Shown here: positions 1 to 64,000 of the stretch, piece by piece
How positions within the stretch are numbered: the stretch's first letter is position 1
Layout of the letters: each line of letters begins with the position of its first letter
DNA from: Adhaeribacter aerolatus
GTDB taxonomy: Bacteria > Bacteroidota > Bacteroidia > Cytophagales > Hymenobacteraceae
Direction of reading: 5' to 3'
NCBI RefSeq assembly: GCF_007991635.1
Contig: NZ_BJYS01000017.1
Span: forward strand, 62,001 to 126,000
DNA length: 64,000 nt
Notes under the pieces: generated by a model
Database searches by the model: none
Seen by the model: only the letters and a program-made list of their open reading frames with translations
Told to the model about the DNA's origin: nothing
Translations under genes and position numbers: made by a program

Positions 1-107
1 AAAAAAGATAATGGTTCCGGCTCCAACCATTCTTTGTTACAGGCCGCCTGTACCAGCATCGTTACCGTTAGAATAATCCGGGTAATTTTTATTTTTAAGT
101 GTCTCAT
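1..107 (-). CDS. SusD/RagB-type lipoprotein, 5' end only
   Basis: This is the first 35 codons of a gene that runs off the left edge. It starts at an ATG (minus strand, position 107) 28 bases after the stop of the upstream SusC gene. The predicted N-terminus is basic, then hydrophobic, then ends in a lipobox-like VQAAC followed by NKEWLEPEP. That is the usual start of a SusD outer-membrane lipoprotein (Cys lipidated, then a short Asp/Glu/Pro-rich linker). SusD proteins cap the SusC transporter and bind the oligomeric substrate at the cell surface. Identification rests on position after SusC plus the lipoprotein signal, because the TPR body is outside the window. Confidence 0.85.
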   Translation of the reverse strand, partial: MRHLKIKITRIILTVTMLVQAACNKEWLEPEPLSF

Positions 108-135
108 CGTATTTCGGATCAATATTGGGGTAAGA

Positions 136-3100
136 TTATAAAGATAAATTCAGACCAAGAGTAAACGTTTGCGGCATAGGGGTCATGCCCGACTCCGGGT
201 CCCATCCCGGCCATTTATCAAAACTGTACAGGTTCCGGATGGCCCCCATAATGCTCAAAGAATTCATTTTGAGCCGTGCCGTAACGGCAGTTGGTACGGC
301 ATAAGCCAGCGATATATCCTGAATGCGTACAAAAGAAGCAGGTTTGTATATGCCCAACCCACCACCGTAAGCCGAGTGGATGGGCCGCAAGCGGGCATAA
401 TCGTTGTTCCGGTTCTCGGGGGTCCAGTACGGCATCGGGCCGCCATCGTAGTTGCGCCGGTCGTGCGATAAGGAGCCTTGCAGGGCCTGATTAAACGGCA
501 AAATATGGCCCAGATCGCCACGCACAAATACCGAAGCAGTAAAGTTTTTGTACGTGAAATCGTTGCGGAAGCCCAGATTATACCGGGGCGTGGTATAGCC
601 GATAAATTGCTTATCAATCAGGTCGGTATATTTACCATCGTTGTTCACGTCTTCGGCCTTAAAATCGCCCGGCGACATATTGTATACTTTGGCGGCTTCT
701 TTATCTTCTATTTGCCATATCCCTGTAACATCATAGTCCCAAACTACATCTACGGCCTGACCGGGGAACCATTGATTAGAAAAATCGGGTAACTCCCCCG
801 TGCGGGTTTCCCCTAATAAGGTATATTGGCCCTGGTCGCCAAAGAGCGATTTTATTTTATTGCGGTTCAGCGAAAAAACAAAATCTGAACTCCAGTTAAA
901 GTTTTTGGCATTAATATTTACCGTTCGGAGGTTTAGCTCAAAGCCCCGGTTTTCCAGTTCGCCCAGGTTGGTGGTAATATTTCTGAAACCGGTAATGGTA
1001 GGCAGTATCCGGTTCATGAGCATATCGGTGGTAGTACCCACGTAGTAATTGGCGCTCACGTCTAGCCGGTTTTTAAATAATCCAAGGTCTACTCCCAGGT
1101 TTATTGAGGTGGTTTTTTCCCAGACCAAACCCGGATTAGATAACCTTGTATTTTCTACCCCAACATCAATCTTAGAACCATTGTAATCGATAACTGAGCC
1201 TAGTTGAGCCAGGGCAGAATAAGCGCCGATTGCCCGGTTGCCGTTTACGCCCCAGGACAATCTGAATTTAAGGCGGTTTACGAGCCAGTTTTCGTTAAAA
1301 AAATCTTCGTCAGAAATTTTCCAGGCAAAGGCAGCGGCCGGAAAGTACGCCCAGGGTTGTTCCTGTCCGAATGCCGAGTACCCGTCTCTTCTTAAAGAGG
1401 CGGTAAATAAATATTTATCTAGTAAAGTATAATTTACCCTGCCCATCAGGGCGTCGCCGGTTTCCTTTGTATCGGTATTATTTAAAGACGGATTGCTGCC
1501 AAATTGCAGACCATGGTAGCTCAGGTTCGGATTAGGCGAAAAGTTTTGATTGGCTTGCAGTTCCGACCAACTGCTGTACTTTTCGATGTTGTACAAGAAA
1601 GTTAAATCAATCTGATGCATCTTGAATTGTTTGTGCCAGCTTAATAAATTATCTACCATCCATTCGCTGGTTTTATCGTTCTGCCGGGTGCCCCGCCCAC
1701 CCGGAAAGGTTTGGGTTCCGGTGATGGTTTGGTCGCCCCAGAAATTTCGTTCGGTGGCAAACGAGTACCGCGGCTGAAACGAGAGTTTATAATTAATGCC
1801 CAATGGCAATTTTACGTTGGTGTATAAACTGGAAAACAAGGTGTTAACTTTCCGTTCCCGATCCTGCCCGTAGTAATTCATCAGCGGATTATAGGCGCTG
1901 GGGTCATCATGGGGCCGGAGGTTGATTCGGCCGTCTGCATTATACATTTCGCCGAACGGGCTGGCAATGTACATCAAAGACAAATCGGCCGGTACCGCAC
2001 TTTCGTCGCGCTCGCTAAACTGTGTATTTGCCCCTACCGATAACCAATCCGTAATCTTAAAATCAACATTCAGCCGCGACCGGATTGCCGCATATTTATC
2101 GCCACGGATGATACCTTCATTATTTACATAACCCACCGACCAGAAATAACGGATATCCTCAGTACCACCCCCGATGCTCAGATCATAGGTTTGTCTTATC
2201 CCCTTCGCCATCACCCTGTCGTACCAATCTTCGGTTTTGCCGGCCAGGGCATTTTTTTGTTCGGTAGGATATAAGTTTAAGCGTTGTAAATATTCGGTAT
2301 AAGCATCGGCATTGGGGTTGCGATTATAATTTAACCACTCCTGCAGGCTTACATTATCAGGAAGTTTGTTTGGATTGGTATAGAAGTGTTTCGGGATAGA
2401 TGGATTGTTAATCGCCCCCTCAGCGAAGTAGTCGCCCCGAAAAGTAAGAAATTCTTCGGCACTTAGTGGTTTACGATCTTTGGTAGGCTGAGACACGCCG
2501 AGTCGGGTAGAAAAATTAATGGTAGGTTTCCCTTGCTTGCCTCTTTTGGTAGTAATAATTATTACTCCGGAGGCGGCCCGGGCACCATATACCGCCGATG
2601 AACTGGCATCTTTCAAAATATCAATTGCTTCAATGTCATTCGGATTAATATCGGAGAGGCTCCCATTGTATATTACCCCGTCCAGTACAATCATAGGCGA
2701 AGTATTGGCACTTAAAGAAGTACGCCCCCTGATTTCGAGCGAGCTACCGCCGGCGGCAGTGGCGCTTTGGTTAGCATTAAGCCCCGCTATCGTACCGGTT
2801 AGCATATCGGTTAGCTGGGTCATGGGCTGGTTCTTGAAAGTTTCGGCATCCACCCGTTCTACCGAACCGGTTAAATCACTTTTTTTCTGGGTTCCGTAGC
2901 CAATTACCACCACTTCGCTTAGCTGGGCCAGGTCGGGCGTCAGGCTAATATTTATTACCGTTAGATTTTTTACCGGAACTTCCTTTTTAAGGTAACCCAC
3001 ATAACTTACTACCAGCACGGCCTCCTGACCGGGCGCTTCGAGCGTATATTGGCCAGCGGCATCCGAAGCCGTACCGGTACTGGTACCTTTCAGCATAATG

Positions 3101-3330
3101 TTCACGCCCGGCAAAGGGTCACCGGAAGCAGCATCGGTAACTCGCCCCGTAATGGTTTGCCTGGCTTGCCAAACCACCGAGGCGCTTACACCAGCCTGTG
3201 CCTTTAAGAAGAATGTCAGAAAAAATAACAAAGCCAGCTTTATTTTTGAGCCCTTGTTAGCGCTAAATAAAAGATACAAGCTTGCAGTACCGGATGATTT
3301 ATCTCCTGCTGGTTGGTAGTAATATGCCAT
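136..3330 (-). CDS. SusC/RagA-family TonB-linked outer-membrane transporter (set 1)
   Basis: A 1064-residue TonB-dependent importer. After an N-terminal hydrophobic signal (about residues 30-48) there is a carboxypeptidase-regulatory-like domain (ITGRVTDAASGDPLPGVNI, about 59-130), a TonB-box-like EVVVIGYGTQKK, the plug domain (about 150-265) and a 22-strand barrel ending in an aromatic-poor TLGLNLSL. It would import an oligomeric substrate together with the SusD partner that begins just downstream at position 107. Its start codon lies 112 bases from a LacI-type palindrome at 3442-3455, so it is probably part of the LacI regulon. It is shorter in signature and clearly distinct from the duplicated pair at 26058-34159. 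The substrate cannot be read from sequence. Confidence 0.95.
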   Translation of the reverse strand: MAYYYQPAGDKSSGTASLYLLFSANKGSKIKLALLFFLTFFLKAQAGVSASVVWQARQTITGRVTDAASGDPLPGVNIMLKGTSTGTASDAAGQYTLEAPGQEAVLVVSYVGYLKKEVPVKNLTVINISLTPDLAQLSEVVVIGYGTQKKSDLTGSVERVDAETFKNQPMTQLTDMLTGTIAGLNANQSATAAGGSSLEIRGRTSLSANTSPMIVLDGVIYNGSLSDINPNDIEAIDILKDASSSAVYGARAASGVIIITTKRGKQGKPTINFSTRLGVSQPTKDRKPLSAEEFLTFRGDYFAEGAINNPSIPKHFYTNPNKLPDNVSLQEWLNYNRNPNADAYTEYLQRLNLYPTEQKNALAGKTEDWYDRVMAKGIRQTYDLSIGGGTEDIRYFWSVGYVNNEGIIRGDKYAAIRSRLNVDFKITDWLSVGANTQFSERDESAVPADLSLMYIASPFGEMYNADGRINLRPHDDPSAYNPLMNYYGQDRERKVNTLFSSLYTNVKLPLGINYKLSFQPRYSFATERNFWGDQTITGTQTFPGGRGTRQNDKTSEWMVDNLLSWHKQFKMHQIDLTFLYNIEKYSSWSELQANQNFSPNPNLSYHGLQFGSNPSLNNTDTKETGDALMGRVNYTLLDKYLFTASLRRDGYSAFGQEQPWAYFPAAAFAWKISDEDFFNENWLVNRLKFRLSWGVNGNRAIGAYSALAQLGSVIDYNGSKIDVGVENTRLSNPGLVWEKTTSINLGVDLGLFKNRLDVSANYYVGTTTDMLMNRILPTITGFRNITTNLGELENRGFELNLRTVNINAKNFNWSSDFVFSLNRNKIKSLFGDQGQYTLLGETRTGELPDFSNQWFPGQAVDVVWDYDVTGIWQIEDKEAAKVYNMSPGDFKAEDVNNDGKYTDLIDKQFIGYTTPRYNLGFRNDFTYKNFTASVFVRGDLGHILPFNQALQGSLSHDRRNYDGGPMPYWTPENRNNDYARLRPIHSAYGGGLGIYKPASFVRIQDISLAYAVPTAVTARLKMNSLSIMGAIRNLYSFDKWPGWDPESGMTPMPQTFTLGLNLSL

Positions 3331-4010
3331 TGCTTTATGGTTTAGTTACTGATTTTTATTTTCATATTTCCCTGCTAAAGCCGGTTGCCTGTTTATAATA
3401 CAAGCCAGCAGGGGCCTTCTATTCAGATATAGCAAATGCTACGGGTACGCTATCGCAACTCTTGATAAAATATTCAATCACCTAATATCGCTTCCTTATT
3501 AGCGAAATATTAAATTACTATTTGCCACGCGGAGGAACTGCCCCCCTACTTATGCGGGGAAGTACCTTCTAAATATTATCATATTAAACTTCTATTAAGT
3601 TTTTGTAAGATGCCTGTCGTTAAATTAAATCTCTCAGGACAAGCCAATAAGATTTTGTTTCATTTCTGAATGCGCGGTAAGTAAGGGCAAAAGAGACCTA
3701 TCTTCATCTATCTAGTACAATTTAAAGCTTGCACCTTCCGGATAAGTTTGCCAGAGCGCCCGGGCTGGATGCCCATGCTTCATACATTAAATTCTATTTT
3801 ATAGAGGTGTTTTCATATAGTTTAATTTAGTTTAGGCGATAATTCAGTATTCATTTATCCGGGAAATACAATTTATACTGATTATAAAGATTTGTTTTTG
3901 CCAAGCTGATCGTTTTTGTATCGCTTCGTCCTACTAATTTTCATTTTACAGCCACTAACCAGCACAGCAGGAAATTTTATTTAATCCTGTTTGAACCAGA
4001 AGCGGCTGGG
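3331..4010. other. Intergenic region upstream of SusC set 1
   Basis: About 680 bases between the propeller gene and the SusC start, with no convincing ORF. The half nearer SusC carries the candidate LacI operator at 3442-3455. The rest is AT-rich sequence in which I see no further gene, terminator hairpin or repeat. Confidence 0.6.
3442..3455. promoter_or_regulatory. Candidate LacI-family operator, copy 1
   Basis: The 14-mer CGGGTACGCTATCG has a perfect left half of the palindrome CGGGTACGTACCCG found in front of other operons here. Its reverse complement CGATAGCGTACCCG is close to the sites at 34307 and 34462. It lies 112 bases upstream of SusC set 1. It is the weakest of the six copies. 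Confidence 0.5.
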
Positions 4011-5351
4011 CTAAATCAGCGGTTCCGCCACCTTTGCCAGCGGATCGGCCATTTTTACTAAATCCTGGATTACCCTGCCGTTGCATTCGAAGCGGGCCAA
4101 CGTATAAATATTGCCGTCGGTGCTAACCGCAATGGAATTTACATAAGTGGGCCGGTTACCATCTTCGTAAAAAATAGGCCCGTGATCCACGTATTCCTGC
4201 CGGGGTAAGTTGAAAGTTATCAAATGCAGGTTTTCCAGCCCTTTGGCAGCCCCCTTGGCTATTTTGTCTTTGCCCTTCAGGCGTTTACCATTTATAAATA
4301 TTGGACCACCAGTTAAGTAATAAATGGTTTGCAGGTCGGGGCCTAACTGAAAGCCCAGGTAGCCGTAGCTGAACTGGTCGTACATACCGCTCTTTTTTGA
4401 GGGCTCGGAGGTAATCCGCTCCAGGAGTTCAAGGGTTTGCTGCCGCGGATCGAACCGGAATAAATAACCGGAATTGCCGTGTACCCCGTAGGCCACTTCT
4501 TCGGTCGGGTGCCAGAATATTTTCCGCCAGTTGTAGCCCATACTGCCGGGCATGGTGGGATCGTACTGGCCAAAATAATCGAGCCGTAAATCAATGTCCG
4601 TTACTTTTTTAATAGCCGCACTTCCCGGCTTATAGTTAAAAATATCGCCTTCGGCTGTAGAGAAATATACAGCGCCGTCTTTGGGATCGACAAATAAAGA
4701 GCGGCAAAGCGAACGAAAATCGCTGCCCGGTGTGCCGGCTTCGCCTTTAGCCGAACATGGCCCCAGATTTGTTAATTTATTTGCGGCAATATCGTAATTA
4801 ATAAAATTGCCGGTTGGCCACGTAATGCCATACAGATGCCCCCGCTCACGGTCCATGGTCATCGATACTACGCCTTCGCCGTTGGGTACTATTGCTAAAT
4901 CTTCAAACGTGTAGGTAGTTAAATCGAATGATAAGAAATGGCCGCCGGGATAAAGCTGATATCCCGGAGGAGGCGTTTCGGGCAGGCGGTCCATGCCGGA
5001 GATGAGCTGGTAATAACCTACATGGGTAGCAAAATAGAGCTTACCTTCGCGCTCGTAAAACCGGACGTGGCTTTTGCCCTGGGGAATGGCTTTGGCATCC
5101 TTTTCGCCACAAACTTCGGTTAAATCTGCAATAAATTCTGTTTTATCGTTTATCGGATCGTAAACATACATCTGGCCGCCAACTTCGTACGAATCAGAAC
5201 TAAGCACATAATATATTTTACCGTCGCTGGCTGCCGAAATGGCATTGTAGGTATCATGTGCCTGTTCGAACCCTGAAAAATAACTTTTCGCCTCCAGCGA
5301 AGGCTTTACCGGCACTTCCAGCGGCAATAATTCAAAATCTGGTTTTTTCAT
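4011..5351 (-). CDS. Seven-bladed beta-propeller protein of unknown function
   Basis: A 446-residue protein with seven recurring blade motifs of the form (I/L/V/A)Y-xxx-T/S...F-x-(Y/F)D. Examples are GKIYYVLSSD...MYVYDP, GKLYFATHVG...FLSFDL, GHLYGITWP...FINYDI, GAVYFSTAEGDIFNYKP, AYGVHGNSGYLFRFDP, TIYYLTGG...LITFNL and GNIYTLARF. There is no signal peptide, so it is probably cytoplasmic unless the start is mis-set. It is the last gene of a likely operon with the aminotransferase (6837-8234) and ceramidase-like protein (5440-6840), 88 bases after the latter. Propellers of this kind include lyases and lactonases acting on sugars (oligogalacturonate-lyase-like folds), but I see no diagnostic catalytic motif, so no reaction is assigned. 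Confidence 0.75.
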   Translation of the reverse strand: MKKPDFELLPLEVPVKPSLEAKSYFSGFEQAHDTYNAISAASDGKIYYVLSSDSYEVGGQMYVYDPINDKTEFIADLTEVCGEKDAKAIPQGKSHVRFYEREGKLYFATHVGYYQLISGMDRLPETPPPGYQLYPGGHFLSFDLTTYTFEDLAIVPNGEGVVSMTMDRERGHLYGITWPTGNFINYDIAANKLTNLGPCSAKGEAGTPGSDFRSLCRSLFVDPKDGAVYFSTAEGDIFNYKPGSAAIKKVTDIDLRLDYFGQYDPTMPGSMGYNWRKIFWHPTEEVAYGVHGNSGYLFRFDPRQQTLELLERITSEPSKKSGMYDQFSYGYLGFQLGPDLQTIYYLTGGPIFINGKRLKGKDKIAKGAAKGLENLHLITFNLPRQEYVDHGPIFYEDGNRPTYVNSIAVSTDGNIYTLARFECNGRVIQDLVKMADPLAKVAEPLI

Positions 5352-5439
5352 GATGCTTTGATTTTAAATCTTTCCTTTTGTGCATTATTATTCCGGGGAT
5401 ATATTTTTATACCCAAACACCGGCGGAAAGATCCGGGAA

Positions 5440-6840
5440 TTATTTTGTTTTTACGTTGTTTGAGGCGGCCGGCGCTACGCCGATTTGCCTGGCTAAACCG
5501 GTCATGCCGGTTAAAATAACTTCCTCCAGACCGGGCGCCCAGGTCGTATGCAAACCGTAAGCCCGCTGCGAAGTTTCTCCTTCGTAACCGCCCTCTTGTA
5601 ATATTTTCTCCGAAGGAATGTAAGACATCACATCGTTGGAATAACCTAACACAAAAGTATTAAGCCCGAATATTTGTTTTAGGCGAATGGCATATTCTAT
5701 CACCAGTTCCCCGCCCAGGGCCAGCATTACCTGGTCGCCGAGTTGCCAAACCTGTAAGGGATAAGGATATTGGGTCCGGAACGGTTTTCCCTTTTTCATT
5801 TCGGCCAGCATGCGGGTAGCCCAGCGCTTATAATAATCCACGTTGGTTTCACTGATTAATTGGTTCAAGGCTGCTTCGGTAGGCGGATTGCCCAGTGGTA
5901 AATCTACTTCGGTGTAAGCCGTTTTAATGTTTGCCGACAATACGCGCATGTCTTCTTCCAGTACCCGGTTTACGGCTGCTGCCAACTCCCGCCCGTATTG
6001 CCGGGCCAGCGATTCGGTGCCCCGGGGCAAGGGATTTTGGTCGGCGCCGGCGCTTTGGAAAAACATGGCGGTTACGCCCGGATGAAATTTTTCGAGTTCT
6101 GCCTGGGCATAGCCCGGATAATCGCCCGACCATTTGTAATCGTTCAGCACGGTAGGATGACAGGCATAACCGAAAGCAATGGCCTTTAATTTTCCTTTGG
6201 TATTTACTACTTTAAAAACCGGTACGGCGTAATCGTTGGGGCCATTGAGTTCGGTTTGCTGCAGCAGTGCAGCCTCGCGGTTGTTGCGCCGGTTTACCTG
6301 AAAACGGGTAACCCCATTTTGGGCATAAAGCTGCACCGGCTCCATGGCTTTAAGCGCCGTTCCAACCAATCCGACTAATTGCTCCTCCAGTTTTCGGGTA
6401 TACTCGGGTACTTTTTTCCATTCGGCCGCATTCATGGGGTAAACATCCGATAAGGCATTACCCACCACCGGGGCCGAGTGCGTATGGGAGCTATTTAATA
6501 ATACCTGGGCTTTGGCCAGGCCATATCGGGCCTGCAACTGCTTCCGGATATTATCTGATACGTCTTTGGGTAAGCCCAGCAAATCGATAGTTACCAGCAC
6601 AGCTTTCTGGCCATTGGCATCTTCTATAACCAGCGCTTTGGCCCACAACTCCAGGCGGGTGCCCTCCGATGGCTTCGTCCGGACACCATACCCAGCCATC
6701 CACATGGGTTGTTTGGGAGTAATATTTACCCGGGCCACCCCCGCTTTCCAGTCAGTTGCCGCCGGCGTGATAAATCCATAGGTTACCTGAGCTTGAAGTA
6801 AAGGAAATACAAAAACCAGGAGCAGGATGACATTCTTCAT
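5440..6840 (-). CDS. Secreted neutral/alkaline ceramidase-like hydrolase
   Basis: A 466-residue protein with a Sec signal (hydrophobic residues 4-17). It has the neutral/alkaline ceramidase N-terminal fold (PF04734): AGYG at 49-52, SHTHSAP at 118-124, ACHPT around His228, GGEL with Glu378, and GYSND with Tyr400. These match the family's His/His/Glu/Tyr zinc ligands. The ceramidase nucleophile hexapeptide GDVSPN is replaced by GADQNP at 265-270, so the serine is missing. The protein is also shorter than true ceramidases (about 650 or more residues) and lacks their C-terminal domain. It is therefore probably a zinc amidase-like enzyme acting on something other than ceramide (inference). Its ATG overlaps the stop of the upstream aminotransferase by 4 bases, so the two are translationally coupled. 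Confidence 0.85.
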   Translation of the reverse strand: MKNVILLLVFVFPLLQAQVTYGFITPAATDWKAGVARVNITPKQPMWMAGYGVRTKPSEGTRLELWAKALVIEDANGQKAVLVTIDLLGLPKDVSDNIRKQLQARYGLAKAQVLLNSSHTHSAPVVGNALSDVYPMNAAEWKKVPEYTRKLEEQLVGLVGTALKAMEPVQLYAQNGVTRFQVNRRNNREAALLQQTELNGPNDYAVPVFKVVNTKGKLKAIAFGYACHPTVLNDYKWSGDYPGYAQAELEKFHPGVTAMFFQSAGADQNPLPRGTESLARQYGRELAAAVNRVLEEDMRVLSANIKTAYTEVDLPLGNPPTEAALNQLISETNVDYYKRWATRMLAEMKKGKPFRTQYPYPLQVWQLGDQVMLALGGELVIEYAIRLKQIFGLNTFVLGYSNDVMSYIPSEKILQEGGYEGETSQRAYGLHTTWAPGLEEVILTGMTGLARQIGVAPAASNNVKTK

Positions 6841-8234
6841 ATTTTAGCGGCTTTCTTTATTTTATCGGCATTTTTATGGGTTTTCTCAATAGCTGCCGCA
6901 ATAGCCGACATATCGGATTTGGTCCCGAGCAATAAATTCTGGGTAAACCACACGGCTTCTTCGTTACAGATGCGGTCGTTTTCCGGACATTTATTCTGCT
7001 CTAAATATTTGTTATAATCAAGCATTTCTTTCGGGTAAATTTTCTGGTAGTTTTTCGATTGAAAAACTTCTTTCAGGAAAGGCTGATTATTAAGTGTAGT
7101 ATAGCCGCTGGCGCACGGAATACCTTCGGCCCGCAGTGCTTTCAGGAAATCTTCGCGCGACAAGCCTTTAAAATCTTCTTTTTTATACCGGAAGGCAAAA
7201 AGGTGAAAGGCGCCCCTGGTTACATTGTCGTATAATTTATAAGGTATAATGCCCGGTATATTTTCTATTTGTGATTTCAGGTAAGCCGCATTCTGGTTGC
7301 GGGTAGTCGTTTGGGCATCCAGGCGCTTTAACTGAGCCAGCCCGATGGCGGCCTGGTATTCGGTTAAACGCACCTTCGTACCTTCCCGGATGCTGCCGGT
7401 ACCCACCGAACCGACTACACTGCCGTAAGGCAAACCTAAATTCTGGTAAGAAAAACAGCGGTCCATAAAGGCATCGTCGTTGCTCACAATAGCCCCGGCT
7501 TCGCCGATAGGCAAATTTTTAGAATTCTGGAAGCTGAAACAGCCGGCGTGGCCGATGGTACCTACCTTTTTACCGTTTATTTCTGCTAAATGCGCCTGGC
7601 AGGCATCTTCTATTACCACCAGGTTGTGCTTTTTAGCAATGGCCATAATCCGGTCCATATCGGCTGGTAATCCCAGAATGTGTACCGGCAAAATGGCTTT
7701 CGTACGGGGGGTAATTTTAGCTTCTATTTTGGCCGGATCCATCTGAAAGGTTTGGGGATCAATATCTACAAATACCGGCATGGCCCCATTGGCAAGTACC
7801 GCCTGCACCGTAGCGATAAACGTATAAGGCGGCACCAGCACCTCATCTCCTCCCCTGATATTAAACTGATTTAGCGCGACAATTAAGGCATTGGTGCCAT
7901 TGGCAACGGCTAGGCTACGTTTAGCGTCCAGGGCCGCCGCCCACTCTTTTTCGAATTCCGTAACCACTGCAGCCCGCGACCATACCCCGCTCCGCAGTAC
8001 TTCGAGTACGCGTTTCTCGTCGGTTTCGGGGTTCCAAACCGGCCATTTGGGCCACTTGCGGGTATCCCAGGCGGCCGGGCCACCCAAGATAGCGGGCGTT
8101 TGGGCAGCTTTGTTAATACTGGCAAATAAAGAAGGTACCAGGCCCAAACTCAGCGCCGAACCAATGCTGGCCAGTGAGCTTTGCTTGATAAAGGCGCGTC
8201 GGGAAAAATTCTTTTTAAACATATTTTTCTGCAA
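6837..8234 (-). CDS. Tat-exported DegT/DnrJ/EryC1/StrS-family PLP aminotransferase (copy 1)
   Basis: A 465-residue fold-type I PLP enzyme of the sugar aminotransferase (DegT/StrS) family. The family motifs are NGTNAL at 112-117, PPYTFIAT, VIEDACQAH with the pyridine-binding Asp210, and SFQNSKNLP with the Schiff-base Lys239. Unusually for the family it begins with a twin-arginine signal (SRRAFIKQ, RR at 12-13, then a hydrophobic stretch to about residue 40), so the folded PLP-loaded enzyme should be exported. It is the first gene of an operon with the ceramidase-like and propeller genes. A LacI-type operator at 8355-8368 lies 121 bases upstream. The direction of transamination and the substrate are unknown. 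A second copy lies at 16103-17452. Confidence 0.9.
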   Translation of the reverse strand: MQKNMFKKNFSRRAFIKQSSLASIGSALSLGLVPSLFASINKAAQTPAILGGPAAWDTRKWPKWPVWNPETDEKRVLEVLRSGVWSRAAVVTEFEKEWAAALDAKRSLAVANGTNALIVALNQFNIRGGDEVLVPPYTFIATVQAVLANGAMPVFVDIDPQTFQMDPAKIEAKITPRTKAILPVHILGLPADMDRIMAIAKKHNLVVIEDACQAHLAEINGKKVGTIGHAGCFSFQNSKNLPIGEAGAIVSNDDAFMDRCFSYQNLGLPYGSVVGSVGTGSIREGTKVRLTEYQAAIGLAQLKRLDAQTTTRNQNAAYLKSQIENIPGIIPYKLYDNVTRGAFHLFAFRYKKEDFKGLSREDFLKALRAEGIPCASGYTTLNNQPFLKEVFQSKNYQKIYPKEMLDYNKYLEQNKCPENDRICNEEAVWFTQNLLLGTKSDMSAIAAAIEKTHKNADKIKKAAKI

Positions 8235-8771
8235 TTATTGTTTAACGCTTTCTTCGGGTAAGTTGTAGTAAGGTTATAAACCAATTAAAGCTGGGACGAC
8301 TGTTCTAATCTTTTAGCCCTTGTATTTACTTATAGAGCTCCAAATGCGTATTTTCGGGTGCGTGCCCGGACACACGGATATATTTATCAACTCGGGACCG
8401 GAACAATGGGTATTGTTAGTTCTTCCGGAATAATCTTAACCGGAGAAATAATATTGGATGATTTAACCAACTCTTTATTCTTGAATAAAAAACTTCCGGT
8501 AACGTACCCGATAATAGATAAAATATTTTGAATATAAAAATGTATTTGTGTAAATATTTTATTGTAGCAAACAACATTGGCATCAAATACCTTAAAAGCA
8601 ACTTTTATTTAAGGTTTTTACCTCTTTTTTGGAGAGAAAAAAGTATTAATATCTGCCTTTTTCCGAGCCTCTTCAATTAGTTTCGAGGCAACTTTGCAAC
8701 CTAACTTGTTTGTCCTTCCGTTCCTGATAATGCACGTTTTAAGGTGCTTTCGTTTTTGTTGGCGAATGATA
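8235..8771. other. Intergenic region with operator, otherwise empty
   Basis: About 540 bases between the aminotransferase start and the lipoprotein stop. It holds the operator at 8355-8368. From about 8430 the sequence becomes noticeably more AT-rich, as in the neighbouring lipoprotein gene. I see no supported gene here; a 74-codon minus-strand frame (8618-8842) overlaps the lipoprotein gene and is not convincing. Confidence 0.5.
8355..8368. promoter_or_regulatory. Candidate LacI-family operator, copy 2
   Basis: CGGGTGCGTGCCCG, a near-palindrome with central CG, flanked by TTTT and GGA. It lies 121 bases upstream of the aminotransferase/ceramidase-like/propeller operon. Confidence 0.65.
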
Positions 8772-9314
8772 TTATTGCATCCAACCCGCATTGAACTTAC
8801 TATAAAAAGTAGTATCGTAATCAATACCATTTTTATCTTCAAAATGGCAGTTAATCTTTAAAGAATATTTCTTCCTCAATTCTTCTTGCGTTTGCTTAAG
8901 TTCATTTACTTTTAATTGAAAAAAAGCGGTGTCATTCAAGACTTTCTTCACTTTAAACCATTTATCAGTGTTTGATAATTCTTTTTTATAGGTTGTATCT
9001 AAAAAGTAGGTCTTCGTATAGGAAATATTTTCTTTATCTGCTACCTGACGTAATGCTGAATCTGCCAGCCAAAATTTCACATTTATAAGGTTTATATTAT
9101 TAATGGTATCCACTGTTATTATGCCAAATGGTTTATCTAATTGGTCAAACGATTTCCAATTTCTTGGATAATACTTAGATTTCCATAAAGCCAAATAAGT
9201 ATGGCCATTTAAGGTATCGACAAGGGAGTTAGTTTCTTCTTTTAATTCTTTATTCTCGCTACATCCAACTATTAAGATCAAAACCGCTAAGCTTAAACCT
9301 ATTACTTGTTTCAT
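8772..9314 (-). CDS. Small lipoprotein of unknown function
   Basis: A 180-residue predicted lipoprotein: MKQ, a hydrophobic stretch and the lipobox LIVGC at residues 14-18, followed by SENKELKEE. The mature part is Lys/Asp/Asn-rich with repeated aromatic residues. I recognise no family. The gene is markedly more AT-rich than the surrounding sugar-metabolism genes, and no LacI-type site precedes it, so it may be a later insertion into the locus. It sits between two putative LacI-controlled operons. Confidence 0.65.
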   Translation of the reverse strand: MKQVIGLSLAVLILIVGCSENKELKEETNSLVDTLNGHTYLALWKSKYYPRNWKSFDQLDKPFGIITVDTINNINLINVKFWLADSALRQVADKENISYTKTYFLDTTYKKELSNTDKWFKVKKVLNDTAFFQLKVNELKQTQEELRKKYSLKINCHFEDKNGIDYDTTFYSKFNAGWMQ

Positions 9315-9441
9315 ATCTAATATTTGCCAATTTTAAAAAGCAAGCTCACAATATTTTGTTTCACATCGGGAAATTTAAAATTTTCATGTTTTTACTAAAT
9401 ATTCTTACCACTGTTGTCTCTGTTAACACTACCCTAAAAAA

Positions 9442-10548
9442 TTATTCGAGTTCTTGGGAATTTGGGATATGCTTTAATATTTTATCTACAAATTGATAAG
9501 CCTGTAACCTGGTTTCGGTCGGAAAATCATGGCCGGCCACCGGGTAGCGCACCTGCAGGTTGTCTGCCGCTTTCAGGAAACGGTATACTTCGGAAGCGGA
9601 TTGGATACCTTTCTTTACGCCGTTTACATCAAAGTTTGTATCGTTTACCGGGGAGTTTGAGAAAAAAGCGCGTGGTGCCAAAGCAGCTATTACCTCGTCA
9701 AAATCGAAAGGAATTTGCTTTTCATCCAGGTTAAATTTATCCCGAATAAGAGGCATGTACCTGTCCTGCGCCCAGGGGCCTAATCTCCCACCGTATCTCT
9801 TGGATCCCTCTTCGCCAATATTGTAGTAGGCAAAAGGTGTCCAGCCGCAACTGGCTACAATTACTTTCAGGCGCGGGTCAAAAGCACCCACAAACATGGC
9901 ATTATGTCCACCCAGCGAATGGCCTATAACACCTATGCGGTTAGCATCTACCTCCGGCCGGGCCTGGAGTAAATCTACGCAACGCATGTGGTTAAAAATA
10001 GCTTTCATGGTGCCGGACTGATACCGGTCTTTGGTAAAATCATAATCTTTTAAATCGCCGAAGCTGGGATAATCGGGTGCTATTACTACATAACCTCTTT
10101 GGGCTAATTCTTTGGCTTGGGCCCGGTTAGAAAGGGGGCTCTCACCATCTACTAATTTTTTGCCGGCGTCGCCGGTGCCGTGCAGCACCAACATGGCAGC
10201 CCTTTTTTGTTTTTGTTTTTTGGGTTGCGGCACATATAAATAGGCGGGTAGCTGCTCGTTTTCGGCTACCGTAAAGCGGATGTTATAACGGGTATACGCC
10301 GCGGTTTTTAAGCTATCAAGGTATATAATATTCAGCGGAGGCAACTGCTGGCGGCTGGGCAATTTACCCATCACCTGTTCCATGCCACTAATTATTTGCT
10401 TGCGTTTCAGTTGCCAATCGGCCGCATTCATCACCGGCTTGCGTTGTCCTTTCACATCCAGATAGTAAAGTAAATCCGAGGGAATAGATTTACTTATCCA
10501 GCCACCCAGCATTAAAAATAAACCGAATAGGAATAATGATTTTCTCAT
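9442..10548 (-). CDS. Secreted alpha/beta hydrolase (dienelactone hydrolase/acetyl esterase type)
   Basis: A 368-residue protein with an N-terminal hydrophobic signal (residues 5-18). It has the alpha/beta-hydrolase order: oxyanion strand LVLHGTGD around 120, nucleophile elbow GHSLGG (Ser211), an acidic residue in the NDTNFDV segment, and the histidine in AGHDFPTE near 353. The family removes acyl groups from sugars or opens lactones; I infer a deacylation or lactone-opening step on the locus substrate. It follows the two amidohydrolase genes after a 107-base gap and is probably co-transcribed with them. The C-terminus (PNSQELE) is unremarkable. Confidence 0.85.
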   Translation of the reverse strand: MRKSLFLFGLFLMLGGWISKSIPSDLLYYLDVKGQRKPVMNAADWQLKRKQIISGMEQVMGKLPSRQQLPPLNIIYLDSLKTAAYTRYNIRFTVAENEQLPAYLYVPQPKKQKQKRAAMLVLHGTGDAGKKLVDGESPLSNRAQAKELAQRGYVVIAPDYPSFGDLKDYDFTKDRYQSGTMKAIFNHMRCVDLLQARPEVDANRIGVIGHSLGGHNAMFVGAFDPRLKVIVASCGWTPFAYYNIGEEGSKRYGGRLGPWAQDRYMPLIRDKFNLDEKQIPFDFDEVIAALAPRAFFSNSPVNDTNFDVNGVKKGIQSASEVYRFLKAADNLQVRYPVAGHDFPTETRLQAYQFVDKILKHIPNSQELE

Positions 10549-10655
10549 ACCTTTTATATTGTTTCAGTCTTTATTTTATTGCTGCTCTTACTTTTACCGG
10601 CTTGTTCTTTAAGAGAAGTTCTGCTGGCTTTTACTTGGCCGTAATTACCTAAACT

Positions 10656-11441
10656 CTAAACCCCCAGCATTTTCCGGATATTACCAGCCCGCAACAGGTC
10701 TTTGGTTTTTGCATCTGCTTCGGCGTTGGTCATGGACTCAATCCGTAACAAACCGCTTAAATAATCCAGAATGGGCGAATGCGTACCAAAGGCAAATTTT
10801 TCCGGGCCATACGATTTTAATAGCTGGGGTAAGGTAGCAATTCCCCGTCCCGAAGTATCTAAAATGACATTTGCCTTTTTTAATAGCTGGGTTTCGGCCT
10901 CCCCTACCTGAATACCATTGGCTACATTTAGGATTAAATATTTAGCATCGGGTACTGCTTTTATTATCGGTAGCACGTCTTTCAGCGACCATTCATTTTC
11001 AATGTCTAGCCACGAACTTACCCGGCTATCCACCATGCGGAGGGTAAGGGCTACGGGCAAGTCCCGGTCGCGGGCGCTTTTTACCAATTCGATGCAGGCC
11101 GGATTCTCCAGGTCGTATCCGTGATACAACGGATAAAGCCGAATACCTTTCATTCCTAGCTTAGTAGCGCTTATTTCCAGATCGTGCCGCCAGCCGTTGA
11201 AAATAGGATTGATAACGGCAAATGGTATAAAACGGTCCCGGAACTCTTTTTTTGATTCGATTTCGGCGTAAAGCTCTTCGTTGGCCGGTTGGGTATTTTT
11301 ATAAAATATGCCGTTCAGATTGCTCACCACCGATGCATCCACGCCAAACTGGTTCATGCGCCCCAGCAGGGTTTCGCAGGTACTGTATTGCAGTTGTTTA
11401 AAGGGCCAGTGCCCCACGGAGGCGTTAGAATCAATTAACAT
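10656..11441 (-). CDS. Amidohydrolase-2 family protein lacking the HxH metal motif
   Basis: A TIM-barrel amidohydrolase-2-like protein (261 residues from this start). I chose the ATG at 11441, giving an 11-base overlap with the preceding amidohydrolase gene; an upstream in-frame start at 11480 would overlap by 50 bases. Where the neighbour has IDAHAH, this protein has IDSNAS followed by VGHWPF. The late FGxD metal motif reads FGTHSP. At least two usual metal ligands are therefore missing, so either the metal site is altered or the protein is a non-hydrolytic partner of its neighbour (inference). There is no signal peptide, so it is presumably cytoplasmic. Confidence 0.8.
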   Translation of the reverse strand: MLIDSNASVGHWPFKQLQYSTCETLLGRMNQFGVDASVVSNLNGIFYKNTQPANEELYAEIESKKEFRDRFIPFAVINPIFNGWRHDLEISATKLGMKGIRLYPLYHGYDLENPACIELVKSARDRDLPVALTLRMVDSRVSSWLDIENEWSLKDVLPIIKAVPDAKYLILNVANGIQVGEAETQLLKKANVILDTSGRGIATLPQLLKSYGPEKFAFGTHSPILDYLSGLLRIESMTNAEADAKTKDLLRAGNIRKMLGV

Positions 11442-12384
11442 GGTGGCCCGATTTTTTGAGGATGTTGTTATAATTTCCAAAAAACAGCTTCTGTTTCTGC
11501 GCTTCCGTTAGGTTAGAAGCCAGCACATGGCCAACCGCCTGATAAAAGCTGTTGTCGCAGCCGAAAAGTATGCGATCCTCTCCCAGGTACTTCAGGGCAA
11601 AATCAACCATATTGGCTTCGTTGTTACTGCCCGAGGTATCTACATAAACATTCGGCGAATCCTGCAGCGCTTTAATGCCGTCTTCCCAGTCAATGCCACC
11701 GCCAATATGGGCAAACTGAAACATGCCTTCGGGGTAGCGTTTGGCTACGTCTACAAAATATTCCGGTATCGATACATTTTCCGGCTCCCGTTTATCAAAT
11801 TTTATGCGCGATTTACCAATGCCCACGTGCATCAGTATTATCATTTTCAGATCAATAAATTTCTCGATGATAGGAAAGAATAAAGGAGAATTAAATTTTA
11901 CCTGGGTGTATACTTTCAGGCCTACCATGCCCTGGTCGGTGCAGCGCTTTATTTCTTCGAGCGACTCTTTTGGAAAGGCCGGGTTCAGCGTCATTTGTCC
12001 GATAAAGCGATCCGGATATTTTTTTACCACTTTTAAGATAACATCATTGGCCTTCCGGATCTCGTCGGGCGGAGCCAGCCCCCGCGTTACCGGCGCCGAA
12101 ATAAACAACTTCTCAATTTTTAGTTTATCGGCCAATTCTATCTGCGACTCCGGCACGCCACTGTCCGGGTCCCAGATGTGGGCATGGGCATCTATTTTGC
12201 GGTATTTCATTACCTCTGCCATAATATCAAAAGCCTGCTTTCCAGCTGGTTCCGCACCAAAACGGTTAACACCGGCTTTTACCTGACCGGCGTTGGTACA
12301 GCCTGCCAGTGTATGGCCCAGCATGGCGCCGGCTGCCCCCAAAGCGCTATTGGCTAAAAACTTCCGGCGATTAATATTTGGCAT
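11431..12384 (-). CDS. Exported amidohydrolase-2 family metal hydrolase (Tat signal and lipobox)
   Basis: A 317-residue TIM-barrel hydrolase. The N-terminus has a twin-arginine motif (NRRKFLANS, RR at 6-7), a hydrophobic stretch and LAGC (Cys29), so it is a probable Tat-exported lipoprotein. Metal-site motifs are intact: KIDAHAH at about 62-68, LMHVGIG and FAHIGGG in the middle, and FGCDN near 280. Enzymes of PF04909 hydrolyse lactones or amides, or decarboxylate. Here a lactonase or amidase role on the extracytoplasmic side is plausible. It is the first gene of an operon with 10656-11441 and 9442-10548. A promoter plus LacI-type operator lies at 12606-12646, leaving a 5' leader of about 220 bases. 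Confidence 0.87.
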   Translation of the reverse strand: MPNINRRKFLANSALGAAGAMLGHTLAGCTNAGQVKAGVNRFGAEPAGKQAFDIMAEVMKYRKIDAHAHIWDPDSGVPESQIELADKLKIEKLFISAPVTRGLAPPDEIRKANDVILKVVKKYPDRFIGQMTLNPAFPKESLEEIKRCTDQGMVGLKVYTQVKFNSPLFFPIIEKFIDLKMIILMHVGIGKSRIKFDKREPENVSIPEYFVDVAKRYPEGMFQFAHIGGGIDWEDGIKALQDSPNVYVDTSGSNNEANMVDFALKYLGEDRILFGCDNSFYQAVGHVLASNLTEAQKQKLFFGNYNNILKKSGHHVN

Positions 12385-12864
12385 AACTCTAATTTAAATA
12401 ACTCATAAAAAATTGAGGAATATCGGATTGTATGCTCCTCAGTAATCAGGAAATAAAATTAAAAGCACAAAGCTTGTTTTGCCTTCTTTGCGGCCAACCT
12501 CCTATTTGTTGCCTTATTCAGAGCCGCTTCGGGTAAGCCGGAATGGCCGCTGTAATCCTTCAGGAGACAATTTTAATGACGAGAATATATTCTCGAACAA
12601 ATCTCCGGGTACGCACCCGAAACTACATTTAATTTTTTAAAATCAAAACAAAAAACCGCAAAAGCTTTATAGCTGATTATACCAGAAATGCACGGTAATT
12701 ATTAGTAGATTAAAATCTGGGAATAAAAAAGCGAAAGTATTTTTAGAATTGAACCCGCAACCAGATCTTAAGTACTGGAATTTAATCGAACCACTTCGCT
12801 ACTTCTATAAACTTCCGCCTGCATATTTTTACTAACTTATTACTTACAACTTAATACTAACAAC
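12385..12864. other. Intergenic region with LacI-type promoter-operator
   Basis: A 480-base gap holding the promoter-operator at 12606-12646 for the amidohydrolase operon. The part between 12650 and 12864 is AT-rich and I see no gene in it. Confidence 0.6.
12606..12646 (-). promoter_or_regulatory. Promoter with overlapping LacI-type operator (amidohydrolase operon)
   Basis: The operator CGGGTACGCACCCG (12606-12619) is a near-perfect palindrome with central CG. On the minus strand, TTG (12644-12646), an 18-base spacer and TAGTTTCG (12618-12625) resemble the Bacteroidota -33/-7 promoter TTG-N19/21-TAnnTTTG. The last CG of the -7 element is the first CG of the operator, so a bound repressor would block initiation. 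Confidence 0.65.
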
Positions 12865-14805
12865 TTAGTAATTGCCGGCACGCACTTTATCTAACACCAG
12901 ATCCAGGATATTCTCCGGAAAAGCAGAGGGCTGGCCATACCATAGAAATGAGTTGTAGCCTTCGTAAACGCCCGTACGGATGTGCCTTTCCACGGGCAGA
13001 TAACTGGCCACATCGTTGCAATAGCCGGCTACCGATACCAATTTATCCGGCCAGATGGCTTTTATTCCCAAACTATATTCCGTTACCACTTCCCGTGACA
13101 ATCCTACCATTTTCCAGTTGCCAATATTTATGGTTTGGATGTAAACCGGCATGTGGTTCGGCATGGTACCCTTGTCGAGCTTTTGCAGCATTAAATCGGC
13201 CCAGCGAACGTTCTTCTCCATATCAATATTGCCGGGTTCTTTCAGATTCTCTTGCCGGAAAGCTACTATTTTTTCCCTGCTCCAGGGCGTAGCAGGCGCT
13301 TGCAGGGTATCCATATAAAAAGAAATACCTCCCTGTAGGAATGTCATTTTATGGTTTAATACCTGCATGGCATCTTGGGCAAGTTTATGGCCGGTAACAT
13401 CGGGTTGGTTATCGCGCGGGTTAATGTCGCCGGCGCAACCCTGAATAAACAAAGCGGTGGTATTTTTCTGACTGCGCTCCAGCATATCGCGCATGTAACC
13501 CGGATAGTTGCTGCTGATGGTATAGTTTTGCCGGCCCGGTTTTACAAATACCGGATGGCAGCCGGCCAGCACCAATACATAATTATTTTTGCCGTCTTTA
13601 CTTTCTACTTTTAGCACGTCTACGTCATCGTCGTAGGGTGTTTCCAGGTTTTTATTGCTGCGGTTACGGCCAATGGCGGTTTTGCCCCGGCCAAAGTAAA
13701 TATCAGCCGGCGCTAAGTTATCCAGCGCCTTTTCAGCAGCTTTCAAAATGGCCGGTTTAACCACCAAGTTTAAATAACTACTGTCGGGCACCTGGTTTTG
13801 CGGCCCCCAGGTAGCCCACAACTGGGTTACAGGAGCAAAATGGGTATGAGAGGCATTTATCAAAACGGCTGCCGCCGGTAACCCTCTTTTCCGGGTAAGT
13901 TCAGCTTTTATTTCCTTTACCATACTATCGTCGAAACCGCAGAGGTCTACCCCCAGCAGCACGACAGTCTGATTAACCTGTTTAATAGCCAGAGCCGTGG
14001 CAAACAGTTCGTCGGGTTTGTCGCCATAAATTTTGGTAGCTTCGTATAAATTTCCTTTTTCGTCGAGGCTATACAACTTATCATTGGCTACTAGCAATTT
14101 TTGAACCTTCACGTTCTGAATTACCTGGTTGTAATAGCCGGCTTTGATCCACCTGCCTGGCACCTGGTTTAAATTATACCGGTACAAGGTATCGGTGCCG
14201 GTAGCCGCGTAAATAGATTGTCGGTGTACCACAAAACTAACGGCGCCGGGTAAGTGGGTTACGGTTTGCCATTGCAACTTTTTTTCATCGGGCACTGCTT
14301 TTTTAAAGGATCCGTCGGTACCCAGGCCGAATAAATTATTTCCGGCAAGCACAATCTCTTTTAAAGCCAGTGCCGCACCAGCTTTTTCCCATTTTTTACC
14401 GGAACTGCTCTTGTGGTAAATTTTATTTCCGACTGTATTCAGCAGGTATAAGTTATCATTATCTCCGGTGAGGCTTTTGGCCGCCCGGGCCCGACCAATA
14501 GTTGTCCACTGCAATGGAAAACGATTAACCGGAGCTTGCTGTAATATGTCTTTAGCGCTAATTGCCAGGAAAACGGCATCCGTTCCGGTTAGCACGGAAC
14601 CTGGCGCCAGGTTTGCTTTTTGTTCCCAATCCAAAGTAAAACGGCCATCGCGCGGAGCCCCGTAACCCGCCAGGGCCAACGAGAAAGATTCTTTACCGGG
14701 TTGCAGGCTTTGCCGGGCTAATCCGGCCAGAAAATTCTGTTGCCCGAATACCTGGCTGGAAAATAAGAAGAGGCAAACTAAAAGCTTAAATCGTTTGGTA
14801 TTCAT
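12865..14805 (-). CDS. Secreted ceramidase-like hydrolase with inserted propeller-like domain
   Basis: A 646-residue secreted protein (signal to about residue 21, FGQ). The ceramidase-type N-terminal domain starts normally (LALAGYG, 44-49). It is then interrupted by about 200 residues (roughly 54-265) of short beta-rich repeats such as NLYLLNTVGNKIY, NLFGLGTDG, SIYAATGTDTLYRY and KLYSLDEKGNLYEA, and resumes with LFATALAIK. Zinc motifs are kept: SHTHFAP at 319-325, GCHPV around His417, GLSREVVTEY and GYCNDVASYLP. The nucleophile hexapeptide GDVSPN reads GDINPR at 459-464, so the serine is Asn. It is a second, larger paralogue of 5440-6840. It stands apart from the MurQ gene by 355 bases and has no clear operator of its own. 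Confidence 0.85.
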   Translation of the reverse strand: MNTKRFKLLVCLFLFSSQVFGQQNFLAGLARQSLQPGKESFSLALAGYGAPRDGRFTLDWEQKANLAPGSVLTGTDAVFLAISAKDILQQAPVNRFPLQWTTIGRARAAKSLTGDNDNLYLLNTVGNKIYHKSSSGKKWEKAGAALALKEIVLAGNNLFGLGTDGSFKKAVPDEKKLQWQTVTHLPGAVSFVVHRQSIYAATGTDTLYRYNLNQVPGRWIKAGYYNQVIQNVKVQKLLVANDKLYSLDEKGNLYEATKIYGDKPDELFATALAIKQVNQTVVLLGVDLCGFDDSMVKEIKAELTRKRGLPAAAVLINASHTHFAPVTQLWATWGPQNQVPDSSYLNLVVKPAILKAAEKALDNLAPADIYFGRGKTAIGRNRSNKNLETPYDDDVDVLKVESKDGKNNYVLVLAGCHPVFVKPGRQNYTISSNYPGYMRDMLERSQKNTTALFIQGCAGDINPRDNQPDVTGHKLAQDAMQVLNHKMTFLQGGISFYMDTLQAPATPWSREKIVAFRQENLKEPGNIDMEKNVRWADLMLQKLDKGTMPNHMPVYIQTINIGNWKMVGLSREVVTEYSLGIKAIWPDKLVSVAGYCNDVASYLPVERHIRTGVYEGYNSFLWYGQPSAFPENILDLVLDKVRAGNY

Positions 14806-15160
14806 GTAATTTAAGTAAAGAAATATTTTAAGTAGCGGTTAGCGATTAGTTTTTAGTGGTAAGTTTGAAGTTATGCTTGCCAGTAGAGAGACTCCGAATA
14901 TGGCGCGGTAGTTACTTCCGGGCCTTTCCAGCTAAGTTGAATTAGATACTATTTCTACTTTGGCATTCTTCAGCGCCTAATACTTTTGTAAGAAGATATG
15001 CGGTTTGCATTATGGTTTTACTTGCTATCCAAAAGATTTATTTTTCAGTTTTATTTGTTGAAGGCACGGAAGTAAATCCGCGCCATAGAGGTCATAGTGA
15101 TTACAACATCCCTTCTGTCTTCTTACAAAATCCGGATTATTGGAGAATTGTACCAGTTAT
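14806..15160. other. Intergenic region, nothing recognised
   Basis: 355 bases between the ceramidase-like gene and the MurQ-like gene. I find no ORF, LacI-type palindrome or clear hairpin. Confidence 0.5.
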
Positions 15161-15979
15161 CTATAAGGCTTTTTGCCTTAAATAGGTTAGGGCTTTTTTA
15201 ACACTGCCGTAGCGGAAAAGCAATTCTTTGGAGTAGGCATAATCCTTCAAGCCGGCAGTTTCCATCAGCATGCGCACGCCTCGGTCTATAATTTTATTGT
15301 TAATCAATTTCACGTTCACCATTTTATTATCTTCTACCCGCCCTAGCTGAATCATAACCGTGGTACTAATCATATCGAAGATTATTTTCTGAGCGGTGCC
15401 GCATTTCATGCGGGTGCTGCCGGTAATAAATTCGGGGCCTGTAATTACTTCTATCGGGTAATCGGCTGCCTGGGCAATTGGAGTACCGGGGTTGCTGACG
15501 ATACAGCCGGTTAAAATATTTTTTTCCTGACATCTGGTAAGGGCCCCAAGAACAAAGGGTGTGGTACCGCTGGCGGAAATACCCACCACGATATCAGCCG
15601 GCGAAATATGATGCTGCACCAGTGCTTTCCAACCTTCCTCCTCTTCATCTTCCATTTCTTCGAGGGCATCGGCCAGGCGTTCTATGCCCCCGGCCAGAAT
15701 GGCGTTTACCATGCCCTTCGGAACCCCGTACGTCGTGGGTAGTTCAATAACATCTAATACCGATAAACGACCACCACTACCGGCCCCCACGTAAAACAGG
15801 CGGCCTCCGGCTTTCAGCTTGTTCACAATGGCTTCGATTAAAGCCTGAATCTGAGGCAGCGCTTTTTCTATAGCCAGCGGTACGGTTTTATCTTCCTGGT
15901 TAATCAGGGTAGTTATTTCGGCCACCGACTTTTTTTCTAAATCTCTATGGGGTGATGGTTCTTCGGTTATTTTTTGCAT
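15161..15979 (-). CDS. murQ: N-acetylmuramic acid 6-phosphate etherase-like SIS-domain protein
   Basis: A 272-residue MurQ-family protein. MurQ cleaves the lactyl ether of MurNAc-6-phosphate to give GlcNAc-6-phosphate and lactate in the cytoplasm. The sequence keeps TEEPSPHRDLEKKS at the N-terminus, GITGSTRMKCGTAQKI-like phosphate-binding residues (TGSTRMKCGTAQK) and the catalytic-type Glu at 79. Two active-site loops differ from the usual ones: GAGTSGRLGVLD reads GAGSGGRLSVLD (65-76) and ASGRTPY reads ASGTTPF. It is also somewhat short (typical about 300). It may be a true MurQ or a relative that cleaves a different sugar ether. It is the last gene of the SusC-SusD-DUF3823-aminotransferase run, 123 bases after the aminotransferase. 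Confidence 0.85.
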   Translation of the reverse strand: MQKITEEPSPHRDLEKKSVAEITTLINQEDKTVPLAIEKALPQIQALIEAIVNKLKAGGRLFYVGAGSGGRLSVLDVIELPTTYGVPKGMVNAILAGGIERLADALEEMEDEEEEGWKALVQHHISPADIVVGISASGTTPFVLGALTRCQEKNILTGCIVSNPGTPIAQAADYPIEVITGPEFITGSTRMKCGTAQKIIFDMISTTVMIQLGRVEDNKMVNVKLINNKIIDRGVRMLMETAGLKDYAYSKELLFRYGSVKKALTYLRQKAL

Positions 15980-16102
15980 GTTTAAGTATCTTCTAAAAAT
16001 ATTAGGTATGTTACGGATATATCCACCCGGATGATGGGCATTAATATTTTTTACGGGCCGTACTGTCCAAAATTTATTCCCGCCTTATGCTAATTAAGGA
16101 AC

Positions 16103-17452
16103 TTACACTTTAGCCAATTCGCGGCTATACTTGTGTATTTTCTGAACGGCATCGGCAATTTGTTCCATATCGGTTTTGGAGCCCAGCAGCATGTTTTGGG
16201 TCAGCCACACGCCCTGTTCACTGCTCAATATATCGTTTTGCGGGCATTGGTTACGTTCCAGCCATTGCTGCATGGTTTTTTCGCCGTAAATGCGCAGGTA
16301 ATGTTTGTTTTGGGCCAAACCCGTTACGTAAGCATCTTTGTTCATCTGGCCGTAACCCGCCGAACAAGGTACGCCTTCCGCACTCAGGGCTTTCAGGAAT
16401 TGCGCCCGGTCCAGGCCGCCAAACTGCTTTTTATCAAAGCGGAACATGTATAGATGATAGGCACTGCTGGTGGTGCCGTCGTACAACTTGGCCGGCTTTA
16501 TACCCGGTATTTCGCTGAATAATTTAGAGAGATAAGTGGCGTTTTCGTTACGTCTTTTGGTTTGTTCGGCTACGCGGGCCATTTGCGCCAGCAACAAAGC
16601 CCCCTGAAACTCCGTCAGGCGCAGGTTGGTAGCCCGGGTACCGCTGCCGGGGTTATATGCAGTGGCATTTCCGCCTTGCCCCTGGTTATGAAAACTGTAG
16701 CAGGTGCGGGCAAACTGCTCGTCGTTGGTGCTAATGGCCCCGCCTTCGGCCGAATTCAGGTTTTTGGAAGCCTGAAAGCTAAACGCACCGGCCAAACCAT
16801 AAGTACCTACCTTGCGGCCCTTCCACTCCGCCAAATGGGCCTGGCAGGCATCTTCCACCACCGGAATATTTCGCCGCCGCCCTACTTCTAATATCTTATC
16901 CAGGTTAGCCGGCGAGCCACCCACGTGTACCGGCATAATAACCTTGGTTTGTGGCGTAACGGCATTTTCGATTTTGTTTGCATCAATTTGGAAACTTTCA
17001 ATATCGGTATCGACAAAAACCGGCAACGCATAATTAAGTACTACCACATTGTAAGTGGCAATAAAGGTATAAGGCGGAATAATTACTTCGTCGCCGGGGC
17101 CAATTTCCAAGGCTCCCAATATGGTATAAAGCGCGCTGGTACCGCTCGAAACGCCCAGGCAATGTTTAGCGCCCAATAACTGCTGGTATTCTTTTTCGAA
17201 AGTGGCTACCACTTTGCCGCCCAGCCGGCCCCAGACTTTACTTCGGAGTACATCCAACAAAGCTTTTTCCTCGCTCTGATCGAACAGGGGCCAGCTTGGG
17301 AAGGCACCGGGGTGGGCCTTGGGCCCGCCCAGCAGGGCCGGTTTCGCGTTAGCTGCTGTAGCGGTGGCCAGGTGCGGCATACCCATAGCCAGGCTAACCC
17401 CCGCTAAAGACAAAGCACTGATAAAATCCCGGCGATCCAATTTGTTTTCCAT
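16103..17452 (-). CDS. Tat-exported DegT/DnrJ/EryC1/StrS-family PLP aminotransferase (copy 2)
   Basis: A 449-residue paralogue of the enzyme at 6837-8234, with the same order of motifs: SSGTSAL at 102-108, PPYTFIAT, VVEDACQAH with Asp201, and SFQASKNLN with the Schiff-base Lys230. The N-terminus again carries a twin-arginine signal (LDRRDFISAL, RR at 7-8, hydrophobic to about residue 34). It lies 54 bases after the DUF3823 gene and is probably co-transcribed with the SusC/SusD set at 17507-23064. Having the enzyme in both the LacI-linked and the DeoR-linked halves of the locus suggests two related substrates, or two steps of one pathway. Confidence 0.9.
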   Translation of the reverse strand: MENKLDRRDFISALSLAGVSLAMGMPHLATATAANAKPALLGGPKAHPGAFPSWPLFDQSEEKALLDVLRSKVWGRLGGKVVATFEKEYQQLLGAKHCLGVSSGTSALYTILGALEIGPGDEVIIPPYTFIATYNVVVLNYALPVFVDTDIESFQIDANKIENAVTPQTKVIMPVHVGGSPANLDKILEVGRRRNIPVVEDACQAHLAEWKGRKVGTYGLAGAFSFQASKNLNSAEGGAISTNDEQFARTCYSFHNQGQGGNATAYNPGSGTRATNLRLTEFQGALLLAQMARVAEQTKRRNENATYLSKLFSEIPGIKPAKLYDGTTSSAYHLYMFRFDKKQFGGLDRAQFLKALSAEGVPCSAGYGQMNKDAYVTGLAQNKHYLRIYGEKTMQQWLERNQCPQNDILSSEQGVWLTQNMLLGSKTDMEQIADAVQKIHKYSRELAKV

Positions 17453-17506
17453 GCTAATTTTTTATATTTCTATTTAAGATTAAGATAATTTACTGCGGGT
17501 TACCGG

Positions 17507-18193
17507 CTACTGAATTAGTAATTCCAGTGGCGTACTGTAATTATAATAATTGCCGGGATTTGCCGTACGGCCACTGCTTCTCAGGTAATATTTAGTGTGC
17601 GGCGTTAAATTAGTAATGGTGAATATTTTTTCCCCGGCGGTCAGGTTCTGGGCCTCTACAATTTCCTGGTTAATGGCGCCGCCGGCAAATGTAAAATTAT
17701 TGGGGTTCGGGAATTTGCTCCAGACAACCGCCAGATGCACCAGTTTCTGGTCGGTGGCTACCTTGTTGTATTTTACTTTAATTTTGGCGGTCGTGCCGCT
17801 TACCTCTTCCACAGTTGCCTCCAGCCTGACGTTGGGTATCACCTTAATCTCAATTTCGGCATCCTGATCAACGGTTGTTCTTTGCGGCTCGCTGGTAACC
17901 AATTTAAAAGGGCCTTGAGCCGTGTAGGAATAACTGCCGGCAAAAAATTTGCTATTAGTAAAGGTGCCGTCCGGCAGCGTATTTAAAACCAGGGGCTGCT
18001 GCGAGTCGCCCTCGTACAACCGTACCACCGTACCGGCATTAATTCCACCCGATTCTACCAATTTATTTGTCTGGGCATCTACAATTTTGCCGGTTAAGGT
18101 AACCTCGGGTGCCTCGTAATTATCTACTTCGCAACTAGCTAATAGGAAGAGCGATAAAGATAAAGTATAGATAGCTTTCATTTTCTTATACAT
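17507..18193 (-). CDS. DUF3823 surface lipoprotein (SusE-like accessory of the transporter)
   Basis: A 228-residue lipoprotein: hydrophobic signal ending LLASC, then EVDNYEAPEVTLTGKIVDAQTNK. This matches DUF3823 proteins, which follow SusD genes and are thought to be surface glycan-binding lipoproteins. The N-terminal part resembles a carboxypeptidase-regulatory-like beta-sandwich (residues 30-120), followed by a fibronectin-like segment (TAKIKVKYNK...LTPHTKYYLRSSG). It starts 12 bases after the SusD gene. It is present only in this SusC/SusD set and not in the duplicated pair. Confidence 0.85.
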   Translation of the reverse strand: MYKKMKAIYTLSLSLFLLASCEVDNYEAPEVTLTGKIVDAQTNKLVESGGINAGTVVRLYEGDSQQPLVLNTLPDGTFTNSKFFAGSYSYTAQGPFKLVTSEPQRTTVDQDAEIEIKVIPNVRLEATVEEVSGTTAKIKVKYNKVATDQKLVHLAVVWSKFPNPNNFTFAGGAINQEIVEAQNLTAGEKIFTITNLTPHTKYYLRSSGRTANPGNYYNYSTPLELLIQ

Positions 18194-18205
18194 TAAAGTT
18201 AAACC

Positions 18206-19957
18206 TTACCAGCCCGGATTATTTACAATTTGCTCGTTGGTAGCAATGTAGCCGGAAAGCGTGCTGTAATAATCTCTTTCGTTGAATACCCGGGGCAAAC
18301 CGTCGTCAATGGGGTAACCGCTCACCGCCTTATGCATATATTTATACTGGCCGTTTTCGTATTTTAAATAGGGCCACAAGCCGTGCAGGTAGGTATTCCG
18401 GAACAAGTCGGTGCCAATGCGCCAGCGGCGGATGTCCCAAAGCCGTTTGTCTTCAAAGGCCAGTTCTACTTTTCTTTCGTTGCGCAGCCGTTCCATGGTT
18501 AATTCACCGGCCGTTAAGGTTTTAATACCGGCCCGCTTCCGAACCTGATTAATGGCATCCAAGGCCAAGGGTACGTCGCCTAACTCGAAAGCCGCTTCGG
18601 CATAATTTAACAGAACTTCGGCGTAACGAATTTCGATGTAGTTTTGATCAGAGAAGTTAGGTTCTACCACGGCGTTAGCGGTGTTCATGTATTTTTTAAT
18701 ATAAAAACCGGTTTTGCTGAAATTGCCTTCCGGAAAAGGGCCGTCGCGGCCTACCTGCCGCATGGCCGGATCTTCGGGGAAAGGCGCTAAACTCTCGTAC
18801 AAAGTACCGTTACTGCCGTAAATACCCCGGTAAATCTGTACCGGCCGGCCAGCAAACGGGCTGCCGGAGCGCAGAATACTACCATCAAAACGCGGGTCTT
18901 TATCTTTAAAAATCGCGTCGGCTGAATTATAGACTTTGTTGCTTATCTCTAATTTACCGGGTCTTCCATCAATATATTCGTAAGATTCTACCATTTCCAA
19001 GGTTGGCGCAATGCCGCTGCCGTTATTGGTGGTATAGCCTTCCGGAATAAACCAGTTATCGTAACTGTGGGCCTTATCGGGCGTGCGGTATGCTTTCTGA
19101 AATATTACTTCTTTGTTGCCTTCGTCGCGGAATATATTCTGGTAATTGGCCGCCGGGTCGCCGGCTTTGGTTTCGGGGTTGTATAATTTATCGTACAGGG
19201 CAAACTTATTACCCTGTATAACCGCTTTGGCAGCGTTCAACGATTCGGTAAAATATTTTGTCGCTTTATCGGCCGGAATACCTGCTAACCCGTTTAGCTG
19301 CACATTGCCGTATTTAGCTACCGAACCGGCGTACAGCATGGCCCGCGATTTTAAAGCCAGGGCGGTATATTTAGTGGCCCGGTTACTGTTGGCGGTGGCT
19401 TGGGTTTCGGGCAAATCTTTGGCAGCTTCGTCCAGTTCCTGCAAGATAAAATCGTACACTTCTGCTTCGGTGTTTCTTTTTACCTGCAGCTCCGGCAAAT
19501 TATTATTAAAAGTTTGCACCTCCTGGATGATGGGCATACCGCCGTATTTTTTTACTAAGTCCAAGTAATAAAAAGCCCGGATAAAGCGGCATTCGGCGGT
19601 TAAAACCGCAATCTTTTCCGGCGGCAGCGGACTGGTTTTTACTTGCTCCAGAAAGTAATTGGCGTTCCGGATAAAAGCATACATGCCGGTGTTCAGCGTG
19701 TGCGACACATTCCCGAAATCTTTAACCACGGCTCCATCGGGGTAAGTAGCCTCATCGGTAAGCGCCGACTGCGACAAGCGGCTGGTGAAACCCATCGGAA
19801 TGGCATCGTACAAGGAAACCAGGTAAATATCTATCAACTGCTCCGATTGCCACACATCTTTATCCGAAATAAGATTCAATGGTTTCCGGTCCAGCACATC
19901 CTCGATGCAACCAGACAGCAGTATTCCTATTAAAAGGGTGAGAAGCTTCGTTTTCAT
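18206..19957 (-). CDS. SusD/RagB-family nutrient-binding outer-membrane lipoprotein (set 2)
   Basis: A 583-residue SusD homologue with lipobox LLSGC (residues 13-17) followed by IEDVLDRKPLN, the N-terminal TPR region (AECRFIRAFYYLDLVKKYGGMPI) and the C-terminal RagB signature (RYAEVLLNYAEAAFELG, then RRWRIG). It binds substrate at the cell surface and delivers it to the SusC partner, whose gene ends 11 bases upstream. Confidence 0.95.
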   Translation of the reverse strand: MKTKLLTLLIGILLSGCIEDVLDRKPLNLISDKDVWQSEQLIDIYLVSLYDAIPMGFTSRLSQSALTDEATYPDGAVVKDFGNVSHTLNTGMYAFIRNANYFLEQVKTSPLPPEKIAVLTAECRFIRAFYYLDLVKKYGGMPIIQEVQTFNNNLPELQVKRNTEAEVYDFILQELDEAAKDLPETQATANSNRATKYTALALKSRAMLYAGSVAKYGNVQLNGLAGIPADKATKYFTESLNAAKAVIQGNKFALYDKLYNPETKAGDPAANYQNIFRDEGNKEVIFQKAYRTPDKAHSYDNWFIPEGYTTNNGSGIAPTLEMVESYEYIDGRPGKLEISNKVYNSADAIFKDKDPRFDGSILRSGSPFAGRPVQIYRGIYGSNGTLYESLAPFPEDPAMRQVGRDGPFPEGNFSKTGFYIKKYMNTANAVVEPNFSDQNYIEIRYAEVLLNYAEAAFELGDVPLALDAINQVRKRAGIKTLTAGELTMERLRNERKVELAFEDKRLWDIRRWRIGTDLFRNTYLHGLWPYLKYENGQYKYMHKAVSGYPIDDGLPRVFNERDYYSTLSGYIATNEQIVNNPGW

Positions 19958-19968
19958 ATCTGTTTTGC

Positions 19969-22900
19969 TTAGAAAATTATGTTAACCCCCAGGTTGTAGG
20001 TCTTTTGCTGCGGATAATAAGATAAGCGGCCACTGGGGCTTTCCGGGTCGATGGGTCCTAGCTCCGAAAAGGTAAGCAAGTTCTGGCCGCTTAGGGTTAT
20101 TTGGGCACTGGGCAGGCCAAACTTCTTCAATACGTCCAGGTTATAGCTGATACCCAGGAATTTCATTCTTAAATAAGTGGCATCTTTGAGCCAGAAAGAA
20201 GAAAACATTTTGTTGTTGGGCGCGCCGTCGTTAATGGTGCTGGGGTATTTGCCCGGTATCCATTCCGAACTGGGGTCGGTCATATCGGCGCGGTGCCACC
20301 GGTCCATAAAGTAAGCGTAGGCATTCATGCCGTTGGCAAAAGGCTGAATCAGAAAATGTTGCTGTTCTACGTTAAAGTTGCTGGCTCCCTGCCAGGTCAT
20401 GTTCAACGAAAACTTCTTCCAGCTCAGGTCCAGGCCCAGGCCGTAGAATATTTCGGGCGTTTGCCCCCGACCTATTACCTGGCGGTCGTTCGCATCAATA
20501 ATGCCATCGTGGTTATAGTCGTCGTATTTAATATCGCCTGGCCGCAGCGTAGCGTTCGCCTGCTGATCCTGAATCGGTGAATTCATAATGTCTTCCTGAG
20601 ATTGGAACTGCCCAACCGATTTCAGGCCCCAGTAAATATTTTTCCAGCGATACTGGGTGTTGTTGCGCCAGCTATCGTACTGCGAGGTAAATGGCCTTTG
20701 TTCTACATGGTCCCATTTAGACCTGGTAAAAGAGACGTTGGGCGCGATATGATATTTAAGTTCGCCAATTTGGTGGCTATGCCGCAAGGTAATTTCGAAA
20801 CCCCGGGTATTATCGGAATTTAAATTTTCGAAGGGCAACGAAGCGCCAAAGGTACTGGGTAATTGCAAGTTTCTTTGGGTTAACAAACCACCCCGCTCCC
20901 GGTAAAATACATCGGCTTCTAACTCCAATAGCCGGTTCCACAAACTCATGTCTAACCCCACGTTATACATGGTAGATTTTTCCCAGGTAATGTCCGGATT
21001 AGGTACGCCGGTTGGTAACATGCCGTTCGAAACCACATTATCACCCATAATATAATTGCGGGCCGGGTAGGTATAACCGGTCAGGAACTGGAAATTACCC
21101 GTGTTATCGCTGCCCGATTGCCCCCAGGAAGCCCGCAATTTTAAATCGTTAAGAGCCGCTATTTTATTCCGGAGAAATTTTTCTTCGGAAATACGCCAGC
21201 CGCCTGATACGCCGGAGAAAAAGCCCCAGCGTTTATCTACCGGAAATTTGGCCGAGCCATCGTACCGGAAGCTGTATTCAAATAAATACCGACCTTCAAA
21301 ATCGTAGTTTACGCGCCCTACCACACTCTGGCGGCCGTTATCGGAGGCCCCGCCGCTGTTACTCTTGTTTAAATCCGGTCCGGCAAAAAGCTGATCAATG
21401 GGTACCACATAATCCTGCCGGCTGGCCGAGAAGTTAGTAGCCCGGTCTTCGTTTTCTTCGTACAGCAAAAGGGCAGCAACATTATGCCGCTCCAGAAAGC
21501 TGCGGTTGTAATTAAGTGAAGCCTGGATGCGGGAAGCGGCATATTTCCAATCGGTTAGTAAAATCCGGTTGGTTTCCCGCGACCCGACCACACTGGAGGT
21601 TTTGGTATCGGCATTATACGCATACGTCAGGTACTTTTTACGCCACTGCTTTTCGTCCTGAAAGGACAGATCGTGGGCGGCGGTCAGGCGGGCGCTTAGT
21701 CCTTCTACAAAAGGTATTTTGTAGTTAACCGATAAACTCCCTTCAAAAACATTGCGCCGGTCCTGGACATAACCGGTTAATTCCGGATCTAAGTAGGCCG
21801 TTAAACCGTAATTGGTAGAAGCAATTTTACCGTCCGGAGTTTTGGGCGCGAAAATAGGCCAGGAATATTGCAGCCACGATGCCATCAGGTAAGAGTCCTG
21901 CACCAGATTATTGCGGTCTTCTTTGCGGGCTCCGAAAATCACCGAAACATCCAGGTTTTTGGTAATTTTGGCATCTACGTTAGAGCGGAAATTATAAGTG
22001 GCAAAATCCTGGTTACCGCCTTTCCACATAGATTCCTGTTTGGTTTGGCCTAAAAGGAAAAAATATTGAATATTTTCGCTACCGCCCCTCACCGTTAAAT
22101 TCTGCTGCATTTGCGGTGCGTAATCCCGCACAAAATAATCGTAATAATCGAAGTTCGGGTAGCTGGGGTCAGTGCCTTGCTTGAATTTTTCGATTTCTTC
22201 AGGTGTATAAATCAAAGGGCCGCCTAGGTTCGTAGAGGCCTCATTTTTTAATTCTGCGTACTCCGCTGAATTCACAAACCGGGGATATTTGGTTACCGTT
22301 TGCACCCCATAATTAAAAGAATAGCCCAGTTCGGGCTTGCCCAAAGTACCTTTTTTGGTGGTTACCAGAATTACCCCGTTGCCGCCGCTTACCCCGTAAA
22401 CCGCTGTGGAAGCCGCATCTTTTAAGATGGTAATACTCTCAATTTCGTTAGGATTTAACCGGGAAAAATCGCGACCCACAATCCCATCCACTACGACCAG
22501 GGCATTGCCAAAACCGCGAATTGAAAGATTGGCATTATCGCGGCCGGGCTCGCCGCTGGGTTGCACCGCTATGAGGCCCGGCAACTTACCGGCCAGGGCA
22601 GTAGTGGTATTAGCCACCGGCACTACCGTCAGATCCTCGCTGGAAATAGCGGCCACGGAGCCCGTCAGGTTTACTTTTTTCTGCGTACCGTAGCCTACAA
22701 CCACCACTTCGTCCAGCGATTTGGCATTTACTTTTAGCGTAACGTTTAGCTGGGTACGGTTAGCAATGGGCACCTCCTGGGTCTCGAAACCAATAAAACT
22801 AAACACCAGGGTAGCAGTGTTCTGGGGTACGGCCAGGCTGAAATTACCCTCGGAGTCTGTTACCGTACCGACAGATTCGTTTTTGACAACCACCGATACG

Positions 22901-23064
22901 CCCGGCAAGGCTTCTCCTTCTTCGCTGGTTACTTTACCAGCTACCTGGGCTTTGGTTTGGGCATTTGCTTCCAAGCAAATGCCCATCCCGAATAGAAATA
23001 GCAACAAACAGGAAGAACAGACCAGAAAGGATCTGACTACCCTTATAGTAGATTTTTTGCTCAT
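19969..23064 (-). CDS. SusC/RagA-family TonB-linked outer-membrane transporter (set 2)
   Basis: A 1031-residue TonB-dependent importer: signal peptide (about residues 12-35, ending ANA), carboxypeptidase-regulatory-like domain (AGKVTSEEGEALPGVSV), TonB-box-like LDEVVVVGYGTQKK, plug and barrel, ending YNLGVNIIF. It heads a run SusC-SusD-DUF3823-aminotransferase-MurQ with gaps of 11, 12, 54 and 123 bases. The divergent gene immediately upstream is the DeoR regulator, which is the likely controller because no LacI-type palindrome is found in the 410-base gap. Confidence 0.95.
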   Translation of the reverse strand: MSKKSTIRVVRSFLVCSSCLLLFLFGMGICLEANAQTKAQVAGKVTSEEGEALPGVSVVVKNESVGTVTDSEGNFSLAVPQNTATLVFSFIGFETQEVPIANRTQLNVTLKVNAKSLDEVVVVGYGTQKKVNLTGSVAAISSEDLTVVPVANTTTALAGKLPGLIAVQPSGEPGRDNANLSIRGFGNALVVVDGIVGRDFSRLNPNEIESITILKDAASTAVYGVSGGNGVILVTTKKGTLGKPELGYSFNYGVQTVTKYPRFVNSAEYAELKNEASTNLGGPLIYTPEEIEKFKQGTDPSYPNFDYYDYFVRDYAPQMQQNLTVRGGSENIQYFFLLGQTKQESMWKGGNQDFATYNFRSNVDAKITKNLDVSVIFGARKEDRNNLVQDSYLMASWLQYSWPIFAPKTPDGKIASTNYGLTAYLDPELTGYVQDRRNVFEGSLSVNYKIPFVEGLSARLTAAHDLSFQDEKQWRKKYLTYAYNADTKTSSVVGSRETNRILLTDWKYAASRIQASLNYNRSFLERHNVAALLLYEENEDRATNFSASRQDYVVPIDQLFAGPDLNKSNSGGASDNGRQSVVGRVNYDFEGRYLFEYSFRYDGSAKFPVDKRWGFFSGVSGGWRISEEKFLRNKIAALNDLKLRASWGQSGSDNTGNFQFLTGYTYPARNYIMGDNVVSNGMLPTGVPNPDITWEKSTMYNVGLDMSLWNRLLELEADVFYRERGGLLTQRNLQLPSTFGASLPFENLNSDNTRGFEITLRHSHQIGELKYHIAPNVSFTRSKWDHVEQRPFTSQYDSWRNNTQYRWKNIYWGLKSVGQFQSQEDIMNSPIQDQQANATLRPGDIKYDDYNHDGIIDANDRQVIGRGQTPEIFYGLGLDLSWKKFSLNMTWQGASNFNVEQQHFLIQPFANGMNAYAYFMDRWHRADMTDPSSEWIPGKYPSTINDGAPNNKMFSSFWLKDATYLRMKFLGISYNLDVLKKFGLPSAQITLSGQNLLTFSELGPIDPESPSGRLSYYPQQKTYNLGVNIIF

Positions 23065-23474
23065 AATGATGCTTGTTTAGATGGAGAATAATGACTTAAA
23101 TGCTTGCCTAAATAGGCACTTTTTTTTTCCAGTTGCGCCTGCCACCTAAATGCGCAATTCAGCAACTAGAAACCGCAAAAAGAATATAGTCAGGCGCCAG
23201 GCGCAAATAATCTGTAAGAAAAATTTAACCTAAATAATAGAAGAGAAAGTGATTTAGGTTATAAAATGAGCTATTAAAACCTGTTTAAATATTCTATAAA
23301 CAATCATCCGCTGTAAATTTTAAACCGGGAAGTTTATAGTATTGCGTTTTTAATGCGTTTATGTTGTAAATATAACCGCAAAAGCAACTCCATGCAAATA
23401 TTTGGGTAATATTTTTATTCCTATAAATTTGACGGGCACTACGCATTCCACCACCGATAAAACCAATATGAATT
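23065..23474. other. Divergent promoter region, SusC set 2 / DeoR
   Basis: A 410-base divergent gap. The DeoR-gene promoter is at 23402-23431. The SusC side has a short palindromic GCCTAAATAGGC at 23105-23116 and a GCGCC/GGCGC pair near 23194-23203, but I cannot name an operator. No gene is seen. Confidence 0.5.
23402..23431 (+). promoter_or_regulatory. Bacteroidota-type promoter of the DeoR gene
   Basis: TTG (23402-23404), 19 bases, then TAAATTTG (23424-23431). This matches the TTG-N19/21-TAnnTTTG consensus exactly and would give a short leader of about 37 bases before the ATG at 23475. Confidence 0.7.
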
Positions 23475-24224
23475 ATGCAGAAGGAAGAGCGGCATAAGTT
23501 AATTATGCGGGAAATAAACTTACACAACAAAGTTCTCTCGGCCGATTTAAGTGCTTTGCTGAATGTTTCGGATGATACTGTCAGGCGGGATTTAAAGGAG
23601 TTGGTGGAAGACGGGAAAATATTAAAAGTACACGGCGGTGCCATCAGCAAATCTTTTGTTGCCCCTTTTAACACGCAAAATGAGGTGTATGCGGTAGAGG
23701 CCAAAAGACAAATAGCATTAAAAACGCTAAAGCTCTTCCGAAACGACATGGTGATTCTGACCGAAGGGGGAACGACTATTCTGGAACTCGCCAAACTAAT
23801 ACCAAATAATTTAAGAGCTACTTTCTTTACCATTAGTCCCCAGGTAGCCATTACGCTCTCGGAGCATAGCAACCTGAATGTAATTACCATTGGGGGCAAA
23901 CTTAATAAAAACGCAAACTTGCATGTTGGCGCCAGTGTTATAAACCAACTGGCCGAAATACAGGTAGACCTTTGTTTACTGGGCGCGAATGCGTTTTCGG
24001 TAGCCGAAGGACTTACTGATCTGGATTGGGAAATTGTACAGGTTAAGAAAGCCATTATTCGTTCGGCTAAAAATGTTGCTTTGTTAATCATCGCCGAAAA
24101 ACTAAATACGGCCCAGCGCATCCGGATTTGCCCGGTAAACCAGATTGGGTACTTAATAACCGAAATGCCGCCCGAGAGCCATCACCTGGCCGCTTATAAA
24201 ACCGGCGACCTAAAAATTTTATGA
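23475..24224 (+). CDS. DeoR/GlpR-family transcriptional regulator
   Basis: A 249-residue regulator. The N-terminal winged helix-turn-helix (residues 1-57) contains LLNVSDDTVRRDLKELVEDG and KVHGGAIS, both DeoR signatures. The C-terminal DeoRC sugar-phosphate-sensing domain contains LTEGGTTILELAK, ITIGGKL and LLGANAFSVAEGLTDLD. Family members usually repress catabolic operons until a phosphorylated sugar intermediate binds. It is the only plus-strand gene in the first 40 kb and is divergent from the SusC operon that ends in MurQ. A MurQ- or NagB-type sugar phosphate would be a sensible inducer (inference). Confidence 0.92.
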   Translation: MQKEERHKLIMREINLHNKVLSADLSALLNVSDDTVRRDLKELVEDGKILKVHGGAISKSFVAPFNTQNEVYAVEAKRQIALKTLKLFRNDMVILTEGGTTILELAKLIPNNLRATFFTISPQVAITLSEHSNLNVITIGGKLNKNANLHVGASVINQLAEIQVDLCLLGANAFSVAEGLTDLDWEIVQVKKAIIRSAKNVALLIIAEKLNTAQRIRICPVNQIGYLITEMPPESHHLAAYKTGDLKIL

Positions 24225-24329
24225 GTACCTGCACCCAGGATTATTTTCGTAACACTCTTAAACATTAACTTCCCAATATTTCTCCCCCAGTTAAAGTTGT
24301 TTTACTTCATAAAGAAACTGAAACAACTT

Positions 24330-24530
24330 ACTCGTGGTGCAGCCCCGAAGCGGCGTAATCCCGCAGCGATTGGTGAAGCCCACTTTTTTTTCTGGTTTAG
24401 CCCCAGCCCGAAAGGACGTAATCACCTCTTTCAAAGATTAATTATAAAGCCCCTTTTGGACTTAGGTAAGCCACTCTAAACCCAGGGCTACACCCTGGGC
24501 TGGGAGTTTCCGTCCTGACAGGACTTAGTC
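24330..24530. repeat. Hairpin-rich intergenic repeat between convergent genes
   Basis: Three nested palindromic units. CCCAGGG/CCCTGGG forms a perfect 7-bp hairpin at 24481-24499. GTCCTGACAGGAC forms a hairpin at 24512-24524. CCCAGCCC (24402-24409) pairs with GGGCTGGG (24497-24504) across about 90 bases. GCCCCGAAGCGG near 24342 and GCCCGAAAGGACG near 24407 look like two copies of one motif. The element fills the 347-base gap between the convergent DeoR and SusD genes and may also terminate transcription. Confidence 0.6.
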
Positions 24531-24571
24531 TTAAAAACTTTTAACTCTTAACTTTTTAACGCTTATCTATC

Positions 24572-26047
24572 TTAGTTATAACCATCGTTCTGGCTTAAAG
24601 CACCCGGGCTAACTCTTTGGATTTGGCGCAAGGGAACCGGGAAAAACTTGTAGTGCGGTTTGGGCTGCAAGGTAACCCGCAGTGGAGTCTTGGTATCGAA
24701 ATTGTAGCCTCGCTCTTCCTGCGATAATTCCTGCACTACGCGGTCGGTTCTAACCAAATCAAACCAGCGCTCATTCTCGAAGGCCAACTCCAGCCGGCGT
24801 TCCAGCAACAACTTTTCTAAAAAGCTTTCCGGAGTGGCAATATCGGCTAAAGTATAGTTATGGGAGTTATCGCCAAAGGCCCGGGCCCTCACCTTATTCA
24901 ACTCCTGTAAGGCCAAATCGGGTTGTTTCAGCCCAAAATAGGTTTCTGCCAGGAGCAGCACCATATCAGCGTAGCGCAGCACCGGCAAATCTATCCCTGA
25001 TGCCTGGTTGGTTTGTTTTACCTCAAATTTATTTACGTGCGGAAACCAGATAGTTGGCGCATTCGCAGGAGTAGGCGCTTTGTAATATTCATTAATTGTG
25101 GCGGCTTTGCGGGTATCGCCGGGTTCGTATAATTTATGCAAATCCCAGGACGGAAAAACACCTTCTAGTCCGGCCGAGGAAATACCGGTTTTGCCGCCAA
25201 ACGGTAAAAAATCGCTCGTCAACCGGTGCCCATTGGTACCGTCGGTATATTTCATGGTAAAAATAAACTCGTTATTATCTTCATTTTCGAGCTTCCACAA
25301 CGAGGCAAAGTTTGGTAGCAGACGGTGACCGAAAGCCGGTACCAGATCGAGGTAAGTTTTGGCATTAGCCCAGTCTTTCCGGTACACGTATACCTTGCCC
25401 AGCAAGGCCGCTGCTGCCCCCTTGGTAGCGCGCCCTTTAGCCGTGTTGGCCTGCAGGGGCAATTGTTCGATGGCCTCTTTCAAATCCGCAATAATGAGCG
25501 TGTAAACTTCTTCGGCCGGGGTTCGGGTAGCAACTTTGGCCTCTTCGGCACTAAGTAAACTGGTAATTTTAGGCACATCGCCGTACAGCCGCACCAAATC
25601 GAAATAAAAGAGCGCCCGCATAAACTTAGCTTCTCCGGCAAGTTGCTCTTTCTGTCCGGCTTTGTAATCGGTGGGCACCTCAATATTTGCTAAAACTGTA
25701 TTAGCCCTGACAATGCCGTAATAAGTATTCTCCCAGAAAAGGGCAAACAATGGGTTTTCGGGGGTAATCGCCATATTATCCACTTCGTTTGCCCCGGCCG
25801 CCGAGGTATAGGTAGACCGGTAGAGGTTATCGGTTGGTAATTCCAGCAATAAATAATCGGTTGGCTTGCGGACCTGCAGGCTGCTATAAACGCCTATAAC
25901 GGCCAAATCCAAATCGCTGGAAGTCTTAAAGAAGTCGGCGTTTGTCAGGTCCGAATCAGGCGTCATGTTTACCAGTTCATCGTTACAGGCACCCAACCCG
26001 ATCAACAGCAGTACCAGGTATATTTTCGTGCAGATATTTCTTCTCAT
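24572..26047 (-). CDS. SusD/RagB-family nutrient-binding lipoprotein (set 3)
   Basis: A SusD homologue of 491 residues from the ATG at 26047, which is 10 bases after the SusC stop. An in-frame ATG at 26071 would overlap SusC and put extra residues before the signal. It has the lipoprotein signal IGLGAC, then NDELVNMTPDSDL, the TPR segment AKFMRALFYFDLVRLYGDVPK and the C-terminal RYADMVLLLAETYFGL...ELAFENERWFDLVRT. It is closely similar along its whole length to the SusD gene at 29502-30980, so the two arose by duplication. Confidence 0.93.
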   Translation of the reverse strand: MRRNICTKIYLVLLLIGLGACNDELVNMTPDSDLTNADFFKTSSDLDLAVIGVYSSLQVRKPTDYLLLELPTDNLYRSTYTSAAGANEVDNMAITPENPLFALFWENTYYGIVRANTVLANIEVPTDYKAGQKEQLAGEAKFMRALFYFDLVRLYGDVPKITSLLSAEEAKVATRTPAEEVYTLIIADLKEAIEQLPLQANTAKGRATKGAAAALLGKVYVYRKDWANAKTYLDLVPAFGHRLLPNFASLWKLENEDNNEFIFTMKYTDGTNGHRLTSDFLPFGGKTGISSAGLEGVFPSWDLHKLYEPGDTRKAATINEYYKAPTPANAPTIWFPHVNKFEVKQTNQASGIDLPVLRYADMVLLLAETYFGLKQPDLALQELNKVRARAFGDNSHNYTLADIATPESFLEKLLLERRLELAFENERWFDLVRTDRVVQELSQEERGYNFDTKTPLRVTLQPKPHYKFFPVPLRQIQRVSPGALSQNDGYN

Positions 26048-26057
26048 GGCCAAGTAA

Positions 26058-29000
26058 TTAAAAGTTAACATTGATACCGACGGTAAAAGTGCGGTTAATG
26101 GGTTCTGAGCCGGAATTATACCCTGGCATACTGGTTAAACCGGATATTTCTCCGCGGGTGTAACCTTCGGGATTGTACCCGTGAAACTCGTCTTTGGTAA
26201 GCACCAGCACATTACTCAAAGATGTATACAGGCGCAAATTATTCAGGCGTAATTTACCGGCGAAAGCAGCCGGCAGGGTATAACCCAGGTTCAGGTTGCG
26301 GACGCTCAGGAAAGAAGCATCTTCAAGGTAGATATCGCTGTTCGACTGCCAGGTTAACTTGCTGAGCGCCGCGCCCGGCATCCGGCCATCACCGGGTTCG
26401 GCTTCCGACCACCACTGGGTTTCGACTAGCGACCGCCGCATGGCGCCGGCCAGAGCACCCTGGTAATATTCATTTTCGAAATTGTACAACTTAGCGCCCA
26501 GCGAAGCTTGCATAATTAAGCTCAGGTCAAAATTCTTATATACAAAATTATTCGTCATACCCATAAATAATTTCGGCTGAAAGCTGCCCAGAATAACCAT
26601 ATCGGCCGGAGTAATTTGCCCGTCGCTGTTCGTATCCTGGTATTTGGTATTGCCGGGCAGCGAACCAGCCAGAATAGGCGAATTGGCTACATCTTCTTTG
26701 TTTTGCAGCACCCCAATGGCTTTGTAGCCATAGTAAGAAAACATGGGCTCTCCTACCCGCAATATCCAGTTCATGCCGTACACATCCGGATTAATTATTT
26801 CGGTTACGCCGCCGCCTAAACTAACCACTTCGTTCCGGTTCCGCGAAATATTAAACCCGGTTTCCCATTTTAGTTTGCCGGTCAGGTTTTTGCTGTTGAT
26901 TTCAAATTCCACCCCCTTGTTACTGATTTCGCCGGTGTTGGTGTAGTAATTGGCAAAACCGGTGAGGGCCGACAGTGCATCCTGGTAAAGCAAATCGGTT
27001 GTACGCTTGTCGTAATAATCTACCACCAGGTTCAGGCGGCTGTTGAATAAACCTAACTCCAGCCCTACATCATAACTCTTGGTGCGTTCCCACTGCAGGC
27101 GGGGGTTAGCATAGCTGGTTTGGGCCTTGCCTTTGGTAACGACTCCGTTGGGTGAATAATAAGCATCGCCAATTACGCCTAAATACGGAAAATCGGGCAG
27201 GTTAAAATTACCCGTGACGCCGTAACTGGCGCGCAGCTTTAAGTCGCTGATGGTGGGCATCCCTTTCATAAATTCTTCCTGCGATACCCGCCAGGCAACG
27301 GAGGCCGACGGAAAATTACCCCACTTGTTATCGGGTCCGAAGCGGGAACTGCCATCAGTCCGGATAGAAGCGGACAGCAAATATTTATCTTTGAAGTTAT
27401 AGTTTACCCGGCTGAAATAAGAGGCCAGCCCCCACTTCGATTTTCTGGTAAAAGTAGTTGTGGGTGATATTACCGCATTATTTAAAGTTTGAATGGCCGG
27501 ATTACCGAAGCTGCCGGTAACAATACCCATGGCCGTTTGGCGCGAGGTATTCTTTTGGTAAGAGGCCCCGGCAATGGCGCTAAAATGATGAACCTCGTTA
27601 ATACTTTTGTTATAACTCAGGATATTCTCATTTACCAGGTTAATATTTCTTAAATCGGAGGCAGAAGCCCCGGCCGCATTATTAGAGGAACCGTAAGCCG
27701 CAACATAATTCTCGTTGGTGGTGTAAGTAATATTGCTGCCAAAGGTAGATTTAAAGGTTAAATCTTTCAGAAGATTCAGGCTCATGTACATTTCCCCGAG
27801 GTTATTCATCAAATAAGAATAATTCTGGGTGGCATTTAGAATGCCCAACGGGTTTAAGCCGCCCGTCACGACTACGCCCCAGTAATCGCGGGCTTTTGGG
27901 TAAGTACCGTCCGGGTTCTGAATAGGCACAAACGGCGGATATTTGGCCATGGCTTCGATGCCCAGACCTAAATGACGGCGCTTGGTATAGTTGGGGTTAA
28001 GCATAAAACCGGCGCTTACCACCGGATTAATTTTTAAATCAACATTTGCCCGCAAGCCATAATAGGTGTAGGACGTATTTTTAACGGTTCCGAGTTCATC
28101 GCGCAAGGTACCGGATACATAATATTTGGCGTTATCGGTTCCGCCCGAAACCGAAAGGTTGTAGTTTTGAATAGGGCCGGGCTGCAGTACCGCATTTTGC
28201 CAGTTTACATTACCTTCTTTAATAACCGGGTTTACCTGGTAAGCGGCCGGCCGGCGCACATCGCCCCAAACCGGAATGGTAGGATCGCCGCCCACCCACA
28301 CAAACTCGCGGTTCTGGTAGCGCACCACGTAATCGTAGTATTCTTCGCCGCTAATCCAATCGTCGTGCCCAATGGCTTTGGCTACCCCGGTGTACGAATT
28401 GAAGTTGAGTTGCGGCTTACCGGATTTGCCTTTTTTGGTGGTAACAATAATAACCCCGCCCGAACCCCGGGAGCCGTAGATAGCCGCCGCCGAAGCATCT
28501 TTCAATACCTCAATAGATTCCACATCGTTCATGTTCACGTTGTTCAGGGTGCCCCCCGGAAAACCATCTATTACCACTAACGGGTCGTTGCTGGCGCTAA
28601 TGGTACCGGCCCCTCTAATCCGTACCACGGGCGCCTCTCCGGGCCGGCTACGGGCCGTTGAAATATTAACCCCGGCCATCCGGCCTACGAGCGCGGTCTC
28701 GGGCCGTCCGGACGGTATCTGATCGAGGTTCGTATTTTCGACTTTGGAAATAGCGGCGGTGACCGAACTTTTCTTAACGGTGCCATAACCAATAACGATT
28801 ACTTCGTCTAACTGGGCTAAATCCGGCACCAGGTTAATATCTATTATCGTTTGGTTTTTCACTGGCACTTCTTTGGCGGTGTAGCCAATAAAAGAAAATA
28901 CCAGCACGGCTTCTGCTCCGTTTACGTCCAGGCTGTAATTACCAGTGGCATCGGTAGTGGTGCCATTGGTGGTGCCACGCTCTACAATGCTTACGCCGGG

Positions 29001-29201
29001 TAAGGCATCGCCGGTACCCGCATCCGTTACCCGCCCGGTTATTACCTGTTTTACCGGCCGGGTAGCCGCCAAAGATCCGGTAGTGTTTACCACCAGAACT
29101 ACAGCGAAGAGTAACAGTAGAACAAACTTGGCGGTTAGGGAAGAATGGACAATACAGCGCCACCTTAGCTTAGGCGGCACCGGTTGGTAAAGTTCTTTCA
29201 T
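26058..29201 (-). CDS. SusC/RagA-family TonB-linked outer-membrane transporter (set 3)
   Basis: A 1047-residue TonB-dependent importer: signal (about residues 22-46), carboxypeptidase-regulatory-like domain (ITGRVTDAGTGDALPGVSI), TonB-box-like LDEVIVIGYGTVKKSSVTAA, plug (SRGSGGVIIVTTKKGKSGK) and barrel ending NRTFTVGINVNF. It is near-collinear with the SusC at 31001-34159, with long identical runs in the plug and C-terminus (for example DEFHGYNPEGYT against KRGFHGYNPEGYT). It follows the set-4 SusD gene after a 300-base gap without a LacI-type site, so it may be read from the upstream promoter. Confidence 0.95.
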   Translation of the reverse strand: MKELYQPVPPKLRWRCIVHSSLTAKFVLLLLFAVVLVVNTTGSLAATRPVKQVITGRVTDAGTGDALPGVSIVERGTTNGTTTDATGNYSLDVNGAEAVLVFSFIGYTAKEVPVKNQTIIDINLVPDLAQLDEVIVIGYGTVKKSSVTAAISKVENTNLDQIPSGRPETALVGRMAGVNISTARSRPGEAPVVRIRGAGTISASNDPLVVIDGFPGGTLNNVNMNDVESIEVLKDASAAAIYGSRGSGGVIIVTTKKGKSGKPQLNFNSYTGVAKAIGHDDWISGEEYYDYVVRYQNREFVWVGGDPTIPVWGDVRRPAAYQVNPVIKEGNVNWQNAVLQPGPIQNYNLSVSGGTDNAKYYVSGTLRDELGTVKNTSYTYYGLRANVDLKINPVVSAGFMLNPNYTKRRHLGLGIEAMAKYPPFVPIQNPDGTYPKARDYWGVVVTGGLNPLGILNATQNYSYLMNNLGEMYMSLNLLKDLTFKSTFGSNITYTTNENYVAAYGSSNNAAGASASDLRNINLVNENILSYNKSINEVHHFSAIAGASYQKNTSRQTAMGIVTGSFGNPAIQTLNNAVISPTTTFTRKSKWGLASYFSRVNYNFKDKYLLSASIRTDGSSRFGPDNKWGNFPSASVAWRVSQEEFMKGMPTISDLKLRASYGVTGNFNLPDFPYLGVIGDAYYSPNGVVTKGKAQTSYANPRLQWERTKSYDVGLELGLFNSRLNLVVDYYDKRTTDLLYQDALSALTGFANYYTNTGEISNKGVEFEINSKNLTGKLKWETGFNISRNRNEVVSLGGGVTEIINPDVYGMNWILRVGEPMFSYYGYKAIGVLQNKEDVANSPILAGSLPGNTKYQDTNSDGQITPADMVILGSFQPKLFMGMTNNFVYKNFDLSLIMQASLGAKLYNFENEYYQGALAGAMRRSLVETQWWSEAEPGDGRMPGAALSKLTWQSNSDIYLEDASFLSVRNLNLGYTLPAAFAGKLRLNNLRLYTSLSNVLVLTKDEFHGYNPEGYTRGEISGLTSMPGYNSGSEPINRTFTVGINVNF

Positions 29202-29501
29202 GGGCTAATTTTTTATAAAGTAAAACTGTATGATATGCTTTGATGACTGGGTTATGAATGTGTCGGTTCACCGCCTGCTTATATATACCCTGTTTGCAGG
29301 TATCTTTAACTAATAATTCGGTAAGCTTACTCCCGGCTGAAAAAAGGTTGTTAAAACGCAGGTTAAAGACTTATGCTTGCTTTTGGCCAGCAGCCAGCTC
29401 CTCGCTGTTGCGGGCTACTACTATCGCATCTATAAGTTTTATTTCCACAATCTGCTTTATCTGTTACCTCTAAATAGAGCAGGGAAGAAATATTTACCGG
29501 T
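29202..29501. other. Gap between the duplicated SusC/SusD pairs
   Basis: 300 bases containing one weak hairpin (CCTGC/GCAGG around 29274-29299) and no gene or operator that I can support. Confidence 0.45.
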
Positions 29502-30980
29502 TTAATTGTAGTTATCGTTTTGCACCAGTACGCCTGGGTTGGCCTGCTCTATTTCCCGGTTCGGGATTGGGAAAAATTTGTAATGCGGCTGGGGCTGCAA
29601 GTTTTGTTTTGAAGCCGTTTTAGTATCGTAGTTGTAGTCGGTTTCAACCTGGGTCAGTTCGGCTATCAACCGGCCGGTTCTCACCAAATCGAACCAGCGC
29701 TGGTTCTCAAAAGCCAGTTCTAACCGGCGCTCCAGCAAGAGCTTATCTAAAAAAGCTTCCGGAGTAGCGATATCGGCCAGGGTATAATTGTGCGAAGTGT
29801 TGCCAAAAGCCCGCTCGCGAATGCGGTTCAGTTCTACCAAAGCCTGCTGGGGCTGATTCAACCGGTACAGTACCTCGGCTTTTAACAAAACCAAGTCGGC
29901 GTAGCGGATTACCGGCAGATCGAGCCCGGCGGCGTTCTGGGTGTGCTTTACGCTGTATTTGCTGATGTAGGGTTTCCACACCAAAGGGGCGTTGGCCGGC
30001 GCATCCGGCGATTTATAAAACTCCGTAATAGTGGCTGCTTTGCGGGTATCAGTCTCCTCGTACAGTTTATGCAAATCCCACGACGGAAAAGCGCTTTCGT
30101 TGCCCCGCGGCGCAATATTACTCACGCCAAAGTAAGGCAGAAAATCGCTGGACATGGGTTGGCCATTGGTGCCGTCGATGTATTTAATGGCAAATACCAG
30201 TTCGTTATTATCTTCGTTTTCCAGCTTCCACAAAGCGGCAAAATTCGGCAACAACTGGTAACCAAATTCCGGAAGCATGTCCAGGTAGGTTTTGGCATTA
30301 GTCCAATCCTGCCGGAAAACATAAACCTTGCTTAGCAAAGCCACAGCAGCCCCTTTGCTGGCCCGCCCTTTGGCTATTTCGGTTTTGCCCGGTAGGTTGG
30401 CAATGGCATCTTTTAAATCCGAAATTACCAGGTCATAAATTTCGGCTTCCGTGGCCTTTGGCACCGCCTTCGATTCCTGGCTGGTCAGAACCGTGGTTAT
30501 TTTGGGTACCCCGCCGAACATCCGCACCAAATCAAAATAAAATAAGGCCCGCAAAAATTTAGCCTCGCCGGTTAGCTGTTCTTTTTGCTTGGGTTTGTAA
30601 TCGGTGGGTATATCTATTTTGGATAGTACCATATTAGCCCGATAAATGCCATTATAGGTTTCGGTCCACATGGCACCGAACAAAGGATTTTCGGAGGTAA
30701 AAGCCAGGTTATTTACTTCAGGCAAGCCCCCGATGTTAAAATAACCAGTCATGTGCATATTATCGGTGGGCATTTCGAGCATGGCCCAGTCGCGGGGCAG
30801 GCGGGCCTGGTAGCGGCTGTAAATGCCTAAGGTGGCCCCTTCCAGGTCCTGAGCGGTTTTGTAAAAATTACCTTCCGTCAGAATAGACTGCGGTACCAGG
30901 TCAATAACCTCGTCGTTGCAGGCGCCTAAACTTATAGCCAGGGCCAATAAACCTATATTCAAATATGGATGCTTTTTCAT
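29502..30980 (-). CDS. SusD/RagB-family nutrient-binding lipoprotein (set 4)
   Basis: A 492-residue SusD homologue: lipobox SLGAC followed by NDEVIDLVPQSIL, TPR segment AKFLRALFYFDLVRMFGGVPK, and the C-terminal RYADLVLLKAEVLYRL...ELAFENQRWFDLVRT. It is the duplicate of 24572-26047. The stretch between about residues 255 and 330, which in SusD proteins often lies near the ligand site, differs more between the copies (LPYFGVSNIAPRGNES against LPFGGKTGISSAGLEG). This is compatible with a changed ligand preference. Confidence 0.94.
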   Translation of the reverse strand: MKKHPYLNIGLLALAISLGACNDEVIDLVPQSILTEGNFYKTAQDLEGATLGIYSRYQARLPRDWAMLEMPTDNMHMTGYFNIGGLPEVNNLAFTSENPLFGAMWTETYNGIYRANMVLSKIDIPTDYKPKQKEQLTGEAKFLRALFYFDLVRMFGGVPKITTVLTSQESKAVPKATEAEIYDLVISDLKDAIANLPGKTEIAKGRASKGAAVALLSKVYVFRQDWTNAKTYLDMLPEFGYQLLPNFAALWKLENEDNNELVFAIKYIDGTNGQPMSSDFLPYFGVSNIAPRGNESAFPSWDLHKLYEETDTRKAATITEFYKSPDAPANAPLVWKPYISKYSVKHTQNAAGLDLPVIRYADLVLLKAEVLYRLNQPQQALVELNRIRERAFGNTSHNYTLADIATPEAFLDKLLLERRLELAFENQRWFDLVRTGRLIAELTQVETDYNYDTKTASKQNLQPQPHYKFFPIPNREIEQANPGVLVQNDNYN

Positions 30981-31000
30981 GTTGATGCAGCGCTGAAAAA

Positions 31001-34000
31001 TTAGAAATTAACGTTTAAGCCTAAGGCAACGGTCCGGTTCAGGGGCTCTGAGCCATTGTTGAAACCCGGCATACTGTTAATGCCGGTAATTTCGCCGCCG
31101 GTATACCCTTCGGGGTTATAGCCGTGGAATCCCCGCTTTGTCAGCATCAGGGCATTGCTCATGGTCAGGTAAACCCGTAAATTATTCATCCGCATTTTTT
31201 GGGCGATAGCTGCCGGAAACTGATAACCCAGGTTCACGTTCCGGATAGCCAGAAAAGAAGCATCTTCGAGATAAAAGTCACTGTTGGAGACGTAAGCCAA
31301 AGCGCTCAGGGCCGTGGCCGGCTCTTTTCCGTTGCCGGGTTCTGCTTCGGACCACCATTGGTTTTCTACCAAAGACCGCCGCATGGCACTTACGGTGGCG
31401 CCCTGGTAATATAAGTTTTCGAGGTTGTACATTTTAGCGCCCAAAGAAGCCTGCATCATAATGCTTAGGTCAAAGTTCTTATAGGCGAAATCGTTTACCA
31501 TTCCCAAAATCAGCTTTGGCTGAAAATTGCCCAGGATTATTCGGTCCGCCGGCGTAATTTTGCCATCGTTATTCGTATCCTGATACTTGGCATTGCCGGG
31601 CCGGGAGCCAGGCAGCGTGGGCGAATTAGCTATATCTTCGGCATCCTGCAGTACCCCAATGGCTTTATAGCCATAGTAAGAAAAGGCCGGCTCTCCTACT
31701 CGTAACAACCAGCTCATGCCGCGCGTGTGGGTATTGATAATTTCGTTTACACCACCCAAATCAACCACTTTATTGCGGTTGCGGGTAACGTTAAAAGCAG
31801 TAGACCAGGTTAAAGCGCCGGTTAAGTTTTTACTGTTTAATTCCAGTTCTATGCCTTTATTATTTACCACGCCAGTATTAACCAGGGCATTGGTAAAGCC
31901 CGAAACCGAAGGTACCGAAACATTGTACAACAAGTCGTCGGTGTTTTTATCGTAATAATCTAATACTACATTAAGGCGGCTGTTAAACAAGCCTAATTCC
32001 AGGCCAATATCATAGCTTTTGGTTCTTTCCCAGCGCAGGGTTGGGTAACCCAGGGTAGTCTGGGCCTGCCCTTTGGTTAGTATACCGTTAGGCGCGTAAT
32101 ATACATCGCTGATATTACCAAAGTAGCCGAAATCGGTTATGTTGAAATTGCCCACCACCCCGTAGCTGGCGCGCAGCTTCAGGTCGCTGATAACCGGTAG
32201 GTCCTGTATAAATTCTTCCTGGGAAACCCGCCAGGCCGCCGAGGCTGACGGGAAGTTACCCCACCGGTTATTGGGCCCAAACTTAGAGCTGCCATCGGTC
32301 CGGAACGAAGCAGCCAGCAAATATTTATCGCGGAAGCTATAGTTGATGCGGCTGAAATACGAAGCCAGTCCCCACTGCGATTTGGTAGTACGGGTGGTAG
32401 TAGGTGAAATAACGGCGTTATTCAGGGTACGGATGGCTTCGTTGCCGAAGCTGCCGGCCAGCACCCCCATAGCGGCCAAACGGGAGGTATTTTTCTGGAA
32501 AGAGGCGCCCGCAATGGCACTGATATAATGGATATCGTTAAAGGATTTGGTATAGCTGAATACGTTTTCGTTGAGCAGGTTGATGTTGGTAGCATCGGAA
32601 GCCGAACCATTGTTTAAGCCATTTGAATTGGCCGAGGCTTTGGAATAATTCTCAGCCGTGGTAAAGGTAACGTTGCCGCCCAGCGAGGTTCTGAAAGTTA
32701 AATTTTTTAAAATATTCAGGTTCACAAAAGCTTCCCCAATGGTGTTCATGGCATCGGTAGTATTCGTAGTACCTTCCAGCGTGGCCAAAGGGCTTACCTG
32801 GGCCGAAACCGAGGAACCCCAATAATCCAAAGGTTTGGGATAGGTGCCATTGGCATTGCGCACCGGCGAAACAAAAGGCGATGTTTTCACCAGGGCTTCC
32901 ATGGATAAGGGAGCCGTGCGGCGGATAGAATAATTTGGATTGACCATAAAGCCGGTACTCACAACCGAATTTATTTTTAAATCCAGGTTTGCCCGCAGCG
33001 AGTAATACTTGTAGCCGGTATTCAGCAGAGTTCCTTTTTCATCGCGCAGCGTACCCGACACATAATATTTGGCATTATCGGTACCGCCTGCCACTGAAAG
33101 GTTATAATTCTGGATGGGCGCCGGTTTAAGCAACACTTCTTCCCAAACCGTATTTCCTTCTTTTACCACCGGGTTTACCTGGTATTGGGCCGGCCGGCGC
33201 ACATCGCCCCACAACGGAATAGTAGGATCGCCGCCGGCCCAAACGAACTCGCGGTTATGGTACCGGGCTACATAATCGTGAAACTCCTGGCCGGTTATCC
33301 AATCGTCATGGCCAATGGCGCGGGCTACACCGGTGTATGCGTTAAAATTGAGCTGCGGCTTGCTGGACTTACCTTTTTTGGTGGTAACAATAATAACCCC
33401 ACCGTTGCCCCGGGATCCGTAAATAGCCGCCGAAGAAGCATCTTTCAGCACTTCAATGGATTCCACGTCGTTCATGTTTACGTTGTCGAGGCTACCGCCC
33501 GGAAACCCATCTATTACGACCAATGGGTCGTTGCTGGCGCTGATTGAACCGGCTCCCCTTATCCGGATAATGGGCGAGGCGCCCGGCGTGCTGCGGTTAG
33601 TAGAAATATTCACTCCGGACAAGCGACCCACCAATGCCGTTTCGGGCCGGGCTACCGGTATCTGGTCCAGTTTGTTGTTTTCAATTTTAGATACCGCCGC
33701 CGTTACCGAGCTCTTCTTGACGGTGCCATAGCCAATAACCACCACTTCATCCAGCTGCGCCTGATTCGGCGCTAAACTTACCTGGAGCGTGGTCTGGCCT
33801 TTAACCGGTATTTCCTTCTTTAAATAGCCTACAAAAGTAAACACCAGCACCGCCTCGGAATGGGCCACCTCCAGACTGTAATTACCGCCAGCATCGGTGG
33901 TGGTACCTAAATTGGTACCTTTTAACACAATGCTTACGCCCGGCAAAGGCTCGCCGTTATCGGCATCGGTTACCCGCCCGGTAACCGTTTGTAACTTTCG

Positions 34001-34159
34001 GACCGGAATAGCCGCGAAAGTTACTGCCGGATAAATAAATGCAACCAGTGATATAAATAATACCAGCAGCGCCAGCGAAGGCTTACCGGCTAGAAATGGT
34101 ACTGGAAATTTTCTGGCAAACGGCGTTAGCGCCTGCCAATCGGGGTAGCGTTTTTTCAT
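31001..34159 (-). CDS. SusC/RagA-family TonB-linked outer-membrane transporter (set 4)
   Basis: A 1052-residue TonB-dependent importer: signal around residues 25-50, carboxypeptidase-regulatory-like domain (VTGRVTDADNGEPLPGVSI), LDEVVVIGYGTVKKSSVTAA, plug and barrel ending NRTVALGLNVNF. It is the first gene of the duplicated block. Two LacI-type palindromes lie upstream (34307 and 34462), the distal one merged with a promoter. That leaves a leader of about 300 bases with the second operator inside it. Confidence 0.95.
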   Translation of the reverse strand: MKKRYPDWQALTPFARKFPVPFLAGKPSLALLVLFISLVAFIYPAVTFAAIPVRKLQTVTGRVTDADNGEPLPGVSIVLKGTNLGTTTDAGGNYSLEVAHSEAVLVFTFVGYLKKEIPVKGQTTLQVSLAPNQAQLDEVVVIGYGTVKKSSVTAAVSKIENNKLDQIPVARPETALVGRLSGVNISTNRSTPGASPIIRIRGAGSISASNDPLVVIDGFPGGSLDNVNMNDVESIEVLKDASSAAIYGSRGNGGVIIVTTKKGKSSKPQLNFNAYTGVARAIGHDDWITGQEFHDYVARYHNREFVWAGGDPTIPLWGDVRRPAQYQVNPVVKEGNTVWEEVLLKPAPIQNYNLSVAGGTDNAKYYVSGTLRDEKGTLLNTGYKYYSLRANLDLKINSVVSTGFMVNPNYSIRRTAPLSMEALVKTSPFVSPVRNANGTYPKPLDYWGSSVSAQVSPLATLEGTTNTTDAMNTIGEAFVNLNILKNLTFRTSLGGNVTFTTAENYSKASANSNGLNNGSASDATNINLLNENVFSYTKSFNDIHYISAIAGASFQKNTSRLAAMGVLAGSFGNEAIRTLNNAVISPTTTRTTKSQWGLASYFSRINYSFRDKYLLAASFRTDGSSKFGPNNRWGNFPSASAAWRVSQEEFIQDLPVISDLKLRASYGVVGNFNITDFGYFGNISDVYYAPNGILTKGQAQTTLGYPTLRWERTKSYDIGLELGLFNSRLNVVLDYYDKNTDDLLYNVSVPSVSGFTNALVNTGVVNNKGIELELNSKNLTGALTWSTAFNVTRNRNKVVDLGGVNEIINTHTRGMSWLLRVGEPAFSYYGYKAIGVLQDAEDIANSPTLPGSRPGNAKYQDTNNDGKITPADRIILGNFQPKLILGMVNDFAYKNFDLSIMMQASLGAKMYNLENLYYQGATVSAMRRSLVENQWWSEAEPGNGKEPATALSALAYVSNSDFYLEDASFLAIRNVNLGYQFPAAIAQKMRMNNLRVYLTMSNALMLTKRGFHGYNPEGYTGGEITGINSMPGFNNGSEPLNRTVALGLNVNF

Positions 34160-34306
34160 AGCATTATAAATGGTTAAAAGAAAGTCCAGATAAACGGAAA
34201 GTGCCGAAACACCTTCGCTGTTACGTTTCTTGCGGTTTGTTGCGCACTAAAATACCCTACCCTGTACCCGCAGTAAAAATTCTTCCTGAATTAATTAATC
34301 ATCTTC

Positions 34307-34320
34307 CGGTAGCGTACCCG
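34307..34320. promoter_or_regulatory. Candidate LacI-family operator, copy 4 (promoter-proximal leader)
   Basis: CGGTAGCGTACCCG, with the right half CGTACCCG intact and central CG. It lies 148 bases upstream of SusC set 4 and about 155 bases (centre to centre) from the site at 34462, a spacing compatible with looping. Confidence 0.6.
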
Positions 34321-34461
34321 GAAAAGAACGAAATAAACATATCAGGTAAATCTTAATTCAAAAAAGCTATATAAAATTAGATTATTCTGGAAACTGAAAA
34401 GAAGAGCCTTGCTACCCGAACAGGGTATCTACCTGATTTATCACTTACCTCCGAAGCAGCA

Positions 34462-34503
34462 CGGTAACGTACCCGAATATAGAAAAGAAAAGATCTATTT
34501 CAA
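34462..34503 (-). promoter_or_regulatory. Promoter with overlapping LacI-type operator (SusC set 4)
   Basis: The operator CGGTAACGTACCCG is at 34462-34475. On the minus strand, TTG (34501-34503), 19 bases and TATATTCG (34474-34481) match the Bacteroidota promoter except TTCG for TTTG. The final CG of the -7 element is the first CG of the operator. Confidence 0.65.
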
Positions 34504-35036
34504 AAATATTTTATTAATTAATTTATGAATTGTTGGCTGTTGCCCATAGAATTGATATTTAAGGACAAAATTTATCCTTTATAGTCAGTCTAACAGCCGA
34601 AAGAATATCCTTATATGAAAGGCTTTCTAATCAAAATCAGAGGTTAGATGATTATTCTTTTTCTTATTAGTGGCACGAAATTACTTCAGGTAAAGGGTTT
34701 GTAATCGCATAATAATATCTACCCTGCCAAAAAGGTATTCCATTGATGGGCTAATGTTGTAATAGTATATCTTTTGAAAGATTTCATCTTTCAATGATCA
34801 GGTGCTAACTGTATTTGTAGGTCTAAGAAGCCTCTGGGCCGGCGGGCCTCGTTTGGTCACTCGGGCTGCTCATCTTTCTTTTGCTCGTACCTCGCAATGC
34901 TGCGCACCGGAAACCTGAAAGGCCCTCGCTGTCCAAACTGCTGTCACTTGCCTGTAGCTACTACTTTACTAGGTGCAATCGTTATTAAAAATAATAGAAT
35001 AATAAGCCTACCCTTCTAAGCTAATGGCAACGTGCT

Positions 35037-35094
35037 GGTTCGGCCGAACTCCTTCCCTGATTGAGGGAAGGTGCCCGGAGGGCGGAAGGGTTAA
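35037..35094. repeat. 58-base dispersed hairpin repeat, copy A
   Basis: It starts with the palindrome GGTTCGGCCGAAC, followed by the hairpin CTTCCCTGATTGAGGGAAG and GGCGGAAGGGTTAA. The copy at 59183-59240 is the same length and differs at only two positions, both in the hairpin loop (GATTG against GGTTC). Confidence 0.85.
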
Positions 35095-35374
35095 TCTCAT
35101 CCACCAGAAAAGCAAGTGCCCGCCGCACAGACGAAAAAAGAAGTAGCTGAATATTCAAATTAACTTTTCAACTATATTAAATGGAGCAAAAAATTGGAAA
35201 CAATAACGGTCAGGTAAACCAAGTGTGCCTTCAAGACTCCACCGGGCCTACCTGACCGCATATTTTACACATCAATAATTTTAAATCAACGCAGGACTAA
35301 TACTTACCAAAAACCTTGGTATGTAAAAGTTACTATTCGTCTGCGGGACAATATAACCGATACCCGGCTGGGGC

Positions 35375-36436
35375 TTAATTCCGGTAAAAGGCGTAATTTT
35401 CTTTGGTTACAATATCAATCGGCATAAAATAAGCCTTTTCGATGGGGGCTTGCTGCACAATTTTATTGTACAAGGCCATAATACCCCGGTAACCTTGCTC
35501 CTGGGGCTTCTGACAAATTAAAAAATCGATGGTTCCCTTCTTTAAGTACTCAATATTTTCGTTTAAGAAGTCAAACCCAATCAATAACTTATCCTGAATA
35601 CTGCTTTCTTCTATAAAATGGGCCACGTAAGAAACCCGCGAGTTGGTTACAAAAATGGCCTTTACATCTTTTTCTTTGGTGAGGATTTTAGCTAAATTCT
35701 TTTTAATTGATTTGTAATCGGTCTTACGGATATCTATCTTGACAATCTCTTTGTTAATGTTATTCTTTTGAAAATAGGTTCTGAACCCTTCCTCTTTCCG
35801 CAACAGGTGGTGGTGATTATCTATTTCTTTGGAAATATTAACGAGTAAAATTTTGCCGGATTCGAACAAATAATTGATCAGGTGCCCGGCCAGGTAACCG
35901 GTTTGAAATAAATCCGGGCCGATAAAACTCAGGCTTTCCTGGTTAGGAATATCCGAATCGATGAAAATATAAGGAATATTACGCTTCTGAAGTTCTTTGG
36001 TAAATGCAATAGATTCTTCTATAAAAGAGGGTGCCAGCAAAACACCATCTAAATTGCCTTTCAACAATACCTGTGTTTGCTTTACAAAAGAACTTTTATT
36101 GTTCAGGTCGAAAAAATATTTATCCAGTTTAATCCCGTATTGTATAATTTCTGCTTCGGCTTGCTCGATGCCGTTTAGCGGAGCCTGCCAAAAATCTGTT
36201 TCGTTGGAAATTTGGGGAATTAAGATAGCAAATTGAATAGCCTTGCGCGAAGCCAGTCGGCGGGCCAGCAAGTTAGGCTGGTAATCTAGTTCCTGGATAA
36301 TGCTATTTATTTTTTCCTTGGTCTTTTCCGAAACCCCGGTTCGGTTATGAAGAACTCTATCTACGGTGGCAATCGAAACATTGGCTCTTCTGGCTATTTC
36401 TTTTACACCAACTAACTCTTCTTCAACTTTCTTCAT
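35375..36436 (-). CDS. LacI-family transcriptional regulator
   Basis: A 353-residue LacI/GalR regulator. The N-terminal helix-turn-helix contains ARRANVSIATVDRVLHNRTGVS (residues 14-35). The hinge helix has the minor-groove leucine in PNLLARRLASRKA, which goes with operators that have a central CG. The C-terminal periplasmic-binding-type domain (from about residue 65) contains FAILIPQISNETDFW and FIFIDSDIPNQ. The type I substrate-binding fold suggests a free sugar-like effector rather than a sugar phosphate. It stands alone between the duplicated SusC/SusD block and the nagB genes. Six palindromes with central CG in the locus are its likely targets. No copy was found in front of the gene itself. 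Confidence 0.93.
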   Translation of the reverse strand: MKKVEEELVGVKEIARRANVSIATVDRVLHNRTGVSEKTKEKINSIIQELDYQPNLLARRLASRKAIQFAILIPQISNETDFWQAPLNGIEQAEAEIIQYGIKLDKYFFDLNNKSSFVKQTQVLLKGNLDGVLLAPSFIEESIAFTKELQKRNIPYIFIDSDIPNQESLSFIGPDLFQTGYLAGHLINYLFESGKILLVNISKEIDNHHHLLRKEEGFRTYFQKNNINKEIVKIDIRKTDYKSIKKNLAKILTKEKDVKAIFVTNSRVSYVAHFIEESSIQDKLLIGFDFLNENIEYLKKGTIDFLICQKPQEQGYRGIMALYNKIVQQAPIEKAYFMPIDIVTKENYAFYRN

Positions 36437-37390
36437 TTAAAAATAGGCTTATATAGGTAAGAGATTATAAAAGTACGGGATTTGGTTTACAGTATCTGTA
36501 AGGTATTATTAGAAAATTATCATTAAGTAGGAAGTTTTACGTGATAAGTGTTAAGGATTGGCTACAAATATGATGGTTGAAGCCCTTACACCATTTCTTC
36601 CGAAAGCTAAGGGTACTATCAGAAAGCTTACACAAGCATTTACCTGAACTTATGCTACTTATTAATTGCACCGGCTTCGCACAGTTGGTTACTTCACTTG
36701 GCTCGAAAATAAAAACAATATAGCCTTCTGTTCCGAGATCGAGCTTAATTTTTAACCAGCAATTATGTATTTGTAAAGCTAATGCCCGTAATTTAATGCC
36801 GCGTTAGAGATATCTTTTTGAATATGATAAACCAAAGCCCATTCTGCTTTATAAAAGACGTATTCAGCGTTAGCCCCGGCGTGGAAAGTTGAAGTTCCAC
36901 CAAGTTTTCATAATTATTATCATGCCCTGATTATTCTGTTTGGTATAAATCAGAACTTATGCCAAGAGCTTTTGCATCTGTTTTTGCGACGGATACTGAC
37001 CAGCAAGTGACGAATAAACCTCATTTTCCTCTGGGAGAAGAGAGCCATGCAACTCGGGCGGTTAATTCGCGGACATACAAAAATATAGGTTCGTCCAGAA
37101 GGCCTACTATTTGAATAAAAGACATTGCGCTGCGTCTTTCCTTAGAATTCAGTGAACTTCAGTAGAATTTTCTGCTCGGAAGATATTATAGGAAATAATC
37201 AATGAAAGTTATTTACCTGTATTCTTGTCTAAACACAAGATACCTTTGATATAAGACGGAGAAGTAGATTTGATCCTGTTGAGCAATAATATTCAGTTAA
37301 CCCGATTGTAGCGTCTCTGGGCAATGGTTGGGTGGAAGTAAAAACCAATTCTACCATTTGGCCGGATGGGTTTAAACTGGAGAGGCTAAA
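36437..37390. other. Intergenic region upstream of the LacI gene
   Basis: About 950 bases without a gene I can support; a 62-codon frame at 37229-37417 has no recognisable features. It must contain the LacI promoter, but I cannot place one with confidence. Confidence 0.4.
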
Positions 37391-37425
37391 AAAGCCTGCT
37401 AAGTTCTTAAAACCCAACAGGCTTT
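37391..37425 (-). terminator. Intrinsic terminator downstream of nagB copy 1
   Basis: AAAGCCTG (37391-37398) and CAGGCTTT (37418-37425) form an 8-bp stem. On the minus strand the second arm is followed by a run of T. It lies 104 bases after the NagB-like stop at 37529. Confidence 0.7.
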
Positions 37426-37528
37426 ATCCACCCAAAAAAATTCTTGTGGTATGCCAATGCGGGTAACTTATTTTTTTACAACTACCCGGGCAAGCGTATA
37501 GAAAGCTTTATTTAAAAGCTACTCAATT

Positions 37529-38302
37529 TTAATTCAGTAAAGAACTACTGGCTTTATCCAGAAACAAAACCGCCTGCGGGTGCCTTCTTAAAATAGTAGA
37601 CGGATACAGTTCCTGTATGTCGCTTTTTAAGGTATGGAAAACCGCTTGGGCTTTGGTTGGCCCAGGCACCATGCAAAAGACATACCGGGCCCGCATTAAA
37701 GCCGGTACAGTTAAGGTTAAAGCGTGGGTAGGCACATCGGCAATGGTGGCAAAACAGCCGTCATTTACTTGTTGCTGACGACAAGCCTGGTCCAAATCCA
37801 CTACTTTCACCAGATTTGGGTCGTTAAAATCGGCAACGTGCGGATCGTTAAAGGCAATGTGGGCGTTTTCACCAATTCCCATACACACAATATCTGCCAG
37901 AAATTCTTCCAGCAAGCCGGTATAGCGGACACACTCAGCGGTTACATCTTTGGCTAAGCCGTTAAGATAATTAACCGAACGGAAAGGTACTATGGCAAAG
38001 AGGCGGTCTTTCAGAAAATTGCCGAACCGTTGCGGCGCCTCTTCCGGCAAGCCGACGTATTCATCCATGTGAAAGGCATTGATGCGTTCCCAGGCAATAT
38101 TCTGATTGGCTACCAGGTTTGCTAAAAATTCGTTTTGGGAAGGCGCTGCGGCAAAAATAATATTAACATACTCCTGCTGGTCGAGCAACGCGCTTATTAC
38201 CTGACCGGCGGCGACCGCTGCCTCCGCTCCCATGGCGGACCGGGTTTCGTAAATCTTAACTTCTAAATTTTCTGTGGTTACTGCATTTAGCATATTGGCC
38301 AT
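37529..38302 (-). CDS. Glucosamine-6-phosphate deaminase-like protein (copy 1)
   Basis: A 257-residue NagB/6-phosphogluconolactonase-fold protein. NagB converts glucosamine-6-phosphate to fructose-6-phosphate and ammonia in the cytoplasm. FHMDEYVGL carries the catalytic Asp equivalent to E. coli Asp72. The second motif reads GIGENAHIAFNDP instead of GVGNDGHIAFNEP, so the positions of E. coli Asp141 and Glu148 are Asn and Asp while the His is kept. This variant motif is seen in NagB-like proteins of uncertain substrate. A start at the Met four codons in is also possible. A promoter-operator at 38774-38814 lies 472 bases upstream, and a terminator follows at 37391. Confidence 0.85.
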   Translation of the reverse strand: MANMLNAVTTENLEVKIYETRSAMGAEAAVAAGQVISALLDQQEYVNIIFAAAPSQNEFLANLVANQNIAWERINAFHMDEYVGLPEEAPQRFGNFLKDRLFAIVPFRSVNYLNGLAKDVTAECVRYTGLLEEFLADIVCMGIGENAHIAFNDPHVADFNDPNLVKVVDLDQACRQQQVNDGCFATIADVPTHALTLTVPALMRARYVFCMVPGPTKAQAVFHTLKSDIQELYPSTILRRHPQAVLFLDKASSSLLN

Positions 38303-38773
38303 ATTTTACTGTTTTAGTACCTACTGAAAGGCTTGCCTTCAAGGTCGGCACAAATTAATAAAAGGAAAGCGGCGGAAGGCGTTGCCCAGTAGTATTTAAC
38401 CGGGAGTAGTATTCCACCCAAACATCCTACTCCCTTTAGCACTGAATCCATAACAGTACTTGGTTAAATACTTAATTATTTATTTCTGCTATTTATCTCT
38501 GCCGTAAAAATAACTCTTCTTCTTGCTTACTGCCTCTGCCAGTTACATGATGACGTATGCATTAAGGTTAGCAACCTCCCGTTACCTGAACAACCGGGTA
38601 CCTCCTGCTGCCCGGATTGCCAATTCACTGAATCTATAATCTATATATCGAGGCTTTCGGCTACCAATAGCACTTCCGGAATAATTTGCAGGGCTCCGGC
38701 ATAGCTTTTAATTTGAAATAGTACCGGCGGCTGAAATATTTAACCCTGCTGAAAACCAAAAAGGTAAATTTTT

Positions 38774-38814
38774 CGGGTACGTACACGAAAATAGAGAAAA
38801 AATTCATTTATCAA
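38774..38814 (-). promoter_or_regulatory. Promoter with overlapping LacI-type operator (nagB copy 1)
   Basis: The operator CGGGTACGTACACG (38774-38787) is one base from a perfect 14-bp palindrome. On the minus strand, TTG (38812-38814), 18 bases and TATTTTCG (38786-38793) form the promoter, and its last CG is the operator's first. Confidence 0.68.
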
Positions 38815-38831
38815 AAATAATTTTGATAAAT
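38806..38831. promoter_or_regulatory. Perfect 11-bp inverted repeat next to the operator
   Basis: ATTTATCAAAA, four bases, TTTTGATAAAT. It overlaps the -33 element of the nagB promoter, so it could be a binding site for a second factor. It could also be chance AT-rich symmetry. Confidence 0.45.
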
Positions 38832-38978
38832 GTTAACTTTTTATTCTTTATTCAAATTTTTTATGTTTGCTAAGGCTGGTGTTTTAGTTGCAGACTGCCA
38901 GGTGAGGCATAGGTTACGCCTGTTAAAATAATCAAATAATAAAAAAATGCTGCTTTACCGAGACAGGCAACCAGCCGT

Positions 38979-39743
38979 TTATGCTTTCCCGGTCTTAGCC
39001 AGTACCCCGGCTGAAAGCAAGGAGGCAGAAGCTTCGTCGAGGTAGTAATGGCAATTAGGGTGTAACTGTAAAATGCTGGCCGGGAATAGGTTACTTACTG
39101 GTTTTTCAAGACAGTTTTGCACGGCGGCAGCTTTGCGGCTTTCGGGTACCGCGCAAATGATGTGCTTTGCCTTCATTATCTGTTTTACCGACATGCTGAT
39201 GGCGCTGTTGGGCACTTCGTCGATAGAATTAAACCAACCCTCCTTCCATTGCTGCTGGCGGCACTGCTCATCTAAATCAACTATTAAGTAAGGTTGCTCG
39301 GTATCAAAATCGGCCGGCGGATCATTAAAGGCCAGGTGCCCGTTCTCTCCTACCCCAACCAAGGCTACCGCTATCGGATGAGAACTGATAATATTACCTA
39401 AGCGCTCACATTCGGCCTGGGGGTCATTTTCACCGTTTATTAAAAAAGTAGCTTGCAGCGGAGGTACTTTGTCTAAGAAGCGTTCTTTCAGGTATTTCCG
39501 GAAGCTGGCTTTTGCGGTTTCCGGCAGGCCAATATATTCATCCAGGTGGAACATGGTTACTTTACGCCATTCAATATCTGGTTCAGAAATTAGCTGGTTC
39601 AGGGTTTCGAACTGGCTGGTACCGGTTGCCAATATTATATTGGCATAGCCCTGGCCCGCAATAGATTCCCGTATTAAGGCCGCCGCTTTGCTTCCGGCTA
39701 GCTTGCCAAGTTCGCCGGGATTTTTCAGTACGCTAATTTCCAT
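38979..39743 (-). CDS. Glucosamine-6-phosphate deaminase-like protein (copy 2)
   Basis: A 254-residue NagB-family protein, a divergent paralogue of 37529-38302. FHLDEYIGL has the catalytic Asp. The second motif is GVGENGHLAFNDPPADF, again Asn for Asp141 and Asp for Glu148 of E. coli NagB. The pattern DLDEQCRQQQ is shared with copy 1 (DLDQACRQQQ). No N-acetylglucosamine-6-phosphate deacetylase (NagA) gene accompanies either copy in the window, so if the substrate is acetylated the deacylation must be done by another enzyme. The ceramidase-like or amidohydrolase proteins are candidates (inference). Confidence 0.87.
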   Translation of the reverse strand: MEISVLKNPGELGKLAGSKAAALIRESIAGQGYANIILATGTSQFETLNQLISEPDIEWRKVTMFHLDEYIGLPETAKASFRKYLKERFLDKVPPLQATFLINGENDPQAECERLGNIISSHPIAVALVGVGENGHLAFNDPPADFDTEQPYLIVDLDEQCRQQQWKEGWFNSIDEVPNSAISMSVKQIMKAKHIICAVPESRKAAAVQNCLEKPVSNLFPASILQLHPNCHYYLDEASASLLSAGVLAKTGKA

Positions 39744-40116
39744 CTGACTATTTATTTTAATGAATAACTGTTTTTACGTTTTATAGCGCTTTTGCCTTTT
39801 GTAGCTGTTCTTTACTTCCCCTTTAAATATTATTAGCCGTTTAAATATTGTTGTACCACAGCAACGCCAAGCCAGGGCTTAAGTTAAGGCGTAAAAATTA
39901 AAAACCCGCAAATCCGATAAAAACAGAAAGAAAATATACTGCTATTTTGGAGCCCCGGGTAGCAGTTAGCTAAAGAATTATAGTAGTTAAAGCGGTTTAA
40001 GACCAAAGCTTTCACTTAAAATATTTACGTTAAATATACTTTTAATTCTCTGAAAAAAGGTTGTAACCTTTAGGCGGTTGGGTTACTCTATTGCTATAGA
40101 ACTAACCTTAAAAGAA
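39744..40116. other. Divergent gap, nagB copy 2 / DUF4142 gene
   Basis: 373 bases, AT-rich, without a gene. I find neither the LacI-type palindrome nor a consensus -33/-7 pair. Confidence 0.4.
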
Positions 40117-40659
40117 ATGAAAACGCTTAGAACGCTTAGAAATTTAGCCTTAGCCGGCGGCTGTGTTATCCTCTTTATGCCCGCCACAGCACAGGACAAC
40201 CCGAAGCTTTCCGATGAAGAAGTTGCTTCGGTGGCGGTTACCGCCAATCAGATTGACATAAATCAGGCCCGGCTGGCGAAAGAAAGATCTAAAAATACCC
40301 AGGTGCTGCAATTTGCGGAAACAATGGCCAACGACCATAAGGCCGTAATCGGGCAAGCCTCCGCGCTGGTAAAAAAATTAGGGGTAACGCCGAAGGACAA
40401 TGCGGTGAGTCGCCAATTATTAGCCGATGCTGCTAAAACGGAGAAGGTCCTTAAAACAAAAAAAGGAAAAGAGTTTGATAAGGCTTATATAGATAATGAG
40501 GTAGCTTACCATAAGGCCGTGATTTCCGCCGTTAAGGGGCTGCTGATTCCCGAAACAGAAAATCAGGAATTAAAAGATTTACTTCAGAATATTCTGCCGG
40601 CCCTGGATGCGCACCTGCAACACGCCCAAATGCTGCAGAAGCAATACGCTGCTAAATAA
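40117..40659 (+). CDS. DUF4142 secreted protein
   Basis: A 180-residue protein from the ATG at 40117; the open frame extends upstream only through a TTG. The signal peptide covers about residues 1-26 (LALAGGCVILFMPATAQ). The body is a helical DUF4142 domain, a ferritin-like four-helix bundle, with the hallmark segments LAKERSKNTQVLQFAETMANDH and KEFDKAYIDNEVAYHKAVI. These proteins are exported, and their function is unsettled (stress-associated, possibly metal-related). The cupredoxin gene follows after 6 bases, then the sigma factor, so the three may be one operon. Confidence 0.85.
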   Translation: MKTLRTLRNLALAGGCVILFMPATAQDNPKLSDEEVASVAVTANQIDINQARLAKERSKNTQVLQFAETMANDHKAVIGQASALVKKLGVTPKDNAVSRQLLADAAKTEKVLKTKKGKEFDKAYIDNEVAYHKAVISAVKGLLIPETENQELKDLLQNILPALDAHLQHAQMLQKQYAAK

Positions 40660-40665
40660 AGTCCG

Positions 40666-40992
40666 ATGTTAAACGTTTGGGTTTGGGGGTTATTTTTACC
40701 CCTTATTTTTAGAGGCTATAATCCCGGTACGGAAAGCAAGGCGCCGAAGATTTATACCGTAGAAATCAGAGAAATGAAATTTGTACCAGCCGAAATCAGG
40801 GTTAATAAAGGCGATACCATTGTTTGGGTAAACCGCGACATGGTGGCTCATAATGTTACAGAAGAAAAAAGTAAAGCCTGGGCCTCTCCTTTATTACCGG
40901 TTGGCAAATCCTGGAAAATGGTAGCCTCCAAGAATTCGGCTTATTTCTGCAGCCTGCACCCCGTAATGAAAGGCCGGATAGCGGTACAGTAA
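40666..40992 (+). CDS. Small exported cupredoxin (plastocyanin-like)
   Basis: A 108-residue protein with an N-terminal hydrophobic segment (residues 4-15). Its cupredoxin domain starts VEIREMKFVPAEIRVNKGDTIVWVNRD. The type 1 copper ligands are visible: His in VAHNV, then Cys, His and Met in YFCSLHPVMKG. It is probably an electron carrier outside the cytoplasm. Its closeness to an oxidase cluster suggests respiration, but its immediate partners are the DUF4142 protein and the sigma factor. Confidence 0.88.
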   Translation: MLNVWVWGLFLPLIFRGYNPGTESKAPKIYTVEIREMKFVPAEIRVNKGDTIVWVNRDMVAHNVTEEKSKAWASPLLPVGKSWKMVASKNSAYFCSLHPVMKGRIAVQ

Positions 40993-41037
40993 GCCGGCTT
41001 AATAATGAAAAAATAAACAATATATAAAAATATTGCC

Positions 41038-41697
41038 ATGATACAAGTTGCGGAAGAGGACCTAATCGAAAAAATAATAGAAGGTAGAACCGAGCTTTTT
41101 GAAATCCTGATTAGAAGAAATAATCCCTTTTTATACAAAGTAGGTAAGTCGTACGGCTACCAGCACCAGGATGTGGAAGACTTGATGCAGGAAACATTTA
41201 TCAGTGCCTATAAAAGTTTAGCCAGCTTTCAGCACCGATCGTCTTTTAAAACCTGGATTATTAAAATAATGCTGCATCATTGCTACCAGAAGAATCACAA
41301 ATTCAGTTTTAAATACGAAAAAGCCGGGTATGAAGAAATTGTTGACAAGCAGGTACCATTGTTTGCCGGTTCTCCTTTGGATATGGAAAAGAATATTTTT
41401 ACACAGGAGCTAAAAGCGATTATAGAAAAGGCAGTAGGTGAAATTCCGCTGGATTACCGCATGGTATTTTCCTTGCGGGAATTAAATGGCCTGAATGTAG
41501 CCGAAACCGCCGAAGCGCTGGGCATATCAGAAGCCAATGTTAAGGTGCGTCTGAACCGGGCCAAAAATATGCTCCGCCGGGAGATTGAAAAATATTACTC
41601 TCCCGAAGAAATCTTTGAATTTAACCTCATTCATTGCGACCGTATCGTTAACAAGGTAATGGCAGAGATTACAAAGGAAAATTATCCTGTACCTTAA
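41038..41697 (+). CDS. Sigma-70 family RNA polymerase sigma factor (ECF type)
   Basis: A 219-residue sigma factor. Region 2 (residues about 25-90) includes YQHQDVEDLMQETFISAYK and SFKTWIIKI. Region 4 (about 140-190) includes IPLDYRMVFSLRELNGLNVAETAEALGISEANVKVRLNRAK. There is no adjacent anti-sigma gene; the next plus-strand genes are far downstream. It lies 45 bases after the cupredoxin gene and may be co-transcribed with it. Confidence 0.9.
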   Translation: MIQVAEEDLIEKIIEGRTELFEILIRRNNPFLYKVGKSYGYQHQDVEDLMQETFISAYKSLASFQHRSSFKTWIIKIMLHHCYQKNHKFSFKYEKAGYEEIVDKQVPLFAGSPLDMEKNIFTQELKAIIEKAVGEIPLDYRMVFSLRELNGLNVAETAEALGISEANVKVRLNRAKNMLRREIEKYYSPEEIFEFNLIHCDRIVNKVMAEITKENYPVP

Positions 41698-42077
41698 GCT
41701 TACCATGTTCCGAATTATACTTTTTTAATTAATTCGAGCATAACATTTTCCAAACCTGACCTGGAATATTAGCGATGGTACAGTTTAATATTTCATCTTG
41801 CCTGATTCTTTTTCTGAAAACTTTAACTAAAAATATAAACCGTAGCCTCCCGACACCAGCACCGGCGGTAATGACCCGTCTTTTCCGTTTCATCAATTTT
41901 TTTGGCGGAACCATTGGGTGCTGGGATAGTAGGATAACTATTCTCAATTCCGGTGGCCAACAGAAACGGCTCCGCTAATAAACTGGTCATAACCCAACCG
42001 TTTAAGCAGACAGAATAATTGGTTATCGCATCCATATCGGCAGGGAGGCCTGACCCTTCGCTTTATTTTTTTAATTT
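41698..42077. other. Convergent gap, nothing recognised
   Basis: 380 bases between the sigma factor gene and the reductase gene. Overlapping short frames on both strands have no family features, and I see no clear terminator. Confidence 0.4.
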
Positions 42078-42743
42078 TTATTTTTCAAATACTACTGCTT
42101 CGGGCGAAGCGCCCAGCCGGGCTAAAATATGTTGCAAACCTTCTACCATTGGCGGAGGGCCGCACACGTAGAAATGTCGCTTAAAATCTTCCACATTAGT
42201 CTTCAGGAAAGGTTCATCAATATGTCCGTGGTGATAGCGGTTGCTAGGTTCACCGGTAATCGTATAAATGGCGTTTGCTCCCAGCATGGCTGTTAGCTCC
42301 TGCCTTAGAATAATATCCTGCTCGGTCTTATTCGAAAAAAAGAGTTTGTTACCGGCTAATTTTTGTTCTTTTTGTAATTGCCGAAGAATGGCAATGAAAG
42401 GCGTGATGCCGGCGCCACCAGCAATAAAATAACCGGGACCGTGGTAGGCAATAGCCCCCCAAACGTCTTCAATAATTAATTCATCCCCTACAACCAGGCT
42501 ATCCAGTTCATTGGTAACGCCTGCATGATCGCGGTATATTTTTATGGTAAACTCCAGGTCCGGCGATGTGGCTAAGGAAGTAAAAGAAAAAGGCCTCTTT
42601 TCGGCTTCCCAGCCTTTTTTGTTAATAGCCACATCAGTAGCCTGCCCCGGTATAAAAGTGTAGTTTGCCGGTTTTTCAAACTGAAATCTTTTAACGTTGT
42701 GCGTCAGGTTTTCAATTGCTTTTATTTTAACTTTATTTTCCAT
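42078..42743 (-). CDS. FAD-dependent oxidoreductase of the ferredoxin/flavodoxin reductase family
   Basis: A 221-residue FNR-fold protein. The FAD-binding part has RPFSFTS (about residues 49-55). The NAD(P) part has FIAGGAGITPFIAIL (about 105-119), and YVCGPPPMVEG is near the end. There is no ferredoxin domain. It would move electrons between NAD(P)H and a small carrier or haem protein. The gene lies 51 bases after FolE and is probably co-transcribed with it. With the nearby truncated hemoglobin and hemerythrin it could serve as a reductase for haem-based NO or O2 chemistry (inference). Confidence 0.88.
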   Translation of the reverse strand: MENKVKIKAIENLTHNVKRFQFEKPANYTFIPGQATDVAINKKGWEAEKRPFSFTSLATSPDLEFTIKIYRDHAGVTNELDSLVVGDELIIEDVWGAIAYHGPGYFIAGGAGITPFIAILRQLQKEQKLAGNKLFFSNKTEQDIILRQELTAMLGANAIYTITGEPSNRYHHGHIDEPFLKTNVEDFKRHFYVCGPPPMVEGLQHILARLGASPEAVVFEK

Positions 42744-42794
42744 GGTAATTGGTTATTTATAGGAGAATAATTGAAAAAAGGGTTAGAGAAAATT

Positions 42795-43460
42795 TCATTT
42801 CAGCCACGATAGCAATTCCTTTTTTATAGCATTGTTCTGGAATTTGCCCGAATAATGGCTCGTGCGGGTGGTGCTGGCAATATCCCGTATCCCGCGGGCT
42901 GCTACGCAAAGGTGGGTTGCCTCTATTATTACGGCTACATCTTCTGTGTGTAAAGCTTTCTGCAAGGCTTGTGCAATTTGCTCGGTTAGCCGTTCCTGCA
43001 CCTGCGGGCGCTGGCAATAATATTGTACCAGGCGGTTTACTTTAGATAATCCAATTACTTTGCCACTGGAAAAATACGCCACGTGGGCTTTGCCCATGAT
43101 GGGCAGAAAATGGTGCTCGCAGCAGGAATACACCGTGATATCTTTCACCACCAGCATTTTATTATAGTGATATTTGTTTTCGAAAAGCGTAACTGCCGGC
43201 TTATTCGCGGGATTCATCCCCCGGAATATTTCCTGCACATACATTTTAGCTACCCGGTCCGGCGTACCTTTCAGACTATCATCCTCCATATCCAGACCCA
43301 GCATAAGCATGATTTGCCGGAAATAATGACTGATGGCCTTGATTTTGGATTCGTCGGTAGCTTCCGCGCCATTTAACTTTAACAATTTTTCAGGGTTATG
43401 GGCAGCATCTTTTCCGTTGGCTTCCTTAACCGGGATTATATTTCCGTTAAGCGTTATCAT
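42795..43460 (-). CDS. folE: GTP cyclohydrolase I
   Basis: A 221-residue GTP cyclohydrolase I, the first enzyme of folate and pterin synthesis (GTP to dihydroneopterin triphosphate). The zinc and active-site motifs are intact: YSCCEHHFLPIMGKAHVAY (about 109-127), LCVAARGI (about 180-187) and STTRTSHYSGKF at the C-terminus. The length is typical. Being next to a flavin reductase and a respiratory cluster rather than other folate genes is unusual, so it may be a second copy with a specialised role; the rest of the genome would be needed to know. Confidence 0.95.
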   Translation of the reverse strand: MITLNGNIIPVKEANGKDAAHNPEKLLKLNGAEATDESKIKAISHYFRQIMLMLGLDMEDDSLKGTPDRVAKMYVQEIFRGMNPANKPAVTLFENKYHYNKMLVVKDITVYSCCEHHFLPIMGKAHVAYFSSGKVIGLSKVNRLVQYYCQRPQVQERLTEQIAQALQKALHTEDVAVIIEATHLCVAARGIRDIASTTRTSHYSGKFQNNAIKKELLSWLK

Positions 43461-44026
43461 AGTTATTGCATTTAAGATCTAATCGTCTGTTTCAGGAGAA
43501 TTAAAACCGGGTGGTTTTACAACTCACTTAATTAATAGAGTAAGAGAGGCAGCAGAAGGTTACAAAAGGCTATGGCAAAAAGATTAATAGGAATAAGGCA
43601 ATCATATTTAAGAGAAAATACCGGTAAGTTATAATACCGCTGCGCAGACATTCTGTATTTTTAAGAACGGTCGAAATAAATCACTCAAGGCTTTATTCCT
43701 TGTAATTTTAAATAATTCACAACTTACCGGTAATAACGCTTGCGAAACAGGTAGTTAAATTTACCTCAAGTAAAAGCGGCGTGATGACAGGTTGTTTTGC
43801 TTAAATATATTTCCGAAAACTTCTGGTGGGCTCTTTAAAAATTCTATTAACCAATATTTCTTAATAATATATTAGGATGAGGAATGGCAGCCGCCTGACC
43901 ATTTAAATATTGACCGCTGCCACAATATTAGCTGCGCTTTATAAATTTTAAGAAATTATTTAAGACAAATTTATCCTTTTTAGTTTTTATTCGTTAAACT
44001 CATGAATGCTGCTATAAACTTCCCTA
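43461..44026. other. Divergent gap, folE / ccoN
   Basis: 566 bases holding the candidate miniature element at 43619-43732. No consensus promoter or FNR-like site could be placed upstream of ccoN. Confidence 0.45.
43619..43732. mobile_element. Candidate 110-base MITE with TA target duplication
   Basis: TACCGGTAAGTT (43619-43630) and AACTTACCGGTA (43721-43732) are perfect 12-base inverted repeats. Read as CCGGTAAGTT ends flanked by TA on both sides, they fit an IS630/Tc1-like miniature element that duplicates TA. The inside is non-coding. No second copy is seen in the window. Confidence 0.4.
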
Positions 44027-45892
44027 ATGTACCTGCACTCCCAACTTCCGCCTCCCTTTTTTAATAAGTACACCAGCCAGTTGCTTCTTATCTTGTTTTT
44101 ATATGGCTTTACGCCTACCCGGCTTTATGCCCAAAATGGTAGTGAACAAGCCGGTTTATTCAGTCAACCCGGTATACTTATTACTATATTTCTGATTCTG
44201 ATTCCGCTACTGGCCGCAATATTATACCTGGTGGTTAAAGCCAATAATGTTTACTACTACCTTAAAAGCCGGAAACAAGCAGAGGAAGCTACCCGCTTTG
44301 CCGCTTACCTGAAAACGCTGGATGCTGCCACGTTAGCCCAATTACAACAGGAGAAATACAACCTGCAATATTTAAACAAGCCCGGGCAGCTAACCGGTAA
44401 TTTACCGGTTTGGGATGAGAAAGGGCTTTTAGCCAATATTAATGAACACGCCAACATCCGGTTTATCGAAACCAAACGCAAAGCACTTAAAAGGCCAAAC
44501 ATCGACCCGGCGCTTTCCCGCCTGATTATCTGGTTTTTAGTTACGGCTACCTTCTGGCTGGTTTTCGGGACTACCATTGGCGAGTACCTGGGCATAAAGT
44601 TGGTAGCCCCCGATCTAGACCATGCGAGTTGGCTGAGTTTTGGGCGGCTGCGGCCGGTGCATACCAATGCGGTATTCTGGGGCTGGTCGTCGCTGGCCAT
44701 GCTGGGTTTGGGCTATTACGTGGTGCCCCGGGTGGGCAATGTGCAAATTGCGAGTTTAAAACTAGGCTGGTGGACCTTGTACCTGGTAAATGCTTCGGTA
44801 GTGCTGGGCAGCTTGGCTTTAATGGCCGGCATTAACAACGGCGGCGGCGAATACCGCGAATATATCTGGCCCATTCAACTATTATTTGCGCTAGGCCTGG
44901 TATTAACGCTGGTTAACTTTTTAAGAACCGTAGCCCGGCGCACTACCAAAGAAATTTACGTTTCTAACTGGTACATAGTGGCAGCGGTTATTTTTGCTAT
45001 TACCATTGGGGTGGTAGCCTACGTACCCAACTGGCAAAATGGCATGGGCGAAACCATTATTCAGGGCTACTACATGCACCAGGGCGTAGGTATGTGGTTT
45101 ATGTTGTTTACCCTGGGGCTGGTCTATTATTTTTTACCGCAGCAACTCAACAAGCCCATTTATTCTTACAGCCTGGGTATTCTGGCTTTCTGGTCGCAGA
45201 TATTTTTTTATACCCTCATTGGTACGCACCATTTTGTTTTCAGCGCAATACCGTGGTCTTTGCAAACCGTGGCCATTGTGGGCAGCGCCGGCATGGCTAT
45301 CCCGGTGGTATCGGGCACCACCAACTTTCTAATGACCTTCCGGGGTTCCTGGCATAAAGTTTCCGGCAGCTATACCCTGCCCTTCTTTATTATCGGTATC
45401 ATCTTTTACTTTACCGGGTCCTTGCAAGGCACCGCCGAAGCTTTCCGGTATACTAACCGCCTGTGGCACTTTACCGATTTTACCATTGCTCACTCCCACC
45501 TGACCATGTACGGGATTATTGCGTTTTTCTTATGGGGCGGAATTTATGCCATTGTGCCCCGGCTTACGGCCCAGGAGCCGCCGCAACTTACCGTCGGTAT
45601 CCATTTCTGGATGGCGTTTATCGGCCTCATGTTTTACTCCATTCCCCTGATGCTGGGCGGTACCTTAAGGGGGCTACTCTGGCTGGAAGGTAAACCCTTT
45701 ATTGACAGTGTGGTACTAATGGCGCCCTACTGGCTTTGGCGAGCTATTGGGGGCTCGCTCATGTGGGTGGCTCATTTAATATTTGCCTTTAATATGTACA
45801 AAATGCTTGTAACCCATAAAAAAACCAGGATAAACGGAGTAGCACCGGAAAGACCAGAAATACCGGATTATGAGCTGGTAAAAATGCAATAA
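44027..45892 (+). CDS. ccoN: cbb3-type cytochrome c oxidase subunit I
   Basis: A 621-residue haem-copper oxidase subunit with about 13-14 membrane segments. Diagnostic residues are present. FGRLRPVHTNAVFWGW carries a low-spin haem ligand. YYMHQGVGMW carries the CuB His with the cbb3-type H-x-x-V-G rather than the NO-reductase Glu. PIYSYSLGILAFW carries the crosslinked Tyr. IGTHHFVFS has the two CuB His, and HFTDFTIAHSHLTMYG the haem ligands. It thus reads as an O2-reducing enzyme. Unusual is the N-terminal extension: a signal-like segment (LLLILFLYGFTPTRLYAQ), an extra membrane helix and about 85 soluble residues before the core. The assembly genes ccoG, ccoI, ccoS and ccoH are absent here. 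Confidence 0.9.
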   Translation: MYLHSQLPPPFFNKYTSQLLLILFLYGFTPTRLYAQNGSEQAGLFSQPGILITIFLILIPLLAAILYLVVKANNVYYYLKSRKQAEEATRFAAYLKTLDAATLAQLQQEKYNLQYLNKPGQLTGNLPVWDEKGLLANINEHANIRFIETKRKALKRPNIDPALSRLIIWFLVTATFWLVFGTTIGEYLGIKLVAPDLDHASWLSFGRLRPVHTNAVFWGWSSLAMLGLGYYVVPRVGNVQIASLKLGWWTLYLVNASVVLGSLALMAGINNGGGEYREYIWPIQLLFALGLVLTLVNFLRTVARRTTKEIYVSNWYIVAAVIFAITIGVVAYVPNWQNGMGETIIQGYYMHQGVGMWFMLFTLGLVYYFLPQQLNKPIYSYSLGILAFWSQIFFYTLIGTHHFVFSAIPWSLQTVAIVGSAGMAIPVVSGTTNFLMTFRGSWHKVSGSYTLPFFIIGIIFYFTGSLQGTAEAFRYTNRLWHFTDFTIAHSHLTMYGIIAFFLWGGIYAIVPRLTAQEPPQLTVGIHFWMAFIGLMFYSIPLMLGGTLRGLLWLEGKPFIDSVVLMAPYWLWRAIGGSLMWVAHLIFAFNMYKMLVTHKKTRINGVAPERPEIPDYELVKMQ

Positions 45893-45955
45893 GCAATTAA
45901 AATTCACCAAAAATATAATACCGAGCATCAAGTATAGAACAGCAAACAGCCAGAT

Positions 45956-46969
45956 ATGGATTTTTTTAACGACCATCGGAAACTCTTTTTAACGGCTACC
46001 GGCTTGTTTTTTTTCTTAACGTTTTGGGTAGCCATTATGCCGGCCATCAGAAACCAGAATGATAATTTGCCGCTGCCCAACGCCGCCCAGCTAACCGCCG
46101 AAGAACTGGCTGGCAAAGCCGTGTATGTGTCGCACGGCTGCGTGGCCTGTCATACCCAGCAGGTCCGGAATATTGACATGGATAAACCCTTTGGCAAACG
46201 CCCCAGTGTGGCGGCAGATTATGCCGGCAACGGCCGCACCGACTTCTGGCGCAACACCGCTACCCTGATGGGTACCGGCCGCATCGGCCCCGACCTTACT
46301 AATATTGGTAATCGCCAGCCCAGCGCCGAGTGGAACTTACTGCATTTATACCAACCCCGCGCCGTGGTAAAAGAATCGGTAATGCCGGCCTATCCTTTCT
46401 TATTCCAAGTAAAGCAGCAGGTAGAAACCGGCGATGTGGAAATAAACGTACCCGACGAATTTAGGCCGGCAGGGCCCGGCAAAATAGTGGCCACGAAAGA
46501 AGCCCGGCAACTGATTGCTTATCTGCAAGCCCTGAAACAAACGGAGCTGGAAAATCCGGCAGTTGTCCCGGCATTTTTATATAAGCGGGAAATAAAAGCG
46601 GCCGATGTGCCGGCTGGCAGCACTTCCGAACCCGGGTTGGACGGGGTTGCTTTGTACGCATCTAATTGCCAGAGCTGCCACCAGGCCAACGGCGAAGGCC
46701 TAAAGGGCGCTTTCCCCGCTTTAAAGGGCAGCCCCATTGTACTGGACGACAACCCCGAACTACTGATTGATGTGATTATGAACGGCTACGACCCGCGCCC
46801 GGAATTTGCAGCTATGCCGGCAGTAGGTAAAAACAGCAACCTGAGTGCCGCCGAAATTACCGCTATCATTAACCACGAGCGAACCAGTTGGGGTAATAAG
46901 GCCCGGGAAGTACCAGCGGCGGAAGTACAGCAAATTCTGGATTTACTCAAAAAAACAGCTTCGAACTGA
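45956..46969 (+). CDS. ccoO: CcoO-type cytochrome c fused to a second cytochrome c domain
   Basis: A 337-residue membrane-anchored dihaem protein. One membrane helix (about residues 10-28) precedes a CcoO-like monohaem domain with HGCVACHTQQVRN (about 60-72), GRIGPDLTNIG and the axial-Met segment VMPAYPFLF. A linker then leads to a class I cytochrome c domain with NCQSCHQANGEGL (about 238-250) and a Met in AAMPAVG. In standard cbb3 oxidases these domains are separate CcoO and CcoP proteins (CcoP with two haems). Here CcoO and a single-haem domain are joined, so the complex would need no separate CcoP. It follows ccoN by 63 bases. Confidence 0.9.
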   Translation: MDFFNDHRKLFLTATGLFFFLTFWVAIMPAIRNQNDNLPLPNAAQLTAEELAGKAVYVSHGCVACHTQQVRNIDMDKPFGKRPSVAADYAGNGRTDFWRNTATLMGTGRIGPDLTNIGNRQPSAEWNLLHLYQPRAVVKESVMPAYPFLFQVKQQVETGDVEINVPDEFRPAGPGKIVATKEARQLIAYLQALKQTELENPAVVPAFLYKREIKAADVPAGSTSEPGLDGVALYASNCQSCHQANGEGLKGAFPALKGSPIVLDDNPELLIDVIMNGYDPRPEFAAMPAVGKNSNLSAAEITAIINHERTSWGNKAREVPAAEVQQILDLLKKTASN

Positions 46970-46981
46970 ATATTTAATCTC

Positions 46982-47209
46982 ATGTTCATGCAAAACCCCA
47001 AAGAGAATTATTTACCCGGCAACATTTATACTTCCCCTTTTAAAGGGCACCAACTGGCTATAAAACCGCCCCGCGAATCCGTTGGCGCTATTCAGCCGGA
47101 TGCCGGAATAGGCCAGGCCTGGCAGAATAAATATGCTACCGATGTCGCCCAACTTATGGCTCCTGCCCGGGTAGTAACCACCGGATTTAAGACCATTCCA
47201 AACGCTTAA
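46982..47209 (+). CDS. Small conserved-looking protein of unknown function
   Basis: 75 residues, without a membrane segment or signal, rich in Pro, Gln and Ala (NYLPGNIYTSPFKGHQLAIK). It starts 12 bases after ccoO, and a second in-frame ATG lies two codons in. The tight spacing in an oxidase operon supports a real gene, but I recognise no family. Confidence 0.5.
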   Translation: MFMQNPKENYLPGNIYTSPFKGHQLAIKPPRESVGAIQPDAGIGQAWQNKYATDVAQLMAPARVVTTGFKTIPNA

Positions 47210-47238
47210 TAATTATTGACACCCCAAAGATTAAGCCT

Positions 47239-47499
47239 ATGAAAACCTATTTTCTCACCATCGTGGCCGCCTTGTTAACCATAACCACCTCGGCCTGCCC
47301 CGTATGTGAAAAGCAGCAGCCTAAACTCTTACAAGGCATTTCGCACGGAATCGGTCCGCAAAGTAACTGGGATTACGCCTTGGTTTGGGCTACTGCATTT
47401 ATTGTGCTGTTAACGCTGTTTTATACGATAAAATGGCTAAGAAAACCCGGCGAAGATAGTGACGCTCACATTAAAAAAGCCATATTAAATGAATGCTAG
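47239..47499 (+). CDS. Small membrane protein with a CxxC motif, oxidase cluster
   Basis: 86 residues: a signal-like N-terminus (residues 4-18), a CPVC motif just after it (about 20-23), and a membrane helix around 47-64 (ALVWATAFIVLLTLFYTI) followed by KWLRKPG. The CxxC placed right after the signal suggests a thiol or metal site on the outer face of the membrane. It may help copper or haem insertion, but this is only inference from the neighbours. It overlaps the next reading frame by 7 bases if that gene starts at 47493. Confidence 0.65.
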   Translation: MKTYFLTIVAALLTITTSACPVCEKQQPKLLQGISHGIGPQSNWDYALVWATAFIVLLTLFYTIKWLRKPGEDSDAHIKKAILNEC

Positions 47500-47501
47500 T
47501 C

Positions 47502-47906
47502 ATGGAAGGTAAAAGTTCAATCCTGATTTTTGTAGATGATGCGCCGCAACCCGTCGGCTCTTTTTATTCACCGGTTAACTTTGAACTGGATACACGCAAA
47601 TTAGTAGACGGCGACCATTATTTACGCATTGTTAGCCAGGACCCCTCCGGCAAAGAGGGCGTGCGCAAAATTCCGTTTGTGGTACGCAATGGTCCGGATA
47701 TTACGGTAGAAGGCCTGAATGAAGATGAAGTAGTAGACGGAGTGGTGCCTATTATGATTAGCGCCTACGGTAAAGGTGACCAGAAAATATTTTTAATCGA
47801 AAGCAGCGAAACACCCCGCAGCATTCCGAATTGGGTTTGGGTTTCCCATATATTATTCGGCGGCTGGGCAATCTATTATTTAATCACCCAGTTTACGTTA
47901 AATTAA
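47502..47906 (+). CDS. Membrane-anchored beta-domain protein of the oxidase cluster
   Basis: About 134 residues from ATG 47502 (an alternative ATG at 47493 overlaps the previous gene). An N-terminal beta-rich domain (SILIFVDDAPQPVGSFYSPVNFELDTRKLVDGDHYLRI... in short runs) resembles an Ig-like or FixH-like fold, and a single C-terminal membrane helix follows (WVWVSHILFGGWAIYYLI). CcoH/FixH proteins, which stabilise cbb3 oxidases, have one helix and a beta domain in the opposite order, so this could be an analogue. The family is not recognised with certainty. Confidence 0.6.
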   Translation: MEGKSSILIFVDDAPQPVGSFYSPVNFELDTRKLVDGDHYLRIVSQDPSGKEGVRKIPFVVRNGPDITVEGLNEDEVVDGVVPIMISAYGKGDQKIFLIESSETPRSIPNWVWVSHILFGGWAIYYLITQFTLN

Positions 47907-48016
47907 AGTAGTACCCGGAACCTAGTAAGTTTTACCCGCTTACCCAAGAAACCGGAATAACTGAATAATGGTTTTATACATTGATATTCCATTTCTAATT
48001 AATAATTACCTAAAAA

Positions 48017-48412
48017 ATGGATCTTAAACACGACATACAAGGGCTCGAAGAGGTTAAACTAATGGTAGATGATTTTTATGCTAGAGTGGCCGAGGACGAA
48101 TTGCTGGCTCCCATCTTTAACTTTCGGCTTTCTACATATTGGGTTCCGCACCTGGAAAAAATGTATACCTTCTGGAATGCCGCTTTATTTGGGGTAAAAG
48201 GTTATACGGGCAACCCTTTTGCCAAACACGCTACCATGCCCGTGGAAGCCAAACATTTTGAAAGGTGGTTGAGTCTCTTTAACGAAACGGTGGATAAGCA
48301 CTTTACCGGGCCAATGGCCGAAGAAGCCAAAAGAAGAGCTTTGATTATGGCAAATACTTTTGAACGCCGCATCCGGGAGAGCCAAGGGCAAGACAAGATT
48401 ACCCTTATCTGA
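48017..48412 (+). CDS. Group III truncated hemoglobin
   Basis: A 131-residue 2-on-2 globin. The group III pattern is visible: VDDFYARVAEDELLAPIF at the start, the FWNAALFG segment, and the proximal His in MPVEAKHFERWLSLF (about residue 79). Group III globins bind O2 and NO tightly and are often linked to microaerobic life and NO defence. It is 110 bases downstream of the oxidase genes and 89 bases upstream of a hemerythrin-like gene. Confidence 0.92.
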   Translation: MDLKHDIQGLEEVKLMVDDFYARVAEDELLAPIFNFRLSTYWVPHLEKMYTFWNAALFGVKGYTGNPFAKHATMPVEAKHFERWLSLFNETVDKHFTGPMAEEAKRRALIMANTFERRIRESQGQDKITLI

Positions 48413-48501
48413 AATACCCGAAAATCTGACTGTTCGGCCCCGGTGGAATTGAGTGATAGCTGCCGCCGAAGACAAAGTTAATGCGCAAAGAAGTATAAAT
48501 A

Positions 48502-48984
48502 ATGGAGCAAAAACCGCCTGCATCCCAGGAACCATTCGCTTTGCTTTCTCCGGAGCATCATACCGGCTTATTATTCTGCTGGAAGATACGGCAGGGACTG
48601 AAGAAAAAGGTGGACACCCGCCGGATTCAACCGTATGCGCTTTTTTTCTGGGACAAACATCTCCGGCAACACTTCCGGGAAGAGGAAATTTATTTGTTTG
48701 AAAAGGTTAATGACGATTACTGTTGGAACGCCATGCAACAACACCGGAATATAAGGGCCTCCATTCACCAGCTAAAAGGCAGTTCGCCGGCCCAATTTCC
48801 GGATCTGCTAACCCAACTGGCTGATGCGGTAGAAGCCCACATCCGTTACGAAGAAAGAGAGCTGTTTCCGCACCTGGAGAAAACATTAAATAAAAGCGAA
48901 TTGCTGCTTATAGGAGCGGCTTTAGAACAATTGCACACTAGCCCGGTTCGGGATAACTTTCCCGATGAATTCTGGGTAACGTAG
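48502..48984 (+). CDS. Hemerythrin-like (HHE domain) protein
   Basis: A 160-residue predicted four-helix di-iron protein. Candidate ligands run in order: His in PEHHTG, HLRQHFREEE, QQHRNIRASI and HIRYEERELFPHLE. This is the H...HxxxE...H...HxxxE pattern of HHE proteins. Such proteins sense or carry O2 or repair iron centres after NO damage. Its position between a truncated hemoglobin and an Rrf2 regulator supports a gas-stress role. Confidence 0.83.
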   Translation: MEQKPPASQEPFALLSPEHHTGLLFCWKIRQGLKKKVDTRRIQPYALFFWDKHLRQHFREEEIYLFEKVNDDYCWNAMQQHRNIRASIHQLKGSSPAQFPDLLTQLADAVEAHIRYEERELFPHLEKTLNKSELLLIGAALEQLHTSPVRDNFPDEFWVT

Positions 48985-49068
48985 CCTTTTACTCCCTTTC
49001 AAAAAGTTTATGAACAGGCAATAAAATAATAAAGTAAAGAAACAATATAAACGGGCGGGGCGAATTAG

Positions 49069-49506
49069 ATGATATCCAAAGCATGTAAATACGGAATACG
49101 GGCGGCGGTTTTTGTGGCTTCGCAAGCTGATAAAAACCAAAAGCTGAATGTAAAAGAAATTGCCCGGGAAGTGGATGCCCCGGAAGCCTTCACTGCCAAA
49201 ATTCTGCAGGTATTAAACAAGCACCGCATTATCACGTCGCTGAAAGGGCCTTATGGTGGTTTTTACATCGAAGATTTTCAACTGGAGCAGCCGGTTATCA
49301 ATATTGTAAATGCCATCGATGGCATGGCGGTGTTCCACGAGTGTGGCCTGGGTCTAAAAAGATGCGCTGAACTTCACCCCTGCCCCATGCACGACAAATT
49401 TAAAGCTGCCCGCGAAACGCTGCGCCAGGTATTTCAGGAAACCACCATCCGGCAATTAGCTTCTGCATTGCAGGAAGGAACCTCTTTTATTAACAATCTG
49501 TCTTAA
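49069..49506 (+). CDS. Rrf2-family regulator with a cysteine cluster (IscR/NsrR-like)
   Basis: A 145-residue regulator. The winged helix-turn-helix has MISKACKYGIRAAVFVASQ and REVDAPEAFTAKILQVLNKHRIITSLKGPYGGFYI. The effector part has three cysteines, CGLGLKRCAELHPC (about 92-105), the number and place expected for an Fe-S cluster as in IscR or NsrR. Given the adjacent globin and hemerythrin genes, an NO- or O2-sensing repressor is the best reading, but iron-sulfur homeostasis is an alternative. The operator was not identified. Confidence 0.88.
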   Translation: MISKACKYGIRAAVFVASQADKNQKLNVKEIAREVDAPEAFTAKILQVLNKHRIITSLKGPYGGFYIEDFQLEQPVINIVNAIDGMAVFHECGLGLKRCAELHPCPMHDKFKAARETLRQVFQETTIRQLASALQEGTSFINNLS

Positions 49507-49618
49507 GGCTCTGATTTAGGTTTTTAGTCAATTTCATCGTGCGCCTGTTACGCCGGAAATTACAAGTCGCTGCATTAGCAGATAGTTAAACTTCTGAATT
49601 ATTCTTAAAAATAATGCA

Positions 49619-49960
49619 ATGAAAAGTAAGCAATTGTATCCCGAAGCCAGTTTGGCTCTTTCGGCTAAAAGGAGTTCTCTGGCTCCCGAAATAGCCGAGG
49701 CCTTTCGTAATTTTAGCCAGGCTGTTTTTAAAGAAGGTGCGTTACCCGAAAAAACAAAACAATTAATTGCCGTGGCGGTAGCCCACGTAACCCAGTGCCC
49801 TTACTGCATTCGGAGCCATACCGCTCAGGCAATCAGAAAAGGTGCTACCCAGCACGAAATTATTGAAGCCGTTTGGATTGCGGCCGAAATGCAGGCCGGC
49901 GGTGCGGTATCCCATTCTAAATTAGCCATCGATGAAATGGAATCTTTGGAAGAGGCGTAA
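49619..49960 (+). CDS. Carboxymuconolactone decarboxylase/AhpD-family protein
   Basis: A 113-residue AhpD-like protein with the redox motif CPYCIRSHT (Cys at about 60 and 63) inside the helical core IAVAVAHVTQCPYC...AIRKGATQHEIIEAVWIAAEM. Family members reduce peroxides with help of a CxxC. It follows the Rrf2 gene by about 110 bases. An AT-rich inverted repeat ATTATT/AATAAT lies at 49598-49615, just before its ATG, and could be the Rrf2 site (inference). Confidence 0.88.
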   Translation: MKSKQLYPEASLALSAKRSSLAPEIAEAFRNFSQAVFKEGALPEKTKQLIAVAVAHVTQCPYCIRSHTAQAIRKGATQHEIIEAVWIAAEMQAGGAVSHSKLAIDEMESLEEA

Positions 49961-50594
49961 ATACTACATCCGGTGCTATGCTTATAGCAATTGATAGCTG
50001 CTGTTACGCAAGCCAGCAGTTTGGCCAAAAGTTATACAGCAGTCAATTACTGCCCTTCCAGGAATCCAAAAATCTCTGAGGAAACTTGTTAGTGATCTGC
50101 TAAAGAATTTCCTCCGGAACGACAACACCTGCTTAACTGCTGCCGCTTAATAAAATGCGGTGGAATATTAGTTAACAATCCGGTGTACTGGCAGGTCTTC
50201 CGCCGCTTCACCGTGCCAAAAACAACAGCTAATTATAGGCCTTTAGCCCGGCTAAGCTTTCGTTTGTGTTAATTAAAGACGGCAAATGTGGCTACAATCA
50301 GGACCTGAAATCCACCACTTTATCATTCTGCGGAAGGACAGTTTATATTAAAGCTTTTGACACCTTTTAACTGATTTACCGATTTAATATTTGTAACCAA
50401 ATGGTAAGCATATTGGGGACAGATCATAATATTATAAATATCATATTATCATAAATATTAGGTAAGGATAGTAAAAGACAGGGTTCCTGAAAATGCTTTT
50501 AATTTACCGGCACAAATATGTATACCGGCAACCAACTTAATGGTATATAAGTTATAGTCTTTAACTTTAATATAGCCAATATTCTATAGAACCC
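49961..50594. other. Intergenic region, nothing recognised
   Basis: 634 bases, becoming very AT-rich between about 50340 and 50590. I see no gene, consensus promoter or strong hairpin. Confidence 0.45.
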
Positions 50595-51314
50595 ATGACA
50601 ACTATTTCGGATGCGTTGAATAAATTTAAACAGGAAGGATATACAGTAGAGTTCAGCTTAAATGATAATTGCCTGGTTTGTCGCGACAGTTCTTTAGAGA
50701 TTTACCCGGATGAATTTCTGGTAGAAAGTTATTTCCGCTTCGATGGCATTCTGGACCCGGAAGATGAAGTGTTGGTATACGCGATCTCGTCTAATAAACG
50801 TCAGGTAAAAGGCACCCTTATAAATGTGTATGGGGTATACAGCGAAAATACTACGGATGAAATGGTTAGGGCCTTAAACGCAAATATTCCTTTAAAGCGT
50901 CCGAAAAAGGCTATTCCGGCTGCGGAAGAGACAGATACCAGCAATTCCGGTGAAAGTTATGGGTTAGAAAAGCACCTGACCGTAATTAACCTGCCCGCCT
51001 TAAAAGACCAAATAAAGCAAAGGCAAACCTGGAAATTTAAAGACCGCAATGCCATGACGCTGTGCAAGCGAGATAATATACGACTGGTACTGGTCGCGCT
51101 CGCATCGCAGGCACAAATGAAAACCCATCGAGCAGTTACTATCGTCAGTTTACAAGTGCTGGAGGGCAAGTTAAAAGTAAGTACCGAGAAGCAGACTGTG
51201 GAGTTAGCGGCAGGTCAGGTACTGGCCCTGACGGCCGGCATCCCGCACCACATATTTGCCGACGAGGAATCTATCTTTCTTTTAACCATGATACCGGGCA
51301 AAAAGAATGATTAA
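50595..51314 (+). CDS. Fusion of a PRPP-synthetase-labelled small domain with a cupin
   Basis: 239 residues in two parts. Residues 1-95 (ISDALNKFKQEGYTVEFSL, DNCLVC, then DEVLVYAISS and GTLINVYGVY) match a small Bacteroidota family often labelled phosphoribosylpyrophosphate synthetase, although it lacks that enzyme's motifs. After a Lys/Pro/Glu/Ser linker (about 98-125), residues 130-239 form a single cupin (MKTHRAVTIVSLQVLEGKL, then VELAAGQVLALTAGIPHHIFADEES) with a PHH metal-site segment. The two parts normally occur as separate proteins. Cytoplasmic; function unknown. Confidence 0.75.
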   Translation: MTTISDALNKFKQEGYTVEFSLNDNCLVCRDSSLEIYPDEFLVESYFRFDGILDPEDEVLVYAISSNKRQVKGTLINVYGVYSENTTDEMVRALNANIPLKRPKKAIPAAEETDTSNSGESYGLEKHLTVINLPALKDQIKQRQTWKFKDRNAMTLCKRDNIRLVLVALASQAQMKTHRAVTIVSLQVLEGKLKVSTEKQTVELAAGQVLALTAGIPHHIFADEESIFLLTMIPGKKND

Positions 51315-51484
51315 GCATTTAAAAAGTAGCTGGTAGAAACCAATACCATATAGTAACTATTGTGTTCCCTGGCAATATTGTAAATAGCGTTACCGGTCGT
51401 CATAAGTACTGCTTCCACTTTCATCATAAATTTACAATAAAACGTTTAAACACGCTTCCATTGCAACACTAATAGTAGCTCTTG

Positions 51485-51520
51485 AAAAACCTCACAGGTT
51501 TTGTAGCCCTGTAAGGTTTT
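51485..51520. repeat. Hairpin repeat, copy 1 (also a possible bidirectional terminator)
   Basis: AAAACCTCACAGG pairs with CCTGTAAGGTTTT (12 of 13 bases). It sits between the convergent cupin-fusion and DUF983 genes, with A-rich and T-rich edges suited to termination on both strands. A related copy is at 52126-52160. Confidence 0.6.
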
Positions 51521-51568
51521 AATTACCGCAAGTTAATAGATGCGAATGGGTAGGCGTAAAAACTAATT

Positions 51569-51964
51569 TTAGGTGGTTTTAGAAATTTGGTTGCAGGGCC
51601 CTTCGTAATGAATAAATATATTAATCCAGATAGCGCGGGACCAACGGAAAATAATGGGCAAAAACCCGATTACTACGGTAGCTACTACTCCTATCATCAT
51701 AGGCATGGTAACTTCTTTTACCAGTTGGCTTAAGATAAAGAAAGCCACCAGAAATATAGCTACATTAAAGGCAAAACTGACGTACATAGCCCCGTAATAA
51801 TAGCCCGGCTCCTGCTCTAAATCCTGGCCGCAGCAAGGGCAATTCGGGTTCATATTGGCAAACCTGGTGGTATATAAGCTACCGGCCGGAAACATATTTC
51901 CTTCCCGGCAGCGGGGACATTTTGCGGTTAAAAGGCTAGACAATAAAGAATTCGGCTGATCCAT
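51569..51964 (-). CDS. DUF983 membrane protein with zinc-ribbon-like cysteines
   Basis: A 131-residue DUF983 protein. The N-terminal part has two CxxC pairs (KCPRCREGNM and CPCCGQD), followed by two membrane helices (about 55-80 and 87-107). It is probably an inner-membrane protein; the function is unknown, although related proteins are near cytochrome oxidase genes in other bacteria. A -7-like TATCTTTG lies at 51995-52002 on the minus strand, without a clear -33. Confidence 0.88.
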   Translation of the reverse strand: MDQPNSLLSSLLTAKCPRCREGNMFPAGSLYTTRFANMNPNCPCCGQDLEQEPGYYYGAMYVSFAFNVAIFLVAFFILSQLVKEVTMPMMIGVVATVVIGFLPIIFRWSRAIWINIFIHYEGPCNQISKTT

Positions 51965-52431
51965 GATATCTGAAAAGTGCTTTAAATTACTTTACAAAGA
52001 TACGATTCTGCCTTACCATTTTTACGGGACAAAAAGTCCGTTTGATTGGACTTTTAAGATTAGCAGCTAATATCAAAGCTCTTGCACGCTCTTCCCTAAC
52101 AGAACTATGGTTATACCGGTTACGCAAACCTCACAGGTTTTCAAGACCGGTGAGGTTTTAAGCAAGGGCAGCTAGTTTATGCGAGTTGGTATTAAATGAT
52201 ATCAGATTGGTTTGATTATCGTCGGATATTGTTAATGTCAGTATAGGATTATTAAATTTAAGCAGATGCCAAAAATGGCATTATTCCGATTTTAAAGGCT
52301 GGGAAAAAGTTCTAAGCTAAAGCCCTGGCAACTTGCTGGACCAGGAATATTTGGTCTTCGGTTGCGGGCAATTTAATCGTTCTAACGAATCTTCAACTTC
52401 TTTATTAACTTTAGCCGCTATAAACAAGGAA
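51965..52431. other. Divergent gap, DUF983 / AraC
   Basis: 467 bases containing the second hairpin repeat at 52126-52160 and no gene. The open frame that extends the AraC gene upstream to 52333 begins with TTG and is not supported. Confidence 0.45.
52126..52160. repeat. Hairpin repeat, copy 2
   Basis: AAACCTCAC pairs with GTGAGGTTT. It shares AAACCTCACAGGTTTT exactly with the copy at 51485-51520. Lying between divergent genes it cannot be a gene terminator, which argues that both copies belong to a dispersed repeat family. Confidence 0.6.
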
Positions 52432-53313
52432 ATGCCCAAAGAACATTTGCCCATTTACCAGATTCAGGACTTTCAGGCGCATGTCCAAAAAGAGCACTAT
52501 TTTTATTTAAGTTCCTTTGCCGCCCACCTGCAGGAGCACCTGTTTATCCGGGAGCCTCATAAGCATAACTTTTATATAATCTTTTTTATCACGCAAGGAA
52601 CCGGTTCACATACCATCGACTTTAAAACCTATGCGGTTAAACCAAGCCTGGTATTCTTTATGATGCCGGGCCAGGTGCACAGTTGGGAGCTTTCCGACGA
52701 TACCGATGGCTTCGTAATTTTCTTTACGCCGGAATTTTATTTAAAGGAGTTCCCCCACCGGAAACTATCTGAATTCCCTTTTTTTAATGCTTTACTGCAT
52801 AAGCCTATCCTCTCTATTTCGCCAGAGGAGCAAGCGGCACTGCTGCCCATATTCCAGGCTTTGCAGAGAGAACACCTCAACCACTGGGCAATATTGCGCC
52901 AGGAAATGCTCAGTTGCTACCTGGATATTCTTTTAATTTACCTAACCAGAATCTATCGAACCCAGGAAACAGAATTAACAGTACCCGGCGGAGAATTTTC
53001 GCTGTTACAGAACCTGGAAGCCCTGATAGAGAGGCACTACAAAGAGCATGTGCCGGTAACTTATTATGCCGGAAAATTAAACGTAACTGCCAAGCATTTA
53101 AAAGAGGTATGTAAAAGCTCTTTAGGAAAGACGACTACTGAGCTGATTCAGGAACGATTGATACTGGAAGCCCAAAGGTTATTGGTGCATTCGGAATTAA
53201 CCAGTTCCCAAATTGCCGCAGAACTAGGTTATTTCGATAATACCTACTTTTTCCGCTTCTTTAAAAAACGCACGGGCTGCACGCCCGAGCAGTTCCGCAG
53301 TTTAAACAAATAA
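52432..53313 (+). CDS. AraC-family transcriptional regulator
   Basis: A 293-residue regulator from ATG 52432, chosen because AAGGA lies just upstream. The N-terminal cupin-like sensing domain includes HKHNFYIIFFITQGTGSHTIDF and PGQVHSWEL. The C-terminal AraC domain has two helix-turn-helices, with VTYYAGKLNVTAKHLKEVCK and SSQIAAELGYFDNTYFFRFFKKRTGCTPEQFR in their expected places. Targets are unknown; the neighbouring genes give no obvious partner. Confidence 0.9.
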   Translation: MPKEHLPIYQIQDFQAHVQKEHYFYLSSFAAHLQEHLFIREPHKHNFYIIFFITQGTGSHTIDFKTYAVKPSLVFFMMPGQVHSWELSDDTDGFVIFFTPEFYLKEFPHRKLSEFPFFNALLHKPILSISPEEQAALLPIFQALQREHLNHWAILRQEMLSCYLDILLIYLTRIYRTQETELTVPGGEFSLLQNLEALIERHYKEHVPVTYYAGKLNVTAKHLKEVCKSSLGKTTTELIQERLILEAQRLLVHSELTSSQIAAELGYFDNTYFFRFFKKRTGCTPEQFRSLNK

Positions 53314-53678
53314 CACCAAATAGTATGAAGCCTATTCCATAGAAAAGATTAAATTGATTCCGCCCAACTCCCTCATTCTGATTTTCTTGACCTTTTATGA
53401 AATCATCTTTAAGTAATTTGGTACTGGATTTTCGCAAAATTATCCAAAGTTCCCCTTGGGAGGGGGCAAGGGGGAGGATTTACAATGTTAAAAAACCATT
53501 TTGCTAAAGTCCTATGGTATTAATAGCAGCTTAATTTAAAGACATTTCGCCGGCCAAAATATTCATTTAATTCTTTAGAGCCGCACTTAAGGCTTCATCG
53601 CTACAAAAGCAGATTAGGTATTGCCAGCAGCGCCAGTATACTGTAGCCTTAGAAGTTTTAAATTTTTATAGAAACGTT
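53314..53678. other. Convergent gap with a G-rich hairpin
   Basis: 365 bases without a gene. CCCCTT (53452-53457) and AAGGGG (53468-53473) frame a purine-rich loop. This resembles a common intergenic repeat in this phylum, and no second copy is in the window. Confidence 0.45.
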
Positions 53679-53942
53679 CTATAGCTCGTCATCAATAAAT
53701 AGCTGGCAGGCCATTTCCTTTCTTGTTTGAGGAGAACCTAACAGTACATCATCCGGTCGGGAAATATTTACGAGGCAAGTAGCGCATCTTCCTAACCCGC
53801 CACATTGGCCAACCCCCCTTACCCGAAATTTCTTCATTATTAATTTTCTCAGATCAGAATATTCGTGGCAATAGGTACGCAGCCGGTATTCTTCACCGGA
53901 AAAAACGATGGTAAAGGTTATATATCTATTACCTGGAATCAA
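53679..53942 (-). CDS. Small 2Fe-2S ferredoxin
   Basis: An 87-residue plant-type ferredoxin-like protein. The cluster motif is VGQCGGLGRCATCLV (C-x5-C-x2-C at about 47, 53 and 56), followed by the fourth Cys in MACQL near residue 79. The first spacing is one longer than the usual C-x4-C. It is somewhat shorter than typical ferredoxins, with a shortened N-terminal half. It stands alone between a regulator and the glutamate-synthase-like gene; its redox partner is not evident. Confidence 0.85.
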   Translation of the reverse strand: MIPGNRYITFTIVFSGEEYRLRTYCHEYSDLRKLIMKKFRVRGVGQCGGLGRCATCLVNISRPDDVLLGSPQTRKEMACQLFIDDEL

Positions 53943-54359
53943 TGGTTCTTTGGATTTAAAAGCAAACTAATATTCAGCCCTTTAAAATATTGGTTCATCT
54001 CGTTTTGGTTGGGTAAGCCACCGGAGGTAGCCGCGTATCTTTAGTCCGCCATTAGGTATTTAGTATTTTTTCATCTTTGAAATTATTCTCCTTGGTAATC
54101 GCATCACATTTGTACCAACCTAAATTTTAATCCTTACTGTAGACAGTTAGAATTATGCTTTATGTTCTTACCACCTGCCCAGCTTTAACTACTCACTCCG
54201 ATTTATTAAAAGTTAACCGCTAATAAACTTTAAACTTCAATAAAGCCCTAAAAATACTTTCTTTCCATTAAACTGGTAGCCGGTACTATTGGTACTTAAT
54301 TATGCCAGTTTTAAAAGCTAATCCAGATACAGAGAATTACCATCCGCTGTTTTAAAGGT

Positions 54360-54390
54360 TTGCTTATAAGGAAAATTTTGCTTAACTTTG
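54360..54390 (+). promoter_or_regulatory. Consensus Bacteroidota promoter upstream of the FMN protein gene
   Basis: TTG (54360-54362), 20 bases, TAACTTTG (54383-54390) is an exact match to TTG-N19/21-TAnnTTTG. Initiation near 54397 would give a leader of about 280 bases before the ATG at 54676. Confidence 0.7.
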
Positions 54391-54473
54391 AAATATTCGT
54401 ATAAAAAATACCGTGCTGCCCTACCGTCAAAACAGTTTCTTCGCCCAGTCCTTAAATGGTCTGGTTGCAGCTT

Positions 54474-54499
54474 CACATCACGTATCCCTGGGTGATGTG
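54474..54499 (+). promoter_or_regulatory. Hairpin in the leader or in a separate small RNA
   Basis: CACATCAC (54474-54481) and GTGATGTG (54492-54499) form a perfect 8-bp stem with a 10-base loop, about 77 bases after the predicted start of transcription. A further short stem GCCGGAGGCCGG is near 54553. No riboswitch class is recognised. Confidence 0.4.
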
Positions 54500-54675
54500 C
54501 TGAACGGTTATTGCCTTCCCTTTTTTACAGCACCTAAAGACTTTAACAAATAAGCCGGAGGCCGGGTGCTTCCGGCTATAGCTGTTTCTGATAACCTATC
54601 GGTTCTGTTCCCTTACCAGGTTCAGCAGCTTCCTACATCCGTTTTAAAGTTTTTCTGTAATAATTAATCTTTCCG

Positions 54676-56238
54676 ATGACGAATAATATTAGCGTTAGGC
54701 AAATATTTGCTTTAGCCTTTGTATTGGCGTATGCCTTGGTAGCCGTGGCGGCCTTTTACCTGCCGCCGGTACTTTGGGCGCTATTGCTAATTGTACCCCT
54801 GCACCTGGTTTATCTGCAAAACATCTGGCAGCGCCAACACACAGTGCTGCGGAACTTTCCGATCCTGGGGTATATGCGGTATTTTCTGGAGAGTATCCGG
54901 CCGGAAATACGTCAGTATTTTTTCGAATCCGATTTAGATGGCAAACCCTTCAGCCGCCGGCAACGCTCCATTGTTTATCAGCGGGCTAAAAACGTTCGCC
55001 AAACCGTGCCTTTTGGTATGCAGCAAGACAGCCGGCAAACTGGTTACGAGTGGGTGGCGCATGCCATGTTCCCGGCGCAGGTAAAAGAAAACGACCTGCG
55101 GGTATGGATTGGCAGTAGCCGGTGTCAGCAACCCTATTACTGCAGCATTTATAATATTGCGGCCATGAGTTACGGGGCACTAAGTAAAACCGCTATCGAA
55201 GCTTTAAATGGCGGTGCCAGGCTGGGCGGCTTTGCCCATAATACCGGCGAAGGTGGCGTAAGCCCCTACCATTTAACCGAAGGCGGCGATTTAATCTGGC
55301 AGATGGGTACCGGCTATTTTGGTTGCCGTGATGCTTACGGTGAGTTCAGCCCTATGCTCTTTCAGCAGCAGGCTACGCACCCCAACATTAAGATGATCGA
55401 AATAAAACTTTCGCAAGGCGCTAAGCCCGGCTTAGGAGGCATTTTGCCGGCGGCCAAAAATACGCCCGAAATAGCCGCTATCCGTCGCGTACTGCCATAT
55501 ACAACGGTCGTTTCACCCGCTGGTCATGCTGCCTTCCAGGACCAGGTCTCCATGCTGCGATTTCTGGAGGAGTTAAGGACTTTAGCGGGCGGTAAACCGA
55601 TTGGTATTAAAGTTTGTATCGGCGACCGGCAGGAGTTTGAAAAGCTCTGCCAGGAAATGCAGCGCCTGCAGCTATACCCCGACTTTATTACCATAGATGG
55701 CGCAGAGGGCGGAACCGGCGCTGCGCCGCTTGAATTTGCCGATAGCGTAGGAATGCCGCTTTACGATGCCTTACCTTTTGTACACCGGAAACTCCGGCAG
55801 TACAAGCTGCGGCGGGAAGTTAAGATTCTGGCGGCCGGCAAAATAATTACCGGGTTAGATATTATCAAGGCCATTGCCCTGGGAGCCGATGCGTGTTACA
55901 GCGCCCGCGGCATGATGTTCGCGCTGGGTTGTCTGCAGGCCCTGCAATGCGACTCCGGCCGGTGTCCGGTTGGAATTGCTACCCAGGAACCCAGCTTGTT
56001 TAAGGGCCTGGATGTGCAGGATAAGAAAGTAAGGGTGGCTAATTTCCACCGCAATACCATTCTGGCCACCATAGAGCTAATGGAAGCCTGCGGCTTTGCC
56101 ACCCTGGCGGATATTAAACCGGATAAAATTTTCAGACGAATGGACCAGGATAAAACCAGGAGTTTCCGCGATATATATTTTACTTCTCCTGGCACTGAAA
56201 AGAATAACGCGCCTAGCTACAAGTTAAATCTGAATTAA
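54676..56238 (+). CDS. Membrane-anchored glutamate-synthase-like FMN-binding protein
   Basis: A 520-residue protein of the archaeal-type glutamate synthase (GltS/GltB FMN domain) family. Two membrane helices (about residues 10-30 and 32-45) precede a TIM-barrel with MSYGALSKTAIEALNGGA, NTGEGGVSPYH, SQGAKPGLGGILP, IDGAEGGTGAAP and GADACYSARGMMFALGC. There is also a cysteine-containing GCLQALQCDSGRCPVGIATQ segment for an iron-sulfur cluster. There is no amidotransferase domain, so it cannot by itself make glutamate from glutamine, and the real substrate of this stand-alone family is unknown. Confidence 0.88.
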   Translation: MTNNISVRQIFALAFVLAYALVAVAAFYLPPVLWALLLIVPLHLVYLQNIWQRQHTVLRNFPILGYMRYFLESIRPEIRQYFFESDLDGKPFSRRQRSIVYQRAKNVRQTVPFGMQQDSRQTGYEWVAHAMFPAQVKENDLRVWIGSSRCQQPYYCSIYNIAAMSYGALSKTAIEALNGGARLGGFAHNTGEGGVSPYHLTEGGDLIWQMGTGYFGCRDAYGEFSPMLFQQQATHPNIKMIEIKLSQGAKPGLGGILPAAKNTPEIAAIRRVLPYTTVVSPAGHAAFQDQVSMLRFLEELRTLAGGKPIGIKVCIGDRQEFEKLCQEMQRLQLYPDFITIDGAEGGTGAAPLEFADSVGMPLYDALPFVHRKLRQYKLRREVKILAAGKIITGLDIIKAIALGADACYSARGMMFALGCLQALQCDSGRCPVGIATQEPSLFKGLDVQDKKVRVANFHRNTILATIELMEACGFATLADIKPDKIFRRMDQDKTRSFRDIYFTSPGTEKNNAPSYKLNLN

Positions 56239-56499
56239 GGTGAAACTAAGCTCATTAACCGAAAAGATTATTGCCGGCGGCAATCCTGGACCAGGTACAG
56301 CGCTCTATCGCTGACCCGGACGTAGTAGAACTGCTCACCAAAAATCAGGCAGATCCGGATAATTACCCGCCTGGGAGAAATGCGGCTGTTGCTGTATGCT
56401 GCGGAGGTTCGAAGCCCGCCCCATTCGAGAATATTCTCCTGGTTTATACTTAAAAACAATTATCAAATTAAATATATAATCAAATTAATCTTAAATAAC

Positions 56500-56904
56500 A
56501 TGAAACCGATTTATTTAACCGACACCGATTACCAACGATTGCACCACCTGGTAAAAGCACAACGTACCTCCACCAGGCCGCAGGTAGCCGCCGCGCTGGG
56601 CAAGGAACTGGAACGCGCCCAGGTAGTACCTTCCGAGGAGATACCGCCGAACGTTATCACCATGAATTCGAAGGTGCGGATTAAGGAAATGAAAAGCACC
56701 ACTGAAATGGAAATTACCATTGTTTATCCCAAAGACGCTGATTTGCGCGAGCAGAAAGTATCTATTCTGGCTCCGGTTGGCACCGCGGTATTAGGCTGCC
56801 AGGTAGGCGACGAAGTAGAATGGTTGGTGCCGGATGGTACCCGGATTTACAAAATAGAAGAAGTAATTTACCAACCACAGTCCGAAGGTGAGTTAAGCGT
56901 TTAA
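56500..56904 (+). CDS. GreA/GreB-type elongation-factor domain protein (Rnk-like)
   Basis: 134 residues from ATG 56500; the open frame upstream of it is not supported. The N-terminal helix region (DYQRLHHLVKAQRTS) is short. The C-terminal GreA/FKBP-like domain has NVITMNSKVRIKE, ITIVYPKDADLREQKVSILAPVGTAVLGCQVGDEVEWLVPDG. The layout matches Rnk (regulator of nucleoside diphosphate kinase) proteins, which bind RNA polymerase's secondary channel without the full GreA coiled coil. A strong terminator follows. Confidence 0.88.
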   Translation: MKPIYLTDTDYQRLHHLVKAQRTSTRPQVAAALGKELERAQVVPSEEIPPNVITMNSKVRIKEMKSTTEMEITIVYPKDADLREQKVSILAPVGTAVLGCQVGDEVEWLVPDGTRIYKIEEVIYQPQSEGELSV

Positions 56905-57248
56905 GCTTCTACAGTGATTTTTAGAATGTTGGTTGGATCAACCGAACGGGATTTTTAATCCCGTTCGGTTTTTAAAAGACTATATTTAACCCAAAACAGT
57001 ATAAGGTTTTTTGGCCAGTATTTTAAAGCTTCCCATCTCTTAAAGGAAGTCGTTTCCCCCATTACCTGCTTTCTTTATTCCGATTAAAGGATATTATCTA
57101 TTTTAAAAGAAATAAATGGCTTTATTTATTCGGTGAAAAATACCACACCACGAATTGCTTACCGAAACTTTTCTAACCTTACAGTTTAGCTTAGGGTATG
57201 ATCATTTTATAACAGCAGAAAAGAAGGCTGGGCTACTAACTGAAATAT
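56905..57248. other. Gap after the Rnk-like gene
   Basis: 344 bases with the terminator at 56940-56973 and otherwise AT-rich sequence without a gene or clear promoter. Confidence 0.5.
56940..56973 (+). terminator. Strong intrinsic terminator after the Rnk-like gene
   Basis: ACCGAACGGGAT (56941-56952) and ATCCCGTTCGGT (56958-56969) form a perfect 12-bp stem with a 5-base loop, followed by TTTTT. It lies 36 bases after the stop codon. Confidence 0.9.
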
Positions 57249-59075
57249 ATGGAGAAGCAGGATTATCAACCCATCGAAGATTATGGCATTATTGGCGACT
57301 TAAACTCGGTGGCCTTGGTAAGTAAGCGGGGTTCTATCGACTTCATGTGCTTCCCGGATTTTGATTCGCCAACAGTCTTTGCGGCTATATTGGATAAAGA
57401 CCAGGGCGGCTATTTTAATATTCATCCGCTACTGGAAGACATAAAACACAAGCAGCTTTACCTGCCCGAAACCAATGTGTTGCTTACCCGCTTCTTATCG
57501 GAAGAAGGCATATCCGAAATAACGGACTTTATGCCCGAGGAAGAAACTTATGGCGGCAAAGAAATTATTCGCCGGGTGTCCTGCATTAAAGGCGAAATCA
57601 GGTTTAAAATAGCCTGTTGTCCGCGTTTCAATTATGCCCGCTCTCCCCACACCCTTGTTCAGATAAGCGAAAACACCGTGCTGTTCAGCAGCCTGGGCGA
57701 TGATAAGCTGGTACTGCGGCTGCAGAGTAGCATACCCTTGCAATACCGGCAAAATGACGTGTATACCGAATTTACGTTGAAAGCCGGTGATATAGCTTAT
57801 TTTTTGCTGGAGCAGGTAGATAAGGATCATCCGGACATGGGCAACTTAGCAGCTTTCGTCGAAAAAAGTCTGGTGGACAACATAAACTTCTGGCGAAAAT
57901 GGATGACCAATTGTACGTACCGGGGCCGCTGGCTGGAAATGGTATACCGTTCGGCTTTGGTTTTAAAACTGATGATTTCCCACCGCCATGGTTCTATGGT
58001 TGCAGCGCCTACTTTTGGATTACCCGAAGAGATAGGCGGGATTCGCAACTGGGACTACCGTTACACCTGGATCCGGGATGCTTCCTTTTCTGTTTACGCC
58101 CTCATTAACCTGGGCTTTAAAAAAGAGGCGGCCGCTTTTATGCAATGGGTTGAAAAACAATGCGATGACATAGACGATGCCGGCTATTTAGGCCTGATGT
58201 ATACCCTGGACGGCCGCAAAGACCTGGCTGAAACCGAACTGGAACACCTGGAAGGTTATAAACATTCTAAACCCGTACGCATTGGCAACGGCGCTTACAA
58301 CCAGATACAGCTCGATATATACGGCGAACTGCTGGACTCGGTGTACCTCTACGACAAACACGTAGAGCCTATCTCCTACCGCTTCTGGCAGAATTTATCT
58401 CGGCAGGTAGACTGGGTTTGCAATAACTGGCACCTGGAAGACGAAGGTATCTGGGAGGTACGCGGCGGCAAACGGCAATTTCTTTACTCCCGGCTCATGT
58501 GCTGGGTAGCCATCGACCGGGCCATGCGCATTGCCCAACTCCACTCATTCCCGTTACCGCCCCGCTGGCAAAAAGAACGGGACACCATTTTCCAAACCAT
58601 TCATACCGAATTCTGGGACGAGGAACTGCAATCATTTGTGCAGTACAAAGGCGCCAAAACCGTAGATGCCGCTACCCTGCTGATGCCCCTGATTCGCTTT
58701 ATCAGCCCCACCGATCCCCAATGGCTTTCCACGCTCCGCCGCATCGAACAAGAGCTGGTTTCGGACTCTTTGGTTTACCGGTACCGACCCAACGAGGAAG
58801 TAGAAGGACTGACCGGGGGCGAAGGTACTTTTTCGATGTGTACCTTTTGGTATGTAGAATGCCTGGCCCGCTCGGGACAGATCGACAAAGCCACGCTGTA
58901 CTTCGATAAAATGCTGGGCTTTGCGAACCACCTGGGTTTATTTGCCGAGCAGTTAGGCGTAAGAGGCGAACACCTCGGTAATTTTCCGCAGGCTTTTACC
59001 CACCTGGGCCTGATAAGCGCTGCCATCAGCCTGAATAAAAAATTAAATAGATTAAACGATAAAAATAATAACTGA
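57249..59075 (+). CDS. Glycoside hydrolase family 15 (glucoamylase/trehalase-like)
   Basis: A 608-residue GH15 protein without a signal peptide, so cytoplasmic. The N-terminal beta-domain (IEDYGIIGDLNSVALVSKRGSIDFMCFPDFDSP) and the (alpha/alpha)6 barrel are typical of bacterial glucoamylase or trehalase-type enzymes. Active-site segments are present: GGIRNWDYRYTWIRDASF (about 258-275), the general-acid region in DEGIWEVRGG (about 398-407) and GLTGGEGTFSMCTFWYVE (about 520-537). It probably hydrolyses alpha-glucans or trehalose. No trehalose or glycogen genes are adjacent, so the substrate is left open. Confidence 0.9.
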   Translation: MEKQDYQPIEDYGIIGDLNSVALVSKRGSIDFMCFPDFDSPTVFAAILDKDQGGYFNIHPLLEDIKHKQLYLPETNVLLTRFLSEEGISEITDFMPEEETYGGKEIIRRVSCIKGEIRFKIACCPRFNYARSPHTLVQISENTVLFSSLGDDKLVLRLQSSIPLQYRQNDVYTEFTLKAGDIAYFLLEQVDKDHPDMGNLAAFVEKSLVDNINFWRKWMTNCTYRGRWLEMVYRSALVLKLMISHRHGSMVAAPTFGLPEEIGGIRNWDYRYTWIRDASFSVYALINLGFKKEAAAFMQWVEKQCDDIDDAGYLGLMYTLDGRKDLAETELEHLEGYKHSKPVRIGNGAYNQIQLDIYGELLDSVYLYDKHVEPISYRFWQNLSRQVDWVCNNWHLEDEGIWEVRGGKRQFLYSRLMCWVAIDRAMRIAQLHSFPLPPRWQKERDTIFQTIHTEFWDEELQSFVQYKGAKTVDAATLLMPLIRFISPTDPQWLSTLRRIEQELVSDSLVYRYRPNEEVEGLTGGEGTFSMCTFWYVECLARSGQIDKATLYFDKMLGFANHLGLFAEQLGVRGEHLGNFPQAFTHLGLISAAISLNKKLNRLNDKNNN

Positions 59076-59182
59076 CAGGAGTATTATTCCCTAAACAAAA
59101 AGGTCAGTCTTTGTGATTAAACCTTTCCATTGCGGTATTATAGATGCTTTTTCATTTCCTCCGGACGAATCAAAAACTTTCC

Positions 59183-59240
59183 GGTTCGGCCGAACTCCTT
59201 CCCTGGTTCAGGGAAGGTGCCCGGAGGGCGGAAGGGTTAA
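59183..59240. repeat. 58-base dispersed hairpin repeat, copy B
   Basis: Two mismatches to the copy at 35037-35094, both in the loop of the central CTTCCCT/AGGGAAG hairpin. It lies between the GH15 gene and the convergent DUF7009-like gene. Confidence 0.85.
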
Positions 59241-59296
59241 GCACTTCCAGAAGAAAACCATTAATTTCCGGCCAAATAAGCATATAACGGTAACCT

Positions 59297-59671
59297 TCAA
59301 CAAACACCCTTTGGGTTGGGGTAAGCCCCGCTATTTTCTTCTTCCGGTCTGTCCAGGCAAACAAAATCCTTTTCTACCAGCACTTCTATTACCTGTCCTT
59401 TTCCGGTATCTACTTTCCCTTCCAAGCCCACCAGCGCCGTACCGGTCCACTCCTCCGCCAAATGCCGCGGCACGCCAATGGTAGCGGTATTGGATTGGTA
59501 ACAAACGGTTAGTTCCGGACCGGAGGTAACCTCCAGACAAAAGTGTAGCTGCTGGGCAGGGTCAGGCCCAAACGCTGTTGTTTCGGTTACTTTACCCTGC
59601 TGCTGAAACTGCTGAACCTCTGGTTGTCTTAACCGGAAGCGGAGGGTATTGGCAAGGATTCTGACTTTCAT
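59297..59671 (-). CDS. DUF7009-like small protein
   Basis: 124 residues beginning MKVRILANTLRFRLRQPEVQQF, the pattern of a small family of beta-rich cytoplasmic proteins (DUF7009) in this phylum. VGLEGKVDTGKGQVIEVLVEKDFVCLDRP is the second conserved block. A possible -7 element TACTTTTG lies at 59701-59708 on the minus strand. Function unknown. Confidence 0.7.
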   Translation of the reverse strand: MKVRILANTLRFRLRQPEVQQFQQQGKVTETTAFGPDPAQQLHFCLEVTSGPELTVCYQSNTATIGVPRHLAEEWTGTALVGLEGKVDTGKGQVIEVLVEKDFVCLDRPEEENSGAYPNPKGVC

Positions 59672-60174
59672 AGGGTAAGCCCGGTTTTTTTAAAGAAGCA
59701 CAAAAGTATAATTTAAGTGCACAAGCTGACGCTTTTACCGGAATAATTTTTGTTTGGATGTTTCCCGCAGCATGCGGCGCAGGCATACCAAAACAGCTAA
59801 CCTGCCAGCTATTTCCGTTACCAGCCTGACTGCGCATAATATTTATAAACTTAAGAAGCGCTGCCATTTCAGGCGGTATTTTTATGCCGCTACCATCCCG
59901 GAATTTACTTTCCTGCATACTATCGCCAGCAGCCTGGCGGGAGTAATTACTGCCGGCTGCCATTAACAAGCCAAATAAGTATATTAACCTGATTATAAGA
60001 AACCAAGACCGGCAACCTGGTTGTAGCTGATTAATTATAGAATCTATTCCGGCCGGCCTTTATTTTATTTATCTTAATTTTCCTATTTTAAGCCCCGCAA
60101 GCATTCCCCGCCGACAACTGTTACCGGCCCACGGCGGCGGCTATGTAGCGTACACCACCTCCTAATTACCTGAT
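59672..60174. other. Divergent gap upstream of the restriction-modification gene
   Basis: 503 bases. A 125-codon minus-strand frame here overlaps the DUF7009-like gene and has no coherent features. No promoter is placed with confidence. Confidence 0.45.
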
Positions 60175-62930
60175 ATGGCAGCTTTAAGCTGGAACGAAGT
60201 AAAAGACCGCGCCGTGCGGTTTAGTAAAGAATGGGAAAACGAAACCAGCGAAGACGCCGAAGCCAAATCGTTTCTGGACGGCTTTTTTAACGTGTTTGGC
60301 ATTAGCCGGCGGCGCATGGCCGCTTTTGAGCAGCGCGTAAAAAAAGCCGGCGACCGCGATGGGTTTATTGATTTGCTCTGGAAAGGCGTAATTCTGGTAG
60401 AAATGAAAAGCCGGGGCAAAGACCTGAGCAAAGCCTACCAGCAAGCCATTGATTATTTCCCGGGCCTGAAAGATTACGATTTACCCAAATATATTCTGGT
60501 TTCGGATTTTGAAAAGTTCCGGCTCTACGACCTGGAAGAAAACACGCAGCACGAATTTTTATTAAAAGACTTTTACCAGAACGTAAAGCTGTTCGGGTTT
60601 ATACTGGGCTACCAAACCAAAAGCTATAAAAGCGAAGACCCGGTAAATATGGAGGCGGCTGGGCGCATGGGCAAACTCCACGACCAGCTAAAAGAAATTG
60701 GCTACGACGGCCACGAACTGGAAGTATATTTGGTGCGCATCTTGTTTTGCTTGTTTGCCGAAGACACCAGCATTTTTGAAAAGCGTTATTTTCAGGATTA
60801 CATAGAGCAGAAAACCGCCGAAGACGGCCACGATTTGGCGGCGCACCTGGCGCAGTTGTTTCATATCCTAAATACGCCCGCAGAAAAACGCCTGAAAAAT
60901 ATCGACGAGCACCTGAACGGGTTTCCGTACGTGAACGGCAAGCTGTTCGCGGAATATTTGCCGCCCGCCAGCTTCGACCGTAAAATGCGCGAGGTGCTGC
61001 TGAATTGCTGCGCCCTGGACTGGAGCAAAATATCGCCGGCCATATTTGGGTCGTTGTTCCAGAGCGTGATGAACCCGCAGGAACGTCGCAACCTGGGCGC
61101 GCACTACACCTCCGAAAAGAATATTTTAAAACTGATTAAGCCGCTGTTTTTAGATGCACTCTGGCAGGAGTTCGAAAGCCTGAAAACAAATAAAAACAGA
61201 CTGCCGGAGTTTCATAAAAAACTAAGCACCTTAAAATTTCTGGACCCGGCCTGCGGCTGTGGCAACTTTTTAATTATTACCTACCGCGAACTGCGCCTCC
61301 TCGAAATAGAAGTATTGCGGGCGCTGAACAAAAGCGGGCAAGGCTGGCTGAACGTAAGCGATATTATCTGGCTCGATGTGGACATGGTGTACGGCATTGA
61401 GTACGAAGAATTTCCGGCCCGCATTGCCGAAGTAGCCATGTGGCTCATCGACCACCAGATGAACATGCGCATCAGCCAGGAGTTTGGGCAATATTTTGCG
61501 CGTTTGCCCCTGAAAAATCCGCCAATATTACCTACGGCAACGCCCTGCAAGTAAATTGGGAAAGCGTAGTACCCAAAGACCAACTGACCTATATTTTAGG
61601 TAATCCGCCGTTTGTGGGAGCAAAATTTCAGAATGATTCACAAAGAAAAGATTTAAGACCAATAATTAATAAAGTAGATAATGGCGGTTTACTAGATTAT
61701 GTAGCTGGTTGGTTTATAAATGCAGCAAATTATATCCAAAGCACCAATATTAAAGTTGGATTTGTTTCTACTAATTCTATTTGCCAAGGAGAACAGGTAG
61801 CTCCCTTATGGAATTATTTATTTTCTAAAGGAATAAAAATTCATTTTGCTTACAGCACCTTTCCTTGGGAAAGTGAAGCAAGAGGTAAAGCCGCGGTTCA
61901 CGTTATAATTGTAGGTTTTGCAGATTTCGATATTTCTGAGAAAAGATTATTTATTAGAGAATCCAATAGTAATTTCCAGGAAATCAAAGTTAAAAATATT
62001 AGCCCATATTTAGTTGAAGGTTCTGATTTTACTGTAGGTAATAGAAGTAAACCAATTTGTAATGTTCCTGAAATTGCAACAGGAAATAAACCAATTGATG
62101 GTGGAAATTATATTTTTTCAGAAGAAGAAAAGAATGACTTTTTGAAGAAAGAACCTAATGCTTCTAAATATATATTACCGTTCTTGGGTGCTGATGAATT
62201 TATTAATAATAAGCGACGTTGGATTCTATTCCTAAAAGATATTAGCCCGAATGAATTAAAATCAATGCCGGAAATTATCAAAAGAGTAGAAGCAGTCAAA
62301 AAATTTCGGCTTCATAGTTCTAGTTTGCCTACAATAAAAATTGCTGCAATACCTACAAGATTTCATACTGAAAATATGCCCACATCAGAGTTTCTTGTAA
62401 TTCCTCAAGTATCATCAGAAAGAAGGCAATATATTCCTATTGGTTTTATGAAGCCTGGTGTAGTTTGTAGTGATAAGCTCAGAATATTACCTAATGCTAC
62501 GTTGTTTCACTTTGGAATTTTAGTTTCAAAAATGCACATGGGCTGGATGAGACTAACAACCGGTAGATTGAAATCAGATTATCAATATTCCGTGCTTACA
62601 GTTTACAACAACTTTCCGTGGCCGGAGAACCCGAGTGAAAAAGGAATAAAAGCCGTAGAAGTTGCCGCGCAAAAAGTGCTGGATGCCCGCGCCGCCTTCC
62701 CCACCAGTTCCCTCGCCGACCTCTACGACCCGCTCACCATGCCGCCCGCCCTCGTAAAAGCCCACCAGGACCTCGATAAAGCCGTAGACCTTTGCTACCG
62801 TCCGCAACCCTTCGCCTCCGAAGCCAAACGCATGGAATATTTGTTCCAGTTATACGAGCAATACACCGCCGGCCTATTTGTAAAAAGCAAGCCCACCCGT
62901 AAGGGTGTACTGCGTACGCCCCAGCCCTAG
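60175..62930 (+). pseudogene. MmeI-like type IIL restriction-modification enzyme, split by a frameshift
   Basis: One gene in two frames (60175-61554 and onward to 62930). Joined by a single-base correction it encodes 918 residues, the size of MmeI (919). The N-terminal nuclease has Asp66-x9-Glu76-x-Lys78 (DLLWKGVILVEMKS). The helical spacer leads to SAM motif I LDPACGCGNF (about 356-365; the fourth residue is Cys where Ser is usual) and motif IV GNPPF (about 476-480). The recognition domain and the terminal LFQLYEQYTAGL follow. The frame is lost at the five-A tract 61513-61517: six A would restore LPLKKSANITYGNAL. A -1 slip during translation, a sequencing error or a real mutation are all possible. 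Positions about 61620-62600 are clearly AT-rich compared with both sides. Such enzymes combine cutting and one-strand adenine methylation. Confidence 0.88.
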
Positions 62931-62946
62931 AAGAGCGTACTCTAAT

Positions 62947-62965
62947 GGGCGAATGCGATTCGCCC
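62947..62965. repeat. REP-like hairpin upstream of the transposase gene
   Basis: GGGCGAAT, a three-base loop, ATTCGCCC: a perfect 8-bp hairpin between the restriction gene stop and the transposase start codon. Related hairpins lie inside the transposase gene. Confidence 0.75.
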
Positions 62966-62998
62966 CAACCGGGGTCCGGTGATGGCCGTAAAAAGCAG

Positions 62999-63586
62999 AT
63001 GGCCTATAATCCGCAAATCCACCACCGCCGGTCCATCCGGTTAAGCGGCTACGATTACAGTCAGGCCGGCGCCTATTTTATTACCCTCTGCACCCATAAC
63101 CGGGAACATCTGTTTGGAGAAGTGGTGGGTGGTACCATGCATTTGAATGAATACGGCAAGATTGCCGCCAACGAATGGGCGAGAACCCCGGAGATACGTC
63201 CGCAGGTGGCGTTGGATGTTTATGTAATTATGCCCAATCACATGCACGGCATCCTCATCATCCATAGTAGGGACGAATCGCATTCGTCCCAAACGCATTT
63301 ACCCAATTCGCATTCGTCTCAAACGCATTCGCCCCAATCGCATTCGGCAAATAAGGGCGAAAGCGATTCGCCCCCACGATCGCCATCGGATACCATTGGG
63401 GCGATGGTGCGGGGTTATAAATCGGCCGTAACGAAAAACATAAATCTAATATGTCCCGGAACGGTAGTCTGGCAGCGCAATTATTACGAACATATTATCC
63501 GGAATGAACAAGCGTACCAGACCATCTCGGAATACATTGTGAATAATCCTTCAAAATGGAATTCGGATAAATTTTATAGTCTATAA
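62999..63586 (+). CDS. REP-associated tyrosine transposase (RAYT, IS200-like)
   Basis: 195 residues from ATG 62999 (MAYNPQIHHRRSIRL). An upstream in-frame ATG at 62945 would place the REP-like hairpin in the coding region. Y1 transposase motifs are YFITLCTHNREHLFG, the HUH motif in VIMPNHMHGILII and the catalytic Tyr region WQRNYYEHIIRNEQAYQTISEYI. RAYTs are single-copy domesticated relatives of IS200 transposases thought to move REP palindromes. A Ser/His-rich stretch (SHSSQTHLPNSHSSQTHSPQSH, about residues 92-125 in short repeats) is inserted between the HUH and Tyr motifs and is encoded by REP-like repeats. Confidence 0.92.
   Translation: MAYNPQIHHRRSIRLSGYDYSQAGAYFITLCTHNREHLFGEVVGGTMHLNEYGKIAANEWARTPEIRPQVALDVYVIMPNHMHGILIIHSRDESHSSQTHLPNSHSSQTHSPQSHSANKGESDSPPRSPSDTIGAMVRGYKSAVTKNINLICPGTVVWQRNYYEHIIRNEQAYQTISEYIVNNPSKWNSDKFYSL
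63270..63373. repeat. REP-like palindromes inside the transposase coding sequence
   Basis: GGGACGAAT/ATTCGTCCC (63270-63290) is a perfect 9-bp hairpin. GGGCGAAA/ATTCGCCC (63355-63373) has one mismatch. Between them the unit CGCATTCGTCYCAAACGCATT is repeated imperfectly. All frames stay open, so the repeats encode the Ser/His-rich insertion. Confidence 0.8.
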
Positions 63587-63799
63587 AGCGGATTGGCAGC
63601 TTTACCCAGGCGTATAAATAATAGCGGTTTAAATTAAAAAATAAATTAAATATTTCCCGAATGGTTGGGAAACCTGGGTAAATTAAGATTTTTTTATCAG
63701 CAGAAACCGGAAATACCGATTCACAACCAGCGACCTTGCGCTAAATAACCAATTGGGCCGAAGCGAGTATAAAAAACAAATTGCTAAAGCCCCGCCAGC
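63587..63799. other. Short gap before the last gene
   Basis: 213 AT-rich bases between the transposase and the transporter start. No feature recognised. Confidence 0.4.
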
Positions 63800-64000
63800 A
63801 TGAACGATACCAGGCATATTTCGTACCGGGCAGCGGTGGCGTCGTTTGTGGCGCTGCTCTTCATATCTTTATTCTGGCTGGTCAGTCATACCGCTAATTT
63901 CTTTTTGCTGGTATTCGGGGGCATTCTCTTTGGCGTTTTGCTGAGCGCCTTATCTGGCTTCTTAAGCAAAAAAACAGGACTCCGGTATAGTTTCTCGCTG
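63800..64000 (+). CDS. AI-2E family membrane transporter, 5' end only
   Basis: The first 67 codons from ATG 63800, cut by the window edge. Two membrane helices are visible (about residues 12-27 and 32-52: VASFVALLFISLFWLV and FFLLVFGGILFGVLLSAL), followed by SGFLSKKTGLRYSFSL. The segment GGILFGVLLSALSGFLSKKTGL resembles the start of AI-2E/PerM-family (PF01594) permeases. Members move diverse small molecules or ions; the substrate cannot be told. Confidence 0.7.
   Translation, partial: MNDTRHISYRAAVASFVALLFISLFWLVSHTANFFLLVFGGILFGVLLSALSGFLSKKTGLRYSFSL

What the first reader, a model, noticed from the sequence alone, without database searches (positions are those of the whole stretch)
1..39743. 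A large locus for an unidentified, probably N-acylated amino sugar or aminocyclitol
Four SusC/SusD systems surround two Tat-exported sugar aminotransferases, two nucleophile-less ceramidase-like zinc proteins, two amidohydrolases, a secreted alpha/beta hydrolase, a MurQ-like etherase, two variant NagB proteins and both a LacI and a DeoR regulator. There are no glycoside hydrolases at all in this 40 kb, which is odd for a polysaccharide locus and suggests a small or unusual imported compound. A coherent but unproven scheme is uptake, deacylation by the zinc proteins, PLP chemistry outside the cytoplasm, then etherase and deaminase steps inside.
Basis: partly seen in the sequence, partly recalled or inferred. 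Interest (0 to 1): 0.75.

Follow-up and report, generated by a model that had tools for sequence, protein, structure and literature searches.

The report
LacI-controlled exported amino-sugar processing locus
A bacterium carries a large nutrient-scavenging gene cluster in which enzymes of a kind normally used inside cells to build amino sugars are instead exported and paired with ceramidase-like zinc proteins, apparently to take apart an N-acetylated amino sugar.

Summary
The cluster continues about 14 kb left: a third Tat-DegT, sulfatase, DUF1080, RidA, a HiPIP-like protein, DUF7133. The Tat-DegT / PF04734 pair is conserved: in 395 sampled Bacteroidota genomes the same six carry close relatives of both, and it recurs in Planctomycetota, Verrucomicrobiota and Acidobacteriota. 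In the DegT1 clade a third protein (4011-5351) usually accompanies it. Zinc ligands are kept in 56 of 56 homologues; the ceramidase serine in 0 of 55. A LacI-type palindrome (CGGGTACGTACCCG) precedes the DegT1, amidohydrolase, SusC4 and NagB1 genes, and also a gene run on contig C55 with NagA, a NagP-like permease and two Gfo/Idh oxidoreductases, genes that lie beside DegT1 in Dyadobacter. So 2-acetamido-hexosamine catabolism is the best-supported destination. The DegT2/MurQ/CERb/SusCD2 block has no such site and lies by a divergent DeoR: probably two regulons. Best reading: an exported oxidation-transamination-deacylation system feeding NagA/NagB and MurQ. Substrate and chemistry are inferred. 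Counter-cases: three relatives carry PF04734 homologues without DegT1.

The parts
1..122 (-). start of SusD1 (rest at C17:60347-62000, outside the window)
   Evidence: Pfam SusD_RagB on the outside part; ORF C17:60347-62122
136..3330 (-). SusC1, TonB-dependent transporter; close homologues shortly before DegT1 in L027, L028, L029
4011..5351 (-). PROP: protein without known domain (propeller-like only by weak hits); conserved partner of DegT1 and CERa, fused to CERa in L024 and L030; no signal peptide seen here, lipoprotein- or Sec-like starts in several relatives
5440..6840 (-). CERa: PF04734 protein with a signal-like start, zinc ligands kept, Asn269 in the serine column; overlaps DegT1 by 4 nt
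6837..8234 (-). DegT1: twin-arginine DegT/DnrJ/EryC1/StrS PLP enzyme, Lys239 and Asp210 kept
8355..8368 (.). operator-like palindrome before DegT1 (2 mismatches to CGGGTACGTACCCG)
8497..8510 (.). second operator-like palindrome before DegT1 (2 mismatches)
8772..9314 (-). small lipoprotein-like ORF, no Pfam family
9442..10548 (-). ABH: alpha/beta hydrolase (glucuronoyl esterase / AXE1-like); a homologous domain is fused to a CER-like domain in L033 and L034
10656..11480 (-). AMHb: Amidohydro_2 family
   Evidence: homologue near DegT1 in L027 and beside it in G199
11431..12384 (-). AMHa: Amidohydro_2 family with twin-arginine start
   Evidence: homologue beside DegT1 in L027, near it in G199
12606..12619 (.). 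operator-like palindrome before AMHa (1 mismatch)
12865..14805 (-). CERb: DUF6242-like stretch plus PF04734-type domain, Asn in the serine column
15161..15979 (-). MurQ-type SIS-domain etherase, second copy in the genome
16103..17452 (-). DegT2: twin-arginine DegT enzyme
17507..18193 (-). SusE-like lipoprotein (no Pfam hit), found with DegT2 in L034 and L069
18206..19957 (-). SusD2
19969..23064 (-). SusC2
23475..24224 (+). DeoR-family regulator, divergent from SusC2
24572..26071 (-). SusD3 (60% identical to SusD4)
26058..29201 (-). SusC3 (68% identical to SusC4)
29502..30980 (-). SusD4; homologue directly before DegT1 in G207
31001..34159 (-). SusC4; homologue (56% identical) before SusD4 and DegT1 in G207
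34307..34320 (.). operator-like palindrome before SusC4 (3 mismatches)
34462..34475 (.). operator-like palindrome before SusC4 (2 mismatches)
35375..36436 (-). LacI-family regulator; homologues in the DegT1 loci L018 and L029 and beside PROP-CERa in G199
37529..38302 (-). NagB1: glucosamine-6-phosphate deaminase-like
38774..38787 (.). operator-like palindrome before NagB1 (1 mismatch, 479 nt upstream)
38979..39743 (-). NagB2: glucosamine-6-phosphate deaminase-like

Best explanation
A SusC/SusD-served scavenging locus, about 54 kb on this contig, for a compound built on a 2-acetamido hexosamine. Its LacI-type regulon takes the compound through the outer membrane; sulfate and O-acyl groups are probably removed, and exported enzymes then work on it outside the cytoplasm. 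Oxidoreductases (Gfo/Idh, or DUF7133 with a HiPIP) make or reduce a ring ketone. A Tat-exported PLP enzyme of the DegT family exchanges amine and ketone, most likely removing a second amino group, with RidA hydrolysing stray imines. The serine-less zinc protein CERa probably frees the amine from its acyl group first. A NagP-like permease then imports the sugar, and NagA and NagB finish it. A sister block (SusC2-SusD2-SusE-DegT2-MurQ-CERb) does the same for a MurNAc-like sugar. Shown: gene content, conservation, catalytic residues, TatC in the genome, palindromes in both half-loci. Inferred: export of each enzyme (from its N-terminus), that LacI binds the palindrome, the substrate, the reaction of each exported enzyme, and their order.
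For: DegT1 (E<=1e-100) and the PF04734 profile A3 (E<=1e-80) hit the same 6 of 395 Bacteroidota genomes, the own one included; in 5 of the 6 they lie within 5 kb, in G199 on different contigs. DegT1 clade (39 sequences, the own included, support 0.98): PF04734 relative within 9 kb in 29, PROP in 28, either in 34, Gfo/Idh or DUF7133 in 25. 26 of 99 DegT have a PF04734 start within 200 nt downstream, 11 of them overlapping by 4 nt. Dyadobacter L029 has SusC1-SusD1-LacI-Gfo/Idh-DegT1-CERa-PROP-Gfo/Idh-NagP-NagA-NagB1 in one run; here the Gfo/Idh-Gfo/Idh-NagP-NagA part (67-79% identical to Dyadobacter proteins) lies on C55. NagA passes TIGR00221 (286 and 298 bits, cut-off 225.65). GH20-like and GH109-type genes lie in the DegT1 run of G284. 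Palindrome: 8 sites at <=3 mismatches in the window against 1.81 expected, 0 of 100 shuffles reach 8; 7 of 7 sites at <=2 mismatches on own C17 plus C55 are intergenic, 128-479 nt upstream of an ORF of the locus; 0 in 150,000 control bases. PLP lysine and aspartate 99 of 99; TatC; zinc ligands 56 of 56. Tat-exported PLP enzymes have a precedent, PvdN and PtaA (PMC6206403, passages).
Against: No substrate, activity or expression data. PF04734 homologues of this profile occur without DegT1: among 39 relatives G002 (68% identical CERa beside DUF7133, HiPIP-like and SusCD), G003 and G028 (one copy broken) pass E<=1e-80 and have no DegT1 at E<=1e-90. In the other 60 DegT sequences PF04734 is near only 23. 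NagA and NagB are near only 7 (one a 116-residue fragment) and 5 of 39 DegT1 genes. PROP is near only 3 of 39 loci from outside Bacteroidota. If CERa removed the 2-acetyl group, NagA would be needless. The nearest solved DegT relatives run in biosynthesis (recalled). The palindrome was found by comparing upstream regions, so part of its agreement is by construction; no site precedes SusC1, SusC2 or SusC3; at <=3 mismatches control stretches also have a few sites. PROP lacks a signal peptide here. NagB-like proteins miss the NagB cut-offs.
Confidence: 0.5

Rival explanations
1. Aminocyclitol or aminoglycoside catabolism: DegT1 runs the scyllo-inosose aminotransferase reaction backwards on a free aminocyclitol.
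For: Top PDB profile hits for the DegT family are the 2-deoxy-scyllo-inosose aminotransferases 5w71, 2c7t and 5w70; with DegT1 alone 7b0d, named glutamine--scyllo-inositol transaminase, is first; structure search puts Fic25, AHBA synthase and BtrR first. That these act on substrates without a nucleotide is recalled.
Against: Partners NagA, NagP-like, NagB-like, GH20 and GH109-type are hexosamine genes; no inositol-catabolism family appeared in the Pfam answers for the proteins scanned.
Confidence: 0.15
2. DegT1 is a PLP lyase: after N-deacylation it eliminates the substituent next to the free amine, splitting ethers or glycosides without hydrolases; RidA clears the enamine.
For: RidA lies next to Tat-DegT in L019-L022 and in the extended locus here; no glycoside hydrolase in the 40 kb; PLP lysine intact.
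Against: Aminotransferases are the nearest relatives; dehydratases of the fold score lower; RidA is near only 4 of 39 DegT1 genes.
Confidence: 0.13
3. Peptidoglycan scavenging: the whole locus feeds on MurNAc or muropeptides.
For: MurQ lies beside DegT2 and CERb here and in L069, where a NagP-like gene and a kinase with a weak BadF hit (22.8 bits, below cut-off 31.5) follow; L034 has MurQ, MFS and such a kinase in a row. T. forsythia has a murTKQ operon (PMC5790795, passages).
Against: MurQ is near only 1 of 39 DegT1 genes, the window's own, and has no LacI-type site; a second MurK-like/MurQ pair exists on C3; no muropeptide peptidase or amidase family among the 23 ORFs scanned in 1-39743.
Confidence: 0.12
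4. A patchwork: several unrelated SusCD loci lie side by side and share no pathway.
For: Two regulators; a close DegT2 relative (E<=1e-160) in 1 of 395 genomes, the own, DegT1 in 6 of 395; SusC3/SusD3 is a near duplicate of SusC4/SusD4.
Against: SusC4/SusD4, SusC1/SusD1, LacI, NagB1, AMHa/AMHb and PROP each recur near DegT1 elsewhere, and one palindrome links several of them.
Confidence: 0.1

Closest known systems
Periplasmic PLP enzymes PvdN and PtaA (pyoverdine tailoring, Pseudomonas)
   Same: PLP enzymes exported folded through Tat and working in the periplasm (PMC6206403, passages)
   Different: Biosynthesis of a siderophore side chain; their family relation to DegT was not tested here
Gfo/Idh plus DegT couples of biosynthesis (GenD2/GenS2, NtdC/NtdA, WbpB/WbpE, GnnA/GnnB; recalled; GnnA/GnnB also in the search listing)
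   Same: An oxidoreductase of the Gfo/Idh type next to a DegT aminotransferase
   Different: Cytoplasmic and anabolic (recalled); here both carry export signals and sit with uptake and catabolic genes
Scyllo-inosose aminotransferases BtrR, RbmB (2c7t, 5w71, 5w70) and Fic25 (8gyj)
   Same: Fold; about 30% identity; aligned PLP region
   Different: Antibiotic biosynthesis, no Tat signal (recalled)
Neutral ceramidases 2zws and 4wgk
   Same: Fold of the N-terminal part and the zinc ligands
   Different: 466 against 646-688 residues, serine replaced
NagP-NagA-NagB GlcNAc pathway and MurT-MurK-MurQ MurNAc pathway
   Same: NagA equivalog, NagP-like permease, NagB-like and MurQ-type enzymes
   Different: Extra DegT, PF04734, PROP and oxidoreductases ahead of the known steps
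3-keto-glycoside pathway with DUF1080 (BT2157, CCNA_01705; PMC9007349, passages)
   Same: A DUF1080 protein in the extended locus and oxidoreductases in its second half
   Different: DegT and PF04734 are not named in the passages seen

Membership tests
Polysaccharide utilization locus (SusCD type) | SusC/SusD pairs | tested here: met
   four pairs
Polysaccharide utilization locus (SusCD type) | glycan-cleaving CAZymes in the locus | tested here: not met
   no GH or PL family among 23 ORFs of 1-39743; sulfatase and DUF1080 only outside the window
DegT/DnrJ/EryC1/StrS aminotransferase | PF01041 over cut-off and PLP lysine/aspartate | tested here: met
   332, 308 and 281 bits; Lys 99 of 99, Asp 99 of 99
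DegT/DnrJ/EryC1/StrS aminotransferase | transaminase activity on a keto sugar | not testable with these tools
   needs enzyme assay
Neutral ceramidase | zinc ligands His97, His204, Glu411, Tyr448 (names recalled) | tested here: met
   equivalents invariant in 56 of 56
Neutral ceramidase | catalytic serine | tested here: not met
   0 of 55 Ser in that column
Neutral ceramidase | equivalog NF041649 | tested here: not met
   29.6 bits against cut-off 1200
N-acetylmuramic acid 6-phosphate etherase (MurQ) | family models over cut-off | tested here: inconclusive
   PRK05441 324 over 168, PRK12570 281 over 255, but TIGR00274 271.5 under 302
Glucosamine-6-phosphate deaminase (NagB) | equivalog cut-off TIGR00502 | tested here: not met
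   NagB1 117.4 and NagB2 143 bits against 236.9; PF01182 met (54.1 and 64.1 over 27); in NagB1 the Glu of FNEP is Asp
[quoted passage not shown]
   TIGR00221 286.4 over 225.65; the narrower PRK11170 not met, 214 under 483
LacI-regulated regulon | palindrome before several operons plus a LacI gene | tested here: met
LacI-regulated regulon | binding of the LacI protein to the palindrome | not testable with these tools
   needs gel shift

The most novel reading that the evidence does not exclude
A catabolic sugar-aminotransferase system outside the cytoplasm: exported Gfo/Idh and DegT run the diamino-sugar biosynthesis couple backwards, and a serine-less ceramidase-like amidase first strips the second N-acyl group, so that N-acylated diamino sugars (such as 2,3-diamino-glucose of some lipid A, or bacillosamine-type sugars) become ordinary GlcNAc for NagA/NagB. 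I made no literature search for a known route that degrades such sugars.
Probability: 0.25. Interest if true: 0.8.

Novelty: new variant of a known kind. Interest (0 to 1): 0.6.

Why it matters
Sugar aminotransferases of this family are known for building amino sugars inside cells (recalled). A Tat-exported version, tied by conservation, overlapping genes and a shared palindrome to a ceramidase-like zinc protein and to GlcNAc catabolism, would mean that bacteria of several phyla use PLP chemistry outside the cytoplasm to eat modified amino sugars. It would give functions to three little-known groups (short serine-less PF04734, the 440-residue PROP, DUF7133 with a HiPIP-like protein) and a concrete regulon to test.

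Tried and rejected
Ceramide or sphingolipid as substrate: considered because of PF04734; set aside since the serine is missing and the ceramidase equivalog fails and partners are hexosamine genes. Aminocyclitol as sole substrate: kept as a rival. PROP as a known lyase: profile search of the PDB gave only weak short hits, best to designed propellers, so its activity and even its fold stay open. RidA against the PDB: no hit at E<=1e-8. Literature searches aimed at an exported DegT or its pairing with PF04734 listed nothing relevant in the held library; subscription papers and preprints are mostly not held. A phylum draw for DegT2 gave only the own genome, so the MurQ block rests on three loci (own, L069, and L034 where the parts are 16 kb apart) plus DegT2-CERb in L070. 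Dropped rows: one PF04734 'hit' in L059 is a short CER-like start of a DegT ORF and was taken out of the count (32 listed, 31 kept). Six of the 80 loci lost their DegT to my ORF filter (74 used) and were restored. In one search a weak GH20 hit in L034 (44 bits) was dropped (GH20 5 of 39, not 6 as), and the NagA of G284 proved to be a 116-residue ORF. I first took the serine to be absent in all other PF04734 proteins of this genome; on re-reading the C3 protein has Ser in that column, so the statement was changed. The one permuted palindrome of 300 that reached the observed count was the motif itself.
Full report
What is there. The window is contig C17:62001-126000 of a 6.68 Mb draft genome. 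All genes of the finding are on the minus strand except the DeoR regulator. The cluster does not stop at the window edge: to the left, up to C17:47927, lie SusD1 (partner of SusC1), an Amidohydro_2 protein, DUF7133, a small Tat-type protein, a RidA-type protein with three matched stretches, a sulfatase, a DUF1080 (3-keto-disaccharide hydrolase) protein, three more Amidohydro_2 proteins and a third Tat-DegT. The small protein is called HiPIP-like because its homologue in L019 hits PF01355. The genes scanned right of 39743 (DUF4142, sigma factor, NAD/FAD oxidoreductase, GTP cyclohydrolase, cbb3-type oxidase subunits, cupin, glutamate synthase) look unrelated.

The DegT proteins. Of 99 homologues 87 match my twin-arginine pattern; at least four of the 12 misses show an RR motif just beyond my cut, and some are truncated. 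The genome has TatC. The PLP lysine and the PLP-binding aspartate are kept in 99 of 99. A model of DegT1 (pLDDT 90.6) is closest to Fic25, AHBA synthase and BtrR; by profile the 2-deoxy-scyllo-inosose aminotransferases come first. These work on substrates without a nucleotide (recalled), which fits a protein outside the cytoplasm.

The PF04734 proteins. The CERa model (pLDDT 92.5) matches only neutral ceramidases with high probability (Foldseek E 1e-25 to 1e-27, TM 0.67-0.69 on the query). Against 2zws the zinc ligands His97, His204, Glu411 and Tyr448 correspond to His119, His228, Glu378 and Tyr407, invariant in the 56 homologues with a letter there; the serine column holds Asn in 40 of 55 and Ser in none. 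The names of the ceramidase residues are recalled; I matched them to the printed alignment by position. CERb shows the same Asn. Of the genome's three other PF04734 proteins, the two on C5 have Ala in that column and the one on C3 has Ser (alignment; these three are not among the 56). So lack of the serine marks a subfamily wider than this locus, not the whole family.

Conservation. One scan with the three DegT proteins gave 80 named loci: by title 41 Bacteroidota (Fodinibius counted there) and 39 others (a few titled only 'bacterium'). A PF04734 relative lies within 9 kb in 24 of 41 and 14 of 39 loci; PROP in 23 of 41 and 3 of 39. Many contigs are short, so these are lower bounds. CERa and PROP are one protein in L024 and L030, and a CER-like domain is fused to the alpha/beta hydrolase in L033 and L034. 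In an even draw of 395 Bacteroidota genomes DegT1 (E<=1e-100) and the CER profile (E<=1e-80) each hit 6, the same 6; without the own genome 5 and 5 (for most genomes only four first-look candidates were scored). Against this, in a separate draw of 39 relatives the CER profile at E<=1e-80 hits G000, G002, G003, G028 and G034, while DegT1 at E<=1e-90 hits G000, G007 and G034: G002, G003 and G028 have the zinc protein without DegT1 (in G002 beside DUF7133, a HiPIP-like protein and SusCD; in G028 one copy is broken), and G007, an incomplete genome, has DegT1 with a CER fragment at the contig end. In the own genome none of the eight other DegT-type hits shares a contig with a PF04734 hit, against two of three Tat-DegT with one nearby.

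Destination of the pathway. In Dyadobacter L029 the order is SusC1, SusD1, LacI, Gfo/Idh, DegT1, CERa, PROP, Gfo/Idh, NagP-like, NagA, NagB1, Gfo/Idh-like. In the own genome the Gfo/Idh, Gfo/Idh, NagP-like, NagA part (67, 71, 79 and 73-74% identical to Dyadobacter proteins) sits on contig C55 behind a 191-residue ORF of no Pfam family, with another SusCD and sulfatases further upstream. NagA passes the TIGR00221 cut-off. G284 holds NagB1, NagP-like, HiPIP-like, DUF7133, PROP, CERa, DegT1, Gfo/Idh, a GH109-type Gfo/Idh (PF21252, 142 bits) and a GH20-like protein on one strand. G207 has SusC4-SusD4 homologues, DegT1, Amidohydro_2 genes, CERa and a PQQ dehydrogenase with a cytochrome domain. A Verrucomicrobia locus (L078) has NagB, NagA, Gfo/Idh, CER, DegT and PROP.

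Regulation. Comparing 29 upstream regions gave a palindrome, CGGGTACGTACCCG. It is perfect in Dyadobacter L016, L017, L018 and L029 (the L018 site falls inside an ORF of my gene list). In the window it occurs with 1-3 mismatches at 8355 and 8497 (before DegT1), 12606 (AMHa), 34307 and 34462 (SusC4) and 38774 (NagB1); two further three-mismatch matches (26168 inside a gene, 56356 outside the locus) look like chance. It also precedes the Amidohydro_2 gene at C17:59062-60030 left of the window and the C55 run. Expected 1.81 against 8 found in the window, no shuffle of 100 as high; 31 of 35 sites at up to two mismatches over all loci lie between genes; 0 in 150,000 control bases; of 300 permuted palindromes only the one identical to the motif reached the count of 7 on own C17 plus C55. 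At three mismatches four of five control stretches of the own genome... precisely C3 (first stretch) 1, C16 2 and C25 1 also have sites, C5 and C3 (second stretch) none. That the LacI protein binds the palindrome is inferred from co-location. The SusC2-SusD2-SusE-DegT2-MurQ-CERb block has no site and is divergent from DeoR.

Mechanism. Shown: DegT with twin-arginine start and intact PLP machinery; serine-less zinc protein; co-conservation; link to NagA/NagP/NagB. Inferred: oxidoreductase and DegT act at one ring carbon, as in known Gfo/Idh-DegT couples of biosynthesis (recalled), but in the catabolic direction; CERa removes an acyl group; RidA hydrolyses imines; NagA and NagB complete the route. 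I put the whole statement at about one half and the specific diamino-sugar reading at a quarter.

Novelty. Tat-exported PLP enzymes exist (PvdN, PtaA; PMC6206403, passages). Four searches of the held library aimed at an exported DegT or its pairing with PF04734 listed no such paper; four others were on neighbouring topics.

Noticed in passing
C17:54979-59029 (left of the window; L011 14979-19029): RidA, a HiPIP-like protein and DUF7133 form a run also seen in L019-L022; DUF7133 with the HiPIP-like protein alone recurs in L025, L036, L037, L106, L118 and L122 and looks like a dehydrogenase with its electron carrier.
   Followed up: partly
window 4011-5351; L028, L034, L042, L073, L078: PROP has no signal peptide here and in Dyadobacter but a lipoprotein- or Sec-like start in several relatives and is fused to CERa in two; its compartment seems to switch.
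   Followed up: no
G000 C5:122018-128573 (L013): Two more serine-less PF04734 proteins flank a DUF7133-cytochrome c protein, a pairing of zinc protein and putative dehydrogenase without DegT.
   Followed up: partly
G000 C3:47371-48189 (L014:6996-8339): A further PF04734 protein that keeps Ser in the ceramidase column.
   Followed up: no
L059:4971-6473: A DegT ORF begins with about 50 residues resembling the tail of a PF04734 protein, perhaps a remnant of the gene order.
   Followed up: no
L110 (G028 C1:1371001-1391000): CERa and DUF7133 each split into two ORFs, apparently decayed copies.
   Followed up: no
L015, L025, L026, L108, L118, L119: Some DegT1 loci carry variable sets of a creatininase, a RidA without partner domains, an enolase-superfamily protein, a 3HCDH-type dehydrogenase and a DHDPS-type aldolase, suggesting a sugar-acid branch.
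   Followed up: partly
G000 C3:90653-92454 (L124): A separate MurK-like and MurQ pair, presumably the general MurNAc route.
   Followed up: partly
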